DNA of 64,000 nt, from assembly GCF_025150085.1 (NCBI RefSeq), contig NZ_CP102280.1, positions 573,001 to 637,000 of the forward strand, in the 5' to 3' direction. The stretch is from Dorea longicatena. GTDB taxonomy: Bacteria > Bacillota > Clostridia > Lachnospirales > Lachnospiraceae. A program made the position numbers and the translations under genes. Numbering within the stretch: the first letter of the stretch is position 1; every line of letters begins with the position of its first letter. Shown in pieces: positions 1-64,000 of this stretch. Below the pieces are notes generated by a model. It made no database searches, was not told where the DNA came from, and saw only the letters and a program-made list of their open reading frames with translations.

Positions 1-437
1 ATAACCGGTGCTGCCAGAGTTGAAGTGATCGTCATACCGACAGAAAGTGCAACATCACCACCTGCGATATAAGTGATCACATTGCTGGCAGTTCCACCAG
101 GGCAGCATCCGACCAGGATGACACCAAGTGCGATATCCGTTGGCAGATGAAGGAGGACCGAGAGTCCCCATGCGATCAGCGGCATAATCGTATATTGTGC
201 GGCAAATCCGATAATGATCTCTTTGGGTCTGGTAAATACCACTTTAAAATCTCCGATATGAATCGTCAGTCCCATGCCGAACATGGCAACGCCGAGAAAG
301 ATCGAAGTATAGTTTGTAGTCCATGCAAATCCATCACGCCAGAAGAAGGCAATGACAGAAAAGCAGATAATGATCATTCCAATATATTTGGTAAGAACAG
401 AGCTGATCCGTGATAATACCTTTGTTATCTGCTCCAT
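1..437 (-). CDS. BASS-family transporter, PanS-like (partial, C-terminus outside window)
   Basis: Reading the minus strand from an ATG at 437 gives an open frame that runs off the window edge, so only about 145 N-terminal residues are visible. The protein is hydrophobic, with several membrane segments, and carries the stretch GCCPGGTASNVITYIAGGD followed by VALSVGMT, typical of the bile acid:sodium symporter (BASS) family. In this family PanS of Salmonella carries pantoate or ketopantoate. The start lies 3 bp after the panC stop and the genes are co-oriented, so co-transcription with panC is very likely and a pantothenate-precursor role is inferred from that. Substrate is not proven; other BASS members carry bile acids or other organic anions. 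Confidence 0.8.
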   Translation of the reverse strand, partial: MEQITKVLSRISSVLTKYIGMIIICFSVIAFFWRDGFAWTTNYTSIFLGVAMFGMGLTIHIGDFKVVFTRPKEIIIGFAAQYTIMPLIAWGLSVLLHLPTDIALGVILVGCCPGGTASNVITYIAGGDVALSVGMTITSTLAAPV

Positions 438-440
438 ATA

Positions 441-1280
441 TTATACCTCGTAACTGAAATTGTCGATGAGTCGGGTCTTTCCGATATAAACTGCCATAGC
501 AACCAGGACGTCAGCATTTACAGAGTCAACAGGCTGCATGCTGAGTGCATCGACCATGGATACGTAATCGATATGTGCCAGCGGTTCACCGTTTATGATC
601 TCACACATCGGTTCTAATACTTCAGATGCGGCAATACCATTTCGGATCAGTTCCTGACCTTTCTTTACAGCTTTTGAAAGGCAGAGGGCAGCTTTGCGTT
701 CTTCGCAGCTTAAGTATGTATTACGGGAAGATTTGGCAAGTCCGTCTTCTTCACGTACGATCGGGCATCCGACAATCTGGATATCAAAGTTCAGATCCAG
801 AACCATTTTGCGGATGATAGCAAGCTGCTGTGCATCTTTCTGTCCAAAGTAAGCACGGTTTGGTTTTACGATGTTAAATAACTTTGATACAACGGTACAC
901 ACCCCTTTGAAATGGATCGGACGCGTCTTACCGCACAGCGTATCAGATAAAGTATCGATACTGACAAATGCGTGTGGATCATGATACATTTCCGCCGGTG
1001 ACGGACAGAAGATCAGATCTGCTCCGATGCTTTCACAAAGTGCACTGTCGCGGTCAAAGTCTCTTGGATAAGCTTCCAGATCTTCATTCGGTCCAAACTG
1101 TGTCGGATTGACGAAATCAGATACAACAACGATATCATTTTCCTCGCGGCAGCGACGGATCAGACTGGCATGTCCCTCATGGAGATATCCCATAGTAGGG
1201 ACAAGACCGATGGTCTTACCTTCTTTCTTCCAGTTATTTACGAGTTCTCTTGTTTTTTCAATTGTGTTAGTTACCTGCAT
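441..1280 (-). CDS. panC: Pantoate--beta-alanine ligase
   Basis: This is the ATP-dependent ligase that joins pantoate to beta-alanine to make pantothenate, the last step of vitamin B5 synthesis, in the cytosol. The 279 residues match the usual PanC length. Visible signatures are GLVPTMGYLHEGH near residues 25-37 (the HIGH-type nucleotide-binding motif), FVNPTQFGPNEDL for pantoate binding, FGQKDAQQ, and SSRNTYLS as the KMSKS-like loop. AAAGGAG precedes the ATG. It is read toward the PanS-like gene 3 bp downstream and sits about 106 bp after panD in the same direction. panB and panE are not in the window. Confidence 0.97.
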   Translation of the reverse strand: MQVTNTIEKTRELVNNWKKEGKTIGLVPTMGYLHEGHASLIRRCREENDIVVVSDFVNPTQFGPNEDLEAYPRDFDRDSALCESIGADLIFCPSPAEMYHDPHAFVSIDTLSDTLCGKTRPIHFKGVCTVVSKLFNIVKPNRAYFGQKDAQQLAIIRKMVLDLNFDIQIVGCPIVREEDGLAKSSRNTYLSCEERKAALCLSKAVKKGQELIRNGIAASEVLEPMCEIINGEPLAHIDYVSMVDALSMQPVDSVNADVLVAMAVYIGKTRLIDNFSYEV

Positions 1281-1386
1281 TGGTATTCTCCTTTATTCGT
1301 TATAATTCGGAGAGTTCTCTTCTGAATACACTGTGATCTCTGGTGATTGCATGTAATAAAATATGTTGTGATAATTGAGTATCTTT

Positions 1387-1779
1387 TTATTCCATGTCTT
1401 TTAACAGTCCGTGACGTTCATAATTGGTCACGCGGTTTACCTTGTTCTCCTCATCTACGAATACAACCGCAGGTTTGTGTTCTTTTGCTTCATCCGGCGT
1501 ATACTGTCCGTAAGCCATGATGATGATCTTATCTCCGGTACTGACACATCTTGCAGCAGCTCCGTTTAAGCAGATCATTCCACTGCCACGCTGTCCGCTG
1601 ATGGTGTACGTTTCGAAACGGCTTCCGTTGTTTACATCAACGATCTGGACTTTCTCATATTCGAGAATTCCAGCAGCCTCCAGTAATGCTTCATCCACCG
1701 TAATGCTTCCTACATAATCAAGTTCTGCCTGAACGACAGTAGCGCGGTGGATCTTTCCTTTTAATAATTCAAGTGTCAT
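1387..1779 (-). CDS. panD: Aspartate 1-decarboxylase precursor
   Basis: PanD turns L-aspartate into beta-alanine, the second substrate of PanC next door. The 130-residue product has the normal length of the bacterial proenzyme. It carries the self-cleavage site in DYVGSITVD, with Gly24-Ser25 as the bond that is cut to make the N-terminal pyruvoyl cofactor, plus the [15 protein letters not shown] and [11 protein letters not shown] blocks of the beta-barrel fold. The start ATG follows AAAGGAAAGGATAT. It is first of a panD-panC-panS-like set on the minus strand, which couples beta-alanine supply to its use. Confidence 0.97.
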
Positions 1780-1983
1780 CTCATATATCCTTTCCTTTTA
1801 AGGAAAAAAATTCAGCCAGAATACATCTGGTCCTGAGTCTTATTTCCTGAAAATATAAGCTCATTTTTGTTGAAAATTATGAGATTCCAGTGCTTCAGTT
1901 CTGAGTATGGTTCTGTCAGGGACAGATACCGTCTCCGCTGTTCATTATAAAAAGGCAGAAAAGGTATGTCAATCTATGTATAC

Positions 1984-2030
1984 GAAAAAAAAACAGAACC
2001 GGATTTCTGAAATTATAAATCCGGTTCTGT
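1984..2030 (-). terminator. Rho-independent terminator after the activase gene
   Basis: A perfect 14-bp stem (1993-2006 with 2017-2030, arms ACAGAACCGGATTT and its complement) with a 10-nt loop. Read on the minus strand it is followed by nine T residues (the A run at 1985-1993). It lies just past the stop of the minus-strand activase gene at 2042, so it ends the Fe-S/sulfur operon before the panD region. Confidence 0.9.
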
Positions 2031-2041
2031 ATTATTTCTTA

Positions 2042-2806
2042 TTATCTTTTTTTCTTTTCCTTTGCAAGGAGTGCGGCACCAAGTGCACCTGCATATCTTC
2101 CATGTTCGGTAGGAGATACGGTCTGTCCGAGTTTCTGTGAGAGAATCTTCGTGAAGTAGGTGCTGTTACTGAGTCCGCCAGTCAGGATTACTTTATCCGG
2201 CAGGTTTTTCTTCATGGCAAGTTGTGCTACCTTGTTGGCAACAGAATCGACAACACCGGCGGCAATATCTTCCCGTTTCTGTCCCTCACCGATATAGTTG
2301 ATGACCTCAGATTCGGCAAATACCGTACACAGGGAACTGATCGGAAGAACAGTTCCTTTATCTGCCATATCAAACAGTTCCTGCAGGGTAACGCCTAAGC
2401 GGTTTGCCATAATCTCCAGAAATTTTCCGGTTCCGGCAGAACACTTATCATTCATCTGGAAGTCCTGTACCATGCCGCCGGACACCAGGATGATCTTGGT
2501 ATCCTGTCCGCCGACATCGATAATGGCACATTCATCTCCGGCCATCTCCCGGCCGCCTCTTGCATGGCAGGTAATCTCCGTGATAACATGATCTGCAAAA
2601 TCTACAGCAACACGGCCATATCCGGTTGCGACCACTTTTGAATCGTCCGACAGTACATCTACACTGTCTTCCAGTAGACGATCCTTGATCGTCTGGCAGG
2701 TTTCCTTGCTGCTCCATCCGGTTGGCAGTACAAAATGTATATCATGATCTCCTTTTACAACGACTTTGGATGCCGTAGATCCGATATCAATTCCAATATA
2801 ATCCAT
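2042..2806 (-). CDS. Acyl-CoA dehydratase activase (BadF/BadG/BcrA/HgdC-type ATPase)
   Basis: A 254-residue ATPase of the ASKHA fold that injects electrons into 2-hydroxyacyl-CoA dehydratases and double-cubane cluster proteins, using a [4Fe-4S] cluster held between two subunits. Seen: DIGSTASK at residues 7-14 (phosphate loop), DVGGQDTK near 97-104, the cluster cysteine in KCSAGTGKFLE (Cys122) and a second in SSLCTVFAESE (Cys160), and a late TGGLSNS loop. The start is set at 2806, not the longer frame at 2827, because AGGAAA sits 8 bases before that ATG. It is the last gene of the operon running from 5713, and the partner of the dehydratase-like gene at 3141-4418. Length and cysteines match HgdC/YjiL. 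Confidence 0.93.
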   Translation of the reverse strand: MDYIGIDIGSTASKVVVKGDHDIHFVLPTGWSSKETCQTIKDRLLEDSVDVLSDDSKVVATGYGRVAVDFADHVITEITCHARGGREMAGDECAIIDVGGQDTKIILVSGGMVQDFQMNDKCSAGTGKFLEIMANRLGVTLQELFDMADKGTVLPISSLCTVFAESEVINYIGEGQKREDIAAGVVDSVANKVAQLAMKKNLPDKVILTGGLSNSTYFTKILSQKLGQTVSPTEHGRYAGALGAALLAKEKKKR

Positions 2807-2836
2807 AATAAAATTTCCTCGTTTCACATATATTTT

Positions 2837-3097
2837 TTAACAATATTTATCCCGCTTCGGGTTGATATCCCGTTCAATGGCGGCAATTTTTAATATTTCG
2901 ATCTGATTCTCGTCGATGCATTTCTGGATCGTATCCAGGTCTTCTTCTCTAACGAGCAGTGAGATGCCGCAGCATTTACTGGCCACGCGCGGTGTAGGAG
3001 CGATAGTGGTCTTGATTCCGGCTTCTTTTAATATCCCATACAGACGCATTCCGTTGTCATGGTTGGGAAATAATACATAATGCTGTATCTTTTGCAT
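2837..3097 (-). CDS. DUF3343 protein, putative Se/S carrier
   Basis: An 86-residue soluble protein beginning MQKIQHYVLFPNHDNGMRLYGILKEAG. It has a central Cys-Cys pair in VASKCCGIS (about residues 41-45) and a C-terminal Cys, the pattern of the DUF3343 family described as a putative Se/S carrier. It lies 30 bp from the activase and about 43 bp from the dehydratase-like gene, all on the minus strand. Together with the cysteine-desulfurase-like gene upstream this suggests sulfur or selenium delivery to the Fe-S proteins. The role is inference; the family has no firm biochemical function known to me. Confidence 0.85.
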   Translation of the reverse strand: MQKIQHYVLFPNHDNGMRLYGILKEAGIKTTIAPTPRVASKCCGISLLVREEDLDTIQKCIDENQIEILKIAAIERDINPKRDKYC

Positions 3098-3140
3098 GAT
3101 CTGTTACCTCGGTTATGTATCGGACATGAATTGTCTGATA

Positions 3141-4418
3141 TTATTTGTTATCTAACATTTCGATAAATGCACTGATTCTGGTACGAAGTTGTCCTGCATC
3201 GCTGTCGGTGTAATCGGTCTCGATTCCAAGGACAGGGATTCCGGATTCTTTCAGTGCTTTCTCTACGAAATAGCCTTCGGTATCATAAAGGTTACAGAAC
3301 TTGAGGTTCACATCGATGATACCGTCAACTTTGTATTCCTTAGCAAGACGTAAGATGTCATCAATACGGCCTTCATTTGGTGTAAAGCATGCGCAGTTGA
3401 TCTTCATGTATCTTTCAGCCAGAGCCATATACTGGTCTTCCAGTGTTGTCTTGCTTTCATCGACAAGATTTTCAAAATATCTGGTTCCGGTACACATCTC
3501 TTCACAGACGATTGCAGCACCACTGGTCTCTACAATATTATGAAGCTTCCAGTTCGGAATTGCAAGAGGAGTTCCGGTCAGCATGATACGTTTGGTTCCG
3601 GCAGGAACAACGCTTACACCGTCTTTTACTCTCTGATCCAGTTCGTCACATAACTTATTCGTCATCTGTGTAAATCTTGCAGGATCATCATAGAATGCAA
3701 TCTGAGAGATCAGAAGTACATCACATCCGCTGATTGGAAGATTCTCATTCTTACGAAGATTGTAAAGACGCTCCAGAGCTTTTCGTTTATTGTTAATTAA
3801 TTTAATACTTTCGGCCAGTTTTTCGGCAGTGACTACATTTCCTGTAAATTCTTCTACGACATTTTTAAATGTCTCAATTTCTTCTGCCCATGCCTTGATG
3901 TCTTTGGCACGTTTCATTTGAGGAAGGTCCATCACATGTAACGGTACGTCTTTGGCAAGAATCTCCCATGCTTTCTTCTTGCCGTCGCAGGTGGTCTCCC
4001 CGATGAACATATCTGCGATACGGAAGAATGGACAGGTGCGGTCAAGACGTGCACCAACAGATGCCTTGATCAGTGGACAGGTATTGGCAGGAAGGACTTT
4101 CTCTCCGCCAGGAACCCAGAACTGGGAACCGCCGCATAATCCGGTTGCAATCGCATCTGCCGCAAATACGATCTCGTCCGGTACATATACACAGAATGTG
4201 CCGAAGACTTTGCCGCCTTTTTTCTGATGCTCGATCAGTTCTGCAGGGCGGATACCGTGAATATCTGCAACTACCATATTATAATAGTCCATAGAATCCG
4301 GACGGTTTTCCTGCGATAAAAATACATCTCCAAATGCCTGTGGAAGTACTGCACAGAGCTGGTCATGCAGTTCTACATCCATTCCGAGTTCTTCCCACAT
4401 TTTACGATAATCAGCCAT
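3141..4418 (-). CDS. 2-hydroxyacyl-CoA dehydratase D-component family protein, probable double-cubane cluster protein (YjiM/HgdB-like)
   Basis: A 425-residue Fe-S protein of the HgdB/FldB/YjiM family. Cysteines at about 76 (GTFCVYVPDE), 95 (GLCGGSQ), 114 (NTCPLIKAS), 129 (RTCPFF) and 144 (GETTCDGKKKA) form the family's cluster-ligand pattern, with more near the C-terminus (CACFTPNEGR, KFCNLYD). The CPLIK...GETTCDGKKK signature and the lack of a second dehydratase subunit favour a double-cubane cluster protein over a real 2-hydroxyacyl-CoA dehydratase; that choice is inference. The start is at 4418, behind a perfect AGGAGG; a longer frame to 4502 lacks a ribosome site. The operon also encodes a DUF3343 protein and the activase it would need. 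The physiological substrate is unknown. Confidence 0.88.
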   Translation of the reverse strand: MADYRKMWEELGMDVELHDQLCAVLPQAFGDVFLSQENRPDSMDYYNMVVADIHGIRPAELIEHQKKGGKVFGTFCVYVPDEIVFAADAIATGLCGGSQFWVPGGEKVLPANTCPLIKASVGARLDRTCPFFRIADMFIGETTCDGKKKAWEILAKDVPLHVMDLPQMKRAKDIKAWAEEIETFKNVVEEFTGNVVTAEKLAESIKLINNKRKALERLYNLRKNENLPISGCDVLLISQIAFYDDPARFTQMTNKLCDELDQRVKDGVSVVPAGTKRIMLTGTPLAIPNWKLHNIVETSGAAIVCEEMCTGTRYFENLVDESKTTLEDQYMALAERYMKINCACFTPNEGRIDDILRLAKEYKVDGIIDVNLKFCNLYDTEGYFVEKALKESGIPVLGIETDYTDSDAGQLRTRISAFIEMLDNK

Positions 4419-4558
4419 TTTAAAATACCTCCTTATAGTGTAATTGATCCAATTGTATCGATAAGTTAAACGTAACACTTTTAGGGGGCCCAGGCAATGC
4501 ATACCGGAAGAATTGGCTATAGATAATTTACAAGTTCAATAGAATATATCTATAGATT

Positions 4559-5713
4559 CTATACTGAGAACAGTTCTCGAAATCCAGCGATGCACTGGTC
4601 GATTTCTTCGATGGTATTAAAGTGGCTGAAAGCAAAACGTATCGTTCCCTGAGGCATTGTATGCAGGGTCTGATGCGCCATCGGGGCACAGTGGAGTCCG
4701 ACCCTTGTCATAATTCCATAATCCTGTTCCAGAGCAAATGCAATCTCTGCATTGTCATAGTCCGGGAAATCAAGAGAGACGACAGCAAGCCGGTCCTGAA
4801 GGGTCTGCCTTCCCACAATATGTGCCTGTGGAATTTCACGTATTTTTTCAAGAAAATGTCCGGTCAGTGCCATTTTCTTCTGATGGATTGCGGAAATCCC
4901 GGTTTCGTCCAGATAAGTGAGGGCAGCGTGAAGTCCGATGATGCCAGGGAGATTTAATGTGCCGCTTTCATACTTGTCCGGGAGATAGTCCGGCATAAGA
5001 AGCGAATCCGACTGGCTTCCGGTCCCGCCTGCAATCAGAGGTGTCAGTTCCTGATCCAGAGCTTCTGAGATCAGAAAGCCGCCGATACCCTGCGGGCCAA
5101 GCAGTCCCTTATGTCCGGTAAATGCAAGAAAGTCGATGTTATATTTCTGCATATCGATATCGACAGAACCGGCACTCTGTGCAGTGTCCACGGCAAAGAA
5201 CAGATGACGGCGCCTGCATATCTCACCAATCTCACGGATTGGCAGAATGGTTCCGCATACATTGGAAGCGTGGAGCATGATGACTGCTTTTGTCTCCGGA
5301 CGGATCAGAGCTTCGAGCGATTCCGGATGCGTTGTGCCGTCTGTCTCTGCAGGAATCATCGTATAATGGATATCCTGTGAAGCAAGCTGACAGAGCGGAC
5401 GCATCACGGCATTGTGTTCCAGACTGCTGACCAGCACGTGGTCGCCGGGCTTTAAAAATCCTTTGAGCAGACAATTCAGAGAATAGGTGATCCCCGGTGT
5501 AAATACGACACATCTGGAATCCGGTGCATGAAAAAATCTGGCGAGCTGCATGCGGGTCTTAAGTACCTGATTTTCAAGTTCGTAGGCACCTTCGTAATTT
5601 CCCCGGTTAATATTGAAGGCACCGGATTCTAAAAGTTTCGTCATGGAAGCAGCGACTCCCGGTGCTTTCGGCCAGGATGTGCTGCCGTTGTCAAAATATA
5701 TGTTCTGTTCCAT
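4559..5713 (-). CDS. Class V aminotransferase / cysteine desulfurase-like protein (TIGR01977-type)
   Basis: A 384-residue PLP enzyme. Seen: N-terminal YFDNGSTSWPKAP, SLEHNAVMRP near residue 98, AVDTAQSAG near 184-191, and TGHKGLLGPQG, whose Lys202 should hold PLP. The C-terminal LHCAPMAH places the catalytic Cys where desulfurases have it. The family removes sulfur (or selenium) from cysteine. This subgroup is not the housekeeping IscS/NifS and often travels with DUF3343 and dehydratase-like genes, as here. The start at 5713 follows GGAGG; the longer frame to 5770 has no good site. First gene of the minus-strand module; the divergent region 5714-5965 separates it from the second dehydratase-like gene. 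The acceptor is unknown. Confidence 0.88.
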   Translation of the reverse strand: MEQNIYFDNGSTSWPKAPGVAASMTKLLESGAFNINRGNYEGAYELENQVLKTRMQLARFFHAPDSRCVVFTPGITYSLNCLLKGFLKPGDHVLVSSLEHNAVMRPLCQLASQDIHYTMIPAETDGTTHPESLEALIRPETKAVIMLHASNVCGTILPIREIGEICRRRHLFFAVDTAQSAGSVDIDMQKYNIDFLAFTGHKGLLGPQGIGGFLISEALDQELTPLIAGGTGSQSDSLLMPDYLPDKYESGTLNLPGIIGLHAALTYLDETGISAIHQKKMALTGHFLEKIREIPQAHIVGRQTLQDRLAVVSLDFPDYDNAEIAFALEQDYGIMTRVGLHCAPMAHQTLHTMPQGTIRFAFSHFNTIEEIDQCIAGFRELFSV

Positions 5714-5965
5714 AGAAAAACCTCCATGATAAATATGGTATCTGATACGTATATTGTAACAGATTTCCATATTAACGTATACAGGAGATGAAGTCAGGAA
5801 AAGGATAGAAAATGCGAATAATATTCATAGACGATATTAATAGAATGGAACGATTTATCAATATTTCCTATTATGTAAATACAGGTACAGGTGGTATGAT
5901 AGTCTTATGAAAAAAATTATCAAAAAAATTATCAAAAAATAAAAAAAGCACGGAGGAAATTTATT

Positions 5966-7117
5966 ATGGAGTTAATTAAAGAACTGCCGGAGGTATTCGA
6001 AGAATTTGCAGAACAGCGTCAGAAATCATTCCTGGCAATGAAGGGGTTAAAAGACCAGGGAGTTCCGGTTGTTGGCGCATATTGTACTTATTTTCCGGCA
6101 GAGATCGCAAGAGCAATGGGAGCAGTTACAGTCGGCTTATGCTCTGTATCCGATGAGACAATCCCGGACGCAGAGAAAGACCTGCCAAAGAACTTATGTC
6201 CACTGATCAAATCCAGCTATGGATTTGCCAAGACAGACAAATGTCCATTCTTCTACTTCTCAGATGTAGTTGTTGGGGAGACTACCTGTGACGGAAAGAA
6301 GAAAATGTACGAGTATATGTCAGATTTCAAAGATGTATTCGTAATGGAACTGCCAAATACACAGAGCGAGATGGCCCTGAAACTCTGGAAGAGTGAACTG
6401 ATTCGTTTCAAAGAATATCTGGAGAAAAAATTCGACGTAGAGATCACAGATGAAGCTGTATTAGAGGCCGTAAAAGAAGAAAATAAAGTAAGAAAAGTCA
6501 TGAAAGACCTGTATCATGTCATGGCACTTGATCCTGCACCGATCAAAGGCGGCGACCTGTTCAAAGTATTATACGGAAGCGGCTTCAAATTCGATCGTAA
6601 AGCAATCCCGGCAGAGATTGAAGCCATGAGAGAGAAGATTGAAAAAGAATACGAAGAAGGTAAGAGACTGGACAAGATGCCTCGTATCCTGATCACCGGA
6701 TGTCCGATCGGCGGAGCAACTGAGAAAGTGATCCGCGCCGTAGAAGACAATGGTGGAGTTGTAGTTGCATTCGAAAACTGTAACGGAGCAAAATCTTTTG
6801 ACAAATTAGTAGACGAAGAGAATCCGGATGTATACGATGCACTGGCAAGACGTTACCTGAACATTGGCTGTTCTGTAATGACACCGAATCCAAACAGACT
6901 GGACCTTCTGGATCGCCTGATCGATGAATTTAAGGTAGACGGAGTTGTCGAGATGACACTTCAGGCTTGTCATACATATAATGTAGAGTCACTGGCTATC
7001 CGTAAATTTGTGAATGAGAAGAAGGGTATTCCGTACATTAATGTAGAGACGGATTATTCGCAGGCTGATATCGGGCAGTTGAATACTCGAATTGCGGCAT
7101 TTATAGAGATGCTGTAA
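5966..7117 (+). CDS. 2-hydroxyacyl-CoA dehydratase family protein, YjiM-like double-cubane cluster protein
   Basis: A 383-residue paralogue of the 3141-4418 product, divergently transcribed and about the length of E. coli YjiM. Its cysteines line up: Cys40 (GAYCTYFPAE), Cys59 (GLCSVSDE), Cys78 (NLCPLIKSS), Cys93 (DKCPFF), Cys108 (GETTCDGKKKM). Further Cys occur in ITGCPIGG, FENCNGAK, IGCSVMTPNP and QACHTYN. The ATG follows GGAGGAAATTTATT. Known relatives hold an [8Fe-9S] double cubane and do low-potential reductions with an ATP-driven activase; the natural reaction is not known. It has no activase of its own, so it probably shares the one at 2042-2806. Confidence 0.88.
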   Translation: MELIKELPEVFEEFAEQRQKSFLAMKGLKDQGVPVVGAYCTYFPAEIARAMGAVTVGLCSVSDETIPDAEKDLPKNLCPLIKSSYGFAKTDKCPFFYFSDVVVGETTCDGKKKMYEYMSDFKDVFVMELPNTQSEMALKLWKSELIRFKEYLEKKFDVEITDEAVLEAVKEENKVRKVMKDLYHVMALDPAPIKGGDLFKVLYGSGFKFDRKAIPAEIEAMREKIEKEYEEGKRLDKMPRILITGCPIGGATEKVIRAVEDNGGVVVAFENCNGAKSFDKLVDEENPDVYDALARRYLNIGCSVMTPNPNRLDLLDRLIDEFKVDGVVEMTLQACHTYNVESLAIRKFVNEKKGIPYINVETDYSQADIGQLNTRIAAFIEML

Positions 7118-7154
7118 ATTTCTATTTAATGCATCATGGCGGCTGTCACCGACC

Positions 7155-7237
7155 GGAATAAAACTACAAGGTCCCAGCTTGTGCTGACTCTAACCATGAG
7201 TCCGTATGCACAGGCTGGGACCTTGTAGTTTTATTCC
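7155..7237. repeat. Near-perfect 30-bp inverted repeat (long hairpin)
   Basis: Arms 7155-7184 and 7208-7237 pair over 30 bp with one wobble and a 23-nt loop. It follows the YjiM-like gene by about 40 bp and could act as a bidirectional terminator, since the flanks are T-rich. It is much longer than the other terminators here, so a mobile-element remnant is also possible. Confidence 0.75.
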
Positions 7238-7266
7238 TGAGGTTTCGCATGCCATAATAATTAAAC

Positions 7267-7367
7267 AGAGGAACCGTAACCTTTGTGATACCGGAAGTGT
7301 ACGAAAAAGCCGGAAAATCAATGGTTTCACCACAACTTTCCGGCTACACAACGGTTACAATCCCTCT
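7267..7367. repeat. Nested inverted repeat (second structure of the non-coding block)
   Basis: Three stacked pairings: AGAGG 7267-7271 with 7363-7367, a 12-bp arm 7276-7287 with 7347-7358 (one mismatch), and AGCCGGAAA 7308-7316 with 7337-7345. Reading frames that cross it are short and look like nothing known. Candidate structured RNA or element remnant. Confidence 0.55.
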
Positions 7368-7397
7368 ATTGAATTCATTATTATTGGCCAATCACGA

Positions 7398-7617
7398 CAT
7401 GAGAAAGACTTGGTATTGTGTTTGATGCGTATTTTGGCGCGATGTGTAGAAGTTCTTAGGCAGTTTGACTTCCCGTTAAAGGGACGGAGCGAACTGTTTG
7501 AACCCCGTAGGGGTGAGTTTTGAGCGGAGACCCTTTCGTTCTTAGGGAAGGCGGACTGCCTAAGAACTTCTGCATCTTGACATCCAGCAACAAACATAAT
7601 ACCAAGCCTTTCTCATG
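7398..7617. repeat. 220-bp palindromic element with 26-bp terminal inverted repeats (MITE-like)
   Basis: Ends 7398-7423 and 7592-7617 are inverted copies matching at 24 of 26 positions (CATGAGAAAG...TTGGTATT). Inside, 7448-7464 pairs perfectly with 7555-7571 (AGAAGTTCTTAGGCAGT), and the core holds a small CCCC-GTA-GGGG hairpin near 7503-7513. No clear target duplication is seen. It either is a miniature inverted-repeat element or encodes a folded RNA. Confidence 0.6.
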
Positions 7618-7660
7618 GACCGGGGTAAGCCACGATGATGAACTAAATAGAAAAAATCTA

Positions 7661-7718
7661 TTGACATCATGAAGCAAAATGCTATAATTAAAACAAACAT
7701 ATGAATAACTGTTCATAT
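7661..7718 (+). promoter_or_regulatory. Promoter and ArsR/SmtB-type operator of the zinc/cadmium operon
   Basis: TTGACA at 7661-7666, a 16-bp spacer and TATAAT at 7683-7688. Straight after it, over the expected start of transcription, is ATATGAA (7699-7705), 6 nt, TTCATAT (7712-7718), the TATGAA-N6-TTCATA palindrome bound by CzrA/CadC-type repressors. The ArsR gene at 9990 is the last gene of this operon, so negative autoregulation relieved by metal is the likely circuit. Confidence 0.85.
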
Positions 7719-7759
7719 ATTCAAATAATCAAACAACGAAAAAGAAAGGAAGTATTATC

Positions 7760-7978
7760 ATGAAAAAAACTTACAAAATCGACGTAGACTGCGCAAACTG
7801 TGCAAACAAAATGGAGCAGGCAGCTAAGAACACAGACGGAGTAAAGGATGCAACTGTAAACTTTATGATGTTAAAGATGATCGTAGAATTTGAAGAGGGT
7901 GCAGATCCTAAGAAAGTAATGAAGGATGTGCAGAAGAACTGTAAAGTTGTAGAAGATGACTGTGAGATCTTCCTGTAA
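7760..7978 (+). CDS. Small heavy-metal-associated (HMA) domain protein
   Basis: A 72-residue single HMA domain. It keeps the metal site DVDCANCANKME (Cys-x-x-Cys at residues 11-14) and the beta-alpha-beta pattern, and ends in DDCEIFL with a third Cys. The DCANC form resembles the N-terminal domains of ZntA/CadA pumps rather than copper CopZ. The P-type ATPase that follows lacks its own N-terminal HMA domain, so this looks like that domain encoded as a separate protein. AAAGAAAGGAAG precedes the ATG, and the operator at 7699-7718 lies in its leader. It would bind metal in the cytosol and pass it to the pump or buffer it. Confidence 0.9.
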   Translation: MKKTYKIDVDCANCANKMEQAAKNTDGVKDATVNFMMLKMIVEFEEGADPKKVMKDVQKNCKVVEDDCEIFL

Positions 7979-8103
7979 GAGAAAATACTCATAAAAACAG
8001 GATATACGCAGTATTTTGTGAAGGAAAATGATTGTGGAGCGGCTTCATCAGGCAGAATGAAGAAGCGTTGAGAAGAGTGCAAGGAGAAAGGCTGGGGAAA
8101 GAT

Positions 8104-9972
8104 ATGACGAAAAGACAGAAAAAATCTCTGACCAGAATTATTATCGCAGCGGTACTTATGATCATATTGAAGTTCCTGCCTGTAGAAGGGTGGCTGAAGT
8201 TCGTACTTTATATGGTTCCGTACCTAGTTGTCGGATATGATATTTTAAGGAAGGCGTTCAAAGGGATTCTGAATAAGCAGGTATTTGATGAGAACTTTCT
8301 GATGGCAGTTGCTACGATAGGAGCAATTGCGCTTGGTAACTATAAGGAAGGCGTATCGGTTATGCTGTTCTATCAGATCGGAGAATTATTCCAGAGTTAT
8401 GCGGTCGGAAAGAGCCGCAGGAATATCAGTGATCTGATGGATATCCGTCCGGATTATGCCAATATTGAAAAAGACGGGGAACTTGAACAGGTAGATCCGG
8501 ATGAAGTGGAAGTCGGAACGATTATCGTCGTTCAGCCGGGAGAAAAAGTCCCGATCGATGGTGTGATCGAAGAAGGAAGCAGTACATTGAATACCAGTGC
8601 ACTGACCGGGGAAAGTGTTCCGAGAGAAGCGGCAGCCGGTGATGAAGTCATCAGTGGATGCATTAACCTGACTGGTCTTCTGAAGATCCGTACAACAAAA
8701 GAATTCGGAGAATCTACCGTATCCAAGATCCTGGATCTGGTAGAGAATTCAAGTTCCAAGAAATCAAGATCTGAGAACTTTATTTCCAAATTCGCCAGAT
8801 ATTATACACCGGCAGTCTGCTATGGTGCGCTTGCACTTGCAATCTTACCGCCACTGGTCAGAATGTTTGCGTTTGCGCTTGCGCCGGAATGGGGCGACTG
8901 GATCTACAGAGCACTGACATTCCTGGTTATCAGCTGCCCGTGTGCACTGGTGATCAGTATCCCGCTCAGCTTCTTTGCAGGAATCGGCGGAGCAAGTCAT
9001 GAAGGTGTCCTGGTAAAAGGATCGAACTATCTGGAGACGATGGCACAGACAAAATATGTGGTATTCGATAAGACAGGAACCATGACGCAAGGCGTATTCG
9101 AGGTGAATGGAGTTCACCACAATACGATGCCGGAAGAACAGTTATTAGAGTATGCGGCACTTGCGGAGTGTTCTTCTTCTCATCCGATCAGTAAGAGTCT
9201 TCAGAAAGCATATGGCAAACAGATCAACCGTGACCGTGTGACAGAGATTGAAGAACTGAGCGGTAAAGGTGTGACTGCAAAGGTTGACGGTATTCCGGTA
9301 GCGGCAGGTAATGCCAAACTTATGAAATATCTGAATGTGGAATATAGTGAATGTGAAGAAGTCGGTACGATCGTCCATGTTGCAGTAAACGGAAAATATG
9401 CAGGACACATTCTGATCTCAGACAAATTAAAACCGCATGCAAAAGAAGCAATCAGAGATCTGAAAAAAGCGGGCATCACCAAGACAGTTATGCTGACTGG
9501 TGACATGAAGCGTGTGGCAGATAAGGTTGCAGAAGAACTGGGAATCGGAGAAGTGTACAGTGAGCTTCTTCCTGCAGATAAGGTTGCGAAGGTAGAACAG
9601 CTTCTGAGTCAGAAATCAGAGAAAGAAAAGCTTGCGTTCGTCGGAGACGGAATCAATGATGCGCCGGTACTGTCGAGAGCAGATATCGGAATTGCCATGG
9701 GTGCACTCGGATCAGATGCAGCAATCGAGGCAGCAGACGTTGTCCTGATGGACGATGATCCGAAGAAGATCGTAAAAGCAATCAAGATTTCCAGAAAATG
9801 TATGCGCATCGTATATGAGAATATTTACTTTGCCCTTGGAATCAAGGCAATCTGCCTGGTCCTGGGAGCACTCGGAATTGCGAATATGTGGATGGCAATC
9901 TTCGCTGATGTCGGAGTTATGGTCATTGCTGTATTGAATGCAATCCGCGCATTATTTGTGAAAAACTTATAG
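8104..9972 (+). CDS. P1B-type heavy-metal ATPase, probable Zn(II)/Cd(II) exporter
   Basis: A 622-residue membrane pump. It shows TGES in the actuator domain, SCPCALVIS with the metal-site Cys-Pro-Cys at about residues 278-280, the phosphorylation motif DKTGTMTQG (Asp322), HP in SSSHPISKS, and GDGINDAP. The last helix has ADVGVMVIAVLNA, whose Asp is a mark of the zinc/cadmium/lead class and unlike the copper pump at 14384. No N-terminal HMA domain is present. A longer frame starts at a TTG at 8032, but the ATG at 8104 behind GGGGAAAG is more likely. It follows the HMA gene and precedes the ArsR gene by 17 bp. Confidence 0.93.
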   Translation: MTKRQKKSLTRIIIAAVLMIILKFLPVEGWLKFVLYMVPYLVVGYDILRKAFKGILNKQVFDENFLMAVATIGAIALGNYKEGVSVMLFYQIGELFQSYAVGKSRRNISDLMDIRPDYANIEKDGELEQVDPDEVEVGTIIVVQPGEKVPIDGVIEEGSSTLNTSALTGESVPREAAAGDEVISGCINLTGLLKIRTTKEFGESTVSKILDLVENSSSKKSRSENFISKFARYYTPAVCYGALALAILPPLVRMFAFALAPEWGDWIYRALTFLVISCPCALVISIPLSFFAGIGGASHEGVLVKGSNYLETMAQTKYVVFDKTGTMTQGVFEVNGVHHNTMPEEQLLEYAALAECSSSHPISKSLQKAYGKQINRDRVTEIEELSGKGVTAKVDGIPVAAGNAKLMKYLNVEYSECEEVGTIVHVAVNGKYAGHILISDKLKPHAKEAIRDLKKAGITKTVMLTGDMKRVADKVAEELGIGEVYSELLPADKVAKVEQLLSQKSEKEKLAFVGDGINDAPVLSRADIGIAMGALGSDAAIEAADVVLMDDDPKKIVKAIKISRKCMRIVYENIYFALGIKAICLVLGALGIANMWMAIFADVGVMVIAVLNAIRALFVKNL

Positions 9973-9989
9973 AAAAGGCTGGTGGGCAG

Positions 9990-10361
9990 ATGGCAAAATT
10001 AGAAGAAGGAATGGAAGTATGTGAATCATGTGAGGTACATGAGAATCTTCTGAAGATCGTAAATGAAAAGATGCCGGAAGAAACGGAATTGTATGATCTT
10101 GCAGAATTGTTCAAGGTATTCGGTGATTCGACCAGAATGCGTATCCTGTTCGTGTTGTTCGAAGCAGAGGTGTGTGTCTGCGATCTGGCAGAGGCACTGA
10201 ATATGACACAGTCTGCAATCTCACATCAGCTCAGGATCCTGAAACAGAACAAACTGGTTAAGAGCAGAAGAGAAGGAAAATCCGTGTTCTATTCACTGGC
10301 AGACGATCATGTGCGTACGATCGTAGACCAGGGAAGAGAGCATATTGAAGAAGATCTGTAG
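9990..10361 (+). CDS. ArsR/SmtB-family metal-sensing repressor (CadC/CzrA-like)
   Basis: A 123-residue winged-helix repressor. The recognition part reads CVCDLAEALNMTQSAISHQLRILKQNKLVKSRREGKSVFYSL. Two metal sites can be read. The alpha-5 zinc site is D-x-H...H-x-x-E in the C-terminal helix (DDHVRTIVDQG then REHIEE), with the exact spacing of SmtB. The CadC-type alpha-3N cysteines are the CVC pair plus N-terminal CESCE. It should bind the palindrome at 7699-7718 and let go when zinc or cadmium/lead is high. Last gene of the efflux operon, followed by a strong terminator. Confidence 0.93.
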   Translation: MAKLEEGMEVCESCEVHENLLKIVNEKMPEETELYDLAELFKVFGDSTRMRILFVLFEAEVCVCDLAEALNMTQSAISHQLRILKQNKLVKSRREGKSVFYSLADDHVRTIVDQGREHIEEDL

Positions 10362-10446
10362 CATAAGAAGCTTATGTGAAAGAATACAAAGAATTAAAAT
10401 TAAAAAAGAAAATATATAGTATAATGAATTGTTATGAGAAAGCGGG

Positions 10447-10490
10447 AAACCTGTATCAGATGATAGAAAGTCTGATACAGGTTTTTGTGT
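10447..10490 (+). terminator. Terminator of the zinc/cadmium operon
   Basis: A 14-bp perfect stem, 10447-10460 with 10471-10484 (AAACCTGTATCAGA and its complement), a 10-nt loop, then a T-rich tail. Confidence 0.92.
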
Positions 10491-10536
10491 ATCACCATGT
10501 GTTCGAAAGGAGCTGCCGGTGGCAGGTTCTGTAGAT
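10491..10536. repeat. Dispersed palindromic repeat, copy A
   Basis: About 46 bp starting ATCACCATGTGTTCGAAAGG and containing AGCTGCCGGTGGCAGG, a small palindrome, ending TCTGTAGAT. It begins right after the terminator tail. Similar copies are at 41624, 45643, 49661, 49756, 49785 and 58040. Confidence 0.75.
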
Positions 10537-10691
10537 ACCGAAATATGCATCCGAAATTGTAGATGTATTAGACTAAAGTATGAAAACCAGTCTATTTACT
10601 GGCAAATTATCAGAAATTAACAAACAATAAAACAAAATGCGTTTAATATTACACTTTCTTATATTTGTATAAAAAAACTTAATATTTTATA

Positions 10692-10720
10692 TTGACAATT
10701 TAATAACCATCTTTTACACT
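10692..10720 (+). promoter_or_regulatory. Promoter of the NSS transporter operon
   Basis: TTGACA at 10692-10697, a 17-bp spacer and TACACT at 10715-10720, about 57 bp before the start codon. The rest of 10537-10777 is AT-rich and shows no gene. Confidence 0.65.
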
Positions 10721-10777
10721 ATGGTTACAAGGTATTCATTTCTAATTAATTTCGATATTCGAATGGAGGTTTGAGTT

Positions 10778-12271
10778 ATGGAACAGAAACAAGAAAAATT
10801 TAGTACCATAGGTTACATAGCCGCCGCGTTAGGTATGTGTATTGGTACTGGTAATGTATGGCGATTCCCACGAGTGTGTGCGGCAAACGGTGGTGGAGCA
10901 TTTATCATAGCATGGACGATTGCAATGCTGGTATTTGCAGTACCGCTCCTTTCCACAGAGATGGCATTCGGTAAAAAGACGAGACTTGGATGTATCGGTA
11001 CTTTTCGTGATGCAGGTGGAAAGAAATATACATGGATGGGATTCTTTGTAGCAGCAGTATGTTTCTTCCTGATGAGTTATTATTGTGTACTTCAGGGATA
11101 TTGTTTGAAATACGCAGTTAATTCTGTTACTTCAGCATTTAAACCGAATCTGTCAACAGAGACGACATCGGCAATGTGGACAGCATTTACAGATTCACAG
11201 GCACAGGTTATTTTATTCCATGCGATCGGATTTGCACTTGCATGTTTCATCGTTTATCAGGGAATTGCAGGTGGAATTGAAAAATTCTGTAAAGTAGCGA
11301 TACCGGCACTGTTTATCATCCTTGTAGGATTAGCAATTTACGCAGTTACATTAAATGGAGCAAATCAGGGACTTCAGTATCTCTTTACTGTTAAGAAAGA
11401 GTATATTTTAAGCCCGAATACATGGATTCAGGCATTCATCCAGGCAGCATGGAGCACCGGAGCCGGATGGGGATTCATTATTACATATGCGAACTACGTA
11501 GGAGAAGAGGAAGATGTTCCGACAAGCTGTCTGATCATGGGACTTGGTGATAACCTTGGAGCAATCCTCTCGGCACTGGTAGTTATCCCGGCAATCTGTG
11601 CACTTTCAGCTACACCGGAGGCAGCGAATGAAGCACTCAGTCAGGGCAACTTCGGACTTACATTTATTTACATTTATCAGTTATTTACAACAATCCCGGG
11701 TGGAAGATTCATTTCCTTTATCTTCTTTGGATTACTTGCAATTGCAGCAATCACATCACTGTTCTCTATGATCGAAGTTGGAGTAAAATGTGTTGTTGAC
11801 CTTGGATTGCCGCGGAAGAAAGCAGTTGTCAGTGTCTGCTTCGCAGGATTCTTAGTAGGATGCTTCTCATGCTGGTCACTGGTTAACATTGATAATCAGG
11901 ACTGGGTATGGGGAATCGGACTTCTGATAAGTGGTGCCTTTATCGCAATCCTGGCATGGAAATATGGTGTGGAAAAATTACGTACACAGGAAGTAAATGC
12001 AAAAGGTGCAGATGTACATCTTCCAAAAGCATATTATACCGGATGTATGTATCTGATTCCGGTTTTGGTAGTGATCATGGTGGTTTACTGGTTATTACAG
12101 ACAAAGGAATGGTTCCCGGATACCTGGCTGAATCCGTTTATTATTCAGGATAACACAGGAACTGTATTACTTCAGTTCGGAGTAGTGATCCTTGTAGGTC
12201 TTGCACTATCCAAGTTCTTTAATACAAAGACTGCAAGGGGAGCTATGAAAGATAACAAAGCTGCAAAATAA
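10778..12271 (+). CDS. Neurotransmitter:sodium symporter (NSS) family amino-acid transporter
   Basis: A 497-residue, 11-12 helix transporter. The first helix has the NSS sodium/substrate signature GMCIGTGNVWRFPRVCAANGGGAF, shown here only to mark the family, and helix 6 has AAWSTGAGWGF. Bacterial relatives such as MhsT and MetP import hydrophobic amino acids or methionine with sodium. GGAGG precedes the ATG at a good distance. A 37-codon gene 19 bp downstream encodes a MetS-like small subunit, which makes a MetP-type two-part transporter likely. The exact amino acid cannot be told. Confidence 0.92.
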   Translation: MEQKQEKFSTIGYIAAALGMCIGTGNVWRFPRVCAANGGGAFIIAWTIAMLVFAVPLLSTEMAFGKKTRLGCIGTFRDAGGKKYTWMGFFVAAVCFFLMSYYCVLQGYCLKYAVNSVTSAFKPNLSTETTSAMWTAFTDSQAQVILFHAIGFALACFIVYQGIAGGIEKFCKVAIPALFIILVGLAIYAVTLNGANQGLQYLFTVKKEYILSPNTWIQAFIQAAWSTGAGWGFIITYANYVGEEEDVPTSCLIMGLGDNLGAILSALVVIPAICALSATPEAANEALSQGNFGLTFIYIYQLFTTIPGGRFISFIFFGLLAIAAITSLFSMIEVGVKCVVDLGLPRKKAVVSVCFAGFLVGCFSCWSLVNIDNQDWVWGIGLLISGAFIAILAWKYGVEKLRTQEVNAKGADVHLPKAYYTGCMYLIPVLVVIMVVYWLLQTKEWFPDTWLNPFIIQDNTGTVLLQFGVVILVGLALSKFFNTKTARGAMKDNKAAK

Positions 12272-12290
12272 TAGAAAGAAGGTATGAACT

Positions 12291-12404
12291 ATGACGATAG
12301 ATGCAATTATTATGATGGTGATTACACTGGTTGGATATATTGGCGGATTTAGTTATTTCATGATACGTGTATTTAAAAAAGAAAGAAGTAAATCCAAAGA
12401 GTAG
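12291..12404 (+). CDS. MetS-family NSS transporter small subunit
   Basis: A 37-residue single-span membrane peptide. It starts MTIDAIIMMVITLVGYIGGF and ends in a basic tail KKERSKSKE. GAAGG lies 8 bases before the ATG. Small proteins of this shape follow MetP-type NSS transporters and are needed for their activity in Corynebacterium (MetPS). Its place 19 bp after the NSS gene, and the terminator that follows, support a two-gene operon. Confidence 0.85.
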   Translation: MTIDAIIMMVITLVGYIGGFSYFMIRVFKKERSKSKE

Positions 12405-12477
12405 GTATCGAACGGAGAATGAATAAGGGATAGTATGGTAAATTAGACGACGTTCTGATTGAAATGAATACATATCG

Positions 12478-12536
12478 AAAAGGAGCGGAGTCGGGATTTT
12501 GTCAGGAGTGACAGGATTCCGGCTCCGCTCCTTTTT
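12478..12536. terminator. Bidirectional terminator between the NSS operon and cfa
   Basis: Stem AAAAGGAGCGGAG (from 12478) with CTCCGCTCCTTTT (to about 12534), extended inward through one wobble pair, with A/T tails on both sides. It serves the plus-strand NSS operon and could also end the minus-strand cfa transcript. Confidence 0.85.
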
Positions 12537-12625
12537 ATGCATGTGTATTAGATGTTAAGTGCAGCATGGTATCCATCTTTATTAAAGCCGGGAAATATTG
12601 TTCATATCCCCGGCTGATTCATTTT

Positions 12626-13789
12626 TTAATACCATCTCGTCATAGGAAGATCATTATTAATTCCCTTTGTCATTAAAATCTGATGGATATCAATAATTCC
12701 GTTATGGAAGGTGGCGGCACATGCAGAGAGGTACATATCCCACATCCTTAAGAAACGTTCATCAAACATTGTATGTGCTTCTTCAATATGATCTTTGAAG
12801 TTTTTCTCCCAGCAGAGAAGCGTACGGTTATAGTGAAGACGTAAGTCCTCGATATCCTGGGTATGGAAGTTATCTTCTGCCATGCAGTTCATGACTTCAC
12901 GAAGACTGGGAACAGATCCGCCCGGGAAGATGTATTTCTTGATCCATGGATCACCAGGATGCTCTTTTAATGCACTGATGAAGTGGAGCAGGAACAGACC
13001 GCCGTCTTTCATGACCTTGCTGACACAGTCTAAGTATAACTGATAATTCTCACGGCCGACATGTTCGAGCATACCGACGCTGACAACGCGGTCATACATC
13101 TTGCCGTCAGAAGGAAGATCACGGTAGTCCATTAGCCTGACTTCCAGATAGTCGGACAATCCTTCCTCTTTGATACGTTTCTGGCATTCTTTGTATTGTT
13201 CTTCACTTAAGGTGATGCCGGTACCTTTAATTTTATATTTCTTAGCAGCTTCAATCAGAAGGAATCCCCAGCCGCATCCGATATCAAGAAGAGTCATACC
13301 TTCTTTCAGATATAACTTTTCAAGAATGTAATCAACTTTATTCTTCTGCGCCTGATACAGGGTATCATCTTCATGTTTGAAATATCCGCAGGAATAACTC
13401 ATTGTTTCATCGAGCCAGAGTTTGTAGAAGTCATTTCCGATATCGTAATGACTGCTGACTTCTTTTTTCTGGTTTTTCTTTGATGAAGATGGGAACATGA
13501 TAGATTTCAAATGATGTTCATCAGTTGAAAATTTACCCATCTGACCAAGAAGGTTATCAAGTGCCTGATAAAGGTTTCCCTCAATATCAAGATCACCATC
13601 CATGTAAGCTTCTCCAAGTGCAAGAGAAGTACTGGTGACCAGATCCTTTAATGGGATGACCTTTTTGAAATTTACGGTAAATGTAGGTGCGCCTTCCCCG
13701 ATCAGATGTTCGTGTCCATTAATTTTGACCAGGAAAGGGTGTTCATCGAATTTTTTTAAGAATGTTATCATAGCCTGTTCTTCCAGCAT
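12626..13789 (-). CDS. cfa: Cyclopropane-fatty-acyl-phospholipid synthase family protein
   Basis: A 387-residue SAM-dependent methyltransferase that adds a methylene bridge to unsaturated acyl chains of membrane lipids. Seen: SHYDIGNDFYKLWLDETMSYSCGYF (family block, residues about 115-140), the SAM loop LLDIGCGWGFLL near 170, GITLSEEQ, and SVGMLEHVG. The N-terminal region of about 100 residues is the lipid-binding part. GGAGG precedes the ATG at 13789. It stands alone on the minus strand between the NSS terminator and the copper genes. It is a typical stress-linked membrane-modifying enzyme; no regulator site was identified. Confidence 0.93.
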   Translation of the reverse strand: MLEEQAMITFLKKFDEHPFLVKINGHEHLIGEGAPTFTVNFKKVIPLKDLVTSTSLALGEAYMDGDLDIEGNLYQALDNLLGQMGKFSTDEHHLKSIMFPSSSKKNQKKEVSSHYDIGNDFYKLWLDETMSYSCGYFKHEDDTLYQAQKNKVDYILEKLYLKEGMTLLDIGCGWGFLLIEAAKKYKIKGTGITLSEEQYKECQKRIKEEGLSDYLEVRLMDYRDLPSDGKMYDRVVSVGMLEHVGRENYQLYLDCVSKVMKDGGLFLLHFISALKEHPGDPWIKKYIFPGGSVPSLREVMNCMAEDNFHTQDIEDLRLHYNRTLLCWEKNFKDHIEEAHTMFDERFLRMWDMYLSACAATFHNGIIDIHQILMTKGINNDLPMTRWY

Positions 13790-13938
13790 AATATAACCTC
13801 CAGTTCTGCTGTCATTATTTCCTTCAGCAAGAATTATATTCCTTATAAATTTTGAAAGTCAAATAAAATAGACATTTTTTAAAAATTGTATTGGAACTAC
13901 CAATAAATGAAAACATATATCAAGAACGCATATATTCC

Positions 13939-13988
13939 TTGACTTATGTGATAATAAGAGATAAAATACATATACCCCGTAAGGGTAT
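13939..13988 (+). promoter_or_regulatory. csoR-copA promoter with CsoR box
   Basis: TTGACT (13939-13944), 17 bp, TAAAAT (13962-13967), then ATACCC-CGTAA-GGGTAT (13972-13988). G/C-rich palindromes of the TACCC...GGGTA type are the known operators of CsoR repressors. It overlaps the expected transcription start, so copper should relieve repression of csoR and copA. Confidence 0.87.
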
Positions 13989-14009
13989 GGATGTGAAAGG
14001 AGTATGCTT

Positions 14010-14345
14010 ATGGAAGACAAGAATACAGATAATATGGAAAACAAATCAGAAAAAGGATGCTGTTGCCACACGTCCAAGCATCGTTCGGAAAAAGAATACA
14101 AAGATCTGATGAACCGCTTAAGCCGGATAGAAGGACAGGTGCGCGGAATCAAGGGTATGCTGGAGAAGGATGCCTATTGTCCGGAGATCCTGGTACAGGT
14201 GTCGGCAGTGAATGCGGCATTGAACAGCTTCAATAAAGTATTACTGGCGAATCATATCCGCACCTGTGTAGCGGATGATATCAGAGAAGGAAAAGATGAG
14301 ACGGTTGATGAGTTGGTAAAGGTTCTGCAGAAACTGATGCGGTAA
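14010..14345 (+). CDS. csoR: CsoR-family copper-sensing repressor
   Basis: A 111-residue all-helical repressor. RLSRIEGQVRGIKGMLEKDAYC opens the DUF156/CsoR fold. The copper ligands are the Cys of DAYCPEIL, and the His and Cys of NHIRTCVADD, the C-H-C pattern of Cu(I) sensors. A Cys/His-rich N-terminal tail (GCCCHTSKH) may bind more metal. The start at 14010 is preferred to 14004, because AAAGGAG sits at the right distance only from the former. copA begins 38 bp downstream, and a CsoR box lies upstream. Confidence 0.94.
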   Translation: MEDKNTDNMENKSEKGCCCHTSKHRSEKEYKDLMNRLSRIEGQVRGIKGMLEKDAYCPEILVQVSAVNAALNSFNKVLLANHIRTCVADDIREGKDETVDELVKVLQKLMR

Positions 14346-14383
14346 ACAATAAGAAATAAGATGACAGGAGGAAACAGACAACG

Positions 14384-16921
14384 ATGATACAATATATTGT
14401 AACCGGTATGAGCTGCGCAGCCTGCAGCGCAAGAGTGGAAAAAGCAGTTTCAAAAGTACCGGGGGTAACATCCTGCTCAGTGAGTCTCCTTACAAACTCT
14501 ATGGGAGTAGAAGGCACGGCAACGGAACAGGAGATCATTAAGGCAGTCAAAGATGCCGGATATGGAGCGTCAAAAAAAGGAGAAGGAGCAGCGAAGGTGC
14601 AGCCGGCACAGGCTTTGGCCGGAGAGGATATGCTAAAAGACAGAGAGACGCCGGTACTAAAGAGACGTCTGATCGCATCGGTGGGATTTCTGATCGTTCT
14701 GATGTATTTCTCCATGGGACATATGATGTGGGGATGGCCGGTCCCGGGATTCATGAAAGACAATCATGTAATGATGGGACTGTTACAGATGCTTCTGACG
14801 ATTACAGTCATGGTGATCAACCAGAAGTTTTTCATCAGTGGATTCAAAGGACTGATCCACCGGGCACCGAATATGGATACCCTAGTGGCACTTGGATCCG
14901 GAGCGTCTTTTGTATACAGTACGTATGCACTGTTTGCAATGACAGATGCGCAGATGCATGGGGATATGGATGCAGTAATGTCTTATATGCATGATTTTTA
15001 TTTTGAATCAGCAGCTATGATCCTTGCACTGATCACCGTCGGAAAGATGCTGGAGGCAAGATCCAAAGGAAAGACGACCGATGCATTAAAAGGACTGATG
15101 AAGCTTGCGCCAAAGACAGCGGTTGTGATCCGTGGAGAAAAAGAAGTTCAGGTATCGATCGAACAGGTACAAAAGGGAGATTGCTTTGTTGTAAAACCGG
15201 GAGAGAATATTCCGGTTGACGGAGAAGTCATAGAAGGAAACAGTGCAGTCAATGAATCTGCTCTTACAGGTGAAAGTATTCCGGTAGATAAGGCTGTCGG
15301 TGATAAGGTATCAGCCGCAACCGTAAATCAGTCCGGATATCTGAAGTGCCGTGCGACCAGAGTCGGCGAGGATACGACACTTTCGCAGATTATTCAGATG
15401 GTAAGTGATGCGGCTGCAACGAAAGCACCGATCGCAAAGATTGCGGACCGTGTATCCGGTGTATTTGTGCCAATGGTTATCACAATTGCAGTGCTCACAA
15501 TTATTGTATGGCTGATCGCAGGACAGAGTATTGGGTTTGCATTATCCAGAGGAATTGCGGTGCTGGTGATCAGTTGTCCATGTGCGCTTGGACTTGCAAC
15601 ACCGGTAGCAATTATGGTCGGAAATGGAATGGGTGCCAGAAATGGTATTATGTTCAAGACAGCAGTTTCACTGGAAGAGACTGGAAAGATGCAAATTGTT
15701 GCGCTGGATAAGACCGGTACGATCACAAGTGGAGAACCGAAAGTGACAGATATCATTCCGGCAGCGGGAGTGACAGAAGATACCTTATTAAAATGTGCGT
15801 ATGCACTGGAGAATAAGAGTGAACATCCACTGGCAAGAGCAATCCTTGAAAATGCAAAAGAGGAAAATGCCGGCATCGAAGAAGTTACTGGATTCCAGGC
15901 TCTTCCGGGTAACGGCTTGACAGCCATACTGGATGGTCATACATTATATGGAGGGAATCATACATTTATCAGCAGTAAGGTATCCGTTGATGGAGATATC
16001 CAGAAGAAGGCAGAGAAACTTGCCGAAGCAGGTAAGACACCATTATTCTTTGGAAATGAAGACCGTTTATTAGGTGTAATTGCAGTGGCGGATGTCATCA
16101 AAGAAGACAGCCCGCAGGCGATCAAAGAATTACAGAACATGGGAATCCATGTAGTCATGCTGACCGGAGATAACGAACGTACTGCAAAAGCTATCGGGCA
16201 GCAGGCCGGAGTTGATGAAGTGATTGCAGGTGTACTTCCGGAAGGAAAAGAGCAGGTGATCCGTAAGCTGAAAGAAAAAGGAAAAGTTGCGATGGTCGGA
16301 GACGGTATCAACGATGCACCGGCACTTACAAGAGCTGATATGGGTATCGCAATCGGGGCCGGAACGGATGTTGCAATCGATGCGGCAGATGTTGTGCTGA
16401 TGAAGAGCCGGTTAAGTGATGTACCGGCAGCAATCCGCATGAGCCGTGCGACACTCCGTAATATTCATGAGAATCTGTTCTGGGCATTCTTCTATAACAT
16501 TATCGGAATCCCGCTTGCGGCCGGCGTGTGGTATCCGCTGTTCGGATGGAAATTAAATCCGATGTTCGGTGCGGCAGCCATGAGCTTATCAAGCTTCTGC
16601 GTAGTATCGAACGCATTGAGATTGAATCTTTTTAAGATGTATGATGCATCAAAAGATAAAAAATTAAAAGCCAAAAAAGAAAAAAAGAGATCCAAGAAGG
16701 AGGACAAGACAATGAAAAAAATAATGCATATTGAGGGAATGATGTGTGGACACTGTGAGGCAGCTGTAAAGAAAGCACTGGAAGCACTTCCACAGGTAGA
16801 TGAAGCGGTTGTAAGCCATGAGACAGGAACAGCAGAGCTGACATTAAATGCAGAGATCGCAGATGATGTGCTGAAGAAGACAGTAGAAGACAAGGATTAT
16901 ACGGTGACATCTGTGGAATAA
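14384..16921 (+). CDS. copA: Copper-exporting P1B-1 ATPase with N- and C-terminal HMA domains
   Basis: An 845-residue Cu(I) pump. The N-terminal HMA domain holds GMSCAACS (Cys11, Cys14). Then come TGES, the Cys-Pro-Cys of [11 protein letters not shown] (about 398-400), [11 protein letters not shown] (Asp442), SEHPLA and [11 protein letters not shown]. Late helices carry FFYNIIGIP and [14 protein letters not shown], the Tyr-Asn and Met-Ser residues of the copper class. Unusually, a lysine-rich linker ([18 protein letters not shown]) leads to a second complete HMA domain with GMMCGHCEA (Cys788, Cys791), like a CopZ chaperone fused in frame. An ideal ribosome site lies inside that linker. Confidence 0.95.
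16697..16921 (+). CDS. Internal ribosome site and nested CopZ-like chaperone start inside copA
   Basis: AAGGAGG at 16697-16703 is 8 bases before an ATG at 16712, in the same frame as copA (codon 777). Starting there would give a 69-residue free HMA protein, [17 protein letters not shown]..., just the size and form of CopZ. The site is as good as that of any stand-alone gene in this window. Either it is a working internal start that makes pump and chaperone from one frame, or it is a relic of a copZ gene that lost the stop codon before it. Confidence 0.6.
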
Positions 16922-17023
16922 TCTATGATTTCTTATATACAGAGTATACTTTTTATTTGAAGCATCCAAAGAACACTGCTATACTTAATTATAAGTATCA
17001 TAACGAGGAAGGAACGAAAGTTA

Positions 17024-18511
17024 ATGAGAAAGAGTGGAATGTTAATGCCGGTCTCTGCACTTCCGGGGGCATATGGAATCGGATGTTTTTCAAAAGAAGC
17101 GTATGAATTTGTAGATATATTAAAAGAAGCAGGACAGAAATTGTGGCAGATCCTGCCGCTTGGACAGACGGGATACGGCGATTCACCGTATCAGTCTTTT
17201 TCAACATTTGCGGGGAACCCGTATTTTATCGATCTGGAGACGTTGATCGAGGATGAACTTCTGACGAAAGAAGAGTGTGACCAGGCAGATTTCGGAGAGA
17301 ATGAAGAAGAAATCGATTATGAAAAAATATATAATGCAAGATTTAAAGTATTAAAGCTTGCATATGCAAGAGCCAAAAAGAACGGATTGATGGAAAGTAA
17401 GGCATACCGTACTTATCTGGAAGAAGAAAAAGCATGGCTTGCGGATTATGCATTGTATATGGCAGTGAAAGATTCATTTGACGGAAAAAGCTGGGATCAG
17501 TGGGAGGAAGACATCAGGCTGCGTAAGCCGGAAGCAATTGCGGCATATCAGGAACAATTAAGTGCAGAGATTGATTTTTATGAATTTCTGCAGTATCTGT
17601 TCGCCGGACAGTGGGCCGGACTGAAAACATATGCCAATGAACAAGGCATTGAGATTATCGGGGATATCCCGATCTATGTAGCATTTGACAGTGCAGATAC
17701 CTGGGCGAATCCGAAGCTGTTCCAGTTAGATGAAGAGAATCTGCCGGTTGCGGTAGCGGGATGTCCGCCGGATGCATTTTCGGCAACCGGGCAGCTGTGG
17801 GGGAATCCATTGTATGCATGGGATTACCATAAGAAGACAGGCTATGACTGGTGGATGAAGCGGGTGGCCTGCTGCTTTAAATTGTATGACATCATCCGTA
17901 TCGACCATTTCCGTGGGTTTGATGAATATTATGCAATCCCGTATGGAGATGAGACGGCAGAGAATGGTGAATGGATGCCGGGACCGGGCATGGATCTGTT
18001 CCTTAAGATGAAGGAAACATTAGGTGACCTTCCGATCATTGCGGAAGATCTGGGATTCCTGACGGATACGGTGAGACAATTGTTAAAAGACAGTGGTTAT
18101 CCGGGAATGAAAGTACTGGAATTCGCATTTGTGGCAGGAGAGGACAGTGATTATCTTCCACATAATTATGATAAAAACTGTGTAGTCTATACAGGAACCC
18201 ACGATAACGATACCCTTCAGGGATGGTATCAGACACTTTCCGAAGAAGATAAAGAGATGACAAAGGAATATCTGAATAATCCATACACTCCGGATGAAGA
18301 AGTGCACTGGGATTTCATAAGTCTGGCGATGAGAAGTGTGGCAGATACGTGTATCATTCCGGTGCAGGATTATCTGGGACTTGGCAATAAGGCAAGAATT
18401 AATATGCCGTCTACACTCGGCGGTAACTGGATGTGGAGAATGAAAAAAGGCGCATTTACAGATGAACTGATCAAGAAGATCAGAAAAACGACAGAAGTCT
18501 GCGCAAGATAA
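17024..18511 (+). CDS. malQ: 4-alpha-glucanotransferase (amylomaltase)
   Basis: A 495-residue GH77 enzyme that moves glucan chains between maltodextrins and releases glucose, in the cytosol. Seen: MPVSALPGAYGIGCFSKEAY at the start, LPLGQTGYGDSPYQSFSTFAGN, GDIPIYVAFDSADTW, the catalytic region IRIDHFRGFDEYYAIP (Asp nucleophile), AEDLGFLT (acid/base Glu) and THDNDT. Length is normal. GAGGAAGG precedes the ATG. A terminator follows, so it is its own unit, though it lies next to sugar ABC genes that could import oligosaccharides. Confidence 0.95.
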   Translation: MRKSGMLMPVSALPGAYGIGCFSKEAYEFVDILKEAGQKLWQILPLGQTGYGDSPYQSFSTFAGNPYFIDLETLIEDELLTKEECDQADFGENEEEIDYEKIYNARFKVLKLAYARAKKNGLMESKAYRTYLEEEKAWLADYALYMAVKDSFDGKSWDQWEEDIRLRKPEAIAAYQEQLSAEIDFYEFLQYLFAGQWAGLKTYANEQGIEIIGDIPIYVAFDSADTWANPKLFQLDEENLPVAVAGCPPDAFSATGQLWGNPLYAWDYHKKTGYDWWMKRVACCFKLYDIIRIDHFRGFDEYYAIPYGDETAENGEWMPGPGMDLFLKMKETLGDLPIIAEDLGFLTDTVRQLLKDSGYPGMKVLEFAFVAGEDSDYLPHNYDKNCVVYTGTHDNDTLQGWYQTLSEEDKEMTKEYLNNPYTPDEEVHWDFISLAMRSVADTCIIPVQDYLGLGNKARINMPSTLGGNWMWRMKKGAFTDELIKKIRKTTEVCAR

Positions 18512-18531
18512 ACATAACAGGAAACAAAAAG

Positions 18532-18600
18532 AAAACACAATATTCAAACGAAGGATTCACTGAGAAGGGAATGGAAACGTTTTGGATATTGTGTTTTTCT
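18532..18600 (+). terminator. Terminator after malQ
   Basis: AAAACACAATAT (18532-18543) pairs with ATATTGTGTTTT (18586-18597), with an inner AACG/CGTT pairing, followed by T residues. Confidence 0.8.
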
Positions 18601-18634
18601 TTTTGTTTTGTATATGCCAAAACTTCTGATTTTT

Positions 18635-18696
18635 CATAAAAGTATAATTTTTGACATAAAATGTATGATTTTTTGCATAACAGATATGATTTTTGG
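18635..18696 (+). repeat. Three tandem 20-21 bp direct repeats before the YesN gene
   Basis: Copies at 18635-18654, 18655-18675 and 18676-18696, each of the form CATAA-x-A-x-x-TATxATTTTT(T)G. The period of two helix turns places all copies on one face of the DNA about 80 bp before the response-regulator start. They could be AraC-type binding sites for that regulator, or a curved AT-rich element. Confidence 0.65.
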
Positions 18697-18774
18697 TAAA
18701 GAAAAAGTATAAAAAATTATAGAATGAGACTGTAATATGTTAAGATGGTATTAATAAAAGGTATGAGGTGTACT

Positions 18775-20367
18775 ATGGGGTTGTTAAAACTGGTGATCGT
18801 AGATGATGAGCCGATCCTGCTGGAGGGTCTGGTAAAGACGTATGACTGGAACGGTATGGGATATGAGGTGGTTGGTTTTGCGCAGAGCGGAGAGCAGGCG
18901 TTAAAGGTAATACGTGAAAAAAAACCACACGTAGTGCTGACAGACATCAGGATGAAACAGATTTCCGGACTTATGGTAATGGAAGAAATCAAGAAAGAGA
19001 ACCCGGAATGTCAGTTCGTGGTATTAAGTGCATACAGGGATTTTGAATATGCGAAGAAGGCATGTGATCTGGGGGCATTCGCATATCTTCTGAAGCCGAT
19101 TGAAGATGAAAAATTACAGGCGACGATGACAGATGTCGGTAAAATCTGTGAAGATCAGATCAGAAATGAGGAAAAGTATGACCGCTGGGAGAGACTTCTG
19201 AAAAAGGACGGAGATGGATTTTTGCAGGTTGTCGTGCAAAAATATGTCCAGAACCGGCTGCCGGAAGAAAAAGTAGATGAAGTCTTCCATACGCTGCAGG
19301 ATGTCATGAAGGAAGGAGACCGGTTTATTACAGTATATGCAGATCTTGATCTGGCCTATAAGATTACCAATGAACTGGAATATGAAGCCTCGAGATTTTC
19401 CATGGTCAGAATGATTGAAGAAAAGATCGCAGAGAGATTCACATACTGGAAATTCGAAAGTGAAGAAGGACATCGTACATTTATTGTAAAGACGCAGGAG
19501 AACACAGCGGTACATGAGCTGAAAGAACTACTGGAAGAGGTAAAAAAAGAAGAGAACAGCCCGGTTATTGCAGCAATATCCAAACCATATAAAGGGATCC
19601 GCGGAATCAGAAGAAGTTTCGAAGAAGCGCAGAGATTGTTCGCTGTTACAAATGCATCCGGAGCGGGAGTATTTACAATCCCGGAGACTGTTGAAGAAAA
19701 AGAGGAAAGCCCATATCCGGCGGAGGCAGAGATGATGGTGGTCAACAGCGTGCGGAAGAACGACGCCGTACAGTTAAAGCAGGCATTTGTACATTTTATT
19801 TACCAACTGCCACACAGAGAAGAACTGCAATGCCAGTATATGCACAAGATCATGGTAAAGACAGAATTCATGTTAAAAGACAGTTACGGGATGGACGAAT
19901 CACTGAATCAGCAATTTGAAAATTATTATTCGAATATGAGAAACTTAAAGGCGGCAAAAGCAGTGGATGTCTGTTACAAGATTCTGGGAACTGCTATTGA
20001 AAAAAGACTGGAAAATGCAGAAAAGAAAGAGAATAAGGGATCAAAAGAATACATTGCAGCGGCTGTGGCATATATAGATGAACATCTGGATAATGAAGAT
20101 CTTTCGATTGTATCAGTGGCGACACATGTATATCTGAATCCGGTATATTTTGGACGGGTATTCAAGAATACCTTTCATATGACATTCAAACAATATCTGC
20201 TGCAGCGTAGAATGGAGCTGGCAAAGAGACTGCTGGAAGACGGAAGAACCAGCATCGGTAATATCTGCGAGCAGGTCGGAATCAGTAATCCATCCTATTT
20301 TTCGCATTTGTTTAAAGAATATACAGGACAGCTTCCGAGAGATTACAAAAGGGAATATGAAGTATGA
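18775..20367 (+). CDS. YesN-type response regulator with AraC DNA-binding domain
   Basis: A 530-residue cytosolic regulator. The receiver domain (about 1-120) has VDDEP, the phospho-acceptor Asp in VLTDIRMKQISG (about residue 55), SAYRDFEYA and the Lys of LLKPIED. A long middle region is followed by a C-terminal AraC double helix-turn-helix (about 430-530) with DEDLSIVSVATHVYLNPVY-type and GISNPSYFSHLFKEYTG features; the first of these reads DNEDLSIV here. The start at 18775 follows GAGGTG; an ATG at 18745 lacks a site. The kinase gene overlaps by 4 bp (ATGA). It should switch on the sugar-uptake genes behind it and possibly itself. Confidence 0.93.
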   Translation: MGLLKLVIVDDEPILLEGLVKTYDWNGMGYEVVGFAQSGEQALKVIREKKPHVVLTDIRMKQISGLMVMEEIKKENPECQFVVLSAYRDFEYAKKACDLGAFAYLLKPIEDEKLQATMTDVGKICEDQIRNEEKYDRWERLLKKDGDGFLQVVVQKYVQNRLPEEKVDEVFHTLQDVMKEGDRFITVYADLDLAYKITNELEYEASRFSMVRMIEEKIAERFTYWKFESEEGHRTFIVKTQENTAVHELKELLEEVKKEENSPVIAAISKPYKGIRGIRRSFEEAQRLFAVTNASGAGVFTIPETVEEKEESPYPAEAEMMVVNSVRKNDAVQLKQAFVHFIYQLPHREELQCQYMHKIMVKTEFMLKDSYGMDESLNQQFENYYSNMRNLKAAKAVDVCYKILGTAIEKRLENAEKKENKGSKEYIAAAVAYIDEHLDNEDLSIVSVATHVYLNPVYFGRVFKNTFHMTFKQYLLQRRMELAKRLLEDGRTSIGNICEQVGISNPSYFSHLFKEYTGQLPRDYKREYEV

Positions 20368-22142
20368 AAAAAAGTAAAATGTCAGGAATCCAGAAAAAGT
20401 ATCTGAAGTATATGTGTACGCTTCTGATACTGGCACTGGTTCTTTCAAGCATCTGTGTATGGACTTATGTCAGACGGAATATGACAGATGTGATTGTGGA
20501 TAAGTATGAATTCATGAATGAAAAGATGGGGATAGCCCTGGATAATCTCTACCGGAAGACGGATGCCGTGACAGCAGAGATCATCTTGGAAAATGATGTG
20601 CAGAAGAGTCTGAGGAATAAAGAACTGCAGGAAGTAGAGAAGAATGCACTGAGCAAATATTTTGCATATATAGATCTGAATCATGTCGCTGATTACTGCT
20701 ACATTGATAATAAAAGAAATGTTTACGAAAAATCCTATTCCCAGATTGGTTATTCGGATTTTCAAAGCAGCGGTCTGCGTGAGAAAATGGGGGATGAATA
20801 TGCGAAGACGCAGTGGATATGGACCCGGGATTACCTGTTTGGTACGGGGGACGAAGCTTTGTTTATCGGAAGATATGTGAACAGTATGGATTACGCACAT
20901 GAACCTGGAATCGTGTATCTGAAGATGAATCAACAGTTTCTGGAAAGTGTTATGGATAAAGACAGGAAGATTGCAAAAGATGTTGCAGTGGGAATCATAA
21001 GTCCGGAAGGAAAGACTTGCATCCGGCAGGAACCGGAAGATCTCAGTATCGAAAAAAGGACAATGAAGAAGATTACGGAACTGACCAGAACGAAAAAATC
21101 CGGTGTGATCGTGCGGGGAAAAAAGATAGAAGGCGGGATTTTACAGGCATACCGGCAGGAAGAGACAGGGATGGTGATCTTTACACTGGTGCCGGATATG
21201 GTATTGAATCAGGGAATGACGCAGATATTGATCGTATTACTCACTATCTATGCGGTGATCGCAGTGCTGGCGTTTGTATTAAGTCTTTATGCATCACAGA
21301 CATTTACCCGGCCGATCAGACAGATCAGTGATGCCATGACAAGTTTTGATGGAAATGATTTTACACATACCATTCAGATCCATACGGACACAGAACTGGA
21401 TAAGATCGGGCATGCCTATAACGAGATGTTAAAGAATATCGAAGAGTTCCAGAACGAGGTCAAGAATCAGCAGAAAGAACTAAGAATCAGTGAGATGAAT
21501 ACGCTGATCAGCCAGATCAATCCGCATTTTCTCTATAATACCCTGGATACCATCTATATGCTGGCGCGGATCAACGGGGAAGAGAAGACGATGAAGATGA
21601 TACAGGCACTGTCAAAGTATCTGCGTCTGTCACTGAGCAAAGGACGTGAGATTGTGACAGTAGAAGACGAGCTGGAAAATGTAAAAAGTTATATGGAGAT
21701 CCAGCAGATCCGCAATGAGAATCTGTTCCGTTATGAGATCGAATGTGCAGAAGAACTGAAAACAAGGTGGATATTAAAGCTGATCTTACAGCCAATTGTG
21801 GAAAATGCAGTCAAATATGGATTTTGTGATATCTTCGAAGGCGGTCTGATAAGGATCAGTGTCACTGAACAGGCAGGACAGCTTACATTCAGTGTCTATA
21901 ATAACGGAACTCCGATGGAAGAGCAGATGGCGGAGAAGTTAAACGGACTGTCAGAGATACCGGTGTCAAAAATGAAAGACAGTTTTGAAGACAAAAAACA
22001 TGGTTATGGTGTGATAAATATTATTACGCGACTGCGGTTAAAGTATGGGGAGGATGTGAGATTTTTCTATGAATCGGATACAAATGGAACCGTCTGTGTT
22101 ATCCAGATCCCGGATGACGGGAAAGAAAACAGTGAACAGTAG
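20364..22142 (+). CDS. YesM-type sensor histidine kinase
   Basis: A 592-residue membrane kinase. There is one N-terminal helix (about 15-37), an extracellular sensor domain of about 240 residues, a second helix near 285-310, a HAMP linker, then the His_kinase box with the phospho-acceptor His in SQINPHFLYNTLDTIYML. A HATPase domain follows, with QPIVENAVKYGF (N box) and KHGYGVINI (G box). Together with the YesN regulator it forms the two-component pair typical of sugar-responsive Firmicutes loci. Its end overlaps the start of a solute-binding lipoprotein by about 29 bp, which hints that the lipoprotein feeds into sensing. Confidence 0.93.
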   Translation: MKKSKMSGIQKKYLKYMCTLLILALVLSSICVWTYVRRNMTDVIVDKYEFMNEKMGIALDNLYRKTDAVTAEIILENDVQKSLRNKELQEVEKNALSKYFAYIDLNHVADYCYIDNKRNVYEKSYSQIGYSDFQSSGLREKMGDEYAKTQWIWTRDYLFGTGDEALFIGRYVNSMDYAHEPGIVYLKMNQQFLESVMDKDRKIAKDVAVGIISPEGKTCIRQEPEDLSIEKRTMKKITELTRTKKSGVIVRGKKIEGGILQAYRQEETGMVIFTLVPDMVLNQGMTQILIVLLTIYAVIAVLAFVLSLYASQTFTRPIRQISDAMTSFDGNDFTHTIQIHTDTELDKIGHAYNEMLKNIEEFQNEVKNQQKELRISEMNTLISQINPHFLYNTLDTIYMLARINGEEKTMKMIQALSKYLRLSLSKGREIVTVEDELENVKSYMEIQQIRNENLFRYEIECAEELKTRWILKLILQPIVENAVKYGFCDIFEGGLIRISVTEQAGQLTFSVYNNGTPMEEQMAEKLNGLSEIPVSKMKDSFEDKKHGYGVINIITRLRLKYGEDVRFFYESDTNGTVCVIQIPDDGKENSEQ

Positions 22143-23412
22143 ACGGATTATGGCAGCAGTGATGGTGATCGTCATGCTGGCAGCACTGACCGGCTGTGTG
22201 GGAAAAGAGGATACACAGACCAGAAAAAAGAATAAAGTAGTAGAGATCCCAATGATCCTTACCGTAGATTCCAGTACCGGTAATAAGAATGAAGAGGAAG
22301 TGGTGGAGCGGTTCAACAGGGCATACAAAGGGAAGTATCATATAGATGTGGACTGGGTGATGGAGACAGAGGAAGAATACCGGAAGAATCTGAAACGTAT
22401 GAATGTGACAGATGAATTACCGGCTATTATCACTGATCTGCGTATGCTTCCGTCTTTCTATCAGATGATGATCAAGAAAGGCAGGATTGAGGACCTGACA
22501 CCTTACATTAACGAAGATCAGGAATGGAAAGATATGATCGAACCGTCAGTAATGGAATCGGTCCGGGAAGAGGATGGAAAGATTTATCTGGGTCCGGTCA
22601 GCACGGCGGCATTCGCCTGTTCAGGGGTTTTCTGGAACCGGGAGTTATTTGAACAGGCAGGAATCAGCAGATTTCCTGAGACATGGGAAGAGTTCTGGAA
22701 ATGTTGTGAGAAACTGAAAGCAGCAGGGATCACGCCGCTTGCCCTGCATACGGAAGGGACGGCATGGGCCGCAATGCTGCTTGCAACAGCAGAAGTAGCA
22801 GGAAGTGAAGAAGGTGCGGCATTCATGAAGCAATTATATCCGGATACCTATCAGAATGAACCGGGGCTGGAGATAGCCGGTACATTAAAAAAATTATTCC
22901 AATATACGACCCAGGATGCATTACATAATGATTTTGACGTAGCTTATGATAATTTCGTGGCAGGAAATGCAGCGATGATACCTAATGGTTACTGGATGAT
23001 TGATAAGATTCCGGAGGAAATGCAGAAAAAAGTATGTTTTTCTACATTTCCTGAAAATAAACTGATAGGCTCACCGGAGACATTCGGCTGGGCAGTTGTA
23101 TCAACTTATAGTGAAAAGGTGAAAAAAGGAGCAGTTGAGTTCCTCAAATTCAGAACGAAATTGAATAAAGAACAGAAAGAAGAATTGCTGAACAGCAGGA
23201 CAAGACAGGAAGGGACGCTGTTGGATGATTATCTGAAGGCTTATACGGGAAATCCACAGATCGTACCGAATTATCAGGTGAAGTGGAATTCACTGCTGCA
23301 GGAGAATGTACTGGGAGAATGTCTGGCGGAACTGGTACAGGGAAAGATAACGGAGCAGGAATTCACGCAGGCAGAAGACGAAAGCATCCGGCAGTTTGAA
23401 GAAGAACAATAG
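22114..23412 (+). CDS. Solute-binding lipoprotein encoded directly after the kinase
   Basis: A 432-residue family 1 extracellular solute-binding protein. From the ATG at 22114 the signal peptide reads MTGKKTVNSRRIMAAVMVIV then MLAALTGC, a lipobox with Cys at residue 28. The mature part has the PBP pattern (NREL...FPETWEEFWKCCEKLKAAGITPLAL). No strong ribosome site precedes this ATG, so translation is probably coupled to the kinase whose 3' end it overlaps. A start at 22069 would also be in frame but lengthens the tail before the signal. It lacks its own permeases next door and may be a ligand-presenting partner of YesM, or a second receptor for the permeases at 24964-26645. Confidence 0.85.
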   Translation: MTGKKTVNSRRIMAAVMVIVMLAALTGCVGKEDTQTRKKNKVVEIPMILTVDSSTGNKNEEEVVERFNRAYKGKYHIDVDWVMETEEEYRKNLKRMNVTDELPAIITDLRMLPSFYQMMIKKGRIEDLTPYINEDQEWKDMIEPSVMESVREEDGKIYLGPVSTAAFACSGVFWNRELFEQAGISRFPETWEEFWKCCEKLKAAGITPLALHTEGTAWAAMLLATAEVAGSEEGAAFMKQLYPDTYQNEPGLEIAGTLKKLFQYTTQDALHNDFDVAYDNFVAGNAAMIPNGYWMIDKIPEEMQKKVCFSTFPENKLIGSPETFGWAVVSTYSEKVKKGAVEFLKFRTKLNKEQKEELLNSRTRQEGTLLDDYLKAYTGNPQIVPNYQVKWNSLLQENVLGECLAELVQGKITEQEFTQAEDESIRQFEEEQ

Positions 23413-23530
23413 ATATGTTTTTTTGTATATCAGGTTGTTTTATTGATACAGGGTTTGAGCGCATTTCTGTTAATATAATGACAACAAGAGAAACGAAGGT
23501 TTCAAAAAAGAAAGGCGAGGGAAATGAATT

Positions 23531-24829
23531 ATGAAAATGCGTAAAGTTGTATCAGCAATGCTGGTAGCAGCCATGGCAACAGGAATGGTTGCAGGATGTG
23601 GAAGCTCTTCTGACAGCAAGTCAGACAAGAAAGATGCAAAAGGAAAAGTATACTACTTAAACTTCAAACCAGAACAGGATGAGCAGTGGCAGGATCTGGC
23701 AAAAGAGTATACAAAAGAAACAGGAGTGGATGTAACAGTACTTACAGCAGCATCCGGAGAATACGAAAAGACATTAAAATCTGAGATGGCTAAGAGCAAT
23801 GCCCCGACACTGTTCCAGGTAAACGGACCGGTTGGACTTGCAAGCTGGAAAGATTACTGCTACGATCTGAAAGATTCTGATGTTGCAAAACAGCTGACAA
23901 GTGATGATTTCGCACTGATGGACGGCGACAAGATGTCAGGAATCGCATACGTAATAGAAAGCTACGGAATCATTTACAACAAAGAACTGTTAAAGAAAGC
24001 AGGATACTCAGCTGATGATATCACTAACTTTGACAGCTTCAAGAAAGTTGTAGAAGATATCACAGCAAATAAGGACAAACTTGGATTCTCAGCATTTACA
24101 TCCGCTGGTATGGACGGATCATCTGACTGGAGATTCAAAACTCATCTGGCAAACCTTCCAATCTACTATGAATACAAAGATGAAGGAATCGATAACACAG
24201 ATGCTATCAAAGGAACATACCTTGATAACTACCGTCAGATCTGGGATCTCTACATCAACAACGCTACCTGCAAACCAACAGAACTTTCTACAAAGACAGC
24301 TGACGATGCAACAGCAGATTTCGTAACAGGTGATGCAGTCTTCTACCAGAATGGTACATGGGAATATAACAACATCAAAGACGTCGGAGATGACAATCTT
24401 GGAATCCTTCCAATCTACATCGGTGTAGAAGGCGAAGAAGATCAGGGAATCTGTACAGGTACAGAGAACTACTGGTGTGTAAACTCCAAAGCATCTGAAG
24501 ACGACATTCAGGCAACACTTGATTTCATGAACTGGTGTGTAACATCTGATGATGGTGTAAAGGCAATGTGCAAAGACATGGGATTCACAATTCCATTTAA
24601 GAAGAACCTGAAATCAGACAACGTACTTGTTAACGAAGCAAACAAATATACAGAAGACGGAAAGACTCCTGTATCTTGGAACTTCTCAACAATGCCATCA
24701 GAAGAGTGGAAGAACGGAGTGGGTTCTGCACTGACAAGTTACGCAGCAGATCCGACAGATGCAAACTGGGCAAAAGTTACAACAGCATTCGTTGACGGAT
24801 GGGCAAAAGAAGCTGCAGCAGCAAAATAA
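23531..24829 (+). CDS. Sugar ABC transporter substrate-binding lipoprotein
   Basis: A 432-residue family 1 binding protein. The signal peptide is MKMRKVVSAMLVAAMATGMV followed by AGCGSSS, so Cys23 is lipidated. A Ser/Lys/Asp-rich tether leads into the mature domain with IAYVIESYGIIYNKELLKKAG and DAVFYQNGTWEY, as in oligosaccharide receptors (MsmE/MalE type). GAAAGGCGAGGG lies before the ATG. Codon use is more biased than in the regulators upstream, in line with high expression. It precedes two permease genes, with a hairpin between that could lower expression of the latter. The sugar is unknown. Confidence 0.93.
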   Translation: MKMRKVVSAMLVAAMATGMVAGCGSSSDSKSDKKDAKGKVYYLNFKPEQDEQWQDLAKEYTKETGVDVTVLTAASGEYEKTLKSEMAKSNAPTLFQVNGPVGLASWKDYCYDLKDSDVAKQLTSDDFALMDGDKMSGIAYVIESYGIIYNKELLKKAGYSADDITNFDSFKKVVEDITANKDKLGFSAFTSAGMDGSSDWRFKTHLANLPIYYEYKDEGIDNTDAIKGTYLDNYRQIWDLYINNATCKPTELSTKTADDATADFVTGDAVFYQNGTWEYNNIKDVGDDNLGILPIYIGVEGEEDQGICTGTENYWCVNSKASEDDIQATLDFMNWCVTSDDGVKAMCKDMGFTIPFKKNLKSDNVLVNEANKYTEDGKTPVSWNFSTMPSEEWKNGVGSALTSYAADPTDANWAKVTTAFVDGWAKEAAAAK

Positions 24830-24870
24830 AAATAAAAATGTAACAATCAAAATAGTTATATGAAGTGAGT

Positions 24871-24906
24871 AGTGGCGGGCGGTTGCAAGAAACACCCGCC
24901 GCTTTT
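24871..24906 (+). terminator. Partial terminator/mRNA-stabilising hairpin between binding protein and permeases
   Basis: AGTGGCGGG (24871-24879) pairs with CCCGCCGCT (24895-24903), 15-nt loop, then only four T. Placed between receptor and permease genes, it probably raises the ratio of receptor to permease. Confidence 0.7.
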
Positions 24907-24963
24907 ATGAAAAAGTGCAGGGAAATGAAGCGGAGATTCTCTGCATGGAAGGAGGAATTTATT

Positions 24964-25806
24964 ATGGAAAAATCCATCAAACGTTATATGCCGATTTTCG
25001 TGCTTCCAACGTTTTTTGCATTTATTCTTGGCTTTATCGTTCCTTTTATTATGGGAATCTGGCTTTCATTTTGTAAATTTACAACCGTAACAGACGCGAA
25101 ATTCGTAGGATTTTCAAATTACATAGAAGCACTGAAAGATACGGCATTCCGTCATTCATTCTGGTATACCGTACTGTTCGCGATTGCATCTCTTCTGATC
25201 ATTAACATCATAGCATTTGCACTTGCAATGGCACTGACAAAAGAAATGCATGGAACAAATGTCTTCCGTACGGTCTTCTTCATGCCGAACCTGATCGGTG
25301 GTATCGTACTTGGATATATCTGGCAGCTGATCTTTAACGGAGTTCTTTCCAGATATGGTACCGCACTTGCTCTGAATGAGTGGTATGGCTTCTGGGGACT
25401 GATCATTCTGGTCAGCTGGCAGCAGATCGGTTATATGATGATCATCTATATTGCTGGTCTTCAGTCTATTCCTGGTGATGTCATTGAAGCAGCAGAGATT
25501 GACGGAGCAAATAAGATCCAGACATTATTCAAGGTAACAATCCCGATGATGATGCCATCGATCACGATCTGTATGTTCCTGTCAATTACAAACGGATTCA
25601 AGTTATTCGATCAGAACCTGTCCCTGACAGCCGGTGAACCGTCTAAGATGTCTGAGATGATGGCGCTTAATATCTTCAATACGTTCTACGGACGTACCGG
25701 ATGGGAAGGAGTCGGACAGGCGAAGGCAGTCATCTTCTTTGCAATCGTAGTTGTGATCGGTATGATCCAGTTACGTGCAACACGTTCTAAGGAGGTACAG
25801 CAGTAA
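24964..25806 (+). CDS. Sugar ABC transporter permease (MsmF/MalF-type)
   Basis: A 280-residue inner-membrane permease with six predicted helices and the EAA loop VIEAAEIDGANKIQTLFKVTIP that docks the ATPase. The start at 24964 follows AAGGAGGAATTTATT; the longer frame from 24865 crosses the hairpin and is unlikely. The second permease begins at its stop codon (TAATG). No ATPase gene is in the locus, so a shared MsmK/UgpC-type ATPase encoded elsewhere must energise it, a common setup in Firmicutes. Confidence 0.92.
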   Translation: MEKSIKRYMPIFVLPTFFAFILGFIVPFIMGIWLSFCKFTTVTDAKFVGFSNYIEALKDTAFRHSFWYTVLFAIASLLIINIIAFALAMALTKEMHGTNVFRTVFFMPNLIGGIVLGYIWQLIFNGVLSRYGTALALNEWYGFWGLIILVSWQQIGYMMIIYIAGLQSIPGDVIEAAEIDGANKIQTLFKVTIPMMMPSITICMFLSITNGFKLFDQNLSLTAGEPSKMSEMMALNIFNTFYGRTGWEGVGQAKAVIFFAIVVVIGMIQLRATRSKEVQQ

Positions 25807-26645
25807 TGAAGAAAAAGACAAGTAAATTAAGCTGGTTTGGAACAGGTGCATTTACGATCATCGGTATTGTATATATCATGCCGATCCTGATCGTGCTGAT
25901 CAACTCATTTAAAAATAAAGTATTTATCAACAAAGAACCATTCAAACTCCCGACAAAGCAGACATGGGTAGGAATCGATAACTTCCTGTCCGCAATTGAC
26001 AAATATGAACTGCTGAGTGCAGTCGGCTGGACTGTATTTATCACAGTTGGTTCCGTACTTGTGATCCTTGTATGTACTTCTATGTGTGCATGGTATATTA
26101 CAAGAGTAAACAGTAAGTTTACAAAACTGTTATATTTACTCTGCGTATTTTCCATGGTTGTTCCGTTCCAGATGGTTATGTTCACCTTATCGCTGGTAGC
26201 TGACCGTACCGGTCTTCGTACACCTTGGGGAATCATCATCATTTACCTCGGATTTGGTGCAGGTCTTGCAGTATTCATGTTCTGCGGATTTGTAAAATCT
26301 ATTCCACTGGAAATTGAAGAAGCAGCAATGATCGACGGATGTACACCACTTCGAACCTTTTTCTCTGTTGTACTTCCGATCATGAAGCCGACATACATTT
26401 CCGTAGGAATCCTGGAGACGATGTGGATCTGGAACGACTTCCTGCTTCCATACCTGGTACTGGATCTGAATAAGTATAAGACAATCTCAATTGCGATCCA
26501 GTATATGAAGGGAAGTTATGGACGTGTAGATATGGGTGCTGTTATGGCAGCGCTGATCCTTGCGGTAATTCCGGTAGTTATCTTCTATCTGGCTTGTCAG
26601 AAGCATATTATCAAAGGTGTTGCAGCCGGAGCTGTAAAAGGTTAA
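25806..26645 (+). CDS. Sugar ABC transporter permease (MsmG/MalG-type)
   Basis: A 279-residue permease, partner of the preceding one. It has six predicted helices and the EAA motif EIEEAAMIDGCTPLRTFFSVVLP, and starts MKKKTSKLSWFGTG. The ATG shares its A with the TAA stop of the upstream gene, so the two are translationally coupled. A terminator at 26659-26698 closes the operon. Confidence 0.92.
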   Translation: MKKKTSKLSWFGTGAFTIIGIVYIMPILIVLINSFKNKVFINKEPFKLPTKQTWVGIDNFLSAIDKYELLSAVGWTVFITVGSVLVILVCTSMCAWYITRVNSKFTKLLYLLCVFSMVVPFQMVMFTLSLVADRTGLRTPWGIIIIYLGFGAGLAVFMFCGFVKSIPLEIEEAAMIDGCTPLRTFFSVVLPIMKPTYISVGILETMWIWNDFLLPYLVLDLNKYKTISIAIQYMKGSYGRVDMGAVMAALILAVIPVVIFYLACQKHIIKGVAAGAVKG

Positions 26646-26658
26646 TAAGATAAGAACA

Positions 26659-26698
26659 AAAAAGAGATTTGGCATTTGGATATGTCAGATCTCTTTTT
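26659..26698 (+). terminator. Terminator of the YesNM-ABC operon
   Basis: AAAAAGAGAT (26659-26668) pairs with ATCTCTTTTT (26689-26698), 20-nt loop, with the T run inside the right arm. Confidence 0.85.
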
Positions 26699-26813
26699 GA
26701 ATATGTAAAAGTATATAAAAAAAGTTGACAGCGGTGGAGAAGGAAGATATCACTTGACATTTTTCACTTATTTTTTAAAATATAGTGAGAGATGAAGAGG
26801 AGTAGTTTTTATT

Positions 26814-27713
26814 ATGAATTCAAATTTTGAATATTACAAAATATTTTATTATGTAGCAAAATATGAAAATCTTACCAAGGCGGCAACGGTACTGAAGACC
26901 AGCCAGCCGGCAGTCACGCGTACCATACACAAACTGGAAAATGAACTTGGCTGCCGCTTATTTACGAGGAGTAAGACCGGAATGCAGCTAACTCCGGAAG
27001 GCCGGACATTTTATGGATATGTAGCGGCAGGATGTGCCCAGTTTTTCAAAGGAGAGAATGATCTGAGTAATCTGATCTCGCTGGAGAACGGAACGATCTA
27101 TATCAGCGCTACGGAGACGGCACTTCACTGTTATCTTTTTCAGGCAATGGAAGAATTCAACAGCCTGTATCCGAATGTGAGGTTTAAGATTCTGAATAAC
27201 AGTACGACAGAGTCGGTGAATGCAGTAAAAGAAGGAAAAGTAGACCTTGCATTTGTATCGGCGAACCTTCAGGTAGCAAAACCTCTTCGGATGAAGATTC
27301 TGAGAAAATATCATGATATCCTGATCAGTGGAAACAGATTTGGAGAATTAAAGGATGATGGGAAAGAGGTCTCGCTTAAGGAACTGGTGTCCTATCCGTG
27401 GATCAGTCTGACTGCAGAGACGATTACCAGACGTTTTCTAAATGAATATTTTGAAAAGAACAGTCTGACATTTACACCGGATATGGAGCTTGCAACGACG
27501 GATATGATACTTCCGGCGGTAAGGCACAATCTGGGACTTGGTTTCATCCCGGCGGAATTTGCAGATTCGGAACTTAAGTCCGGACAGGTATTTGAGATCA
27601 AAGTGAAAGAAAAGCTGCCGGAACGTAATATCATACTGATCTACGACATGGAATATCCGCAAAGTATCGCGGCAAAAGAATTTCAGAAATTCCTGAAAGA
27701 AAAAGAAATGTAA
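26814..27713 (+). CDS. LysR-family transcriptional regulator
   Basis: A 299-residue LysR protein. The N-terminal winged helix (about 1-65) reads YYVAKYENLTKAATVLKTSQPAVTRTIHKLENELGCRLFTR. The remaining part is the two-lobe effector domain (from about 90, NGTIYISATETALHCYL). It stands alone, with no clear divergent target; the next gene, phosphoketolase, converges on it. The target and effector cannot be told from sequence. Confidence 0.9.
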   Translation: MNSNFEYYKIFYYVAKYENLTKAATVLKTSQPAVTRTIHKLENELGCRLFTRSKTGMQLTPEGRTFYGYVAAGCAQFFKGENDLSNLISLENGTIYISATETALHCYLFQAMEEFNSLYPNVRFKILNNSTTESVNAVKEGKVDLAFVSANLQVAKPLRMKILRKYHDILISGNRFGELKDDGKEVSLKELVSYPWISLTAETITRRFLNEYFEKNSLTFTPDMELATTDMILPAVRHNLGLGFIPAEFADSELKSGQVFEIKVKEKLPERNIILIYDMEYPQSIAAKEFQKFLKEKEM

Positions 27714-27716
27714 AAA

Positions 27717-27806
27717 CCCGGAAGCTTACATAAATTCGGATGATCAATAATGATCAGATAAAAGATAAAGGTATCGAATTGGAGTAAAATATTGTAAGCT
27801 TCCGGG
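27717..27806. terminator. Bidirectional nested terminator between LysR and phosphoketolase genes
   Basis: CCCGGAAGCTTACA (27717-27730) pairs perfectly with TGTAAGCTTCCGGG (27793-27806). The 62-nt loop is itself structured (ATTCG/CGAAT and TGATCA-ATAA-TGATCA). A-rich and T-rich flanks allow use from both sides. Confidence 0.82.
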
Positions 27807-27847
27807 CTTTTATTATATTAAAACAAACTAATCAATAGAGGACTTTT

Positions 27848-30223
27848 TTATTTATGCCACTCCCAGTTACGGATCTCTTCAAGATCCTGTCCGTATTCGG
27901 CAATGTACTGTTTGTGCTCAACCAGCTTGTCGTTCATCTTCTGGATCAGGAATGATCCCTTGTTGCCAAGCTGTGGCAAGTGCATGATAGCATCTTTTAC
28001 CAGGTTGAAACGGTCGATCTGGTTCTGTACACGCATATCGAATGGTGTAGTGATCGTTCCTTCTTCCTGATATCCATGAACGGAAATATTGTGGTTGTTA
28101 CGTTCGTATGTAAGTTCATGGATCAGTGTCGGATATCCGTGGAATGCGAAGATGATCGGTTTATCTTTTGTAAAGATTGCATCATATTCTGCATCACTTA
28201 ATCCGTGTGGATGTTTGTGATCTGATTCCATCTTGAACAGGTCAACAACGTTAACAACACGAATCTTGAGTTCTGGCATTTCATCACGAAGAATTGTAAC
28301 AGCAGCCATTGTTTCAAGAGTTGGTGTGTCACCGCAGCAAGCCATAACAACATCTGGTTCTTCACCACAGTCGTTACTTGCCCAATCCCAGATACCGATA
28401 CCCTGCGTACAGTGCTTAACAGCCTGTTCCATAGATAACCACTGGCAGCTTGGGTGTTTTGAAGCTACGATAGCGTTGACATAGTTCTTGCTCTTGATAC
28501 AGTGATCGAAGCAAGAGAGTAAGCAGTTAGCATCCGGTGGGAGATACATGCGGACAACATCTGCTTTTTTATTAGCGATGTGATCCAGGAATCCTGGGTC
28601 CTGATGTGTAAATCCGTTGTGATCCTGCTGCCATACATTTGATGTCAGGATGAAGTTAAGAGAAGCAATTGGCTGTCTCCATGAAAGCTGGTTACATACT
28701 TTTAACCATTTTGCATGCTGAGCTGCCATAGAGTCAACGATACGGATGAATGCTTCGTAACTTGCGAAGAATCCGTGACGTCCTGTTAACAGATAACCTT
28801 CCAGCCATCCTTCACACATATGCTCACTTAACATACCATCCATGATACGTCCGTTTCTTGCAAGACAATCGTCTGTGTCAAGAAGTCCGGCATTCCAGTC
28901 ACGGTTCTGTGTTTCAAATACTTTGTATAAACGGTTAGACATACTTTCGTCAGGTCCGAAGATACGGAAGTTCTTGTTCTCTTCGTTTAATTCGAAGATG
29001 TCACGGATATATCCACCAAGTTCGATCATATCCTGAGCCTTTGTCTTACCTGGTTCAACTTCGATTCCATAAGAACGGAAATCAGGAAGTCTTAAGTCTT
29101 TTAATAATAATCCACCATTTGCATGTGGGTTAGCTCCGAGACGGGCATCTCCCTTAGGTGCAAGTTCCGCAAGTTCTGGGATCAGGTGTCCGTTTTCATC
29201 GAAGAGTTCTTCCGGATGATAGCTTTCCAGCCACTCTTTTAAGAGTTCCAGATGTTCTGGACTTTCCATTGTAAGTGGTACCTGATGTGCACGGAAAGAT
29301 CCTTCGATCTGCTGTCCATCTACAACCTTTGGTCCAGTCCATCCCTTTGGTGTACGCAGAACGATCATTGGCCATGCCGGACGTTCTGGATCATTGTTCT
29401 CACGTGCATTTTTCTGGATTGCTTTGATCTCTTCGATAACAGTATCCATTGTTTCTGCCATCTTCTTGTGCATTGTCATCGGATCATCGCCTTCTACGAA
29501 GTAAGGTTTCCATCCACATCCTTTGAAGAAGTTCTCAACTTCCTCGTGGGAAATACGAGAGAAGATAGTAGGGTTACTGATCTTATATCCATTTAAATGA
29601 AGAATTGGAAGTACAGCACCGTCTGTAACTGGGTTCAGGAACTTGTTAGACTGCCATGAAGTAGCTAACGGTCCGGTCTCAGCTTCACCGTCACCAACAA
29701 CAACAGTTGCGATCAGATCCGGGTTGTCGAATACAGCACCGAATGCATGAGCGATAGAGTATCCAAGCTCTCCACCTTCGTTGATAGATCCTGGTGTCTC
29801 TGGTGCACAGTGACTCGGAACTCCACATGGGAATGAGAACTGCTTGAACATCTTCTTCATACCTTCTTCATCTTGGCTGATGTTCGGATATACTTCGCTG
29901 TAAGAACCTTCCAGATATGTATTGGCAATTAAGAAGTTTCCGCCATGTCCAGGACCTGATAATAAGATCATATCCAGATCATAACGTTTGATTTCACGGT
30001 TGCAGTGTACATAGATAAAGTTCTGTCCTGGGACAGTTCCCCAGTGACCAACGATTTTTTTCTTGATCTGATCCATTGTAAGTGGCTCTTTTAAGAGCGG
30101 ATTGTCAAGAAGATATAACTGACCGGCTGACAGATAGTTGGCAGCACGCCAGTAAGCATTCATCTTTTCAAGCATTTCCTGAGATAACGGCTGCTTCTCA
30201 AGACATGTTTTTGTGTCTTCCAT
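27848..30223 (-). CDS. xfp: Xylulose-5-phosphate/fructose-6-phosphate phosphoketolase
   Basis: A 791-residue thiamine-diphosphate enzyme that splits xylulose 5-phosphate (and often fructose 6-phosphate) with phosphate into acetyl phosphate and a shorter sugar phosphate. Seen: [28 protein letters not shown], the ThDP/Mg block [21 protein letters not shown] (about residue 180), [13 protein letters not shown] and the C-terminal [13 protein letters not shown]. Length is normal. It is monocistronic on the minus strand with a long AT-rich leader. It gives this organism a bifid-shunt/pentose phosphoketolase route beside glycolysis. Codon bias is strong, as for a highly expressed enzyme. Confidence 0.96.
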
Positions 30224-30461
30224 ATTCTTACCTCTTTCATAAAAACTTTGTGTTAATTATTTAACCAAATGTAGGATATCATAATAAGAACAATACGTAA
30301 AATAGCAATTATGCATTAAGATTATAAGTTTTTGATATGGATGTACGGATAAAAATACAAAGGAAGAGAAGTATCTACATATAATAAAAGGATTTAGTTC
30401 GAAAAGGATTTAGAGCGAACGAAAAATAAAATACAATCTAATTCGACATATTTGTCAAAAA

Positions 30462-30702
30462 CAATACAAGTAAATGGAAAAATGAAAGTTGTATTGCTTT
30501 CTAAAGAAAATATGAAGAAAAAGCCAAAAAGTGCACAAAAAATTCATTTTTTGTTCACAATTATAGCGGCTAAGACTGTCAAAACGCACAAAAAGATAGA
30601 AAAACACACATAAAAGCAATGGAAAACAACTTGCAACGATACAACTTTGTGAGAAAAAATGGTTGTATTTTATTGCGAAACCGGACAGGTTAAGTATATA
30701 AT
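30462..30702 (+). promoter_or_regulatory. Promoter region of the ribose-type ABC operon with two inverted repeats
   Basis: The stretch 30224-30738 has no gene. TTGCGA (30673-30678), 18 bp, TATAAT (30697-30702) is a fair promoter for the gene at 30739. Two inverted repeats share one half-site: CAATACAA (30462-30469)/TTGTATTG (30489-30496) and ATACAAC (30639-30645)/GTTGTAT (30662-30668), the latter just upstream of the -35. They are candidate operators for the AraR-like regulator at 35520-36620. Confidence 0.55.
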
Positions 30703-30738
30703 TGAATCATCAAATAAATAGAAAACGGAGGAGACATT

Positions 30739-31896
30739 ATGAAGAGAGTTCTCAAAAAAGTAACAGCAGCTCTTCTGGCAGCAACAATGGTAGTTGGACT
30801 TGCTGCATGTGGAAGCGGCAATGGTGGCTCAGGTAACAAGAGCAGCAAATCAGGAAAGGTTAAAATCGGAGTTTCTATCTGGTCTTCAACAGACGTTCTT
30901 GGATCACAGTGTAAGAAGATGCTGGATGCAGCAGCTAAAGCACTGGATGTAGAAGTACAGTATGTTGACCAGGGACATGTATCTGAGAAAGTTACAGCTT
31001 CTGTAGAGCAGTTAGCAGCAGCAGGATGCCAGGGAATCATCATCTGTAACTCATCTGATACAGAGATGACATCAGCAATCAAGACATGTAATGATAATAA
31101 AGTATATCTTGCACAGTTCTTCCGTGTAATCAGCAAAGAAGACAGTGCAGATATCTACAAAGCAGCAAAAGATTCCGCTTACTACATCGGAGCAGTTCAT
31201 GAAGATGAACCTGCAAACGGTGCAGAACTTGTTAAGATCCTTCTTGATAAAGGCGATCGTAACATCGGTCTTATCGGCTGGGAGCAGGGAGATGCTACAT
31301 GGCTCGGAAGATGGAAAGGTTACAAAGCCGGAGTTGAAAAATGGAACAAAGAAAACCCAGACGACAAAGCAAAAATTTCTGAGCCACAGTACGCTGGTAC
31401 AACTTCAGAAGGTGGATCAAAAGCCGCTGAAGCTTTAATGGCAGCAGATCCTAAGCTTGATGCATTGATCCCAGCTGGTGGTGGTGGAGATCCACTTCAG
31501 GGAGCAATCGCAGCAGTTGAACGAGCAGGAAAGACTCAGGACATCGATATCGTTTCTACAGACTTCCTTCCAGACCTTGGAGAAAGACTTCAGAATGGAT
31601 CAATGGCCGGTGAATCCGGTGGACACTTCTGTGACCCATTGATCGCATTCATGATGGTTTACAATGCAGTCAAAGGTAACTACAAAGACTTCGCTGGTAA
31701 ATTCGAAGATGTTCCATTCCCATACCTGTATGTATCATCAGCAGATGACTATGCAGCATATGAGAAATATTTCGTAGATCAGCTTCCATACACAGACGAT
31801 GAATTAGTAGCTATGTCTAAAGAAAGTCTGAAAGAGCTGAAAGCAACTGCAGCAAGCGTATCTATCGCTGATGCAGAAAGCCGTGCTGGTAAATAA
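30739..31896 (+). CDS. Sugar ABC transporter substrate-binding lipoprotein (RbsB-like)
   Basis: A 385-residue type 1 periplasmic-binding-protein-like lipoprotein. The signal peptide MKRVLKKVTAALLAATMVVG runs into LAACGSG, with lipid Cys at residue 24. The mature part has KIGVSIWSSTDVLGSQCKKM, AAAGCQGIIICNSS and the ligand-site pattern of ribose/galactose receptors (IDIVSTDFLPD). It heads a receptor-permease-ATPase-permease operon, with a hairpin after the receptor. The following AraR-like gene points to a pentose or related sugar, which is inference only. Confidence 0.92.
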   Translation: MKRVLKKVTAALLAATMVVGLAACGSGNGGSGNKSSKSGKVKIGVSIWSSTDVLGSQCKKMLDAAAKALDVEVQYVDQGHVSEKVTASVEQLAAAGCQGIIICNSSDTEMTSAIKTCNDNKVYLAQFFRVISKEDSADIYKAAKDSAYYIGAVHEDEPANGAELVKILLDKGDRNIGLIGWEQGDATWLGRWKGYKAGVEKWNKENPDDKAKISEPQYAGTTSEGGSKAAEALMAADPKLDALIPAGGGGDPLQGAIAAVERAGKTQDIDIVSTDFLPDLGERLQNGSMAGESGGHFCDPLIAFMMVYNAVKGNYKDFAGKFEDVPFPYLYVSSADDYAAYEKYFVDQLPYTDDELVAMSKESLKELKATAASVSIADAESRAGK

Positions 31897-31926
31897 ACCG
31901 GACGCAAGATAACAGAAAATGATTTG

Positions 31927-31968
31927 GGGGGTGACGTCGCAAGAAAGGCGATGCCACCTTCCCTTTTA
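31927..31968 (+). terminator. Attenuating hairpin after the RbsB-like gene
   Basis: GGGTGACGTCGC and GCGATGCCACCTT pair over about 12 bp with one mismatch around an AAGAAAG loop (about 31927-31961), followed by TTTT. As in the other sugar locus, it separates receptor from permease. Confidence 0.6.
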
Positions 31969-31995
31969 AAAAGATAATAAGAAGAGGTAGATAAT

Positions 31996-32946
31996 ATGGG
32001 CACTACTAAAAAACTCTCAGGAAAGACAATGGGATATGTAATCCTGATCGGTCTTGTAATTGTTTCCTGGGTAATCTTTAAAATATTGACACCACATAAC
32101 TTCGGCTCATTTTCCAATATGCTCAATTACTTTCAGGCCAGTCTGATTGCCACTGTAGGTGCGGTTGGTTTCTATTTCGTAATGGTAATGGGAATGTTCG
32201 ATTTCTCTATTGGTGCAAATATCATGCTTTCCGCAATCGTTGGTTGCGTATTGGCAACAAAATTTAATTTAGGATATTTCGGACTGATCGTCGGAGGTAT
32301 TCTTACAGGCACTATCGTTGGTTTATTAAACGGAATCTTCTATGTAAAATTAAGAATTCCATCTATGATCGTTACAACAGGTCTGGCGCTCATCTATGAG
32401 TCGTTAGCAAACTACATGGCAGGTGGTGTGGAACAGACACTTCCGGCACACTTAAGAGCATTCGGACGTATGCCTTGGGATATTATCCTTGCATTGGTAG
32501 CATGCGTTGTTGCTTACATATTCTTAAACTACACTAAAATCGGAACTTATACTTATGCAATTGGTAGTGATGAGTTCGTTGCCAAGAACATGGGTATTAA
32601 TGTTAATAAATACAAGGTACTTGCATTCATCTTAAGTGGTGCATTCCTTGGAGTAATGGCAATTCTGACAATCAGTTATGGTTCTTCAATGGTAGCGGTT
32701 ACCGGTATGGCATCTATGAGCCGAAACTTCGTACCGACTATGGGATGTTTCTTCGGTCTGGCATTTAAGAAATATGGTATGCCGCTGCAGGCTATTATCA
32801 TCGGTGAATTCGTAATCAATATTATTTTCTTCGGTTTCATCGCACTTGGTGCTCCTACAGCGATCCAGGACGTTATTACAGGATTTGCACTGCTGATTAT
32901 CGTTACTCTGACAACAAAGGTTACAAAAGGCGAGATTGTCAAGTAA
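31996..32946 (+). CDS. Sugar ABC transporter permease (RbsC-like)
   Basis: A 316-residue membrane protein with 8-10 predicted helices in the BPD_transp_2 family. Features are MVMGMFDFSIGANIMLSAIVG, the family's conserved 'G-x-D-x-S-x-G' region, and TYTYAIGSDEFVAKNMGINVNKYKVLAF, the ATPase-contact loop. Codon use matches the operon. GAGGTAGATAAT precedes the ATG. It works with the second permease at 34476, which suggests a heterodimeric channel. Confidence 0.92.
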   Translation: MGTTKKLSGKTMGYVILIGLVIVSWVIFKILTPHNFGSFSNMLNYFQASLIATVGAVGFYFVMVMGMFDFSIGANIMLSAIVGCVLATKFNLGYFGLIVGGILTGTIVGLLNGIFYVKLRIPSMIVTTGLALIYESLANYMAGGVEQTLPAHLRAFGRMPWDIILALVACVVAYIFLNYTKIGTYTYAIGSDEFVAKNMGINVNKYKVLAFILSGAFLGVMAILTISYGSSMVAVTGMASMSRNFVPTMGCFFGLAFKKYGMPLQAIIIGEFVINIIFFGFIALGAPTAIQDVITGFALLIIVTLTTKVTKGEIVK

Positions 32947-32965
32947 TAGAAGGAGGAAGACAGCA

Positions 32966-34465
32966 ATGAGTGAAGTGAGATTACAGGTAAAACATGTTTC
33001 TAAAAACTTCGGTATCACGAAGGCGTTGAAAGATGTGTCATTTAATATCAATAAAGGTGAGGTTCACGCACTGATCGGTGAAAATGGATCCGGTAAATCA
33101 ACAATGACAAATATGTTGACAGGAATCTATACACTGGAAAGTGGACAGTTCATTCTGGATGGAAAAGAAGTTCATCCGAAGAACCAGGTAGAAGCAAATG
33201 AAGAAGGTATTTCTATCATCGTACAGGAACTTGGAACTCTTTCCGGACTGACGGTAGCAGAGAATATCTTCCTTGGACATGAAGATCAGTTCGTTCATCT
33301 GGGGATCAAGAATACCGCAGCAATGAACAAAAAAGCAAATGAGCTTTTACAATCCTATGGATTTGATAAGATCAAAGCAGGAGATATGATTGATGATTAT
33401 AATTTCGAAGACCGTAAACTGGTTGAGATCGTAAAAGCTACATATTTTAATCCTAAGATCGTCGTTGTCGATGAGACGACAACTGCTCTTTCGCAGGAAG
33501 GACGTGAAGAACTGTATAAACAGATGAATCGTGTTCGTGACAATGGAAATACGGTTATCTTTATTTCCCATGACCTTCCGGAAATTCTCGACAAATCCGA
33601 TACAATCACAATCCTCCGGGATGGTGTATATATCGATACGGTTAAGAGTGCAGATGTGAACGAAGATGATCTGAAGAAGCTGATGGTTGGACGTGAGGTA
33701 ACAGGTGATTACTATCGTTCAGACTATGGTGAAAAAGTATCAGATGAAGTTGTATTATCCGTAAAGAATGTTACAGTTCCAGGACTGATCGAAGATATCA
33801 GCTTTGATTTACACAAAGGAGAGATCCTTGGATTCGGTGGTCTGTCAGAATCAGGTATGCATGAGATCGGTAAAGCAATCTTCGGTGCATCTTATGACAG
33901 AGAAGGTGAAGTTGTTCTGGCTGACGGAACACACATCAACGATATTCCTACAGCAATTAAGCACAGCATTGCTTATACATCCAAAGACCGTGACAATGAG
34001 TCGGTTGTGCTGAATCAGAGTATCGGTGACAATATCTGCTTACCATCATTAGATGAACTTGCTAATAAAGCACATATATTAAGCGATAAGAAACGTAGAG
34101 AGTTTGCCGATAAATATGCAAAACAGATGTCTGTAAAGATGAATGATGTAAACCAGTTCGTTTCAAATCTGTCCGGTGGTAACAAACAGAAAGTTGTTCT
34201 TGCAAGATGGATCGGAAAAGATTCTGATATCGTTGTTCTGGACAGTCCTACCCGAGGAATCGATATTAAGGTAAAACAGGACATCTATCAGTTGATGAAC
34301 CAGATGAGAAAGAACGGTAAATCCATCATCATGATCTCAGAAGAGTTGATGGAGCTGATTGGTATGAGTGATCGTATCATTATTATGAAAGATGGAAAAA
34401 TCAGTGGAGAACTTGAACGTAATCAGAACCTGGATGAAAATGGTCTGATTTCGATGATGGTATAA
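32966..34465 (+). CDS. Sugar ABC transporter ATP-binding protein (RbsA-like, duplicated)
   Basis: A 499-residue twin ATPase. The first half has GENGSGKST (Walker A), VDETTTAL as its degenerate Walker B region and ISHDL. The second half has no normal Walker A loop (GFGGLSESGMHEIGKAIFG in its place) but keeps the signature LSGGNKQKVVLARW and LDSPTRGIDIKVK. This asymmetry is usual for RbsA/MglA proteins. The start at 32966 follows AAGGAGGAAGACAGCA; the longer frame from 32936 overlaps the permease and is unlikely. Confidence 0.93.
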   Translation: MSEVRLQVKHVSKNFGITKALKDVSFNINKGEVHALIGENGSGKSTMTNMLTGIYTLESGQFILDGKEVHPKNQVEANEEGISIIVQELGTLSGLTVAENIFLGHEDQFVHLGIKNTAAMNKKANELLQSYGFDKIKAGDMIDDYNFEDRKLVEIVKATYFNPKIVVVDETTTALSQEGREELYKQMNRVRDNGNTVIFISHDLPEILDKSDTITILRDGVYIDTVKSADVNEDDLKKLMVGREVTGDYYRSDYGEKVSDEVVLSVKNVTVPGLIEDISFDLHKGEILGFGGLSESGMHEIGKAIFGASYDREGEVVLADGTHINDIPTAIKHSIAYTSKDRDNESVVLNQSIGDNICLPSLDELANKAHILSDKKRREFADKYAKQMSVKMNDVNQFVSNLSGGNKQKVVLARWIGKDSDIVVLDSPTRGIDIKVKQDIYQLMNQMRKNGKSIIMISEELMELIGMSDRIIIMKDGKISGELERNQNLDENGLISMMV

Positions 34466-34475
34466 GGAGGCAACT

Positions 34476-35447
34476 ATGGGAAGTCAAGTAAGTGCAAAAA
34501 CAAACGATAAGGAGCAGCAGCTTAAGAAAGCGTCTAAGATGGCGATGGTTCGTGCGCTCCTGCCAATCGTAGGATTGGTTGTTATTTTCCTGCTGTTCAA
34601 TGTCCTGACAGATTTCCGTATGATGGGAAATATGTCACTGGCATTCTCGCAGGTATATGTTACAATGATTGCAGCTATGGGCGTATTCTTCATTATGACG
34701 ATGGGCGGCCTGGACTTTTCTCAGGGATCTATCCTTGGAATTGCTTCAATCGTTGTATGTATTCTTTCAAAACATGGAATTGCAATTGCAATTCTTGGTG
34801 GTATTGCATCAGGTGTGATCATCGGTGCGATCAACGGATACTTCTACGTATACCGTAAGATCAAATCATTCATTGTTACAATTTGTACCATGTTCTTATT
34901 CCGTGGATTTATCAAATATATGACAACGAATGCACCTGTTTCCGGTTCTGCAACATTGATCAATTATGACAGTACAGGATTCAAAGTGGCTTGTACAGTA
35001 GTTGTTCTGGTTATTGGATTTATCGCATTCCGTTATACAAAATTCGGAACATATTTAAAAGCGATCGGAGCTGGTGAAAAAGCAGCAATGTTCTCAGGAA
35101 TCCGTACAGACAGAATGAAATTCCTCATGTATGTACTGGCAGGTGCACTGACAGGATTTGCAGCGTTTATCAACGTTATCAAGGTCGGATCTGTTACATC
35201 TTCCGGTGGTAACCAGTTAGAGACACAGATCCTGATCGCACTGGTATTAGGTGGTATGCCGATTTCCGGTGGAGCAAAAGTAAGATTTGAAAATATCGTT
35301 GTCGGATCTCTTCTTTACGTTGTACTGAACAGTGGACTGACAATGATGGGATTCTCAACACAGATGATGCAGCTGATCCAGGGAGTTGTATTCCTGATCT
35401 TCGTAGCAGTATTCGCAGACCGTGAATCACTTACAGTTATCAAATAA
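34476..35447 (+). CDS. Second sugar ABC transporter permease (RbsC-like)
   Basis: A 323-residue membrane protein of the same family as the 31996 permease. It carries TMGGLDFSQGSILGIASIVV and TYLKAIGAGEKAAMFSGI, with 8-10 predicted helices. It starts 10 bp after the ATPase stop behind AAGGAGG. A strong terminator at 35463-35502 follows. Confidence 0.92.
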   Translation: MGSQVSAKTNDKEQQLKKASKMAMVRALLPIVGLVVIFLLFNVLTDFRMMGNMSLAFSQVYVTMIAAMGVFFIMTMGGLDFSQGSILGIASIVVCILSKHGIAIAILGGIASGVIIGAINGYFYVYRKIKSFIVTICTMFLFRGFIKYMTTNAPVSGSATLINYDSTGFKVACTVVVLVIGFIAFRYTKFGTYLKAIGAGEKAAMFSGIRTDRMKFLMYVLAGALTGFAAFINVIKVGSVTSSGGNQLETQILIALVLGGMPISGGAKVRFENIVVGSLLYVVLNSGLTMMGFSTQMMQLIQGVVFLIFVAVFADRESLTVIK

Positions 35448-35462
35448 TAAAATTATTTATTC

Positions 35463-35502
35463 ATTACGGGCAAAGGCATTCTTTGATGTTTTTGCCCGTA
35501 AT
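35463..35502 (+). terminator. Terminator of the ribose-type ABC operon
   Basis: ATTACGGGCAAA (35463-35474) pairs perfectly with TTTGCCCGTAAT (35491-35502) around a 16-nt loop. The regulator gene starts only 18 bp later, so it may depend on read-through or a promoter in the operon. Confidence 0.85.
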
Positions 35503-35519
35503 TGGTATATGGAGAGGTT

Positions 35520-36620
35520 ATGAAGAACACGAATCAGGAAGGCTTAAAATATCAAAAATTATATAACTGGGCACATACCTTGATCACGAGTGGAGTGATC
35601 AAGAGTATGGATAAGTTTCCTTCAGAGACGAGTCTGCAGAAGAAATTTGGCTATTCCAGACAGACCGTAAGGACAGCACTGCAGCAGCTGGAAGAAGAAG
35701 GTCTGATCACCCGTGTGAGGGGAAGTGGAACGTATGTGTCTTATGAGGGACAGTTGATTGATGACAACCGTCCGCAGGTAGGGTTACTTTTGAGCTATTA
35801 TTCCGAATATCTCTTTCCAGAGGTATATGACGGAATAGAATCATCCCTGAGCGAAAAAGGATATCGGATTGGTGTAGCGGTTACCAAGAATCGTCTGAAT
35901 GATGAGGCAGCGTATCTGGAAGGAATGCTTAAGAACAATGTATCAGGACTGATCATAGAAGGGTCACGCTCTGCATTTCCGAACCCGAATATCCGTTTGT
36001 ATGAAGAGATTAAGAAAAGAAATATCCCTACAATTTTTATTCATAACCATTATGAAAATATGGCATTTGACAGTGTGGAAACGTCCGATACACGGGCAGC
36101 GTATGAACTTACCAGGATATTGATCGAACATGGACACCGGAAAATTGGAGGAATCCTGAAATATGATGACATGCAGGGGATTGCACGTTATAAGGGATTT
36201 ATACAGTGTATGTCCGATTATGGCATCAAATACGATGACGACTGTATCCGCTGGTATTCCACAAGAGAAATGGAAGATAAGTTCAGTAAAAAAGGACTTG
36301 CACATATTTACCGTCATACCAGGGAGTGTACAGCACTTCTGATCTACAATGACGAAGTCGCATGGGTGTATCTGGAGTTCCTGGAAGAAAGGGGAATACA
36401 TGTTCCGGAAGATCTGTCTGTTGTATCCTTTGATGATGCGGAATTACAGGATACGACAGATATAAAATTGCTCTCTGCCATACATCCGAAAAATAAGCTG
36501 GGGCGGATTACGGGAAATCATCTGCTGCGTATGATGGATGATGAGAACTGGCAGACAAAGAATTATGCATATCGCTTTCCAGCAAAATTAAATGACGGAA
36601 ATTCGGTGAGAAAGTTATAA
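35520..36620 (+). CDS. AraR-like regulator (GntR DNA-binding domain fused to LacI-type sugar-binding domain)
   Basis: A 366-residue repressor-type protein. The N-terminal GntR winged helix (about 1-75) has FPSETSLQKKFGYSRQTVRTALQQLEEEG and VRGSGTYV. The rest is a periplasmic-binding-protein-like sensor (RPQVGLLLSYY..., GLIIEG..., HGHRKIGGI, LSVVSFDD). This fusion is the hallmark of AraR, which senses arabinose in Bacillus. The ATG at 35520 follows GGAGAGG. Its place after the ABC operon, with the paired sites at 30462-30668, supports local control. The ligand sugar is unproven. Confidence 0.9.
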   Translation: MKNTNQEGLKYQKLYNWAHTLITSGVIKSMDKFPSETSLQKKFGYSRQTVRTALQQLEEEGLITRVRGSGTYVSYEGQLIDDNRPQVGLLLSYYSEYLFPEVYDGIESSLSEKGYRIGVAVTKNRLNDEAAYLEGMLKNNVSGLIIEGSRSAFPNPNIRLYEEIKKRNIPTIFIHNHYENMAFDSVETSDTRAAYELTRILIEHGHRKIGGILKYDDMQGIARYKGFIQCMSDYGIKYDDDCIRWYSTREMEDKFSKKGLAHIYRHTRECTALLIYNDEVAWVYLEFLEERGIHVPEDLSVVSFDDAELQDTTDIKLLSAIHPKNKLGRITGNHLLRMMDDENWQTKNYAYRFPAKLNDGNSVRKL

Positions 36621-36636
36621 AAAATAAATGAGTGGA

Positions 36637-36665
36637 TTGACAGAATATGTGAATGGTGATATTAT
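36637..36665 (+). promoter_or_regulatory. Promoter of the PTS operon
   Basis: TTGACA (36637-36642), 17 bp, TATTAT (36660-36665). Transcription should start near 36672, a few bases before the RAT element. Confidence 0.75.
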
Positions 36666-36675
36666 ATTAATATAG

Positions 36676-36706
36676 TATGTTACTTGTTAGTGAACGAGGC
36701 ATTAAC
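36676..36706 (+). promoter_or_regulatory. Ribonucleic antiterminator (RAT) element
   Basis: A 31-nt stretch with TGTTACT near its 5' end and GAGGCATTAAC at its 3' end, the layout of LicT/GlcT-type RAT sequences. Its last 11 bases are also the left arm of the terminator at 36696-36751, so the two folds exclude each other. The cognate antiterminator is encoded at 39072-39917. Confidence 0.75.
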
Positions 36707-36751
36707 TATGTATAATTAGTAATATTTATGCAGAGTTAGTGCCTCTTTTTT
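36696..36751 (+). terminator. Leader terminator controlled by the antiterminator protein
   Basis: GAGGCATTAACT (36696-36707) pairs with AGTTAGTGCCTC (36734-36745), one wobble, followed by six T. It lies about 100 bp before the PTS gene. Confidence 0.85.
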
Positions 36752-36847
36752 GTATTTATAATGATGTGAAAATCATCATCACGTATAGCATCTTCAAAAG
36801 AGCCTACACTATGCATAGATACCTGTACAAAGAAAAGGAGAAAAACT

Positions 36848-39040
36848 ATGAAAGACAAAATCTTTGGCGTATTGCAAAGAGTAGGGCGAAGCTTCATGCT
36901 CCCGATCGCAATCCTTCCGGTAGCAGGATTGCTCCTTGGCCTTGGTAGTTCTTTTACCAATGCCACAACGATCGCAACTTATGGACTGCAGGGAATCTTA
37001 GGAGAAGGAACACTTCTTCATTCGCTGCTGATCATCATGAACAAAGTCGGAAGTGCAATTTTCGACAACCTTCCGCTTATCTTTGCCGTTGGCGTAGCCA
37101 TCGGTATGGCAAAGAAGGAGAAAGAAGTTGCAGCGTTATCTGCACTGATCGCATACTTTGTTATGCACATTTCTATTAACAGTATGCTTGAAATCAGTGG
37201 TAAGATCGCGGCAGACGGAACCATTTCCAAGAATGTGCTTGAAGGAACGATTGCTTCGGTATGTGGAATTAATACACTGCAGATGGGTGTGTTTGGCGGT
37301 ATCATTGTAGGTCTTGGTGTTGCGGCACTTCACAACCGTTTCCACAAGATCGTACTGCCGAATGCGTTATCATTCTTCGGCGGTTCCAGATTCGTACCGA
37401 TCATTTCAACGATTACTTATATGTTCGTCGGAATCGCAATGTATTTCGTATGGCCAATCGTGCAGAACGGTATCTATGCACTGGGTGGTCTGGTAACAGG
37501 AACGGGTTACTTTGGAACACTGATCTTCGGTATTGTAAAACGTGCACTGATCCCATTCGGTCTGCACCATGTATTCTATCTTCCATTCTGGCAGACAGCT
37601 GTCGGCGGAACGATGGAAGTCGGCGGAAAGCTGATCCAGGGAGGTCAGAATATCTTCTTCGCACAGCTTGCTGATTCTGCACATATTACGCATTTCAGCG
37701 CAGATGCAACGAGATATTTCTCAGGTGAGTTCATCTTCATGATCTTCGGACTTCCGGGAGCGGCACTTGCAATGTACCGTACAGCAAAACCAGAGAAGAA
37801 AAAAGCAGCAGGCGGACTTCTTCTTTCCGCAGCACTGACATGTATGTTAACAGGTATCACAGAGCCTCTGGAGTTCTCTTTTCTGTTCGTAGCACCGGTT
37901 CTTTTTGCAGTGCAGGTGGTACTGGCAGGTAGTGCATACATGATCGCACATATCCTGAATATTGCGGTAGGACTTACATTCTCCGGTGGATTCTTAGATC
38001 TTCTGTTATTCGGTATCCTTCAGGGAAATGCGAAGACAAGCTGGATCAGAATCATTCCGGTAGGAATTATCTATTTCTTCCTGTATTACTTTATCTTCTC
38101 ATTCCTGATCAAGAAGTTAGATCTCAAGACACCGGGACGTGAAGATGATGACGAAGAGACAAAGCTTTATACAAAAGCAGATGTAAATGCGAGAAAAGCA
38201 GGCAATACGGAAGCTGGTGCAACAGCTGGTTCGGAAGATTCACTGAGTGCGGAGATCACAAGAGGACTTGGAGGATCTGCGAACATTGAAGATGTAGACT
38301 GCTGTGCGACAAGACTTCGTTGTACGGTAAGCAATCCGGATCTGGTAAATGATGGAATCTTAAAGGCGACCGGAGCATCGGGCGTGGTACACCGTGGACA
38401 GGGCGTACAGGTCATTTACGGGCCGAGTGTGACAGTTATTAAGGCGGACCTGGAAGATTATCTGGAACATGCGCCAAAAGAGTTGTATGAGCCACAGAAG
38501 GATACAGAAAGTACTGGTCAGAATGCATCAGAAGATGCTACAATAGAAGACAAGGCAGGAGAAAAGAAAGTAGTAGATACAATCGTGATCTCAAGTCCAA
38601 TCACAGGACTTGCGGCAGATCTTTCCACAACGCCGGATGAAGCATTTGCCGGACGTATGATGGGAGACGGTGCTGTTGTGACACCGGAAGATGCGATCGT
38701 AAGAGCACCGGAAGACGGAGAAGTATGCTTCGTATTCGATACCAAGCATGCGATCGGATTCATGACAGAATCTGGAGTAAGCCTTCTGATCCATGTTGGC
38801 ATTGATACAGTAAAACTGGACGGAAAAGGATTCGAGTGCTTCGTTGAGAACGGACAGGCAGTGAGGAAGGGTGATCCGATGCTGAAGTTGGATCTGGATT
38901 ATCTGAGAGAGAATGCACCGTCTGTAGCATCACCGGTTCTCTGCACAGAGCTGGAAGACAACCAGAAGATCCGTCTTCTGAATGAAGGTGAGATCAAGGC
39001 AGGAGATGAGCTTTTCGCGATTGATATCTATGAAGCGTAA
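36848..39040 (+). CDS. PTS transporter, fused EIICBA of the glucose/GlcNAc superfamily
   Basis: A 730-residue phosphotransferase permease. The EIIC part (about 1-425) has RSFMLPIAILPVAGLLLGLG, PFGLHHVFYLPFW and GITEPLEFSFLFVAP. The EIIB part (about 460-545) has DVDCCATRLRCTV, with phospho-Cys among Cys485/Cys486. The EIIA part (about 575-725) has SSPITG...LSTTPDEAFAG and LLIHVGIDTV with the phospho-His at about 649. It imports and phosphorylates a hexose; glucose, GlcNAc, glucosamine or maltose types cannot be told apart here. The RAT/terminator upstream and antiterminator downstream give substrate induction. Confidence 0.93.
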   Translation: MKDKIFGVLQRVGRSFMLPIAILPVAGLLLGLGSSFTNATTIATYGLQGILGEGTLLHSLLIIMNKVGSAIFDNLPLIFAVGVAIGMAKKEKEVAALSALIAYFVMHISINSMLEISGKIAADGTISKNVLEGTIASVCGINTLQMGVFGGIIVGLGVAALHNRFHKIVLPNALSFFGGSRFVPIISTITYMFVGIAMYFVWPIVQNGIYALGGLVTGTGYFGTLIFGIVKRALIPFGLHHVFYLPFWQTAVGGTMEVGGKLIQGGQNIFFAQLADSAHITHFSADATRYFSGEFIFMIFGLPGAALAMYRTAKPEKKKAAGGLLLSAALTCMLTGITEPLEFSFLFVAPVLFAVQVVLAGSAYMIAHILNIAVGLTFSGGFLDLLLFGILQGNAKTSWIRIIPVGIIYFFLYYFIFSFLIKKLDLKTPGREDDDEETKLYTKADVNARKAGNTEAGATAGSEDSLSAEITRGLGGSANIEDVDCCATRLRCTVSNPDLVNDGILKATGASGVVHRGQGVQVIYGPSVTVIKADLEDYLEHAPKELYEPQKDTESTGQNASEDATIEDKAGEKKVVDTIVISSPITGLAADLSTTPDEAFAGRMMGDGAVVTPEDAIVRAPEDGEVCFVFDTKHAIGFMTESGVSLLIHVGIDTVKLDGKGFECFVENGQAVRKGDPMLKLDLDYLRENAPSVASPVLCTELEDNQKIRLLNEGEIKAGDELFAIDIYEA

Positions 39041-39071
39041 AAGAATCTAATGTGGAAATGCGAGTGGGGAT

Positions 39072-39917
39072 ATGATGTACAGGATAGAAAAAGTTTTAAA
39101 TCATAATACTGTAATGGCCATCCATCAGGATGATCACAAAGAAGTCCTGATCATGGGAAAGGGAGTCGGATTCGGCAGGAAAGTTGCAGAAAGAATCGAA
39201 GTAAGACCAGAAGACCGTTTATATTCTCTCCAAAAATATAAAGAACGGGGCGGGGCAAAAGAAATCGTAAAGTCCATCGCACCGGAATTCTTAGAAGTAA
39301 CGAATGCCGTGCTCGACGAGGCGGAAAAGATATTCGGGAAGATTGACCGTATGGTATTGTTCCCGCTTGCAGACCATATTGCATTTGCAGTAAAACGTAT
39401 TCAGAATCATGAGCAGATCAGTAATCCGCTCACAGAGGATATCCGTGTATTATTTCACATGGAATTCAAAGCGGCAGAAAGTATCCGCCCGCTTCTTCAA
39501 AAGCAGTTTGGCATTGATATAGAAGATGATGAGGTTGGATATGTGGCTCTTCACATTCATTCGGCGATAGAGGATGAGAAAGTATCGCAGGCGATGCAGA
39601 TGGCAAGATCCGTCAGAGAGTGTATCAGCATGGTAGAAGAAGCAATCGGAAAGCCGATCGATATCGCATCGTTATCCTATAACCGTCTGATGAACCATAT
39701 CCGTTATATGGTAGCAAGAGCCTTAAGCGGTGAGAAGCTGAAGGTGAATATGAATGATTACATGGAAGTGAAATTTCCAAAATCGTTTGGAATGGCACAG
39801 GCAGTCTGTGATCAGGTAGGTGAGAGCCTTGGTGTGAAATTAGAAGAAGTCGAGACAGGATATTTGGCGATGCATATTGAAAGAGTCGCTAATGACGAGC
39901 GCGAAATAGAAGAATAG
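39072..39917 (+). CDS. BglG/LicT-family transcription antiterminator
   Basis: A 281-residue RNA-binding antiterminator. The N-terminal CAT domain (about 1-58) is MMYRIEKVLNHNTVMAIH...LIMGKGVGFG. Two PRD domains follow with the conserved histidines: PRD1 around PLADHIAFAVKR and YVALHIHSA, PRD2 around SYNRLMNHIRYMV and GYLAMHIERV. PTS-dependent phosphorylation of these sets activity. It starts 31 bp after the PTS gene and should bind the RAT at 36676-36706 to prevent termination. Confidence 0.93.
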   Translation: MMYRIEKVLNHNTVMAIHQDDHKEVLIMGKGVGFGRKVAERIEVRPEDRLYSLQKYKERGGAKEIVKSIAPEFLEVTNAVLDEAEKIFGKIDRMVLFPLADHIAFAVKRIQNHEQISNPLTEDIRVLFHMEFKAAESIRPLLQKQFGIDIEDDEVGYVALHIHSAIEDEKVSQAMQMARSVRECISMVEEAIGKPIDIASLSYNRLMNHIRYMVARALSGEKLKVNMNDYMEVKFPKSFGMAQAVCDQVGESLGVKLEEVETGYLAMHIERVANDEREIEE

Positions 39918-39992
39918 AGCACTTCTGAAAATGGCAGAAAATACGCAAAAATAAGTTTTTTTGAAAAAAATAAAAAAAATTCAAAAAAACAC

Positions 39993-40021
39993 TTGCAAAA
40001 GGTATTGTGTTATGATAATAT
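39993..40021 (+). promoter_or_regulatory. Promoter of the tRNA cluster
   Basis: TTGCAA (39993-39998), 17 bp, TAATAT (40016-40021), 52 bp before the first tRNA. Confidence 0.6.
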
Positions 40022-40073
40022 AAATCTCGGTCACGCAAGAGAAATAAAAAACACAAAACAGTGACTGAGATAT

Positions 40074-40145
40074 GGCTCCATGGTCAAGCGGTTAAGACAT
40101 CGCCCTTTCACGGCGGTAACACGGGTTCGATTCCCGTTGGAGTCA
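40074..40145 (+). tRNA. tRNA-Glu (anticodon TTC)
   Basis: Acceptor arms GGCTCCA/TGGAGTC, T loop GGTTCGATTCC, anticodon loop CTTTCAC giving TTC. CCA is not encoded. Confidence 0.95.
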
Positions 40146-40167
40146 CTGCCTAAGCAATTAGGTAAAT

Positions 40168-40240
40168 GCCGATGTGGCTCAATTGGCAGAGCAGCTGATT
40201 TGTAATCAGCAGGTTATCGGTTCGAGTCCGATCATCGGCT
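40168..40240 (+). tRNA. tRNA-Thr (anticodon TGT)
   Basis: Acceptor arms GCCGATG/CATCGGC, T loop GGTTCGAGTCC, anticodon loop TTTGTAA giving TGT. Confidence 0.95.
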
Positions 40241-40266
40241 TAGTCCTTACGGGACTTAAAGATTTT

Positions 40267-40340
40267 GGACCTTTAGCTCAGTTGGTTAGAGCAATCGGCT
40301 CATAACCGATCGGTCCTGGGTTCGAGTCCCCGAAGGTCCA
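40267..40340 (+). tRNA. tRNA-Met (anticodon CAT)
   Basis: Acceptor arms GGACCTT/AAGGTCC, anticodon loop CTCATAA giving CAT. It lacks the C1-A72 mismatch of initiator tRNA, so it is elongator Met or the lysidine-modified Ile tRNA; the CTCATAA loop allows either. Confidence 0.88.
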
Positions 40341-40345
40341 TGAAT

Positions 40346-40419
40346 GGCCCAGTGGCTCAGTTGGTTAGAGCGCCGCCCTGTCACGGCGGAGGTCGAGAGT
40401 TCGAGTCTCTTCTGGGTCG
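40346..40419 (+). tRNA. tRNA-Asp (anticodon GTC)
   Basis: Acceptor arms GGCCCAG/CTGGGTC with G discriminator, anticodon loop CTGTCAC giving GTC. Confidence 0.95.
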
Positions 40420-40463
40420 CTTGCTTGTCACTTTTAGTGAGCAGGCGATAAACAATTACATAT

Positions 40464-40536
40464 GGGATCATAGCTCAGCTGGGAGAGCATCTGCCTTACA
40501 AGCAGAGGGTCATAGGTTCGAGCCCTATTGGTCCCA
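40464..40536 (+). tRNA. tRNA-Val (anticodon TAC)
   Basis: Acceptor arms GGGATCA/TGGTCCC, T loop GGTTCGAGCCC, anticodon loop CTTACAA giving TAC. Confidence 0.95.
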
Positions 40537-40603
40537 TTTTGCAACAAGAGATTGTTGCAGATTTTAAGATAGTTCAGTTGCAAAATGTGACTGATGCTGG
40601 AAT

Positions 40604-40689
40604 GCCGCAGTGGCGGAACTGGCAGACGCACAGGACTTAAAATCCTGCGGGACTAACCTCCCGTACCGGTTCGATTCCGGTCTGCGGCA
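40604..40689 (+). tRNA. tRNA-Leu (anticodon TAA)
   Basis: An 86-nt tRNA with acceptor arms GCCGCAG/CTGCGGC, the long variable arm of class II tRNAs, and anticodon loop CTTAAAA giving TAA. Confidence 0.95.
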
Positions 40690-40703
40690 TTAAGTAAAAA
40701 TGG

Positions 40704-40739
40704 GAGAAACGTTGAAATTACAGCGTTTCTCTTATTTTT
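40704..40739 (+). terminator. Terminator of the tRNA cluster
   Basis: GAGAAACG (40704-40711) pairs with CGTTTCTC (40724-40731), followed by TTATTTTT. Confidence 0.85.
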
Positions 40740-40822
40740 GTTTCAAAAAGCTTGAACACATTTGATCACTTTATGATAAAATACCAAGATTCCGATTTTC
40801 TATTAAATTTTCTCGAAAAATA

Positions 40823-40853
40823 TTGACCTTCAAGTTACTTGATCGTTTACATT
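40823..40853 (+). promoter_or_regulatory. MerR-type promoter-operator, copy 1
   Basis: TTGACC (40823-40828), a 19-bp spacer, TACATT (40848-40853). The long spacer, typical of MerR-activated promoters, holds TCAAG-TTA-CTTGA (40830-40842). Nearly identical elements are at 58486-58516 (minus) and 60531-60561. It lies 81 bp before the gene at 40934. Confidence 0.8.
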
Positions 40854-40933
40854 ATAAGCAAGAAAAAGAAGTTTCTCGCAATGAAAGCGAGGCAAGTGTA
40901 AAGATTAAGTAGAAGAAAGGCTGGCGTAAGAGT

Positions 40934-41551
40934 ATGAAAGAGAAAATGAGAAAAGTAAGATATCCAATGTTGATTGTGTGGGGAATATTTATGGGAGCTG
41001 CAGGAACAGCAGGAGTAAAATCATCGTGGCATGTAATACCTGGCTGGTTGATAGGTGTTATTGTCATATTGGGAATCATGGTGATGTTAACCTGGATGAT
41101 TTCAGGGAAAAATGATAAGTCAATAAAAACACCTGAGAAGGAAACGGAAAAATTAACATCAAAGTACAATTCAGAAATTTCCGTTATTTCAAAAGCAGTA
41201 GAAGAGCCTGTGGAGTTGGAATTTTGGGGAAAACGAAATGGTATTGATCAATTTAGAGTAAAAAGTATCGCTGGACGGAATATTGTGAGTGATCATGTTC
41301 TGTTGATTAGTTTTGATGGTTCAGAAGTCAGGGATGTGGCATTAGATGCAGTTGTAACAGGGAAAGAACATTCGGAGTATTTTGGAAAGATTGAAATGCT
41401 TTATTGTAAGAGACAGCAGGAACATTGTGGGACGGAGAAACTTAAAACGGAAAAAATTGATAAAGTGATACTGAGTAAGGAACAATGGGAAAAAGAAACA
41501 GGAAAAATAAAATTATTGGAATTATGGAATTGTATTCCATTTGAAAAATAG
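40934..41551 (+). CDS. Uncharacterised membrane-anchored protein, predicted MerR target
   Basis: A 205-residue protein with two N-terminal helices (about 10-28 and 36-57: YPMLIVWGIFMGAAG and WLIGVIVILGIMVMLTWM). A charged linker follows, then a C-terminal soluble domain (about 90-200). That domain shares with the 60618-60995 product the elements F-x-V-x-S-[IV]-x-G-x-N, a LL[IL] strand, [ML][LI]YCK-x-Q[QK] and a closing W-x-K...GK. I do not recognise a known family. AGAAGAAAGGCTGGCG-type purine-rich sequence precedes the ATG. Expression should depend on the promoter at 40823. The function is unknown. Confidence 0.8.
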   Translation: MKEKMRKVRYPMLIVWGIFMGAAGTAGVKSSWHVIPGWLIGVIVILGIMVMLTWMISGKNDKSIKTPEKETEKLTSKYNSEISVISKAVEEPVELEFWGKRNGIDQFRVKSIAGRNIVSDHVLLISFDGSEVRDVALDAVVTGKEHSEYFGKIEMLYCKRQQEHCGTEKLKTEKIDKVILSKEQWEKETGKIKLLELWNCIPFEK

Positions 41552-41623
41552 TATGAAATACGGGAATATAGAAGGCAGTTATGAATAGCTGCCTTCTTAC
41601 TATGTAAAGAAGCACTGGTTTTG

Positions 41624-41662
41624 ATTGCCATGCATTTGAAAGAAGCTGCCACTGGCAGCTTC
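41624..41662. repeat. Dispersed palindromic repeat, copy B
   Basis: ATTGCCATGCATTTGAAAGA followed by AGCTGCCACTGGCAGCT, here a fuller palindrome. It lies between two convergent genes. Confidence 0.65.
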
Positions 41663-41672
41663 TCTTGCGTTT

Positions 41673-42782
41673 TTACAGAAAATCCTGACAAGATACCAGA
41701 AGATCAATCTTCTTCCACTGTGTCTCTTCATCAATACAGTTGCCCTCTTCAACGGAAGCAAAGCCACATTGCGGAGAAAGTGCGATCTGCTCTCCGACTA
41801 CGGAGCGGGCTTCGGCATAACGTTTTTTAAGAAAATCATGATCTTCCAGAATCGGGTTCTTGGTAGAGATTAATCCTGCGACAAAGATAGCATCCTTATC
41901 TTTCAGGACAGACCATGGAGCAAAGGAACCGGAACGGGCATCGTCGTATTCCACGAAGAATGCGTCATACGGAATTTCAGCGATTACCGGGGCAACGGAA
42001 TCGTAAAATCCATGGAACAGAGGATTTCCCTTGAAGTTTCCTTTACAGAAATGTGTTGCAATAAAGAAATCTTCCGGTTTGTGTTCCAGAGCTTTTGTTG
42101 ATACAAGCTGGAACCAGTTCAGAATCTGTCCTTTTGTATATCCAAGAGCAGTTATCTTTTTCTGGAAGTTCTCATCGATGAGATAAGTCCATGATGTATC
42201 ATCAATCTGAAGATAACGGCAGCCATGGTCGTAGAAATCTAAAATTGCATCCTGATAGGCTTTTGCAATATCCTCGATCAGTGCATGGATGTCTGTCCCG
42301 TAATAAGGTGTCTCTTTATTACCAAGCTGAAGGAAGTGATCAATCAGGATCATATTCGGACCGGAAATACATTTTTTAGCCGTAATACCGTCATATTTTT
42401 GTGTCAGAGAATGAAGATAGTCCCACGCACAAAGCTCCGGATGTGCCTTGTTCTTATCATAGAAGAACTTACCGGTAACGGTTCCAAGCTCAATTTCATT
42501 ACTGGTTCCATTGATTTCTTTTGTGAAATGAATGGTATCGAATCCATCAAATTCTTTGAGCCAGTCCAAATGCCACCACCTGCGGCGGAATTCTCCGTCT
42601 GTTACATATTTCAAACCGTGTGCCACTTCCTTTTCTACCAGTGATGCGATTACAAGATCTTCGGCTTGTGTTAATTCTTCTTTTGTAATCTTACCGTCTT
42701 TATAATCTTTACGTGCTTCTTTAATTTCTGCAGGTCGTAAAAAAGAACCTACGATGTCATAAGTTAATGTGTCTTTTATCAT
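41673..42782 (-). CDS. MetE C-terminal-domain-like protein (YxjG/YxjH family methyltransferase)
   Basis: A 369-residue single-domain relative of cobalamin-independent methionine synthase. It has VGSFLRP at the start, GEFRRRWWHLDWL, LQIDDTSW, and the zinc ligands of the family: His-x-Cys in ATHFCKGNF, a Glu in FFVEYDDARSG and the Cys of ALSPQCGFAS. It likely moves a methyl group onto homocysteine or a related thiol, but lacks the N-terminal half of MetE, so the methyl donor is open. Length matches B. subtilis YxjG/YxjH. GGAGGTTTTCAT precedes the ATG at 42782. It is monocistronic and divergent from the chromate transporter genes. Confidence 0.9.
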   Translation of the reverse strand: MIKDTLTYDIVGSFLRPAEIKEARKDYKDGKITKEELTQAEDLVIASLVEKEVAHGLKYVTDGEFRRRWWHLDWLKEFDGFDTIHFTKEINGTSNEIELGTVTGKFFYDKNKAHPELCAWDYLHSLTQKYDGITAKKCISGPNMILIDHFLQLGNKETPYYGTDIHALIEDIAKAYQDAILDFYDHGCRYLQIDDTSWTYLIDENFQKKITALGYTKGQILNWFQLVSTKALEHKPEDFFIATHFCKGNFKGNPLFHGFYDSVAPVIAEIPYDAFFVEYDDARSGSFAPWSVLKDKDAIFVAGLISTKNPILEDHDFLKKRYAEARSVVGEQIALSPQCGFASVEEGNCIDEETQWKKIDLLVSCQDFL

Positions 42783-43035
42783 ATGAAAACCTCCGATTTT
42801 TTGATTATTTGTCTTTGCTTAGTTGATGATTTTATTATGCCAGATGTAATAGTTTTTTGCATAATACTTAAAATTGTAGGTTGGGTATAGCTTTAAACTA
42901 TAGCATATGAAAAAGAAGATCAAAATTGCTGTTTGTGGATATTTAAAAATTTTTTATTATCCTAAAAAGTGTATAATATAAATATGACATGTGTTACATT
43001 AGAGTTGAAACCACAGGAGAAAAGGGAAATCAAAT

Positions 43036-43602
43036 ATGAATAGCAGAAAAAAAGTCTTATGGAAGATATTCATTTCAACATTATATTTAAGTGCATTTAC
43101 ATTCGGCGGCGGTTACGTGATCGTGAGCCTGATGAAGAAGAAATTTGTAGATGAGCTTCACTGGGTCGAAGAAAAGGAAATGCTGGATCTGGTTGCGATT
43201 GCACAGTCTTCACCCGGGGCAATCGCGATAAATGGAGCAATTGTTGTAGGATATAAGCTTGCAGGAATTGCTGGTGTACTGGTATCGATCATCGGAACAG
43301 TCATTCCGCCATTTGTCATTATAGCGTTACTTTCTGTCTGTTATAATGCGTTTCGCACTAATGAACTGGTAAGTCAGATGTTGGAAGGCATGCAGGCGGG
43401 AGTCGGAGCGGTGATCGCGTCAGTAACCTATGAGATGGGCGCGGGCATAGTGAAAGAAAAGGACGGAATCTCGCTGCTGATCATGGCAGGTGCATTTGTG
43501 GCATCCTGTGTATTTGAGGTAAATGTTGTGTATATTGTGATCATATGTGGATTGTTGGGTGTCTTACGCACATGTATGAGCAGGAAAGGAGCAGGCAAAT
43601 GA
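43036..43602 (+). CDS. Chromate transporter family protein, first half (short ChrA)
   Basis: A 188-residue membrane protein, one CHR domain: FTFGGGYVIVSLMKKKFVDELHWV and AIAQSSPGAIAINGAIVVGYKLAG are the family motifs. Short CHR proteins work as pairs, and the second follows with a 4-bp ATGA overlap. Chromate export is known for long ChrA members; for clostridial pairs the natural substrate is uncertain. Confidence 0.92.
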   Translation: MNSRKKVLWKIFISTLYLSAFTFGGGYVIVSLMKKKFVDELHWVEEKEMLDLVAIAQSSPGAIAINGAIVVGYKLAGIAGVLVSIIGTVIPPFVIIALLSVCYNAFRTNELVSQMLEGMQAGVGAVIASVTYEMGAGIVKEKDGISLLIMAGAFVASCVFEVNVVYIVIICGLLGVLRTCMSRKGAGK

Positions 43603-44156
43603 TATATCTGAAGCTTTTCTTAAGTTTTTTACAGGTTGGGATGTTCAGCTTTGGTGGTGGCTATGCGGCGATGCCTCTGATACAGGGACAGGTTGTGACG
43701 GGACATCATTGGCTTAGTATGTCAGAATTTACGGATCTTATTACAATCTCTCAGATGACACCGGGACCGATCGCAGTGAATTCAGCAACCTTTGTCGGAA
43801 TCAAGATTGCAGGGATACCGGGTGCTCTGGCGGCAACATTTGGATGCATTCTGCCCTCGTGTATTATCGTAACTGTCATTGCAAAACTCTATTTAAAATA
43901 TCGCAGCATGGAGGTACTGCAAGGTGTGCTGGGGTCTTTAAGACCTGCAGTTGTGGCGATGATCGCGGCGGCAGGAATCTCAATCCTGATCACGGCATTC
44001 TGGGGAAGCAGGGATCTGATCGCAGTTACAGGGACGAAGTGGAGTCTGGTACTGATTTTTGCAGTCTGCATGATATTACTTCGAAAAGTGAAAATGAATC
44101 CAATATGGGTGATGATTCTGGCCGGAGTGATGAAAGTGGGAATATCACTCATTTGA
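43599..44156 (+). CDS. Chromate transporter family protein, second half (short ChrA)
   Basis: A 185-residue CHR-domain membrane protein, partner of the preceding gene. It has FLQVGMFSFGGGYAAMPLIQ and TISQMTPGPIAVNSATFVGIKIAG. The start at 43599 overlaps the upstream stop (ATGA) and follows AAAGGAGCAGGCAA; a longer frame from 43545 lies inside the first gene and is rejected. A two-gene split is normal for the family, so this is not a broken gene. The MATE gene starts 6 bp later. Confidence 0.92.
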   Translation: MIYLKLFLSFLQVGMFSFGGGYAAMPLIQGQVVTGHHWLSMSEFTDLITISQMTPGPIAVNSATFVGIKIAGIPGALAATFGCILPSCIIVTVIAKLYLKYRSMEVLQGVLGSLRPAVVAMIAAAGISILITAFWGSRDLIAVTGTKWSLVLIFAVCMILLRKVKMNPIWVMILAGVMKVGISLI

Positions 44157-44162
44157 AGGTGG

Positions 44163-45587
44163 ATGAAAGGGAAAAATACGCCGGAAAAAACAAAAAATGT
44201 GGAAAAAGCAAGAGAGGAACAAAAAATGGGGGAAAAAACGATTGAAAAAAATGCGATCACGGAAGGTGTTATCTGGAAACAGTTGTTGATATTCTTTTTT
44301 CCAATCATGCTGGGAACATTGATCCAGCAATTATATACAACGGTAGATACGATCATAGTGGGACGTTTTGTGGGAAAAGCGGCACTTGCCAGTGTCGGCG
44401 GACCGGCAGCAGTATTATCGACGATCGTGGTTACATTCTTTAATGGTCTGGCGAATGGAGCCGCGGTTATCATCGCACAATATTATGGTGCAAAGGACAG
44501 AAAGAGTCTGCATGTGGGACTACATACGGCATATTTGTTCTCTATTGTGATCAGTCTGATCGTATCGCTGGTTGGTACAGTGCTGACACCGTGGCTGCTT
44601 ACAATTATGAATACACCGCAGGATATGATGGCAGATTCCACAATCTATCTCAGAATTTATTTTATGGGAATTCTGTTCACACTGGTCTACAATATGGGAG
44701 CAGCAATCATGAGAGCGGTCGGTGATTCCAGAAGACCACTTTTGTATCTGCTGGTCTGTTGTGTGATGAACATCATCCTGGATATCGTTATGGTGGTAGG
44801 AATGAAGATGGGAATTGCCGGAGCTGCGCTTGCAACTGTGATTTCGCAGTGTGTCAGTGCAATTCTGGTTACATGGTCGCTGACCAGGGCATATGATGCT
44901 ATGAAATTAAAGTTCCGGGAGCTTCGGATGGATGCCAGAGTATTGAAAAAAGAATTGAAGATCGGTGTTCCGGGAGCGCTTCAGGCATGTGCATACGGTG
45001 TGACGAATGTGGTGATCCAGGCATCGGTCAACAGCTTTGGTACGGATACCGCTGCTGGATGGGCAGCTTATGGAAAGCTTGACTTGATCTTCTGGACGGT
45101 ATCGAGTGCGCTTGGAGCAGCAGTGACGACATTTGCCGGACAGAATTACGGAGCAGGAAAGATGGACAGGGTATATAAGAGCATCCGGGTGAATGTGGTG
45201 ATCTCTTATATATTTACGGGAGCGATTATTGTAATACTTTTTGTATTCTGCGAGCCATTATATCATATGTTCACGACAGATCCGAAAGTTATTAAGATCG
45301 GAGTATATATGTTGCGTTTCCTGATACCGAGTTATCTGTTAAGTGTACTACTTGAAAATCTGTCGGGAGGCCTGCGCGGACTGGGAGATGTATTCTGGCC
45401 GACGGTATTTACGTTTGGAGGATTGTTCTTTGTAAGACTTCCGTGGATCATGATTCTTACGAAGATCCATCATGAGGTGGAAGTTCTGCTGATCAGCTAT
45501 CCGCTTGCATGGGGAGGGACACTGTTGTGTCTGATTCCGTATTATTTCTGGCGAAAGAAAAAGAGAATGAAACTGGCAGGAAGATAG
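44163..45587 (+). CDS. MATE-family efflux transporter
   Basis: A 474-residue, 12-helix pump of the MATE family (NorM/DinF type). It exports drugs or metabolites by sodium or proton antiport. Seen: FFFPIMLGTLIQQLYTTVDTIIVGRFVG, GANPV-like GGPAAVLSTIVV, and the repeated half starting KIGVPGALQACAYGVTNVVIQ. The start could be 44163 or 44226 (MGEKTIEKN, behind GAGAGGAAC); the polar first 21 residues make the later one quite possible. It follows the chromate pair by 6 bp and ends at a strong terminator. The substrate is unknown. Confidence 0.9.
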   Translation: MKGKNTPEKTKNVEKAREEQKMGEKTIEKNAITEGVIWKQLLIFFFPIMLGTLIQQLYTTVDTIIVGRFVGKAALASVGGPAAVLSTIVVTFFNGLANGAAVIIAQYYGAKDRKSLHVGLHTAYLFSIVISLIVSLVGTVLTPWLLTIMNTPQDMMADSTIYLRIYFMGILFTLVYNMGAAIMRAVGDSRRPLLYLLVCCVMNIILDIVMVVGMKMGIAGAALATVISQCVSAILVTWSLTRAYDAMKLKFRELRMDARVLKKELKIGVPGALQACAYGVTNVVIQASVNSFGTDTAAGWAAYGKLDLIFWTVSSALGAAVTTFAGQNYGAGKMDRVYKSIRVNVVISYIFTGAIIVILFVFCEPLYHMFTTDPKVIKIGVYMLRFLIPSYLLSVLLENLSGGLRGLGDVFWPTVFTFGGLFFVRLPWIMILTKIHHEVEVLLISYPLAWGGTLLCLIPYYFWRKKKRMKLAGR

Positions 45588-45592
45588 AGACA

Positions 45593-45642
45593 AAAAAGAG
45601 CTTGTGAAAAAACAGATAAATGTTTTATCACAGGCTCTTTTT
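45593..45642 (+). terminator. Terminator of the chromate/MATE operon
   Basis: AAAAAGAGCTTGTGA (45593-45607) pairs with TCACAGGCTCTTTTT (45628-45642) with one wobble. Confidence 0.9.
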
Positions 45643-45718
45643 ATCGCCATGCGTTCGTAAGGAGCTGCCAGTGGAAGGTCCTGTAGATTGCCATATGTCC
45701 GGAAAAAGCTGCCGGTAT
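45643..45718. repeat. Dispersed palindromic repeat, copy C with a partial second unit
   Basis: A full unit at 45643-45688 (ATCGCCATGCGTTCGTAAGG, then AGCTGCCAGTGGAAGG, ending CCTGTAGAT) begins exactly after the terminator T run. A decayed second unit overlaps at 45686-45718 (GATTGCCATATGTCCGG, AGCTGCCGGTA). It lies between convergent genes. Confidence 0.75.
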
Positions 45719-45719
45719 A

Positions 45720-46577
45720 TTAGTAATTTCCAAGTTTATTCAGATATTTATCAATGATATTCAGCCTTTTTTCAATCCCTTTTGCTCTGTGGCTGATGAT
45801 TTCAAGCAGAGCCTCTGTTACAAACTGTGGTCCGATCATAGAATTGAAAAATGTATTACTGTCTACAGGTACTGTAAGAAGTATGTCGGCATATTTCGCA
45901 AGAAGAGAACTTGGTTTGTCCGTAATGACTATAATAGAGGCACCGGCGTCATGTGCCATCTCTGCAGTTACTTCATCCTGCGAAGAATAACGAGGAAAAC
46001 TGAACAGTACCAGACAATCTGTATGTGAGATGTTACACATATGGTCGATCGGACTCATAGAAGTGGTGGTTGTCATAGTCACATGCGGAACCATCTGCTT
46101 CAGATACAGGAGAAAGAAATCCGCAAGACAGATATTGCCTCTTGTTGCTGCAATATATTTGTGCTTGCTGGAGACAATGAGATCAGCAGCCTGCTCAAAT
46201 GTCTCGATAGAATTCTGAATAAAGATTTCTTCCAGGTTATGTGCGGCATTCTTAAAATGCCGGTTGATATAATCAGAAGAGGTGTCTAATTTGGCCTGCT
46301 TTGCGATACGCTGGGATGGGACCGTAATACTGCTGGAAATGCTGAGTACCTTATCCTGATAATCTTTACGCAATGCTTTCTGAAAATCCATAAAGCCGTC
46401 AAATCCGATCGTACGGCTGAAACGGATCACGGAAGATTCACTTACCCCAAGTTTTAATGCGATCTCCGTTGATGTCATAAAACAGGCTTCCGAAGCATTA
46501 TCCAGAACATATTCTGCAATGATCTTTTGTGTCTTGGTAAGATGTGCAGAATGAAGCAATTCCTTCATATCTTTCAT
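45720..46577 (-). CDS. RpiR-family transcriptional regulator (HTH + SIS)
   Basis: A 285-residue regulator. The N-terminal helix-turn-helix (about 1-75) reads LTKTQKIIAEYVLDNASEACFMTSTEIALKLGVSESSVIRFSRTIGF. The C-terminal SIS domain (about 120-255) senses sugar phosphates in known relatives. The ATG at 46577 follows CGGAGG; a longer frame to 46622 lacks a site. It is divergent from the alanine symporter and Ald genes, so control of alanine use is a fair guess, with an unknown effector. Confidence 0.9.
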   Translation of the reverse strand: MKDMKELLHSAHLTKTQKIIAEYVLDNASEACFMTSTEIALKLGVSESSVIRFSRTIGFDGFMDFQKALRKDYQDKVLSISSSITVPSQRIAKQAKLDTSSDYINRHFKNAAHNLEEIFIQNSIETFEQAADLIVSSKHKYIAATRGNICLADFFLLYLKQMVPHVTMTTTTSMSPIDHMCNISHTDCLVLFSFPRYSSQDEVTAEMAHDAGASIIVITDKPSSLLAKYADILLTVPVDSNTFFNSMIGPQFVTEALLEIISHRAKGIEKRLNIIDKYLNKLGNY

Positions 46578-46926
46578 AATATAGTTCCTCCGAAAGTAAT
46601 ATTGATAATTAGATTTAAACATGAATCTGCAAAAGTTGCAAGACAGAGAACGTGGAAAAGAGAAAAATCACTCGGAAATGCGAAAAAAGAGGCAAAAACT
46701 TATAGATAATGATAATTTTTTGTCGTTATTTATATATCATGTAAATGAAGCATGCTCCAATCTTTTTGAGTCTAAATCGTCAAAAACATAAAAAATATTG
46801 TGCATAATGCATAAAAAGATATGTGAAAATAATAACATATATGTAAAATGTGCAAAAATAATTATATACAAAAAAACAAAGGTATGCTATTATCAAGGCA
46901 TCGAACGACGAAAGAGAGGAAAAGAA

Positions 46927-48324
46927 ATGTTACAAACAATTGAAAACGTGAATGCGGCCGTTAACAATTTTGTCTGGGGGGTTCCGGCAATGGTCTGTAT
47001 CATCGGTGTAGGGCTTGTACTTTCAGCTCGTACAGGATTTATACAGTTCCGAAAATTTGGGTATGCCATTAAGAATTCTATCGGACGTATCTTCACAAAG
47101 TCAGAAGCGAAAGAAGGTAGTATCACTCCATTCCAGGCAGTGTGTACGGCGCTTGCGGCAACGGTAGGAACGGGAAATATTGCCGGAGTTGCCGGTGCGA
47201 TTGCAATCGGAGGAGCAGGAGCAGTGTTCTGGATGTGGGTGTCCGCATTGCTTGGAATGTGTACGAAGTTCTCAGAAGTTACACTTGCGGTTCATTACAG
47301 AGAGAAGAATGCAGAGGGAGATTATGTTGGGGGCCCGATGTATTATATCAAGAACGGTCTTGGCAAGAAATGGTACTGGATGGCTTCGGTCTATGCGATC
47401 CTTGGAAGTTTGACAGTACTCGGAACAGGAAATGCAACACAGGTAAATACCATTACGACATCCATCGATTCAGCACTTATAAGCTACAATGTGATTGATG
47501 ACGCACAGATAAGTATGGTGAATCTGGTGATCGGAATTGTGATTGCAGCACTGGTAGCGGTTGTTTTACTTGGTGGAGTAAAACGTATCGGTACCGTAAC
47601 AGAGAAGCTGGTTCCATTCATGGCAGTATTCTATATCATCCTTGCAATCGGAGTAGTTGTACTGAATGCAGACAAAGTTCCACATGTATTTGAGATGATC
47701 TTTGTAGGAGCATTTAACCCGTCCGCATTTACCGGCGGTGTGGTTGGAAGCATGTTTATGACTATGAGACGTGGTGTTTCCAGAGGTATCTTCTCGAATG
47801 AGGCCGGAATTGGTACCGGATCGATCGCACATGCATGTGCAGATACAGATGAACCTGTAAAACAGGGAATGTTCGGAATCTTTGAAGTATTTGCTGACAC
47901 GATCGTGATCTGTACACTGACAGCACTGGTTATCCTTTGTGGAGGCGAAGGAATCCAGTACGGCGTGGCAGCAGGTGCGGAGCTTACCATCTCAGGATTC
48001 GTAACAACATATGGAAGCTGGGTGACGATCTTTACTGCAATTGCAATGTGCTGTTTCGCATTCTCAACGATTCTTGGATGGGGACTTTACGGAGCAAGAT
48101 GTGTCGAGTTTGTATTTACAACAAAGGTTGTGAAACCATTTATGATCGTGTATGCGTTGGTCGCAATCCTTGGTGCAACAGTGGATCTTGGTATCATCTG
48201 GGGAATTGCAGATACCTGTAATGGTCTGATGTCTATCCCTAACTTGATCGCATTATTCCTGTTGTCAGGAACAGTGGCAAAACTGGTAAAAGATTACTTT
48301 GCAAAACAAGAGAAAAAGAATTAG
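46927..48324 (+). CDS. AGCS-family sodium/alanine symporter
   Basis: A 465-residue transporter of the alanine/glycine:cation symporter family, 10-11 helices. Seen: ALAATVGTGNIAGVAGAIAIGGAGAVFWMW (the family signature), KFSEVTLAVHYREKN, GGPMYYIKNGLG and GIFSNEAGIGTGSIAHA. The start at 46927 behind AGAGAGGAAAAGA is chosen over a frame from 46798, which adds 43 AT-rich codons of leader. It lies before ald, 175 bp apart, so imported alanine would be deaminated by the next enzyme. Confidence 0.94.
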   Translation: MLQTIENVNAAVNNFVWGVPAMVCIIGVGLVLSARTGFIQFRKFGYAIKNSIGRIFTKSEAKEGSITPFQAVCTALAATVGTGNIAGVAGAIAIGGAGAVFWMWVSALLGMCTKFSEVTLAVHYREKNAEGDYVGGPMYYIKNGLGKKWYWMASVYAILGSLTVLGTGNATQVNTITTSIDSALISYNVIDDAQISMVNLVIGIVIAALVAVVLLGGVKRIGTVTEKLVPFMAVFYIILAIGVVVLNADKVPHVFEMIFVGAFNPSAFTGGVVGSMFMTMRRGVSRGIFSNEAGIGTGSIAHACADTDEPVKQGMFGIFEVFADTIVICTLTALVILCGGEGIQYGVAAGAELTISGFVTTYGSWVTIFTAIAMCCFAFSTILGWGLYGARCVEFVFTTKVVKPFMIVYALVAILGATVDLGIIWGIADTCNGLMSIPNLIALFLLSGTVAKLVKDYFAKQEKKN

Positions 48325-48366
48325 AAAGACAAAAAAATAACTTACTAGTGAAAAAAATAACTTTTA

Positions 48367-48395
48367 TTGCATTGGTAATTGTGTTGTGTTAGTAT
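48367..48395 (+). promoter_or_regulatory. Promoter of ald
   Basis: TTGCAT (48367-48372), 17 bp, TAGTAT (48390-48395), about 105 bp before the start codon. Confidence 0.6.
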
Positions 48396-48499
48396 GAGTT
48401 TAGGAAGAGATGAAGAATATTCTTCAACAAAATGAAGCTAAGAAAAATAATCTTCATTCAGAAAAGTAAACGGATTAAAATTTTAGGAGGTTTTTCAAA

Positions 48500-49615
48500 A
48501 TGAAAGTAGGATGTGTAAAAGAGATTAAAAACAACGAGTTCCGTGTAGGTATGACACCTGATAACGTTAAGAGTTATGTAAATGCAGGACACGATGTTTA
48601 TATCGAAAAAGGTGCTGGCGAAGGTTCAGGATTCTTAGATGCCGAATATGAGGCAGCTGGGGCTAAGATGATTGATACAGCAAAAGAAGTGTGGGATACA
48701 GTTGAGATGATGATCAAAGTAAAAGAGCCGCTTCCGGAAGAATATCCATTATTCCACGAAGGATTGATCCTTTATACATATCTCCACCTTGCAGCTGATA
48801 AGCCGCAGACAGACGCGCTCCTTGGAGCAAAGGTAAAAGGTGTTGCTTATGAGACTCTGATCGAAAGAAACGGAAGCATTCCTCTGCTTGCTCCAATGAG
48901 TCAGATCGCAGGACGTCTGAGTATTCAGGAAGGTGCAAAATACCTTGAAAAGAGATTCGGTGGAGAAGGCGTTCTCTTAGCAGGAGTTCCTGGAACACCA
49001 AAGGCTAACATCGTAATCCTCGGCGGCGGATCTGTAGGAACAAACGCTTGCAAGATCGCAGTTGGAATGGGAGCAAACGTAACAATCATGGATATCAACC
49101 TTCAGAGACTTGCTTATCTGGATGATATCTTCGGAGCACGTATTCAGACACTTGTTTCTAACGATGCAAATATTGAAAAAGCTGTAAAAGAAGCAGACCT
49201 CGTAATCGGATGCGTTCTGATTCCAGGAAAATCAGCTCCTAAGATCTTCAAGAAAAAATATCTGAAAGAGATGAAACCAGGCGCTGTATTTGTAGACGTT
49301 GCCGTTGACCAGGGCGGATGTGGTGAGACAACAAAGGTTACATACCATGATGATCCAATCTTTATTGAAGACGGTGTTGTTCATTACTGTGTAGGCAATA
49401 TGCCGGGAGCAGTTCCAAGAACATCTACAATCGCACTTACAAATGCAACATTATCCTACGGACTGCAGATTGCAGGAAAGGGACTGGAGCAGGCTTGCAA
49501 AGATAACGAAGTTATCTACTCTGCAATCAATACATATGATGGAAAATTAACATGTAAGAACGTAGCAGACAGCTTTGAATGTTATGAATACACAGATATC
49601 AAATCTGTTTGTTAA
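48500..49615 (+). CDS. ald: Alanine dehydrogenase
   Basis: A 371-residue enzyme that interconverts L-alanine and pyruvate plus ammonia with NAD. Seen: MKVGCVKEIKNNEFRVGMTP at the start, VKVKEPLPEEY with the catalytic Lys, TYLHLAADK with the catalytic His, and the Rossmann loop VILGGGSVGTNACKIAVGMG (about residues 172-190). DQGGCGETTKVT and GNMPGAVPRTST are further Ald signatures. TTAGGAGGT precedes the ATG. With the symporter upstream it makes an alanine-uptake-and-oxidation unit. The end differs from the usual by a Cys-rich tail (CKNVADSFECYEYTDIKSVC). Confidence 0.96.
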   Translation: MKVGCVKEIKNNEFRVGMTPDNVKSYVNAGHDVYIEKGAGEGSGFLDAEYEAAGAKMIDTAKEVWDTVEMMIKVKEPLPEEYPLFHEGLILYTYLHLAADKPQTDALLGAKVKGVAYETLIERNGSIPLLAPMSQIAGRLSIQEGAKYLEKRFGGEGVLLAGVPGTPKANIVILGGGSVGTNACKIAVGMGANVTIMDINLQRLAYLDDIFGARIQTLVSNDANIEKAVKEADLVIGCVLIPGKSAPKIFKKKYLKEMKPGAVFVDVAVDQGGCGETTKVTYHDDPIFIEDGVVHYCVGNMPGAVPRTSTIALTNATLSYGLQIAGKGLEQACKDNEVIYSAINTYDGKLTCKNVADSFECYEYTDIKSVC

Positions 49616-49660
49616 TCAAATCGTTATTATACATTATAAATAAGAAGAAACTAAAACTAA

Positions 49661-49685
49661 ATCGTCATGCGTTCGAAAGAAGCTG
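49661..49685. repeat. Dispersed palindromic repeat, truncated copy D
   Basis: Only the first 25 bp are left (ATCGTCATGCGTTCGAAAGA then AGCTG); the rest is replaced by the terminator at 49704-49738. Confidence 0.6.
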
Positions 49686-49703
49686 ATTAATTCCTATGAG
49701 TGG

Positions 49704-49738
49704 AAAAATGCCGGTATCTTGGGGGTGCCGGCATTTTT
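49704..49738 (+). terminator. Terminator after ald
   Basis: AAAAATGCCGG (49704-49714) pairs perfectly with CCGGCATTTTT (49728-49738). Confidence 0.9.
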
Positions 49739-49755
49739 CTATACTAAAGTATGTA

Positions 49756-49830
49756 AGAGAAGCTGTCCATGACATGTTCTGTAGATCGCCATGCGTTCGT
49801 AAGGAGCTGCCAGTGGCAGGTCCTGTAGAT
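49756..49830. repeat. Dispersed palindromic repeat, tandem copies E and F
   Basis: Unit F (49785-49830) is the cleanest copy: ATCGCCATGCGTTCGTAAGG, AGCTGCCAGTGGCAGG, CCTGTAGAT. The diverged half-unit E (49756-49786, AGAGAAGCTGTCC...GTTCTGTAGAT) overlaps its first two bases. This tandem layout recurs at 58006-58082. No gene is seen in 49831-50114. Confidence 0.75.
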
Positions 49831-49992
49831 AAGAGCTGTTGAATCAGCAGTAGTGTAATAATATGCAGTAAAGTATTGGAATAGATGAATATTATACATA
49901 AGATTGTATTATAAAAAAGAACTTGAATATTAATATAAATTATGATATATTTATTTTTTATCGACAATTTAACACTTTAATCCGCTGATATA

Positions 49993-50033
49993 AATAAAGC
50001 TATTTATAGGTAAACTCTATAGATGGCTTTATT
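49993..50033 (+). terminator. Hairpin in the leader of the DAACS operon
   Basis: AATAAAGCTATTTATAG (49993-50009) pairs with CTATAGATGGCTTTATT (50017-50033) with two wobbles, 7-nt loop, then ATTAATATTTTC. A terminator or attenuator 81 bp before the symporter gene; it is weak in G/C. Confidence 0.55.
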
Positions 50034-50114
50034 TATTAATATTTTCTATTTCCTTAATTGTTAAAAAAATGTTACACTGGTGGACGGTAATCTTAAGGAA
50101 AGGGGAAAAGAAAA

Positions 50115-51494
50115 ATGGATTTACTGTGTAGTGTTAACTGGATAGCACTTCTTGTGTTAGCCATAACATTATTGCTGTTCAAAGTTTTGAATCAGTTAGC
50201 GATGAAGATCAACTGGACATTCGTTGTTCTGATCAGTATGGTAATGGGAGCCGTGATCGGTCTCGTATTTGCATCTGATAACAACAGTTATCTTGTCTGG
50301 GTTGATTTGATTGGTGACATTTACATCAACGTAATTACTGCTCTGGTGGCACCGGTTATCCTGATCTCTATCATGTCAGGTTTTATTTCTTTAAATAGTA
50401 AAGAAAAGATGAAGAGTATCGGACTTACTTCTGTACTCTGGCTTCTGGCTTCATCTGCAGCAGCAATTGTTCTGTCATATATTTTTGGAGCCATTACAGG
50501 ACTCGGAAAAGGGGCAGAGGCTGTATTTGCTGATATCGCATCAGTAAGTGACAGCACAATCAGTTCTTATGAAGAACTTGCAACATCATTTGACCAGGTT
50601 ATTTTGAAATTCTTCCCAACGAACGTAATCGGAGATCTTTCCAATGATAACGTCGTTGCGATCATCATCATTGCTATCGCTGTAGCTGTAGCATATGTTG
50701 GAATCTCATCAGAAGAGGGAGAAGAAAAAGTAGCCGCATTCAAGAACCTTGTAGAAGCACTGAAGAACATTATCTATCGTATTCTGGCATTTGTCATTGA
50801 CCTGACACCATTCGCAGTCTTGTGTCTGGTAGCAGGATCTGCAAGTCAGATCTTCGAGGATAAGAAATCCCTCGTACAGCTGGTACTTCTGGTCGTTATG
50901 ATCTATGTGGTATGTCTGGTACACAGCTATGGATTTAATGCGATCATTATTAAGTGTGTTGCAAAACTCAGCCCGCTTAAATTCTTCAAGAAGATTCTTC
51001 CGGCACAGATCACAGCATTTACGACTTCAAGTAGTGTTGGATCAATCCCTGCCTCTATTGAGTGTCAGAGAAAGAGTGTTGGTATCGATGAGGAAATCTC
51101 GAACTTTACAACATCCCTTGGTACAACCATCGGTATGCCGGGATGTACATGTGTATGGCCGATTCTTCTGGCTATTTTCTATACCAATGCGATGGGTATT
51201 GCGTGGACAGTATCTGACTATGTAATGTTAGCTGTTGTCTGCCTGATCCTTTCACTCGGAAGTGCAGGAGTACCTGGTATCGGAGTGGTATCTGCTATGG
51301 CAGTGTTCAAAGCAGTCAACCTTCCAATCGCAGCGATCGTACTTTTAGTACCGATTAACAACATTTCAGATATGATCCGTACATTTGACAATGTAACTGC
51401 AGGTAATGTAACTGCAGCAATCGTTGCCAGAAAGATGGGAACTCTGGATGACAATATCTTTAATGCAGAAGAAAAGAAAGGAGAGAACGCATAA
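50115..51494 (+). CDS. Dicarboxylate/amino acid:cation symporter (DAACS) family protein
   Basis: A 459-residue transporter with eight helices and two re-entrant loops. The first loop has TTSSSVGSIPASIEC (the serine-rich family motif), followed by TTIGMPGCTCVWP and the helix 7-8 region GVPGIGVVSAMAVF. TcyP-type members import cystine, others glutamate, aspartate or serine. Because the operon goes on with thioredoxin-like lipoproteins, cystine or another disulfide is a tempting substrate, which is inference. It overlaps the next gene by one base (TAATG). Confidence 0.9.
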   Translation: MDLLCSVNWIALLVLAITLLLFKVLNQLAMKINWTFVVLISMVMGAVIGLVFASDNNSYLVWVDLIGDIYINVITALVAPVILISIMSGFISLNSKEKMKSIGLTSVLWLLASSAAAIVLSYIFGAITGLGKGAEAVFADIASVSDSTISSYEELATSFDQVILKFFPTNVIGDLSNDNVVAIIIIAIAVAVAYVGISSEEGEEKVAAFKNLVEALKNIIYRILAFVIDLTPFAVLCLVAGSASQIFEDKKSLVQLVLLVVMIYVVCLVHSYGFNAIIIKCVAKLSPLKFFKKILPAQITAFTTSSSVGSIPASIECQRKSVGIDEEISNFTTSLGTTIGMPGCTCVWPILLAIFYTNAMGIAWTVSDYVMLAVVCLILSLGSAGVPGIGVVSAMAVFKAVNLPIAAIVLLVPINNISDMIRTFDNVTAGNVTAAIVARKMGTLDDNIFNAEEKKGENA

Positions 51495-51970
51495 TGAAAT
51501 TGAAAAAGTCTACAATCGTACTGATCGTGTTAGCTGTCATTTTCCTTGGTCTCTCTGTAGTATCAACAAAGTATTCTGTAACAAGAACGATCACAGCAAT
51601 CGATGAGATTGGTGATATGAAATTAAATGACGACAGTATCGACAGATTCAAAAAGGCGGCGGAATATTATCAGGCTTTGGATCCGAACCAGAATCTGGAA
51701 GAGAAGATCACAAACCTGAAGACATATAAGGAAGCAAGACTTAATTATGCAAGACTTATGATCAAACAGGCTTCTCTTGCTGACAAGAAGCAGGATGGTG
51801 CAGCAGATGCTGTAAAAGAAGCACGTGAAGCAGTAGATACTTATGTGCCGGCTGATGAGAAATGGAACATCGAGAATTATCAGGATCTTCTGGATCTGGA
51901 AGCTACATATAGCAGTGACGGTGGATCAGGATCAAGCGATGATGCCGGTGAAGCACCTCCGATGTGCTAA
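51494..51970 (+). CDS. Uncharacterised membrane-anchored helical protein with C-terminal PPMC
   Basis: A 158-residue protein with one N-terminal helix (STIVLIVLAVIFLGLSVVS, about residues 6-24), then a charged, mostly helical extracellular part rich in Ala, Lys and Asp (about 45-130). A Gly/Ser/Asp linker follows, ending EAPPMC. The lone Cys is the last residue. No domain is recognised. It is coupled to the symporter by a shared base and followed 48 bp on by the double-thioredoxin lipoprotein, so it may sit on the cell surface as part of that system. The exposed terminal Cys could be a redox or anchor point; this is speculation. Confidence 0.8.
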   Translation: MKLKKSTIVLIVLAVIFLGLSVVSTKYSVTRTITAIDEIGDMKLNDDSIDRFKKAAEYYQALDPNQNLEEKITNLKTYKEARLNYARLMIKQASLADKKQDGAADAVKEAREAVDTYVPADEKWNIENYQDLLDLEATYSSDGGSGSSDDAGEAPPMC

Positions 51971-52017
51971 GAAAATGTAAATGAAAAAGTTTATTTCAAC
52001 AAAAAAGGAGAAAAAAG

Positions 52018-53493
52018 ATGAAGAAAAAAGTTCTTTCATGCTTGCTTGCGCTGTCTATGTCAGCTGCATTACTTGCAGGATGCGGAAGCTCATCTTCTGA
52101 CAGCAAGAGCTCAGACGACAGCAAGAAAACAGAAGAAAAAGCAGATACAACAAAAGCATTATCTGCAACAGATTACAACTTCGAGCCAGATTATTACTTT
52201 AACACATTCAACACAAACTCCTTAAAAGACAAACCGCGTCAGGGAATCAAGACATTCAAGAGTGCTGATGAAGTAGTATATGAAGATATCACATATGATG
52301 AATTGATCGATCTGTTCCAGAAAGAAGGAACATACATGATCGCACTTTGCGGATCATGGTGCCACAACACAAGAGCTATGACACCTTCTCTTACAAAGTA
52401 TGCAAAAGAGAATGGTATCGATACAATCTACACATATGACTTCAACCTGGATGACAACGAGAATGGTAACACATTCATTCGTATGTCTGACGGAAGTGAA
52501 AATGCAGGTGTAAACTACAACTACATGTATGGTGAAGTTGTAAAACAGTACCTGACAAACATTGATGACTGGATTGAGTTCCCATCAACAACAGAGAGAG
52601 CAATCTCTTACACAAATGCAAAAGGTGAGACAGAGACAGTTGGAAGAATCCAGCAGCCAATCGCTTTTATCTACAACAAAGACAATACAACAAACTACAG
52701 CGACAAAGAAGACAACGCTGATAAATACCCTGTAATGTATGCGTTCGAACAGATGGTAGAGCGTGACAAAGACGGTGTATACACAAAAGAGTATGACGAA
52801 GAAGGTAATGAAGTTACAGATAAGAATGGAGATCCTGTAAAACATTACTGCACAAAGAAATACAATGCACAGATGAAGAAGATGTTCGACTTCATCAATG
52901 ACAACAACATCGAATTCACAGAGTATTCAAAAGAAGACTTCGTTCGTGAAAACTACCCGGCTCTTAAGGATGCTGAGAAGGTTAACATCAAGACTGTAAC
53001 ATATCGTCAGTTTGCATGGCTGTTACAGCAGGATGGAAATGCTATCTACATGGTAGGCGGACCATACGATGAAGCTACACAGAACGAGATCGCTGATGTA
53101 AATGTTAAGGCAGTAAAAAATGATGTAAATGTATACTTATGGGATCCATATGTTGATGGAAAGATCAGCGAGGATGACTGGGGATATAAGAACACAGGCG
53201 ATATCATGAAGAGCGACAGCATCAACTTCATGTACACAACTCTGATCGAGAACTCTCTTACGAATCTTACAACAGAAGAGTTCGAGAACGGTGCTGATGG
53301 TGCAAGCCTGACATACAAGAACGATGCCGGTGAAGAGAAGACTGTTCCGGTTATCAAGTCACCATTTGTATTCTCATTCAACAAAGATGCAACAGACGAA
53401 GACGGAATCTCAGCTCCTATCACAGCTTACAGCGAAAAAGCTGATACACTGGATGCTGTATTCTCAGCTTATGCTGACGGAATTGTAAAATAA
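52018..53493 (+). CDS. Lipoprotein with two tandem thioredoxin-like repeats, second degenerate
   Basis: A 491-residue surface lipoprotein: signal MKKKVLSCLLALSMSAALL, lipobox AGCGSSSS (Cys22), Ser/Asp/Lys tether. The first thioredoxin-like half (about 80-260) has YMIALCGSWCHNTRAMTP, with CxxxC cysteines in place of the classical CxxC. The second half (about 320-485) repeats the same order of elements: AWLLQQDGNAIYMVGGPYDEATQN, VNVYLWDPYVDG, INFMYTTLIENSLTN, PVIKSPFVFSFNKD; it has lost both cysteines. AAAAAAGGAGAAAAAAG precedes the ATG. Likely bound outside the membrane and working with the symporter. The substrate is unknown. Confidence 0.85.
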   Translation: MKKKVLSCLLALSMSAALLAGCGSSSSDSKSSDDSKKTEEKADTTKALSATDYNFEPDYYFNTFNTNSLKDKPRQGIKTFKSADEVVYEDITYDELIDLFQKEGTYMIALCGSWCHNTRAMTPSLTKYAKENGIDTIYTYDFNLDDNENGNTFIRMSDGSENAGVNYNYMYGEVVKQYLTNIDDWIEFPSTTERAISYTNAKGETETVGRIQQPIAFIYNKDNTTNYSDKEDNADKYPVMYAFEQMVERDKDGVYTKEYDEEGNEVTDKNGDPVKHYCTKKYNAQMKKMFDFINDNNIEFTEYSKEDFVRENYPALKDAEKVNIKTVTYRQFAWLLQQDGNAIYMVGGPYDEATQNEIADVNVKAVKNDVNVYLWDPYVDGKISEDDWGYKNTGDIMKSDSINFMYTTLIENSLTNLTTEEFENGADGASLTYKNDAGEEKTVPVIKSPFVFSFNKDATDEDGISAPITAYSEKADTLDAVFSAYADGIVK

Positions 53494-53548
53494 TCATATT
53501 AGTTATGTATAAGCCGGAGCAATCCGGATTACAAAAGTGATGAATAGA

Positions 53549-53583
53549 AGGGAGGTGTTACTTCGGTAACATCTCTCTTTTTT
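53549..53583 (+). terminator. TTCG-tetraloop terminator after the double-thioredoxin gene
   Basis: A 13-bp stem with two wobbles (53549-53561 with 53566-53578) capped by TTCG and followed by a T run. Confidence 0.92.
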
Positions 53584-53650
53584 GAACCGCCAAATTGTGA
53601 TATTCTATAGATGATAATTTCGAAATATGGATAAAAGGAAAGTATAAGAT

Positions 53651-54289
53651 ATGAAGAAAAGAATGAAAAAATTAAGCGCACTCTGTCTGGCGGGAATGCT
53701 GTGTCTTGGACTGTGGGCATGCAGTTCTTCGGAAGACAGTTCTTCAGGTGACTCATCGGGTCCAGCGAAAAGTGCAGATACATCAGAAGAAGGCAATAAG
53801 ACAGGAAAGAGTGACAGCAGTTCGGGAGAGCAGGAAACCAGTGAAAACGGATTTCCTGTAAATATGCCAGAGTTTTCGACGATAGACATGGATGGAAATA
53901 AAGTGACGAATGATACCTTTGCAGACTATGACCTGACGGTCGTGAATTTCTGGGCAACGTACTGTAATCCATGTATTGATGAATTACCGGAACTGGCAGA
54001 GTGGAAAAAAGAACTTCCGGATAATGTGAACCTGATCGGGCTTCTGGTGGATGTAGATGAAAAAGGAAGTGACCAGTATAAACTGGCGGAAAAGATCATT
54101 AAGGAGACAGGAGCGGATTATCAGCACCTGATCGCAACGGAAGAATTTGACGATATGATCAGTAATCTGGTCGGTGTACCGACGACATTTTTTGTAGACA
54201 GTACGGGAAAGATCATCGGTGAACCATTTGCCGGAGCGGATGTCGATGCGTATAAACAGACGGTAGAGGATTATCTGAATGGAAAGTAA
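53651..54289 (+). CDS. TlpA/ResA-family thiol-disulfide oxidoreductase lipoprotein
   Basis: A 212-residue lipoprotein. The signal peptide ends in LGLWACSSS (lipid Cys near residue 24), followed by a 40-residue Ser/Asp/Glu-rich tether. The thioredoxin fold (about 70-210) carries VVNFWATYCNPCIDELPEL with a classical CxxC, and the cis-Pro in GVPTTFFVD. It reduces or oxidises disulfides outside the membrane. It overlaps the 51-residue CxxC membrane protein by 11 bp; a membrane ferredoxin follows, which suggests that electrons pass from ferredoxin through the membrane to TlpA. Confidence 0.93.
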   Translation: MKKRMKKLSALCLAGMLCLGLWACSSSEDSSSGDSSGPAKSADTSEEGNKTGKSDSSSGEQETSENGFPVNMPEFSTIDMDGNKVTNDTFADYDLTVVNFWATYCNPCIDELPELAEWKKELPDNVNLIGLLVDVDEKGSDQYKLAEKIIKETGADYQHLIATEEFDDMISNLVGVPTTFFVDSTGKIIGEPFAGADVDAYKQTVEDYLNGK

Positions 54290-54434
54290 TCAAAAAATAA
54301 CAAGACGTCTGATTGCCGGAGCAATATTGGTTGTGGCGGTTATGATGATCATATATGGAATATACAGAGGAGAAGTATCCATCGTACTGAATAAAGCAGT
54401 CAATGTGTGCCTGGAATGTATCGGTCTTGGATAA
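54279..54434 (+). CDS. CD1871A-family CxxC mini-membrane protein
   Basis: A 51-residue protein, too short for usual gene calls. It has one helix (RRLIAGAILVVAVMMIIYGI) and the C-terminal motif VCLECIGLG with CxxC, as in the CD1871A family of Clostridia. The ATG overlaps the end of the TlpA-like gene. The ferredoxin gene starts 7 bp after its stop. The neighbourhood (TlpA-like, CxxC peptide, NapH-like ferredoxin) suggests a relay that carries reducing power across the membrane; this is inference. Confidence 0.88.
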   Translation: MESNQKITRRLIAGAILVVAVMMIIYGIYRGEVSIVLNKAVNVCLECIGLG

Positions 54435-54441
54435 AGAAATA

Positions 54442-55278
54442 ATGATGAGAAAAGTAACATTTGAGATAAAACGAAAAATGATACAGGTTGCAGCATTTGG
54501 CTATTCCAATCTATATCTTGGCAATTTTCTGGAGGGGAGATTGTATAAGGGGAAATGGAAAAGTTTCTGCAATCCGGGAATGAACTGCTATTCCTGTCCG
54601 GCGGCAACAACGGCATGTCCGATCGGGGCGATGCAGGCAGTGAACGGTTCGATCGATTTTAAGACGAGCTTCTATGTATGGGGGATGATTCTGGCATTCG
54701 GAGTCGTTCTGGGACGTGCGGTCTGCGGTTTTTTATGCCCGTTCGGGCTGATACAGGAACTTTTATATAAGATCCCGTTTTCGAAAAAGAAATTATGGAA
54801 GGGATTTACCTGGATCAAATATATTCTGCTCGTTGTATTTGTGCTGATGCTTCCGGTTGTAAAGACGAATGCCGTCGGAAGCGGTGCGCCGGCATTCTGT
54901 GAATATATCTGTCCGGTCGGAACACTGGAGGGAGGAATCCCGCTCCTTTCCACACATCCGGAACTGCGCCGTGTGATCGGGACATTATTTTCCGTGAAAA
55001 TGGTAATCCTGGTGATCACACTGGTGGGATGTTTGAGTATCTGCAGGTTTTTCTGCAAAGTGATGTGTCCGCTGGGAGCAATCTATGGACTTTTGAATAA
55101 AGTCAGCCTTTTTCATATGGATGTGAATATGGGAAAATGTATACATTGTGGTAAATGTACGCATGTCTGCCCGATGGATGTGGATCCGGTAAAGACACCG
55201 GATTCTGCGGAATGTATCCGTTGTGGAAAATGTGTGAGTGCGTGTCCGAAAAAGGCGTTGAAACTTGTAATGAGATAA
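54442..55278 (+). CDS. Membrane 4Fe-4S ferredoxin-like protein (NapH/YccM type)
   Basis: A 278-residue membrane protein with four or five helices. Cys clusters near the membrane are FCNPGMNCYSCPAATTACP, AVCGFLCPFG, ICPVGTLEGG and CRFFCKVMCP. At the C-terminus are two [4Fe-4S] sites, CIHCGKCTHVCP and CIRCGKCVSACP. Such proteins pass electrons to or from periplasmic or surface partners. An upstream in-frame ATG at 54403 lies inside the mini-protein gene and is less likely. It ends the three-gene redox unit; no clear terminator follows. Confidence 0.92.
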   Translation: MMRKVTFEIKRKMIQVAAFGYSNLYLGNFLEGRLYKGKWKSFCNPGMNCYSCPAATTACPIGAMQAVNGSIDFKTSFYVWGMILAFGVVLGRAVCGFLCPFGLIQELLYKIPFSKKKLWKGFTWIKYILLVVFVLMLPVVKTNAVGSGAPAFCEYICPVGTLEGGIPLLSTHPELRRVIGTLFSVKMVILVITLVGCLSICRFFCKVMCPLGAIYGLLNKVSLFHMDVNMGKCIHCGKCTHVCPMDVDPVKTPDSAECIRCGKCVSACPKKALKLVMR

Positions 55279-55325
55279 AAACATTCGTCAAATTGTACAA
55301 AATATATGAAAAAATCAAAAAATAC

Positions 55326-55353
55326 TTGAAAAAAATACATAAAATCCTATAAT
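55326..55353 (+). promoter_or_regulatory. Promoter of cstA
   Basis: TTGAAA (55326-55331), 16 bp, TATAAT (55348-55353), 52 bp before the start codon. Confidence 0.65.
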
Positions 55354-55404
55354 GAAGGTAGGTTAAGGAAATGTTAAGAAATGAAAGACATTGGAGGTGT
55401 TGGT

Positions 55405-56844
55405 ATGATTAGTTTTATCATTTGCTTGGCGCTACTTATAGGAGGGTATTTTGTCTATGGTAAAGTGGTTGAGAACACTTTTGCACCGGATGACAGAGAG
55501 ACACCGGCGGTTCGGATCAATGACGGTGTCGATTATGTGGTAATGCCACAGTGGAAATTGTTCCTGGTACAGCTGCTGAATATTGCTGGTCTGGGACCAA
55601 TCTTTGGAGCTATGCAGGGAGCATTGTGGGGACCGGTTGTATTCCTGTGGATTACATTTGGTACGATTTTTGCAGGTGGTGTACATGACTATTTTTCAGG
55701 TATGCTTTCTGAAAGAAATGACGGAGCATCTATTTCCGAAGTGTGCGGAATTTATCTTGGAAATGTAATGAAGAATGTGATGCGTGTATTCAGCGTTGTA
55801 CTTCTGGTCATGGTTGGTACGGTATTTGCAGTAGGACCGGCGGGGCTGATCGTTACATTGCTTGGCAATAAAGGCGTGACGGGAGCCTTGGCTAACCCGG
55901 AAGTATGGCTTTGGATCATCCTTGCATATTACTTTGTTGCAACATTTATTTCAATCGATAAGATCATTGGACGTATCTATCCATTGTTTGGTATCTGCCT
56001 GATCGTTATGGCAGTCGGTGTTATCGTTGGTATTTTCACGAATCCGAATTATACGATTCCTGAGATATGGACGCATTTCACTAACATGCATCCGGTAGGA
56101 AAGCCGATCTGGAGCTTTATGTTCATTACCGTAGCATGTGGAGCAATTTCCGGATTCCATTCTACACAGTCACCACTGATGGCACGTTGTATGAAATCCG
56201 AGAAACAGGGACATTTCGTATTCTATGGTGCCATGGTTGCAGAAGGTGTGATCGCACTGATCTGGGCAGCAGCAGGATGTTCCATTTATAAAATTACAGG
56301 TGGCCTGAGTACAGGTCTGAATGATATTCTTGCAAATGGTCAGTCAGCAGCAATCTATGATGTATGTATCAAGACGATGGGCGGTGTCGGTGTTGCACTT
56401 GCAATGATCGGAGTTATCGTATGCCCGATCACTTCCGGAGATACTGCATTCCGTAGTGCCCGTCTGGTACTGGCAGACTGGTTCAAAGTTGATCAGAATA
56501 AGATGCAGAAACGTCTGATGTTATGTGTTCCGCTTCTGGCAGTCGGAGCATTTGTCGGACATCTGGATTATGCAATCGTATGGAGATACTTCAGCTGGAC
56601 AAACCAGACACTTGCTATGATCGTTCTGTGGACAGCAAGTATGTATCTGTTCCGCGAGAAGAAGAATTACTGGATCACAGCGGTACCGGCAACATTCATG
56701 AGTGCAGTTTCCATGACATATTTCTTCTGTGCAGAAGAGTGCCTGGGACTTTCTACGAAGGTTGCTTATCCGGTAGGAATTATTCTGGCAGCAGCATTCC
56801 TTGGAATCTTTATCCATGCTACAAAGAAACCAATGAAAGCATAG
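55405..56844 (+). CDS. cstA: Carbon starvation protein CstA-family transporter
   Basis: A 479-residue membrane protein of the short CstA form. Seen: AVRINDGVDYVVMPQWKLFLVQLLNIAGLGPIFGAMQGALWGP (CstA core), GGVHDYFSGMLSERNDGASISEVCG and CGAISGFHSTQSPLMARC. Relatives take up peptides or pyruvate when carbon runs short. The start at 55405 follows GGAGGTGTTGGT; an ATG at 55381 has no site. It is transcribed alone from its own promoter. The C-terminus is that of the short Firmicutes type, without the extra domain of E. coli CstA. Confidence 0.94.
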   Translation: MISFIICLALLIGGYFVYGKVVENTFAPDDRETPAVRINDGVDYVVMPQWKLFLVQLLNIAGLGPIFGAMQGALWGPVVFLWITFGTIFAGGVHDYFSGMLSERNDGASISEVCGIYLGNVMKNVMRVFSVVLLVMVGTVFAVGPAGLIVTLLGNKGVTGALANPEVWLWIILAYYFVATFISIDKIIGRIYPLFGICLIVMAVGVIVGIFTNPNYTIPEIWTHFTNMHPVGKPIWSFMFITVACGAISGFHSTQSPLMARCMKSEKQGHFVFYGAMVAEGVIALIWAAAGCSIYKITGGLSTGLNDILANGQSAAIYDVCIKTMGGVGVALAMIGVIVCPITSGDTAFRSARLVLADWFKVDQNKMQKRLMLCVPLLAVGAFVGHLDYAIVWRYFSWTNQTLAMIVLWTASMYLFREKKNYWITAVPATFMSAVSMTYFFCAEECLGLSTKVAYPVGIILAAAFLGIFIHATKKPMKA

Positions 56845-56912
56845 TTGTAAGACAGCGTAATTTGAATACATAAAAAGGCAGAATGAATTGACAGAAATGA
56901 GATGATGAAAAG

Positions 56913-57917
56913 ATGAAACCACGAAGACTGGGTAATGTATCGATTCCGGATGAAGAATTAATAAAAGATAAAAAAGAATGTAAGAAGATCGGACCTTGTG
57001 GCATTGGAAAAAAGGCGGTGTATCTTAGCAGTTTCTATATTGACAGAAGGTATTACATACCGATCAGTTCTGTAAAAAGGATCTTCAAAAGAATCGCCAT
57101 GAGTAAGGGTGGATTTACAGGAAAAGGAGTATTCGGTACATTATCCTATCTTGTGGTCGTATATGAGGACGGAAAAGAAAAGCAATGCAATTTCAAACAT
57201 GAAGAAGATGTGGACAGATTTCTTGCGTACATAGAAGAAGAATATCCGGATATTCCGGTACACAGTCTTGAGGCTGAGAGAAAGCTGGCAGAGAAGGAAA
57301 GATGGCTGGCAGAAAAGCAAAGAGAAAGAAATGTATCGGAAGAAACAAAAAGATGTCTCGTGAAGCTGGAGCAGGCAGAACAGTATCTGAAAAAGCAATC
57401 GGATATCTATATGGACTTGAGTCAGTCGGCGAAGAAAAAGCGTACTTATGACAGAAGTAACCCGGCGTATAAATGGGTAGCTCTTGCAATCGTACTGATG
57501 GGCGGTGCGGCATTCGTCTATGGTATCTATGCATTGACGACCCATGCAGGATTTGGAATGTATTTCCTTTTGTTTGGTCTGGCTGCAATCTTCTTATTTG
57601 CCGGAGCGAATGTACTTCCGACTTCGAAGAATAATAAGAATTATATTGAGAAGCGGCTGACGGAATCGATCAGTCAGATGGAAGAGTATATCAGAGTGTA
57701 TCCGGATTTTCCGGTACCGGCTCACTATGCACATCCGATTGTGCTAAAGAGAATGCAGGAAATTATGAAAGAAGGGCGTGCGAGAAATATTCCGGAAGCA
57801 TTGCAGGTTTTGAAAAAAGATCTGAAAGCGTTGAATTCCAGCGTAGTCGTCGAGAAAGAAGAGTATGACGAAGTGGTAGCGATCAAACCGATGTTTCTGG
57901 TGATGGATTATAAATAA
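56913..57917 (+). CDS. Uncharacterised membrane protein with PH-like N-terminal domain
   Basis: A 334-residue protein that I cannot place in a named family. Residues about 30-115 alternate strands (YLSSFYIDRRYYIPISSVKRIFKR, YLVVVYEDGKEKQCNF, EEDVDRFLAYIEEEYPD) and resemble a bacterial PH-type domain. Next are a coiled-coil part (about 115-170, EAERKLAEKERWLAEKQRER), two helices (WVALAIVLMGGAAFVYGIYAL and MYFLLFGLAAIFLFAGANVL) and a cytoplasmic tail. No partner gene is evident; it is followed by a terminator and a dispersed repeat. Confidence 0.75.
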   Translation: MKPRRLGNVSIPDEELIKDKKECKKIGPCGIGKKAVYLSSFYIDRRYYIPISSVKRIFKRIAMSKGGFTGKGVFGTLSYLVVVYEDGKEKQCNFKHEEDVDRFLAYIEEEYPDIPVHSLEAERKLAEKERWLAEKQRERNVSEETKRCLVKLEQAEQYLKKQSDIYMDLSQSAKKKRTYDRSNPAYKWVALAIVLMGGAAFVYGIYALTTHAGFGMYFLLFGLAAIFLFAGANVLPTSKNNKNYIEKRLTESISQMEEYIRVYPDFPVPAHYAHPIVLKRMQEIMKEGRARNIPEALQVLKKDLKALNSSVVVEKEEYDEVVAIKPMFLVMDYK

Positions 57918-57930
57918 TTTGGCAGATAGA

Positions 57931-57990
57931 AAATGCGGTCGGCATATATTCTGAGATTATGAGTAAGAATATATTGCCGGCCGTATTTTT
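57931..57990. terminator. Long-stem terminator between convergent genes
   Basis: About 22 bp of stem (57931-57952 with 57966-57988, wobbles and one bulge) followed by TTTTT. Confidence 0.87.
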
Positions 57991-58005
57991 GAAATATCAA
58001 AGTAT

Positions 58006-58082
58006 ACAAGAGAAGATACCAGCGGGAGGTTCTTTGTAGCGCTATGTGTTTGAAAGAAGCCACCGGTGGCGGGTACTTAGAT
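58006..58082. repeat. Dispersed palindromic repeat, tandem copy G
   Basis: Half-unit 58006-58039 (ACAAGAGAAG... ending TTGTAG) plus unit 58040-58082 (CGCTATGTGTTTGAAAGA, AGCCACCGGTGGCGGG). The palindrome keeps pairing although its sequence differs from the other copies, as if by compensating change. The end overlaps the stop codon of the next minus-strand gene. Confidence 0.65.
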
Positions 58083-58403
58083 TTTAAGCTTCAATATATA
58101 TGCTAAAACCAGGAATAGTATTGCGATACATTTCACACCAATAGACACTCCGACATACCCCGGCAGCAAATATCCTTTTTGCTTTTTGCCTAATATTAAA
58201 GAAATGATATCGATTATAAAAAAGACGATTAGAACAATTGCAGCACCGAAGATCAGTAGCATAGCATCACCATTATTATGTGTCAGTGCAGTTACGACTC
58301 CAACATTTGTAATTGACATCCAGCTGTAGATTATGTATATCATGCATATTAAGTTAAAAATAATATCAAAGACAACTTTTTCGTTTCTTGTTCCGTTCTT
58401 CAT
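58077..58403 (-). CDS. Small uncharacterised membrane protein, predicted MerR target
   Basis: A 108-residue protein with three helices (VVFDIIFNLICMIYIIYSWM, AMLLIFGAAIVLIVFFIIDI, VGVSIGVKCIAILFLVLAYI) and short charged ends. No family is recognised. AAAGGGGACATTAA lies before the ATG at 58403. Its promoter (58486-58516, minus strand) carries the same 19-bp-spacer palindrome as the promoter of the membrane MerR gene 2 kb away. Its 3' end is overlapped by a dispersed repeat. The function is unknown; a membrane-stress role is inferred only from the shared control. Confidence 0.78.
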   Translation of the reverse strand: MKNGTRNEKVVFDIIFNLICMIYIIYSWMSITNVGVVTALTHNNGDAMLLIFGAAIVLIVFFIIDIISLILGKKQKGYLLPGYVGVSIGVKCIAILFLVLAYILKLKI

Positions 58404-58485
58404 TTTAATGTCCCCTTTCTTTAAGAGAATTTGGTAATAGCCGGCATTCTTATCAATTTTTTGTTTCTTCTCTTTTGTTGTCTAT

Positions 58486-58516
58486 AATATAAACCATCAA
58501 GTAACTTGAAGGTCAA
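58486..58516 (-). promoter_or_regulatory. MerR-type promoter-operator, copy 2
   Basis: Minus strand: TTGACC (58516-58511), 19 bp, TATATT (58491-58486), with TCAAG-TTA-CTTGA in the spacer (58497-58509). The operator core is identical in sequence to copy 1 at 40830-40842. Confidence 0.8.
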
Positions 58517-58552
58517 TAGTTTTAGAAAAAATAATTTGTAACTGCTTCTGTA

Positions 58553-58595
58553 TTGTGGAAAAATCAGAATATTGGTATAATGAGAACATACATTC
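58553..58595 (+). promoter_or_regulatory. Promoter with LexA (Cheo) box before the Y-family polymerase
   Basis: TTGTGG (58553-58558), 17 bp, TATAAT (58576-58581), then GAAC-ATAC-ATTC (58584-58595), one base off the Gram-positive LexA consensus GAAC-N4-GTTC. The box covers the expected transcription start, as in SOS genes. Confidence 0.65.
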
Positions 58596-58650
58596 GAAGT
58601 AGAAAAACTTTGTGAATGAATTTGTGAGTAAAGGAAGGAGGAGAACAGGC

Positions 58651-60177
58651 ATGGCAGACAAAGGACGGAGAAGCTATATCGCAATCGACCTGAAATCATT
58701 TTACGCATCGGTAGAATGCAAAGAAAGAGAACTGGATCCGATGACGACCAATCTGGTAGTAGCGGACAAAAGCCGTACGGAAAAGACTATCTGTCTGGCA
58801 GTGTCTCCTTCCTTGAAATCCTACGGGATACCGGGCCGTGCCAGACTCTTCGAGGTCGTGCAGAAGGTAAAAGAAGTGAATAAAAGACGGATCTGCATGG
58901 CACCCGGAAAGAAGTTTGCAGGAGCTTCCGTAGATAATGAAGAAATAAAACTACATCCGGAATTGGAACTGGATTATATTACGGCGGTTCCGAGAATGGC
59001 ATTATATATGAAATGCAGTACGGAGATCTACAACATTTATCTGAAATACGTTGCACCGGAGGATATCCATGTCTATTCCATTGACGAGGTATTCATGGAT
59101 GTGACCGATTACCTGAATACTTACCGGATGACGGCAAGAGAGCTGGCTGGAAAGATTATTCGGGAGATCCAGCAGGAGACGTCGATTGCGGCAACGGCCG
59201 GAATCGGAACGAATCTGTACCTGTGTAAAGTTGCCATGGATATTGTGGCGAAGCATATTGAGCCGGATCAGAATGGGGTGAGGATCGCAGAACTTACAGA
59301 AATTTCTTATAGGAAGCTTTTGTGGGCGCACCAGCCGATCACGGATTTCTGGCGTGTGGGCCCGGGGTATGCGAAGAAGCTTGCGGAAGTCGGATTATTT
59401 ACCATGGGAGATGTGGCAAGATGTTCTCTTGGTAAGCCGGGGGAATATTATAATGAAGATTTGCTGTACCGGCTATTTGGGGTGAATGCAGAACTTCTGA
59501 TTGACCATGCATGGGGATGGGAGCCATGCACGATCGCAGATGTGAAGGCGTATAAGCCCGAAAATAACAGTATGGGTGCGGGACAGGTACTGCATTGTCC
59601 ATATAATTTCGAGCAGACGAAGATCGTGGTAAAGGAAATGATCGATCAGCTGGCATTGGATCTGGTAGATAAACGTCTCGTAACGGATCAGATCGTTCTG
59701 ACGATTGGATACGACATCAAGAATCTGGAACAAGGAACGAAGAAAAATGTAGGGGAGATCACGACAGATTGGTACGGCAGGAAGCTGCCGAAACATGCAC
59801 ACGGAACCGCTAATCTGAAGCAGCATACTTCTTCATCGAGGCTGATGACACAGGCAGGTGTAAAGCTGTATCATGAAATTGTGAATCCGGATCTTCTGAT
59901 CCGCCGGATTACGATGGCAGCGAATCATGTGATCAGTGAGAAAGAGGTCCAGGAAGAACAGCAGTATGAACAGATGAATCTTTTTACAGATTTTGGAATT
60001 GCAAAGAAGGAAAAGGAAGAGAAGAATGAGAAGCTGGAACGGGAAAAGAAGATGCAGAAGGCGATGCTGGATATCAAGAAAAAATATGGGAAGAATGCAA
60101 TCTTAAAAGGAATGAATCTGCAGGAGGATGGAACTGCGATGGAACGGAACCGGCAGATCGGAGGACATAAAGCGTGA
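58651..60177 (+). CDS. Y-family (DinB/UmuC-like) translesion DNA polymerase
   Basis: A 508-residue error-prone polymerase. Seen: YIAIDLKSFYASVECKERELDP (first catalytic Asp, about residue 12), the SIDEVFMDVTDYL motif with the second metal ligands (about 145), and the helix-hairpin-helix region around FWRVGPGYAKKLAEVGL. Near the C-terminus, QMNLF is a sliding-clamp binding motif. It belongs to the UvrX/YqjW type rather than classical DinB (long middle insert and a Lys/Glu-rich tail). The start at 58651 follows GGAAGGAGGAGAACAGGC. A YolD-like gene overlaps by 4 bp. A LexA-type box suggests damage induction. Confidence 0.92.
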   Translation: MADKGRRSYIAIDLKSFYASVECKERELDPMTTNLVVADKSRTEKTICLAVSPSLKSYGIPGRARLFEVVQKVKEVNKRRICMAPGKKFAGASVDNEEIKLHPELELDYITAVPRMALYMKCSTEIYNIYLKYVAPEDIHVYSIDEVFMDVTDYLNTYRMTARELAGKIIREIQQETSIAATAGIGTNLYLCKVAMDIVAKHIEPDQNGVRIAELTEISYRKLLWAHQPITDFWRVGPGYAKKLAEVGLFTMGDVARCSLGKPGEYYNEDLLYRLFGVNAELLIDHAWGWEPCTIADVKAYKPENNSMGAGQVLHCPYNFEQTKIVVKEMIDQLALDLVDKRLVTDQIVLTIGYDIKNLEQGTKKNVGEITTDWYGRKLPKHAHGTANLKQHTSSSRLMTQAGVKLYHEIVNPDLLIRRITMAANHVISEKEVQEEQQYEQMNLFTDFGIAKKEKEEKNEKLEREKKMQKAMLDIKKKYGKNAILKGMNLQEDGTAMERNRQIGGHKA

Positions 60178-60488
60178 GAAATGAAAATATTTCGAAAGAA
60201 AATATTTCAACAAAACAGATTCTGCAAGAAAGAGAATCGGTAAAAAATATTTCTAAGGAAAACAGGATAGAATTTTCTGGAAAATTGCAGAAATCGGTAC
60301 TGGAAGTACAGCGGAAATATGGTGATATTCTGGGCTTTCCGCATCATGTATCAGAGACACATCCGCCGATGCCGACAGCAGATCGGGCGGCTCAGTTTAC
60401 ACCATTTGCGGCCCTGAACGGATATAAGGAAGCAATCGAAGAGACAGAGCGGATAGCAGAGGAAAAAGTCGAGCGGGAATACGAATAA
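60174..60488 (+). CDS. YolD-like protein
   Basis: A 104-residue protein started by GTG within the polymerase stop (GTGA), with GGAGG 9 bases upstream. The C-terminal half holds MPTADRAAQFTPFAALNGYKEAIEETERI, typical of YolD-like proteins, which in Bacillus pair with UvrX-type polymerases. The N-terminal 40 residues are polar and repetitive (NISKENIS). Probably an accessory or modulator of the polymerase; the mechanism is unknown. Confidence 0.85.
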   Translation: MRNENISKENISTKQILQERESVKNISKENRIEFSGKLQKSVLEVQRKYGDILGFPHHVSETHPPMPTADRAAQFTPFAALNGYKEAIEETERIAEEKVEREYE

Positions 60489-60530
60489 AGACAAAAAATA
60501 GAAGAAATGGGAAAAAATATGGTGAATCTC

Positions 60531-60561
60531 TTGACCTTCAAGCGGCTTGAAGGAATAGAAT
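60531..60561 (+). promoter_or_regulatory. MerR-type promoter-operator, copy 3 (autoregulatory)
   Basis: TTGACC (60531-60536), 19 bp, TAGAAT (60556-60561). The spacer centre is a perfect 8+8 palindrome CCTTCAAG-CGG-CTTGAAGG (60535-60553). It precedes the two-gene unit 60618-62070 that encodes the MerR protein itself, so self-activation is likely. Confidence 0.85.
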
Positions 60562-60617
60562 CACCTTAACAAAAAGAGAGAAGGATACAGATATCCGGAA
60601 CAGGGGAAGGTGAGAGT

Positions 60618-60995
60618 ATGGAAGATACGGGAAAGCTTGAAGAAAGAAATAAAATTGTTTCTGAGCTTCAGACAATAATAAAAGAACGGATTGAATTAAA
60701 AGAAATTGAAATACCGGGAACCATTACATTTCAGGTTATGTCTGTGGATGGTGGGAATGTACCGGTGGGAGCCGGTGAAGTGCTTCTGCTTCGTTACAGT
60801 GCGACTCATCTGGAATACAGTCATGAGTTGGAAGATGAGAACCAGAAATTTCATATGGCGCTTCATATCATTTATTGTAAAGAGCAGAAAGGTTTGTTTG
60901 GAAAAGTAAAGTACAAGACGATAAAACACCGCAAAGAAATCATTACAGAAGCAGACTGGAAAAATGGAAAGAAGGTGTCACTTTATGAAGATTAA
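60618..60995 (+). CDS. Uncharacterised soluble protein co-encoded with the membrane MerR regulator
   Basis: A 125-residue protein without helices for the membrane. The domain is beta-rich: ITFQVMSVDGGNVPVG, EVLLLRYSATHLEYSHEL, FHMALHIIYCKEQKG, then EADWKNGKKVSLYED. The order FxVxS[IV]xGxN, LL[IL], YCKxQ, WxK, GK is shared with the C-terminal half of the 40934-41551 protein, so they look like paralogues. GGGGAAGGTGAGAGT precedes the ATG. Its end overlaps the MerR start by 11 bp. No known family; possibly the effector or the signal partner of the regulator. Confidence 0.8.
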   Translation: MEDTGKLEERNKIVSELQTIIKERIELKEIEIPGTITFQVMSVDGGNVPVGAGEVLLLRYSATHLEYSHELEDENQKFHMALHIIYCKEQKGLFGKVKYKTIKHRKEIITEADWKNGKKVSLYED

Positions 60996-62070
60996 AGATG
61001 TAGAAAAACAGGTTGGCATTTCCAAGGCGAATATAAGATTCTACGAAGAAGAAGGACTGATCCATCCGGCACGTAATCAGGAAAATAATTACCGGGAGTA
61101 TTCAGAAGCAGATGTAGAACAGCTTCAGGAAATTAAAAAGTTGCGTCTGATCGGTATTCCGGTACAGGAGATCAAAGAAATCTATGAAGACAGACTGACC
61201 TTGCAGGAAGCTTTATCCCGTAGACTAGACGAGATCGAAAAAGAAGAACGTACATTAAAGGAAACGAAACTGACCTGCCAGAAAGCACTGAAAAGTAAGC
61301 TTGATATTACATCGATCGATCAGCTTGAGATTGAGGAAGAAAAAGAAGAGTGGCAGGTACGTCTGGCAATTCTTTTGAAAGAGGATATTGTACAGAAGAA
61401 ATTAAGCAGGGATGAGATGAACAATGAGATTGCATGCTTTTTTATTGCAGGAACGATCTTAAGTGTGATATCTATATGGCTGCTTCCGAAGGATTATATC
61501 GGAACACATCTTTATGTCGGGCTGATTTCACTTGCAGCTGTGGTAGGTCTGCTGATCATAGGAACATGTTCGGCGAATATGAAAGTGCATCTGACATTGT
61601 TGCTTCTGGGGGCAGTTGTACAGCCTGTCGGACTTTTTACAATCGGAACAGTGATGGGAAGAGGATATATTGTGTGTCGTGATACAGCGGTATTGAAGCA
61701 GTATGTAATCTACCTGTATGGCGGGGCATTTATTCTTGCAATTATATTGTGGATGGGCTCAAAGCTGAACCGCTATATTCTGAACAAACTCTGGATCAGT
61801 ATGCTTGCAAGCCTGATCATGGCAGGAGTGATAGCACAGATGCTGAATCAGAAGTATGGACACTTGATGGCAACAGGCGAACTTATCGTGGGATTTTTGT
61901 GTGCTGTTATTTATCTTGCTGCTGTATCCGGAACATGGACACTGGCGAATGCAGACTGGGGAAAATATAACCGGTATCATGCAGTGTATACGTCGAACAA
62001 GATGATCAATGTATTCGCAACGATATTCAATGCAGCCGGATACTATAGTGGAAAGAACTGGAGGAGATAG
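60985..62070 (+). CDS. MerR-family regulator fused to a six-helix membrane domain
   Basis: A 361-residue one-component membrane regulator. The N-terminal MerR winged helix (about 1-70) is complete: IKDVEKQVGISKANIRFYEEEG, NYREYSEADVEQLQEIKKLR. A coiled-coil dimer region follows (about 75-125, with one Cys in KLTCQKAL). About residues 142-345 hold six helices (e.g. FFIAGTILSVISIWLL, VGLISLAAVVGLLIIGTC, LLLLGAVVQPVGLFTIG), with conserved-looking Cys and Pro. Ordinary MerR proteins are soluble, so signal reception in the membrane is inferred. The start at 60985 overlaps the upstream gene; the 60964 ATG would add seven residues before the HTH. Likely regulator of the three palindromic promoters. 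Confidence 0.88.
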   Translation: MKIKDVEKQVGISKANIRFYEEEGLIHPARNQENNYREYSEADVEQLQEIKKLRLIGIPVQEIKEIYEDRLTLQEALSRRLDEIEKEERTLKETKLTCQKALKSKLDITSIDQLEIEEEKEEWQVRLAILLKEDIVQKKLSRDEMNNEIACFFIAGTILSVISIWLLPKDYIGTHLYVGLISLAAVVGLLIIGTCSANMKVHLTLLLLGAVVQPVGLFTIGTVMGRGYIVCRDTAVLKQYVIYLYGGAFILAIILWMGSKLNRYILNKLWISMLASLIMAGVIAQMLNQKYGHLMATGELIVGFLCAVIYLAAVSGTWTLANADWGKYNRYHAVYTSNKMINVFATIFNAAGYYSGKNWRR

Positions 62071-62075
62071 CAGAT

Positions 62076-62318
62076 ATGAATTATATTACATTTAATGAAA
62101 TTATTGAAGTGAACGGATTGCTGGAGGAGAAAGGACTGAATTTTAAAGTCCACTTAAGAGATGCCTGTGGGAAGCAGTCATGTTGGATCGAACCGTTGGG
62201 AAATTGTGCATGCGAAGGACGGTATGAGGAGATGTATCAGGTTGTGGAGGAGTATTTTAGAAGGAAAGGGCAGAAGATTACGTTTGATGAGACGAAGTTG
62301 AATTTTTTTGCTGTTTAA
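62076..62318 (+). CDS. RDAC-family protein
   Basis: An 80-residue protein with HLRDACGKQSCWIEPLGNCACEGRYEE, the Arg-Asp-Ala-Cys motif that gives the family its name and three further cysteines. It is common in Lachnospiraceae, with no known function. It starts 5 bp after the MerR gene behind GGAGGAGATAGCAGAT, so it is probably co-transcribed and may belong to the same response. Four clustered Cys could bind a metal. The 214 bp after it (62319-62532) contain no gene that I can support. Confidence 0.82.
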   Translation: MNYITFNEIIEVNGLLEEKGLNFKVHLRDACGKQSCWIEPLGNCACEGRYEEMYQVVEEYFRRKGQKITFDETKLNFFAV

Positions 62319-62532
62319 TTTATCTGAAAAAATATATTGAATAATATTTACTTGTATGTTAATCTATATAAAAGCATACTTCAAAAGAAATCTAAGGTAT
62401 ATTGAATCATATACCATCTACATTCTAATTACATTTCAGAAATCTATGCTTTTTATACCAATCAATTGTAAAAAGCAGGAGAGGACTGAACGTGTAAGTA
62501 AGATATCCTCCTGCACATAGGAGGAATTAAAT

Positions 62533-63471
62533 ATGGCGAGAAGAAAGAGTCAGAAGAGACGCAACAAAAAGTATCAGGTAAACAACCGTCAGTTAAAGGC
62601 AAAACGGCCATACAAAGATACGATTTTTCGAATGTTGTATCATGATAAAGAAAATCTGCTATCATTGTATAATGCAGTGAATGGTCGGAATTATACTAAT
62701 GCAGAAGATTTGCAGATTGTCACATTAAAAAATGCAATTTATATGGGAATGAAAAATGATCTGGCATTTATTATGGATATGAATTTATATTTGTATGAGC
62801 ACCAGTCGACGTATAACCCGAATATTCCGCTTAGAAATTTATTCTATATTGCGGATGAATATCAAAGATTAGTAGTTCAGAAATCTTTATATTCAACGGT
62901 AATACAAAAGATACCGACACCAAGATTTATTGTGTTTTATAATGGGACGAAAAAGGTAGACGATTATAATGAATTCCGATTATCTTCAGCTTATGAGAAC
63001 CCGACGGATAATCCGGATCTGGAATTAAGGGTGACTATGTTGAATGTAAATGATGGTCATAATCTAGAACTGATGGAACACTGCAGAACATTAAAGGAAT
63101 ATGCTAAATATGTTGCGAGGGTAAGAAAATATGTGACGCAGAATATTCCTCTGGAAGAAGCAGTTACGCGAGCGGTAGATGAATGCATAGAGGAAGGAAT
63201 TCTGGCAGAATTTTTGATGAAGAATAAGGCTGAGGTGATCAAAGTGAGCATCTATGAGTATGATAAAGAATTTGAAGAGAAAAAATTACGGAAAGCGGAG
63301 TATGAGGCTGGGGTAGAAGCTGGAATTGAACTTGGAGAACGGAGTCTTCTGGAAAATCAGATTAGAAAGAAGTTGAAAAAAGGAAAGCCTATAGAACAAA
63401 TTGCGGATGAATTGGAGGAAGCGGTAACTACAATTCAACGAATTATAGAAGAAACAAAAAAAGAAAATTGA
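62533..63471 (+). CDS. Rpn-family recombination-promoting nuclease / putative transposase
   Basis: A 312-residue protein of the PD-(D/E)xK nuclease group (PDDEXK_3/Rpn). After a very basic start (MARRKSQKRRNKKYQ) comes YKDTIFRMLYHDKENLLSLYNAVNG, the N-terminal Rpn block. The likely active site is NDLAFIMDMNLYLYEHQSTYNPN, with Asp and the E-x-Q triad. The C-terminal part is a coiled coil rich in Lys/Glu with an IEQIADELEEAVTTIQRI helical end. Rpn proteins of E. coli promote RecA-independent recombination. No inverted repeats flank it, so it is not a mobile element here. TAGGAGGAATTAAAT gives a strong start. Confidence 0.9.
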   Translation: MARRKSQKRRNKKYQVNNRQLKAKRPYKDTIFRMLYHDKENLLSLYNAVNGRNYTNAEDLQIVTLKNAIYMGMKNDLAFIMDMNLYLYEHQSTYNPNIPLRNLFYIADEYQRLVVQKSLYSTVIQKIPTPRFIVFYNGTKKVDDYNEFRLSSAYENPTDNPDLELRVTMLNVNDGHNLELMEHCRTLKEYAKYVARVRKYVTQNIPLEEAVTRAVDECIEEGILAEFLMKNKAEVIKVSIYEYDKEFEEKKLRKAEYEAGVEAGIELGERSLLENQIRKKLKKGKPIEQIADELEEAVTTIQRIIEETKKEN

Positions 63472-63479
63472 GCAAAATC

Positions 63480-63513
63480 AGGAAGGCTGTTGCAGATGCA
63501 ATAGTCTTCTTTT
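63480..63513 (+). terminator. Terminator after the Rpn gene
   Basis: A 14-bp stem with wobbles (63480-63493 with 63498-63511), AGAT loop, then T residues. Confidence 0.8.
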
Positions 63514-63614
63514 AAAAGTAATAAATGGATTTATTACTTCCACGGTTGCTTTCTCGTAAAATATAAGTTAAATTTATAATAAATAAAATTTTACAGAGAG
63601 AATGAGGAAATGTC

Positions 63615-64000
63615 ATGGAAAGCAACAAAGAAGAACAGATAACGACGGTCAGTGAAGAGAATATTTATAAGCTGAACGGCAGGGTTCCACTTAGAAAAGC
63701 CATTCCGTTTGGCTTACAGCATGTACTGGCGATGTTCGTATCGAATCTGGCTCCGGTACTGATCGTGTGTAGTGCGGCAGTACTTAGAAGTAATGGGGCG
63801 CATTTAAGTTCGGCGGAGATTACACAGTTATTGCAGTGTGCGATGTTTGTAGCCGGAATCGGAACCTGTTTACAGTTATATCCGATTGGAGTGATCGGAT
63901 CAGGACTTCCGATTATTATGGGAGTCAGTTTTACGTTTCTTGGAAGTCTGTTGGTAATTGCAACGAATCCGAATCTTGGATATGAAGGTATGGTTGGTGC
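63615..64000 (+). CDS. NCS2-family xanthine/uracil permease (partial, C-terminus outside window)
   Basis: The frame from the ATG at 63615 is open to the window edge, giving about 128 residues. After a polar start (MESNKEEQITTVSEENIY) come RVPLRKAIPFGLQHVLAMFVSN, the NCS2 entry motif, and IGVIGSGLPIIMGVSFTFLG, the second family block. GAGGAAATGTC precedes the ATG. Relatives import xanthine, guanine or uracil with protons. No purine riboswitch fold is evident in the short leader. The specificity needs the missing two thirds. Confidence 0.9.
   Translation, partial: MESNKEEQITTVSEENIYKLNGRVPLRKAIPFGLQHVLAMFVSNLAPVLIVCSAAVLRSNGAHLSSAEITQLLQCAMFVAGIGTCLQLYPIGVIGSGLPIIMGVSFTFLGSLLVIATNPNLGYEGMVG

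Follow-up and report, generated by a model that had tools for sequence, protein, structure and literature searches.

Three promoters in a 64,000-nucleotide stretch of the Dorea longicatena genome (the window; contig NZ_CP102280.1, positions 573,001 to 637,000) have a dyad inside an over-long spacer. Which regulator might read them, and which genes would it control? The first-pass annotation had proposed a regulon centred on a membrane-embedded MerR protein. The features concerned are listed below, with positions counted from the first letter of the window.

40823-40853, plus strand: putative operator 1, TTGACC-TTCAAGTTACTTGATCGTT-TACATT (-35 at 40823-40828, -10 at 40848-40853, spacer 19 bp)
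40829-40842, plus strand: dyad core of operator 1, TTCAAG-TTA-CTTGA
40934..41551, plus strand: membrane-tethered partner-domain protein, 205 aa, downstream of operator 1, homologous to the 60618-60995 product
58077..58403, minus strand: small membrane protein of 108 aa with three helices, behind operator 2
58510-58497, minus strand: dyad core of operator 2
58516-58486, minus strand: putative operator 2, TTGACC-TTCAAGTTACTTGATGGTT-TATATT (-35 at 58516-58511, -10 at 58491-58486, spacer 19 bp)
60531-60561, plus strand: putative operator 3, TTGACC-TTCAAGCGGCTTGAAGGAA-TAGAAT (-35 at 60531-60536, -10 at 60556-60561, spacer 19 bp), with a perfect dyad of 8-bp arms, CCTTCAAG-CGG-CTTGAAGG
60618..60995, plus strand: soluble partner protein of 125 aa, whose gene shares 11 nt with the beginning of the MerR gene
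60985..62070, plus strand: membrane-embedded MerR regulator, 361 aa (Pfam MerR_1 and AF2 model)
62076..62318, plus strand: RDAC family protein, separated from the MerR stop by 5 nt (NF047998, 2.7e-30)

All three promoters were found where the first-pass annotation had placed them, with TTGACC and a 19-bp spacer. They have TTGACCTTCAAGNNNCTTGA and a -10 of the form TANNNT in common, and the core TTGACCTTCAAG...CTTGA is identical at sites 1, 2 and 3. In an alignment of the three sites, sites 1 and 2 resembled each other more closely than either resembled site 3, outside the dyad too. A dyad in an over-long spacer of 19-20 bp is a mark of the MerR family, and it was present at 3/3 sites, each time with 19 bp. 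At up to three mismatches the window held 5 matches, comprising the three exact sites and the reverse reading of two dyads (3 mismatches each), and 100 shuffles of the window gave a mean of 0.26 matches and a largest count of 3. When the whole genome was searched (2,919,963 bp, one contig), the 31-mer pattern with up to three mismatches returned exactly the three sites and 0 control matches. A 20-mer with up to two mismatches again returned exactly these sites, with 1 match in the backward control. Random scatter across the genome, which the earlier annotation had named as the result that would speak against it, was thus not seen.

The regulator gene gave the sole MerR match in the window and lies behind promoter 3, and its product has six predicted membrane helices, all in line with the earlier claim. 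An AF2 model (mean pLDDT 78.7, pTM 0.56) placed a helix-turn-helix (HTH) at residues 1-70, a coiled-coil helix at 73-103, six membrane-type helices within residues 142-323 (nucleotides 61408-61953) and a short C-terminal tail. A hydropathy threshold also gave 6 hydrophobic stretches. The HTH matched PF13411 (MerR_1) at 2.1e-19 and 69.8 bits (cut-off 21.6), a family also matched by 14/14 aligned relatives, and the dimerising coiled-coil helix expected after a MerR HTH was present. The head matched MerR structures, with the PDB matches listed covering the HTH and the coiled coil; for the membrane part, no Pfam family scored above cut-off. The best start is the ATG at 60985 (MKIKDVEK), where the relatives align, rather than the longest-ORF start at 60964.

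Relatives of this protein were found at E values up to 1e-18 in 79/397 sampled genomes of the bacterial family, many of these matches covering the head only and not all having been checked for helices. Upstream sequence was compared at 80 named loci, from which four without a MerR ORF by pattern (L137, L150, L156, L159) and two with less than 100 bp upstream (L096, L102) were removed. All 74 remaining relatives had predicted membrane helices by a simple hydropathy threshold. The earlier suggestion to look for the 19-bp-spacer promoter in related genomes was borne out: TTGACN-N19-TANNNT stood within 160 bp upstream of MerR in 63/74 relatives (11/74 were without it), a count over interrelated loci that had been ordered by their likeness to the window's membrane MerR. 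The reversed control gave 2/74, and the same -35/-10 pattern with a spacer of 17, 18 or 20 bp gave 0/74.

A CTTNAAG-type site was present at up to two mismatches in 14/15 multi-helix named loci, and a fixed CTTCAAG pattern was absent, even at up to four mismatches, from 10/29 relative loci. A looser pattern at up to two mismatches gave 30 matches against 15 control matches in 13 genomes, a biased rate since this set was partly picked for already showing a site, so that the count over 74 relatives is the fairer one. Similarity of the HTH tracked similarity of the dyad arms (Mantel r 0.59, 65 sequences, 0/1000 permutations). It also tracked the flank next to the -10 (r 0.44, 0/1000 permutations), and such covariation would follow from shared descent too. 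This type of dyad is not exclusive to membrane MerRs: one genome (G027) has a one-mismatch dyad site beside a soluble MerR. As for mobility, 0/24 candidate viral contig stretches encoded a relative, and plasmids had no match at 1e-20.

The protein under operator 1 had been described as a two-helix protein. Two helices are reasonable by eye, but only one hydrophobic stretch exceeded the threshold. Its N-terminal hydrophobic part (about residues 8-53, a hairpin by eye) is followed at about residues 77-199 by a partner domain. Judged by its sequence, this is a tethered relative of the regulator's soluble partner, a kinship overlooked in the first reading. Identity to the 60618 protein was 28% (2e-5), and the protein was closer to a partner in Faecalicatena contorta ET55 (35%, 1e-23). 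In ET55 (G356), the gene for this partner lies behind an exact operator and immediately precedes a membrane MerR. ET55 was the only other holder of the domain among the 397 family genomes, with the 60618-type partner and the 40934-type protein each found in 2/397, own genome included. Among 98 relatives of ET55 the domain was found in 1/98, ET55 itself, and a clear score among the ORFs at the 80 named loci was confined to the ET55 gene. The last 28 kb of the window and the ET55 locus (L076) matched only in the partner-domain and MerR proteins and are not syntenic there.

Three hydrophobic stretches agree with the earlier description of the 58077-58403 product as a three-helix protein, and its operator makes it a candidate regulon target. 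Matches at E values up to 0.001 were present in 9/397 family genomes, own genome included, with a clear relative only in one (G001; 42% identity, 2.8e-22), where the promoter falls off the contig. Weaker matches in 7 genomes (1e-4 to 1e-3) were set aside; those at L170, L173 and L174 are different-looking membrane proteins. The score against DUF2975 was 17.9 bits, below the Pfam gathering score of 27, which does not place the protein in that family. Derivation from the membrane domain of MerR was considered and rejected (hhalign probability 0.4%), and a suspected resemblance to a 143-aa protein of another genome, G059, was not confirmed (phmmer E 5.9).

Downstream of the regulator, the 62076-62318 product belongs to the RDAC NCBIfam (104.2 bits, cut-off 26) and is possibly encoded by a third gene of the MerR operon. 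None of the 6138 ORFs at the 80 named loci of relatives matched it.

Extra sites were found at 4/64 loci that have a site of their own (L090, L095, L122, L143). Genomes G059 and G406 each have a free-standing copy of the MerR membrane domain behind a second operator; identity to the membrane domain of the G059 MerR is 62-63%. The G059 copy is followed by an FtsX-type permease and an ATPase, which may be co-transcribed from the extra operator; in G406 these two genes are missing between the copy and PadR. A BceB-type assignment of the G059 transporter was not adopted and counts as a hint, given one FtsX domain above cut-off beside the ATPase and a permease that reached no NCBIfam assignment above cut-off.

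Could the three dyads be chance, or a family of repeat elements with no tie to MerR? They do lie within 20 kb of each other in a 2.9-Mb genome. Each of them, however, has an ORF in the right orientation at the distance expected of a promoter, shuffles failed to reproduce them, and relatives have the site upstream of MerR; this explanation is disfavoured and exceedingly improbable. A real autoregulation in which a different MerR of this genome controls sites 1 and 2, or these are inert promoter copies, deserves slightly more weight but still seems quite improbable. The genome has five other, weaker MerR matches, predicted membrane helices in none, and sites 1 and 2 are alike beyond the dyad as a duplicated promoter would be. 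Yet around the starts of these five ORFs, two (L006, L008) had a TTGAC site whose arms are quite unlike, and three had no site. The identical core in the three sites also speaks against another MerR, as does the partner domain that the site-1 target and the MerR operon have in common.

The sites overlap the promoter, and MerR regulators can repress without ligand besides activating. The membrane MerR might accordingly work chiefly by repression, keeping its own operon and the other two targets shut until a signal lifts the block, with no activation by twisting. We consider this unlikely, as the site occurs with a spacer of 17 or 18 bp in no relative, and 19-20 bp is the suboptimal length that MerR proteins reshape in order to activate (available text of PMC8113463).

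Uniqueness in the genome, the site in 63/74 relatives, a partner gene under the operator in another genus and five other MerRs with differing arms or no site together make a three-promoter MerR regulon well supported on comparative grounds. The earlier interpretation is supported in part: long-spacer promoters centred on a membrane MerR stand, but the tethered partner and the large family had been missed. We regard it as probable that this is an autoregulated membrane MerR whose three-promoter regulon has dedicated feedback parts and is activated by under-twisting on a membrane signal. The protein would be a one-component regulator in which a six-helix membrane domain carries an ordinary MerR DNA-binding head with its coiled coil, and would occupy the dyads inside the 19-bp spacers. 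On sensing a signal in or through the membrane, presumably one from the envelope or the membrane, it would under-twist the spacer so that RNA polymerase fires. It is predicted to control its own operon (soluble partner and MerR, possibly RDAC), presumably by autoregulation through site 3, as well as the membrane-tethered partner and the three-helix protein. Feedback on MerR, or signal relay to it, is the most likely role of the partner-domain proteins. The stress or envelope response suggested earlier is a guess, and its sole hint is the extra G059 operator with the FtsX-type permease and ATPase.

Textbooks present MerR activators as soluble proteins that sense metals and drugs. The HTH head and coiled coil resemble those of CueR, CadR, MtaN, BmrR and EcmrR; unlike in these soluble proteins with their cytosolic metal or drug pocket, the presumed sensor here is the six-helix membrane domain. 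BcrR, a membrane regulator, has an XRE-type HTH and serves an adjoining ABC transporter, whereas the HTH here is of the MerR type. The two proteins are alike as membrane-bound one-component DNA-binding proteins, BcrR being described in the available text of PMC13384398 as a bacitracin regulator that perceives its stimulus directly. A dyad inside a 19-bp spacer, as here, is described for EcmrR (PMC8113463) and for metal regulators (PMC1526738), in both cases in the available text. A DNA-binding domain and at least one membrane region in one polypeptide, the hallmark of transmembrane transcription regulators (available text of PMC10269533), are present here. MerR is not named as such a type in the main text of that paper, whose supplement may list MerR-type members. 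By title and start of abstract, the open-licence literature yielded no description of a membrane-bound or transmembrane MerR family, which does not prove its absence.

Here the DNA-twisting head of such activators is fixed to a multi-helix membrane domain. If the proposed reading is true, an event in the membrane would twist promoter DNA directly and on the spot, in a single step. The circuit, with its three clean sites and no more than three targets, is of a size that allows testing in full. More tentatively, and with somewhat less than even confidence, the regulator may represent a broad family in Clostridia (Lachnospiraceae, Oscillospiraceae) in which twisting is driven by membrane state instead of a cytosolic ligand. 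Some of its small regulons may encode their own sensing parts (partner domains, membrane-tethered partner domains or stand-alone sensor-domain copies), which would tune or damp the switch.

A small MerR regulon had been proposed in the first-pass annotation, made up of three promoters with a CTTCAAG/CTTGA dyad in a 19-bp spacer behind TTGACC, one of which would drive a membrane-embedded MerR. All three were present, each with an ORF in the correct orientation behind it (40934, 58403 on the minus strand, and 60618):

40823-40853, plus strand: site 1
40934-41551, plus strand: tethered partner-domain protein
58516-58486, minus strand: site 2
58403-58077, minus strand: three-helix protein
60531-60561, plus strand: site 3
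60618-60995, plus strand: soluble partner
60985-62070, plus strand: membrane MerR

A 20-bp pattern with up to 3 mismatches matched the window five times, namely at the three sites (exact) and at two of their dyads read in reverse, while 100 shuffles of the window gave a mean of 0.26 matches and a maximum of 3. The full-genome scan suggested in that annotation confined the motif to the same places. Across all 2,919,963 bp of the genome, a single complete contig, the 20-bp pattern at up to 2 mismatches found the three sites only, all exact, with 1 match in the backward control. The 31-bp pattern including the -10, at up to 3 mismatches, again found these three only, with 0 control matches. The three sites are real and specific. 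The likeness of sites 1 and 2 extends beyond the dyad.

The ORF at 60985-62070 has a MerR HTH (PF13411, 2.1e-19), and its head resembles the structures of MtaN, CueR, SoxR and CadR. In an AF2 model built on 14 aligned sequences (mean pLDDT 78.7, pTM 0.56), the HTH is followed by a long helix (73-103) and by six membrane-type helices within residues 142-323, in agreement with the membrane-embedded MerR protein claimed earlier. The membrane part matched no Pfam family at its cut-off, and the non-HTH matches of the 14 aligned members were single weak ones. The claim that this is the sole MerR gene of the window also held, as no second match was found there. Elsewhere in the genome there were five weaker MerR matches, none of the five with a predicted membrane helix. 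A TTGAC site with other arms lay near the starts of two of them (loci L006 and L008), and none near the other three. These two soluble MerR genes with MerR-type sites are possible further regulons. An RDAC family gene (NF047998, 62076-62318) begins 5 nt past the MerR stop and may belong to the MerR operon; it had no relative among 6138 ORFs of 80 named loci (the best 80 of at least 456).

Relatives of the membrane MerR were found at E ≤1e-18 in 79 of 397 sampled family genomes, own included, many matches covering the head only. In a scan of named genomes at least 596 stretches matched; at least 456 of them encode a relative, and the analysis went on with the best 80. The MerR ORF was located by motif in 76 of these, and in 74 of them the upstream sequence reached 100 bp or more. 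Each of the 74 MerRs had at least one predicted membrane helix past residue 100 (one helix in 3 loci, two in 41, three in 4, four in 12, five in 4 and six in 10). TTGACN-N19-TANNNT occurred within 160 bp upstream of MerR in 63 of these 74 loci. Spacers of 17, 18 and 20, each counted independently, occurred in 0/74, and the backward-read control of the same sequences gave 2/74 (spacers 17 and 20). The site was absent from L086, L113, L114, L124, L133, L140, L141, L142, L145, L154 and L161. Since the loci are akin to one another, the 74 are not independent events.

The dyad arms depended on the clade (TTCAAG, TTCCAC, GTAAAC and others), and dyad-arm similarity tracked HTH similarity (65 sequences, Mantel r 0.59, 0/1000 permutations). 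As a partial control, the flank on the -10 side gave r 0.44, also with 0/1000 permutations. Fourteen of 15 multi-helix loci (L085-L098 and L122) had a CTTNAAG-type site at up to 2 mismatches; the exception, L086, adjoins an ORF that is transposase-like by eye. Judging from these recurring upstream sites, autoregulation is the usual layout among the relatives, which ties the window motif to the window MerR. The dyad type also occurs outside membrane MerRs: in one family genome (G027) a one-mismatch site adjoins a soluble MerR. It lies at L010 1501 (minus), between this gene and a divergent gene for a transporter that is MATE-like by eye.

Taken at first for unrelated unknowns, the proteins of 40934 and 60618 (the soluble partner) have a domain in common (119 aligned columns, 28% identity, 2e-5). 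Faecalicatena contorta ET55 encodes a 126-aa protein that is nearer to the 40934 domain (35%, 1e-23) and also matches 60618 (25%, 5e-9). The gene for this protein is immediately upstream of a six-helix MerR (L095); the operator before the partner gene is exact, and the one before MerR has one mismatch. With 60618 or 40934 as query, the partner domain was found in 2 of 397 family genomes, own and ET55 only; when 98 genomes around ET55 were searched with a profile, ET55 alone had it. All three partner-domain genes seen stand under a CTTCAAG/CTTGA-type operator. Operator 1 lies 3' of a tRNA array ending in tRNA-Leu (window 40603-40823; gap ~130 bp), as does the ET55 partner operator (L095 3718-3876; gap ~75 bp). 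The arrays and adjacent genes differ between the two, and the adjacency may be accidental or mark a preferred site of insertion.

The three-helix protein 58077 is the weak link of the regulon, its operator being its sole tie to MerR. The protein did not resemble the membrane domain of MerR. Its one clear relative, in a genome of the same genus (42%, 2.8e-22), is at a contig end, with the promoter beyond the contig. This relative (L169 1495-1869) adjoins RpiR-like and alanine dehydrogenase-like genes, which by eye resemble those at window 45720-49615, a different place from 58077.

Among the 64 loci that have a site of their own (from the best 80 of at least 456), only 4 showed additional sites within flanks of up to 6 kb: L090, L095, L122 and L143. 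Most such regulators therefore seem either to stand alone under their own control or to act on distant targets. In L143, the locus's own operator recurs as a near copy at 10375 (minus), with imperfect TANNNT, ahead of a 161-aa lipoprotein-like ORF. In G059 (L090) and G406 (L122), a further operator that differs from the search pattern at one position lies before the gene for a stand-alone protein, which is 62-63% identical to the membrane part of the G059 MerR. In G059 this gene is followed on the same strand by genes for a membrane protein of 143 aa, an FtsX-type permease, an ABC ATPase, PadR and a protein with a HAAS domain; in G406 it is followed by PadR, the 143-aa protein, permease and ATPase being absent. 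The G059 row, from operator to HAAS gene (L075 1682-7291), is a candidate for a larger regulon of this MerR family.

The window MerR has its head and promoter logic in common with the MerR family, whose dimers bind a dyad and reshape 19-20 bp spacers, as described in PMC8113463; a dimer would likewise reshape the 19-bp spacers here. A single polypeptide that both binds DNA and carries membrane helices recalls the TTR idea, as outlined in PMC10269533, and BcrR, as far as the account in PMC13384398 goes, is the nearest working analogue. No description of membrane-embedded MerR proteins was found in titles and abstract openings of the open-licence literature. A membrane event would shift the coiled coil and hence the DNA. 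The signal may plausibly come from the envelope, for which the permease and ATPase of G059 are the only direct hint. The partner-domain proteins probably feed back on the MerR regulator. We favour such feedback because the operator products are repeatedly akin to the regulator's own set: partner, tethered partner and free sensor domain.
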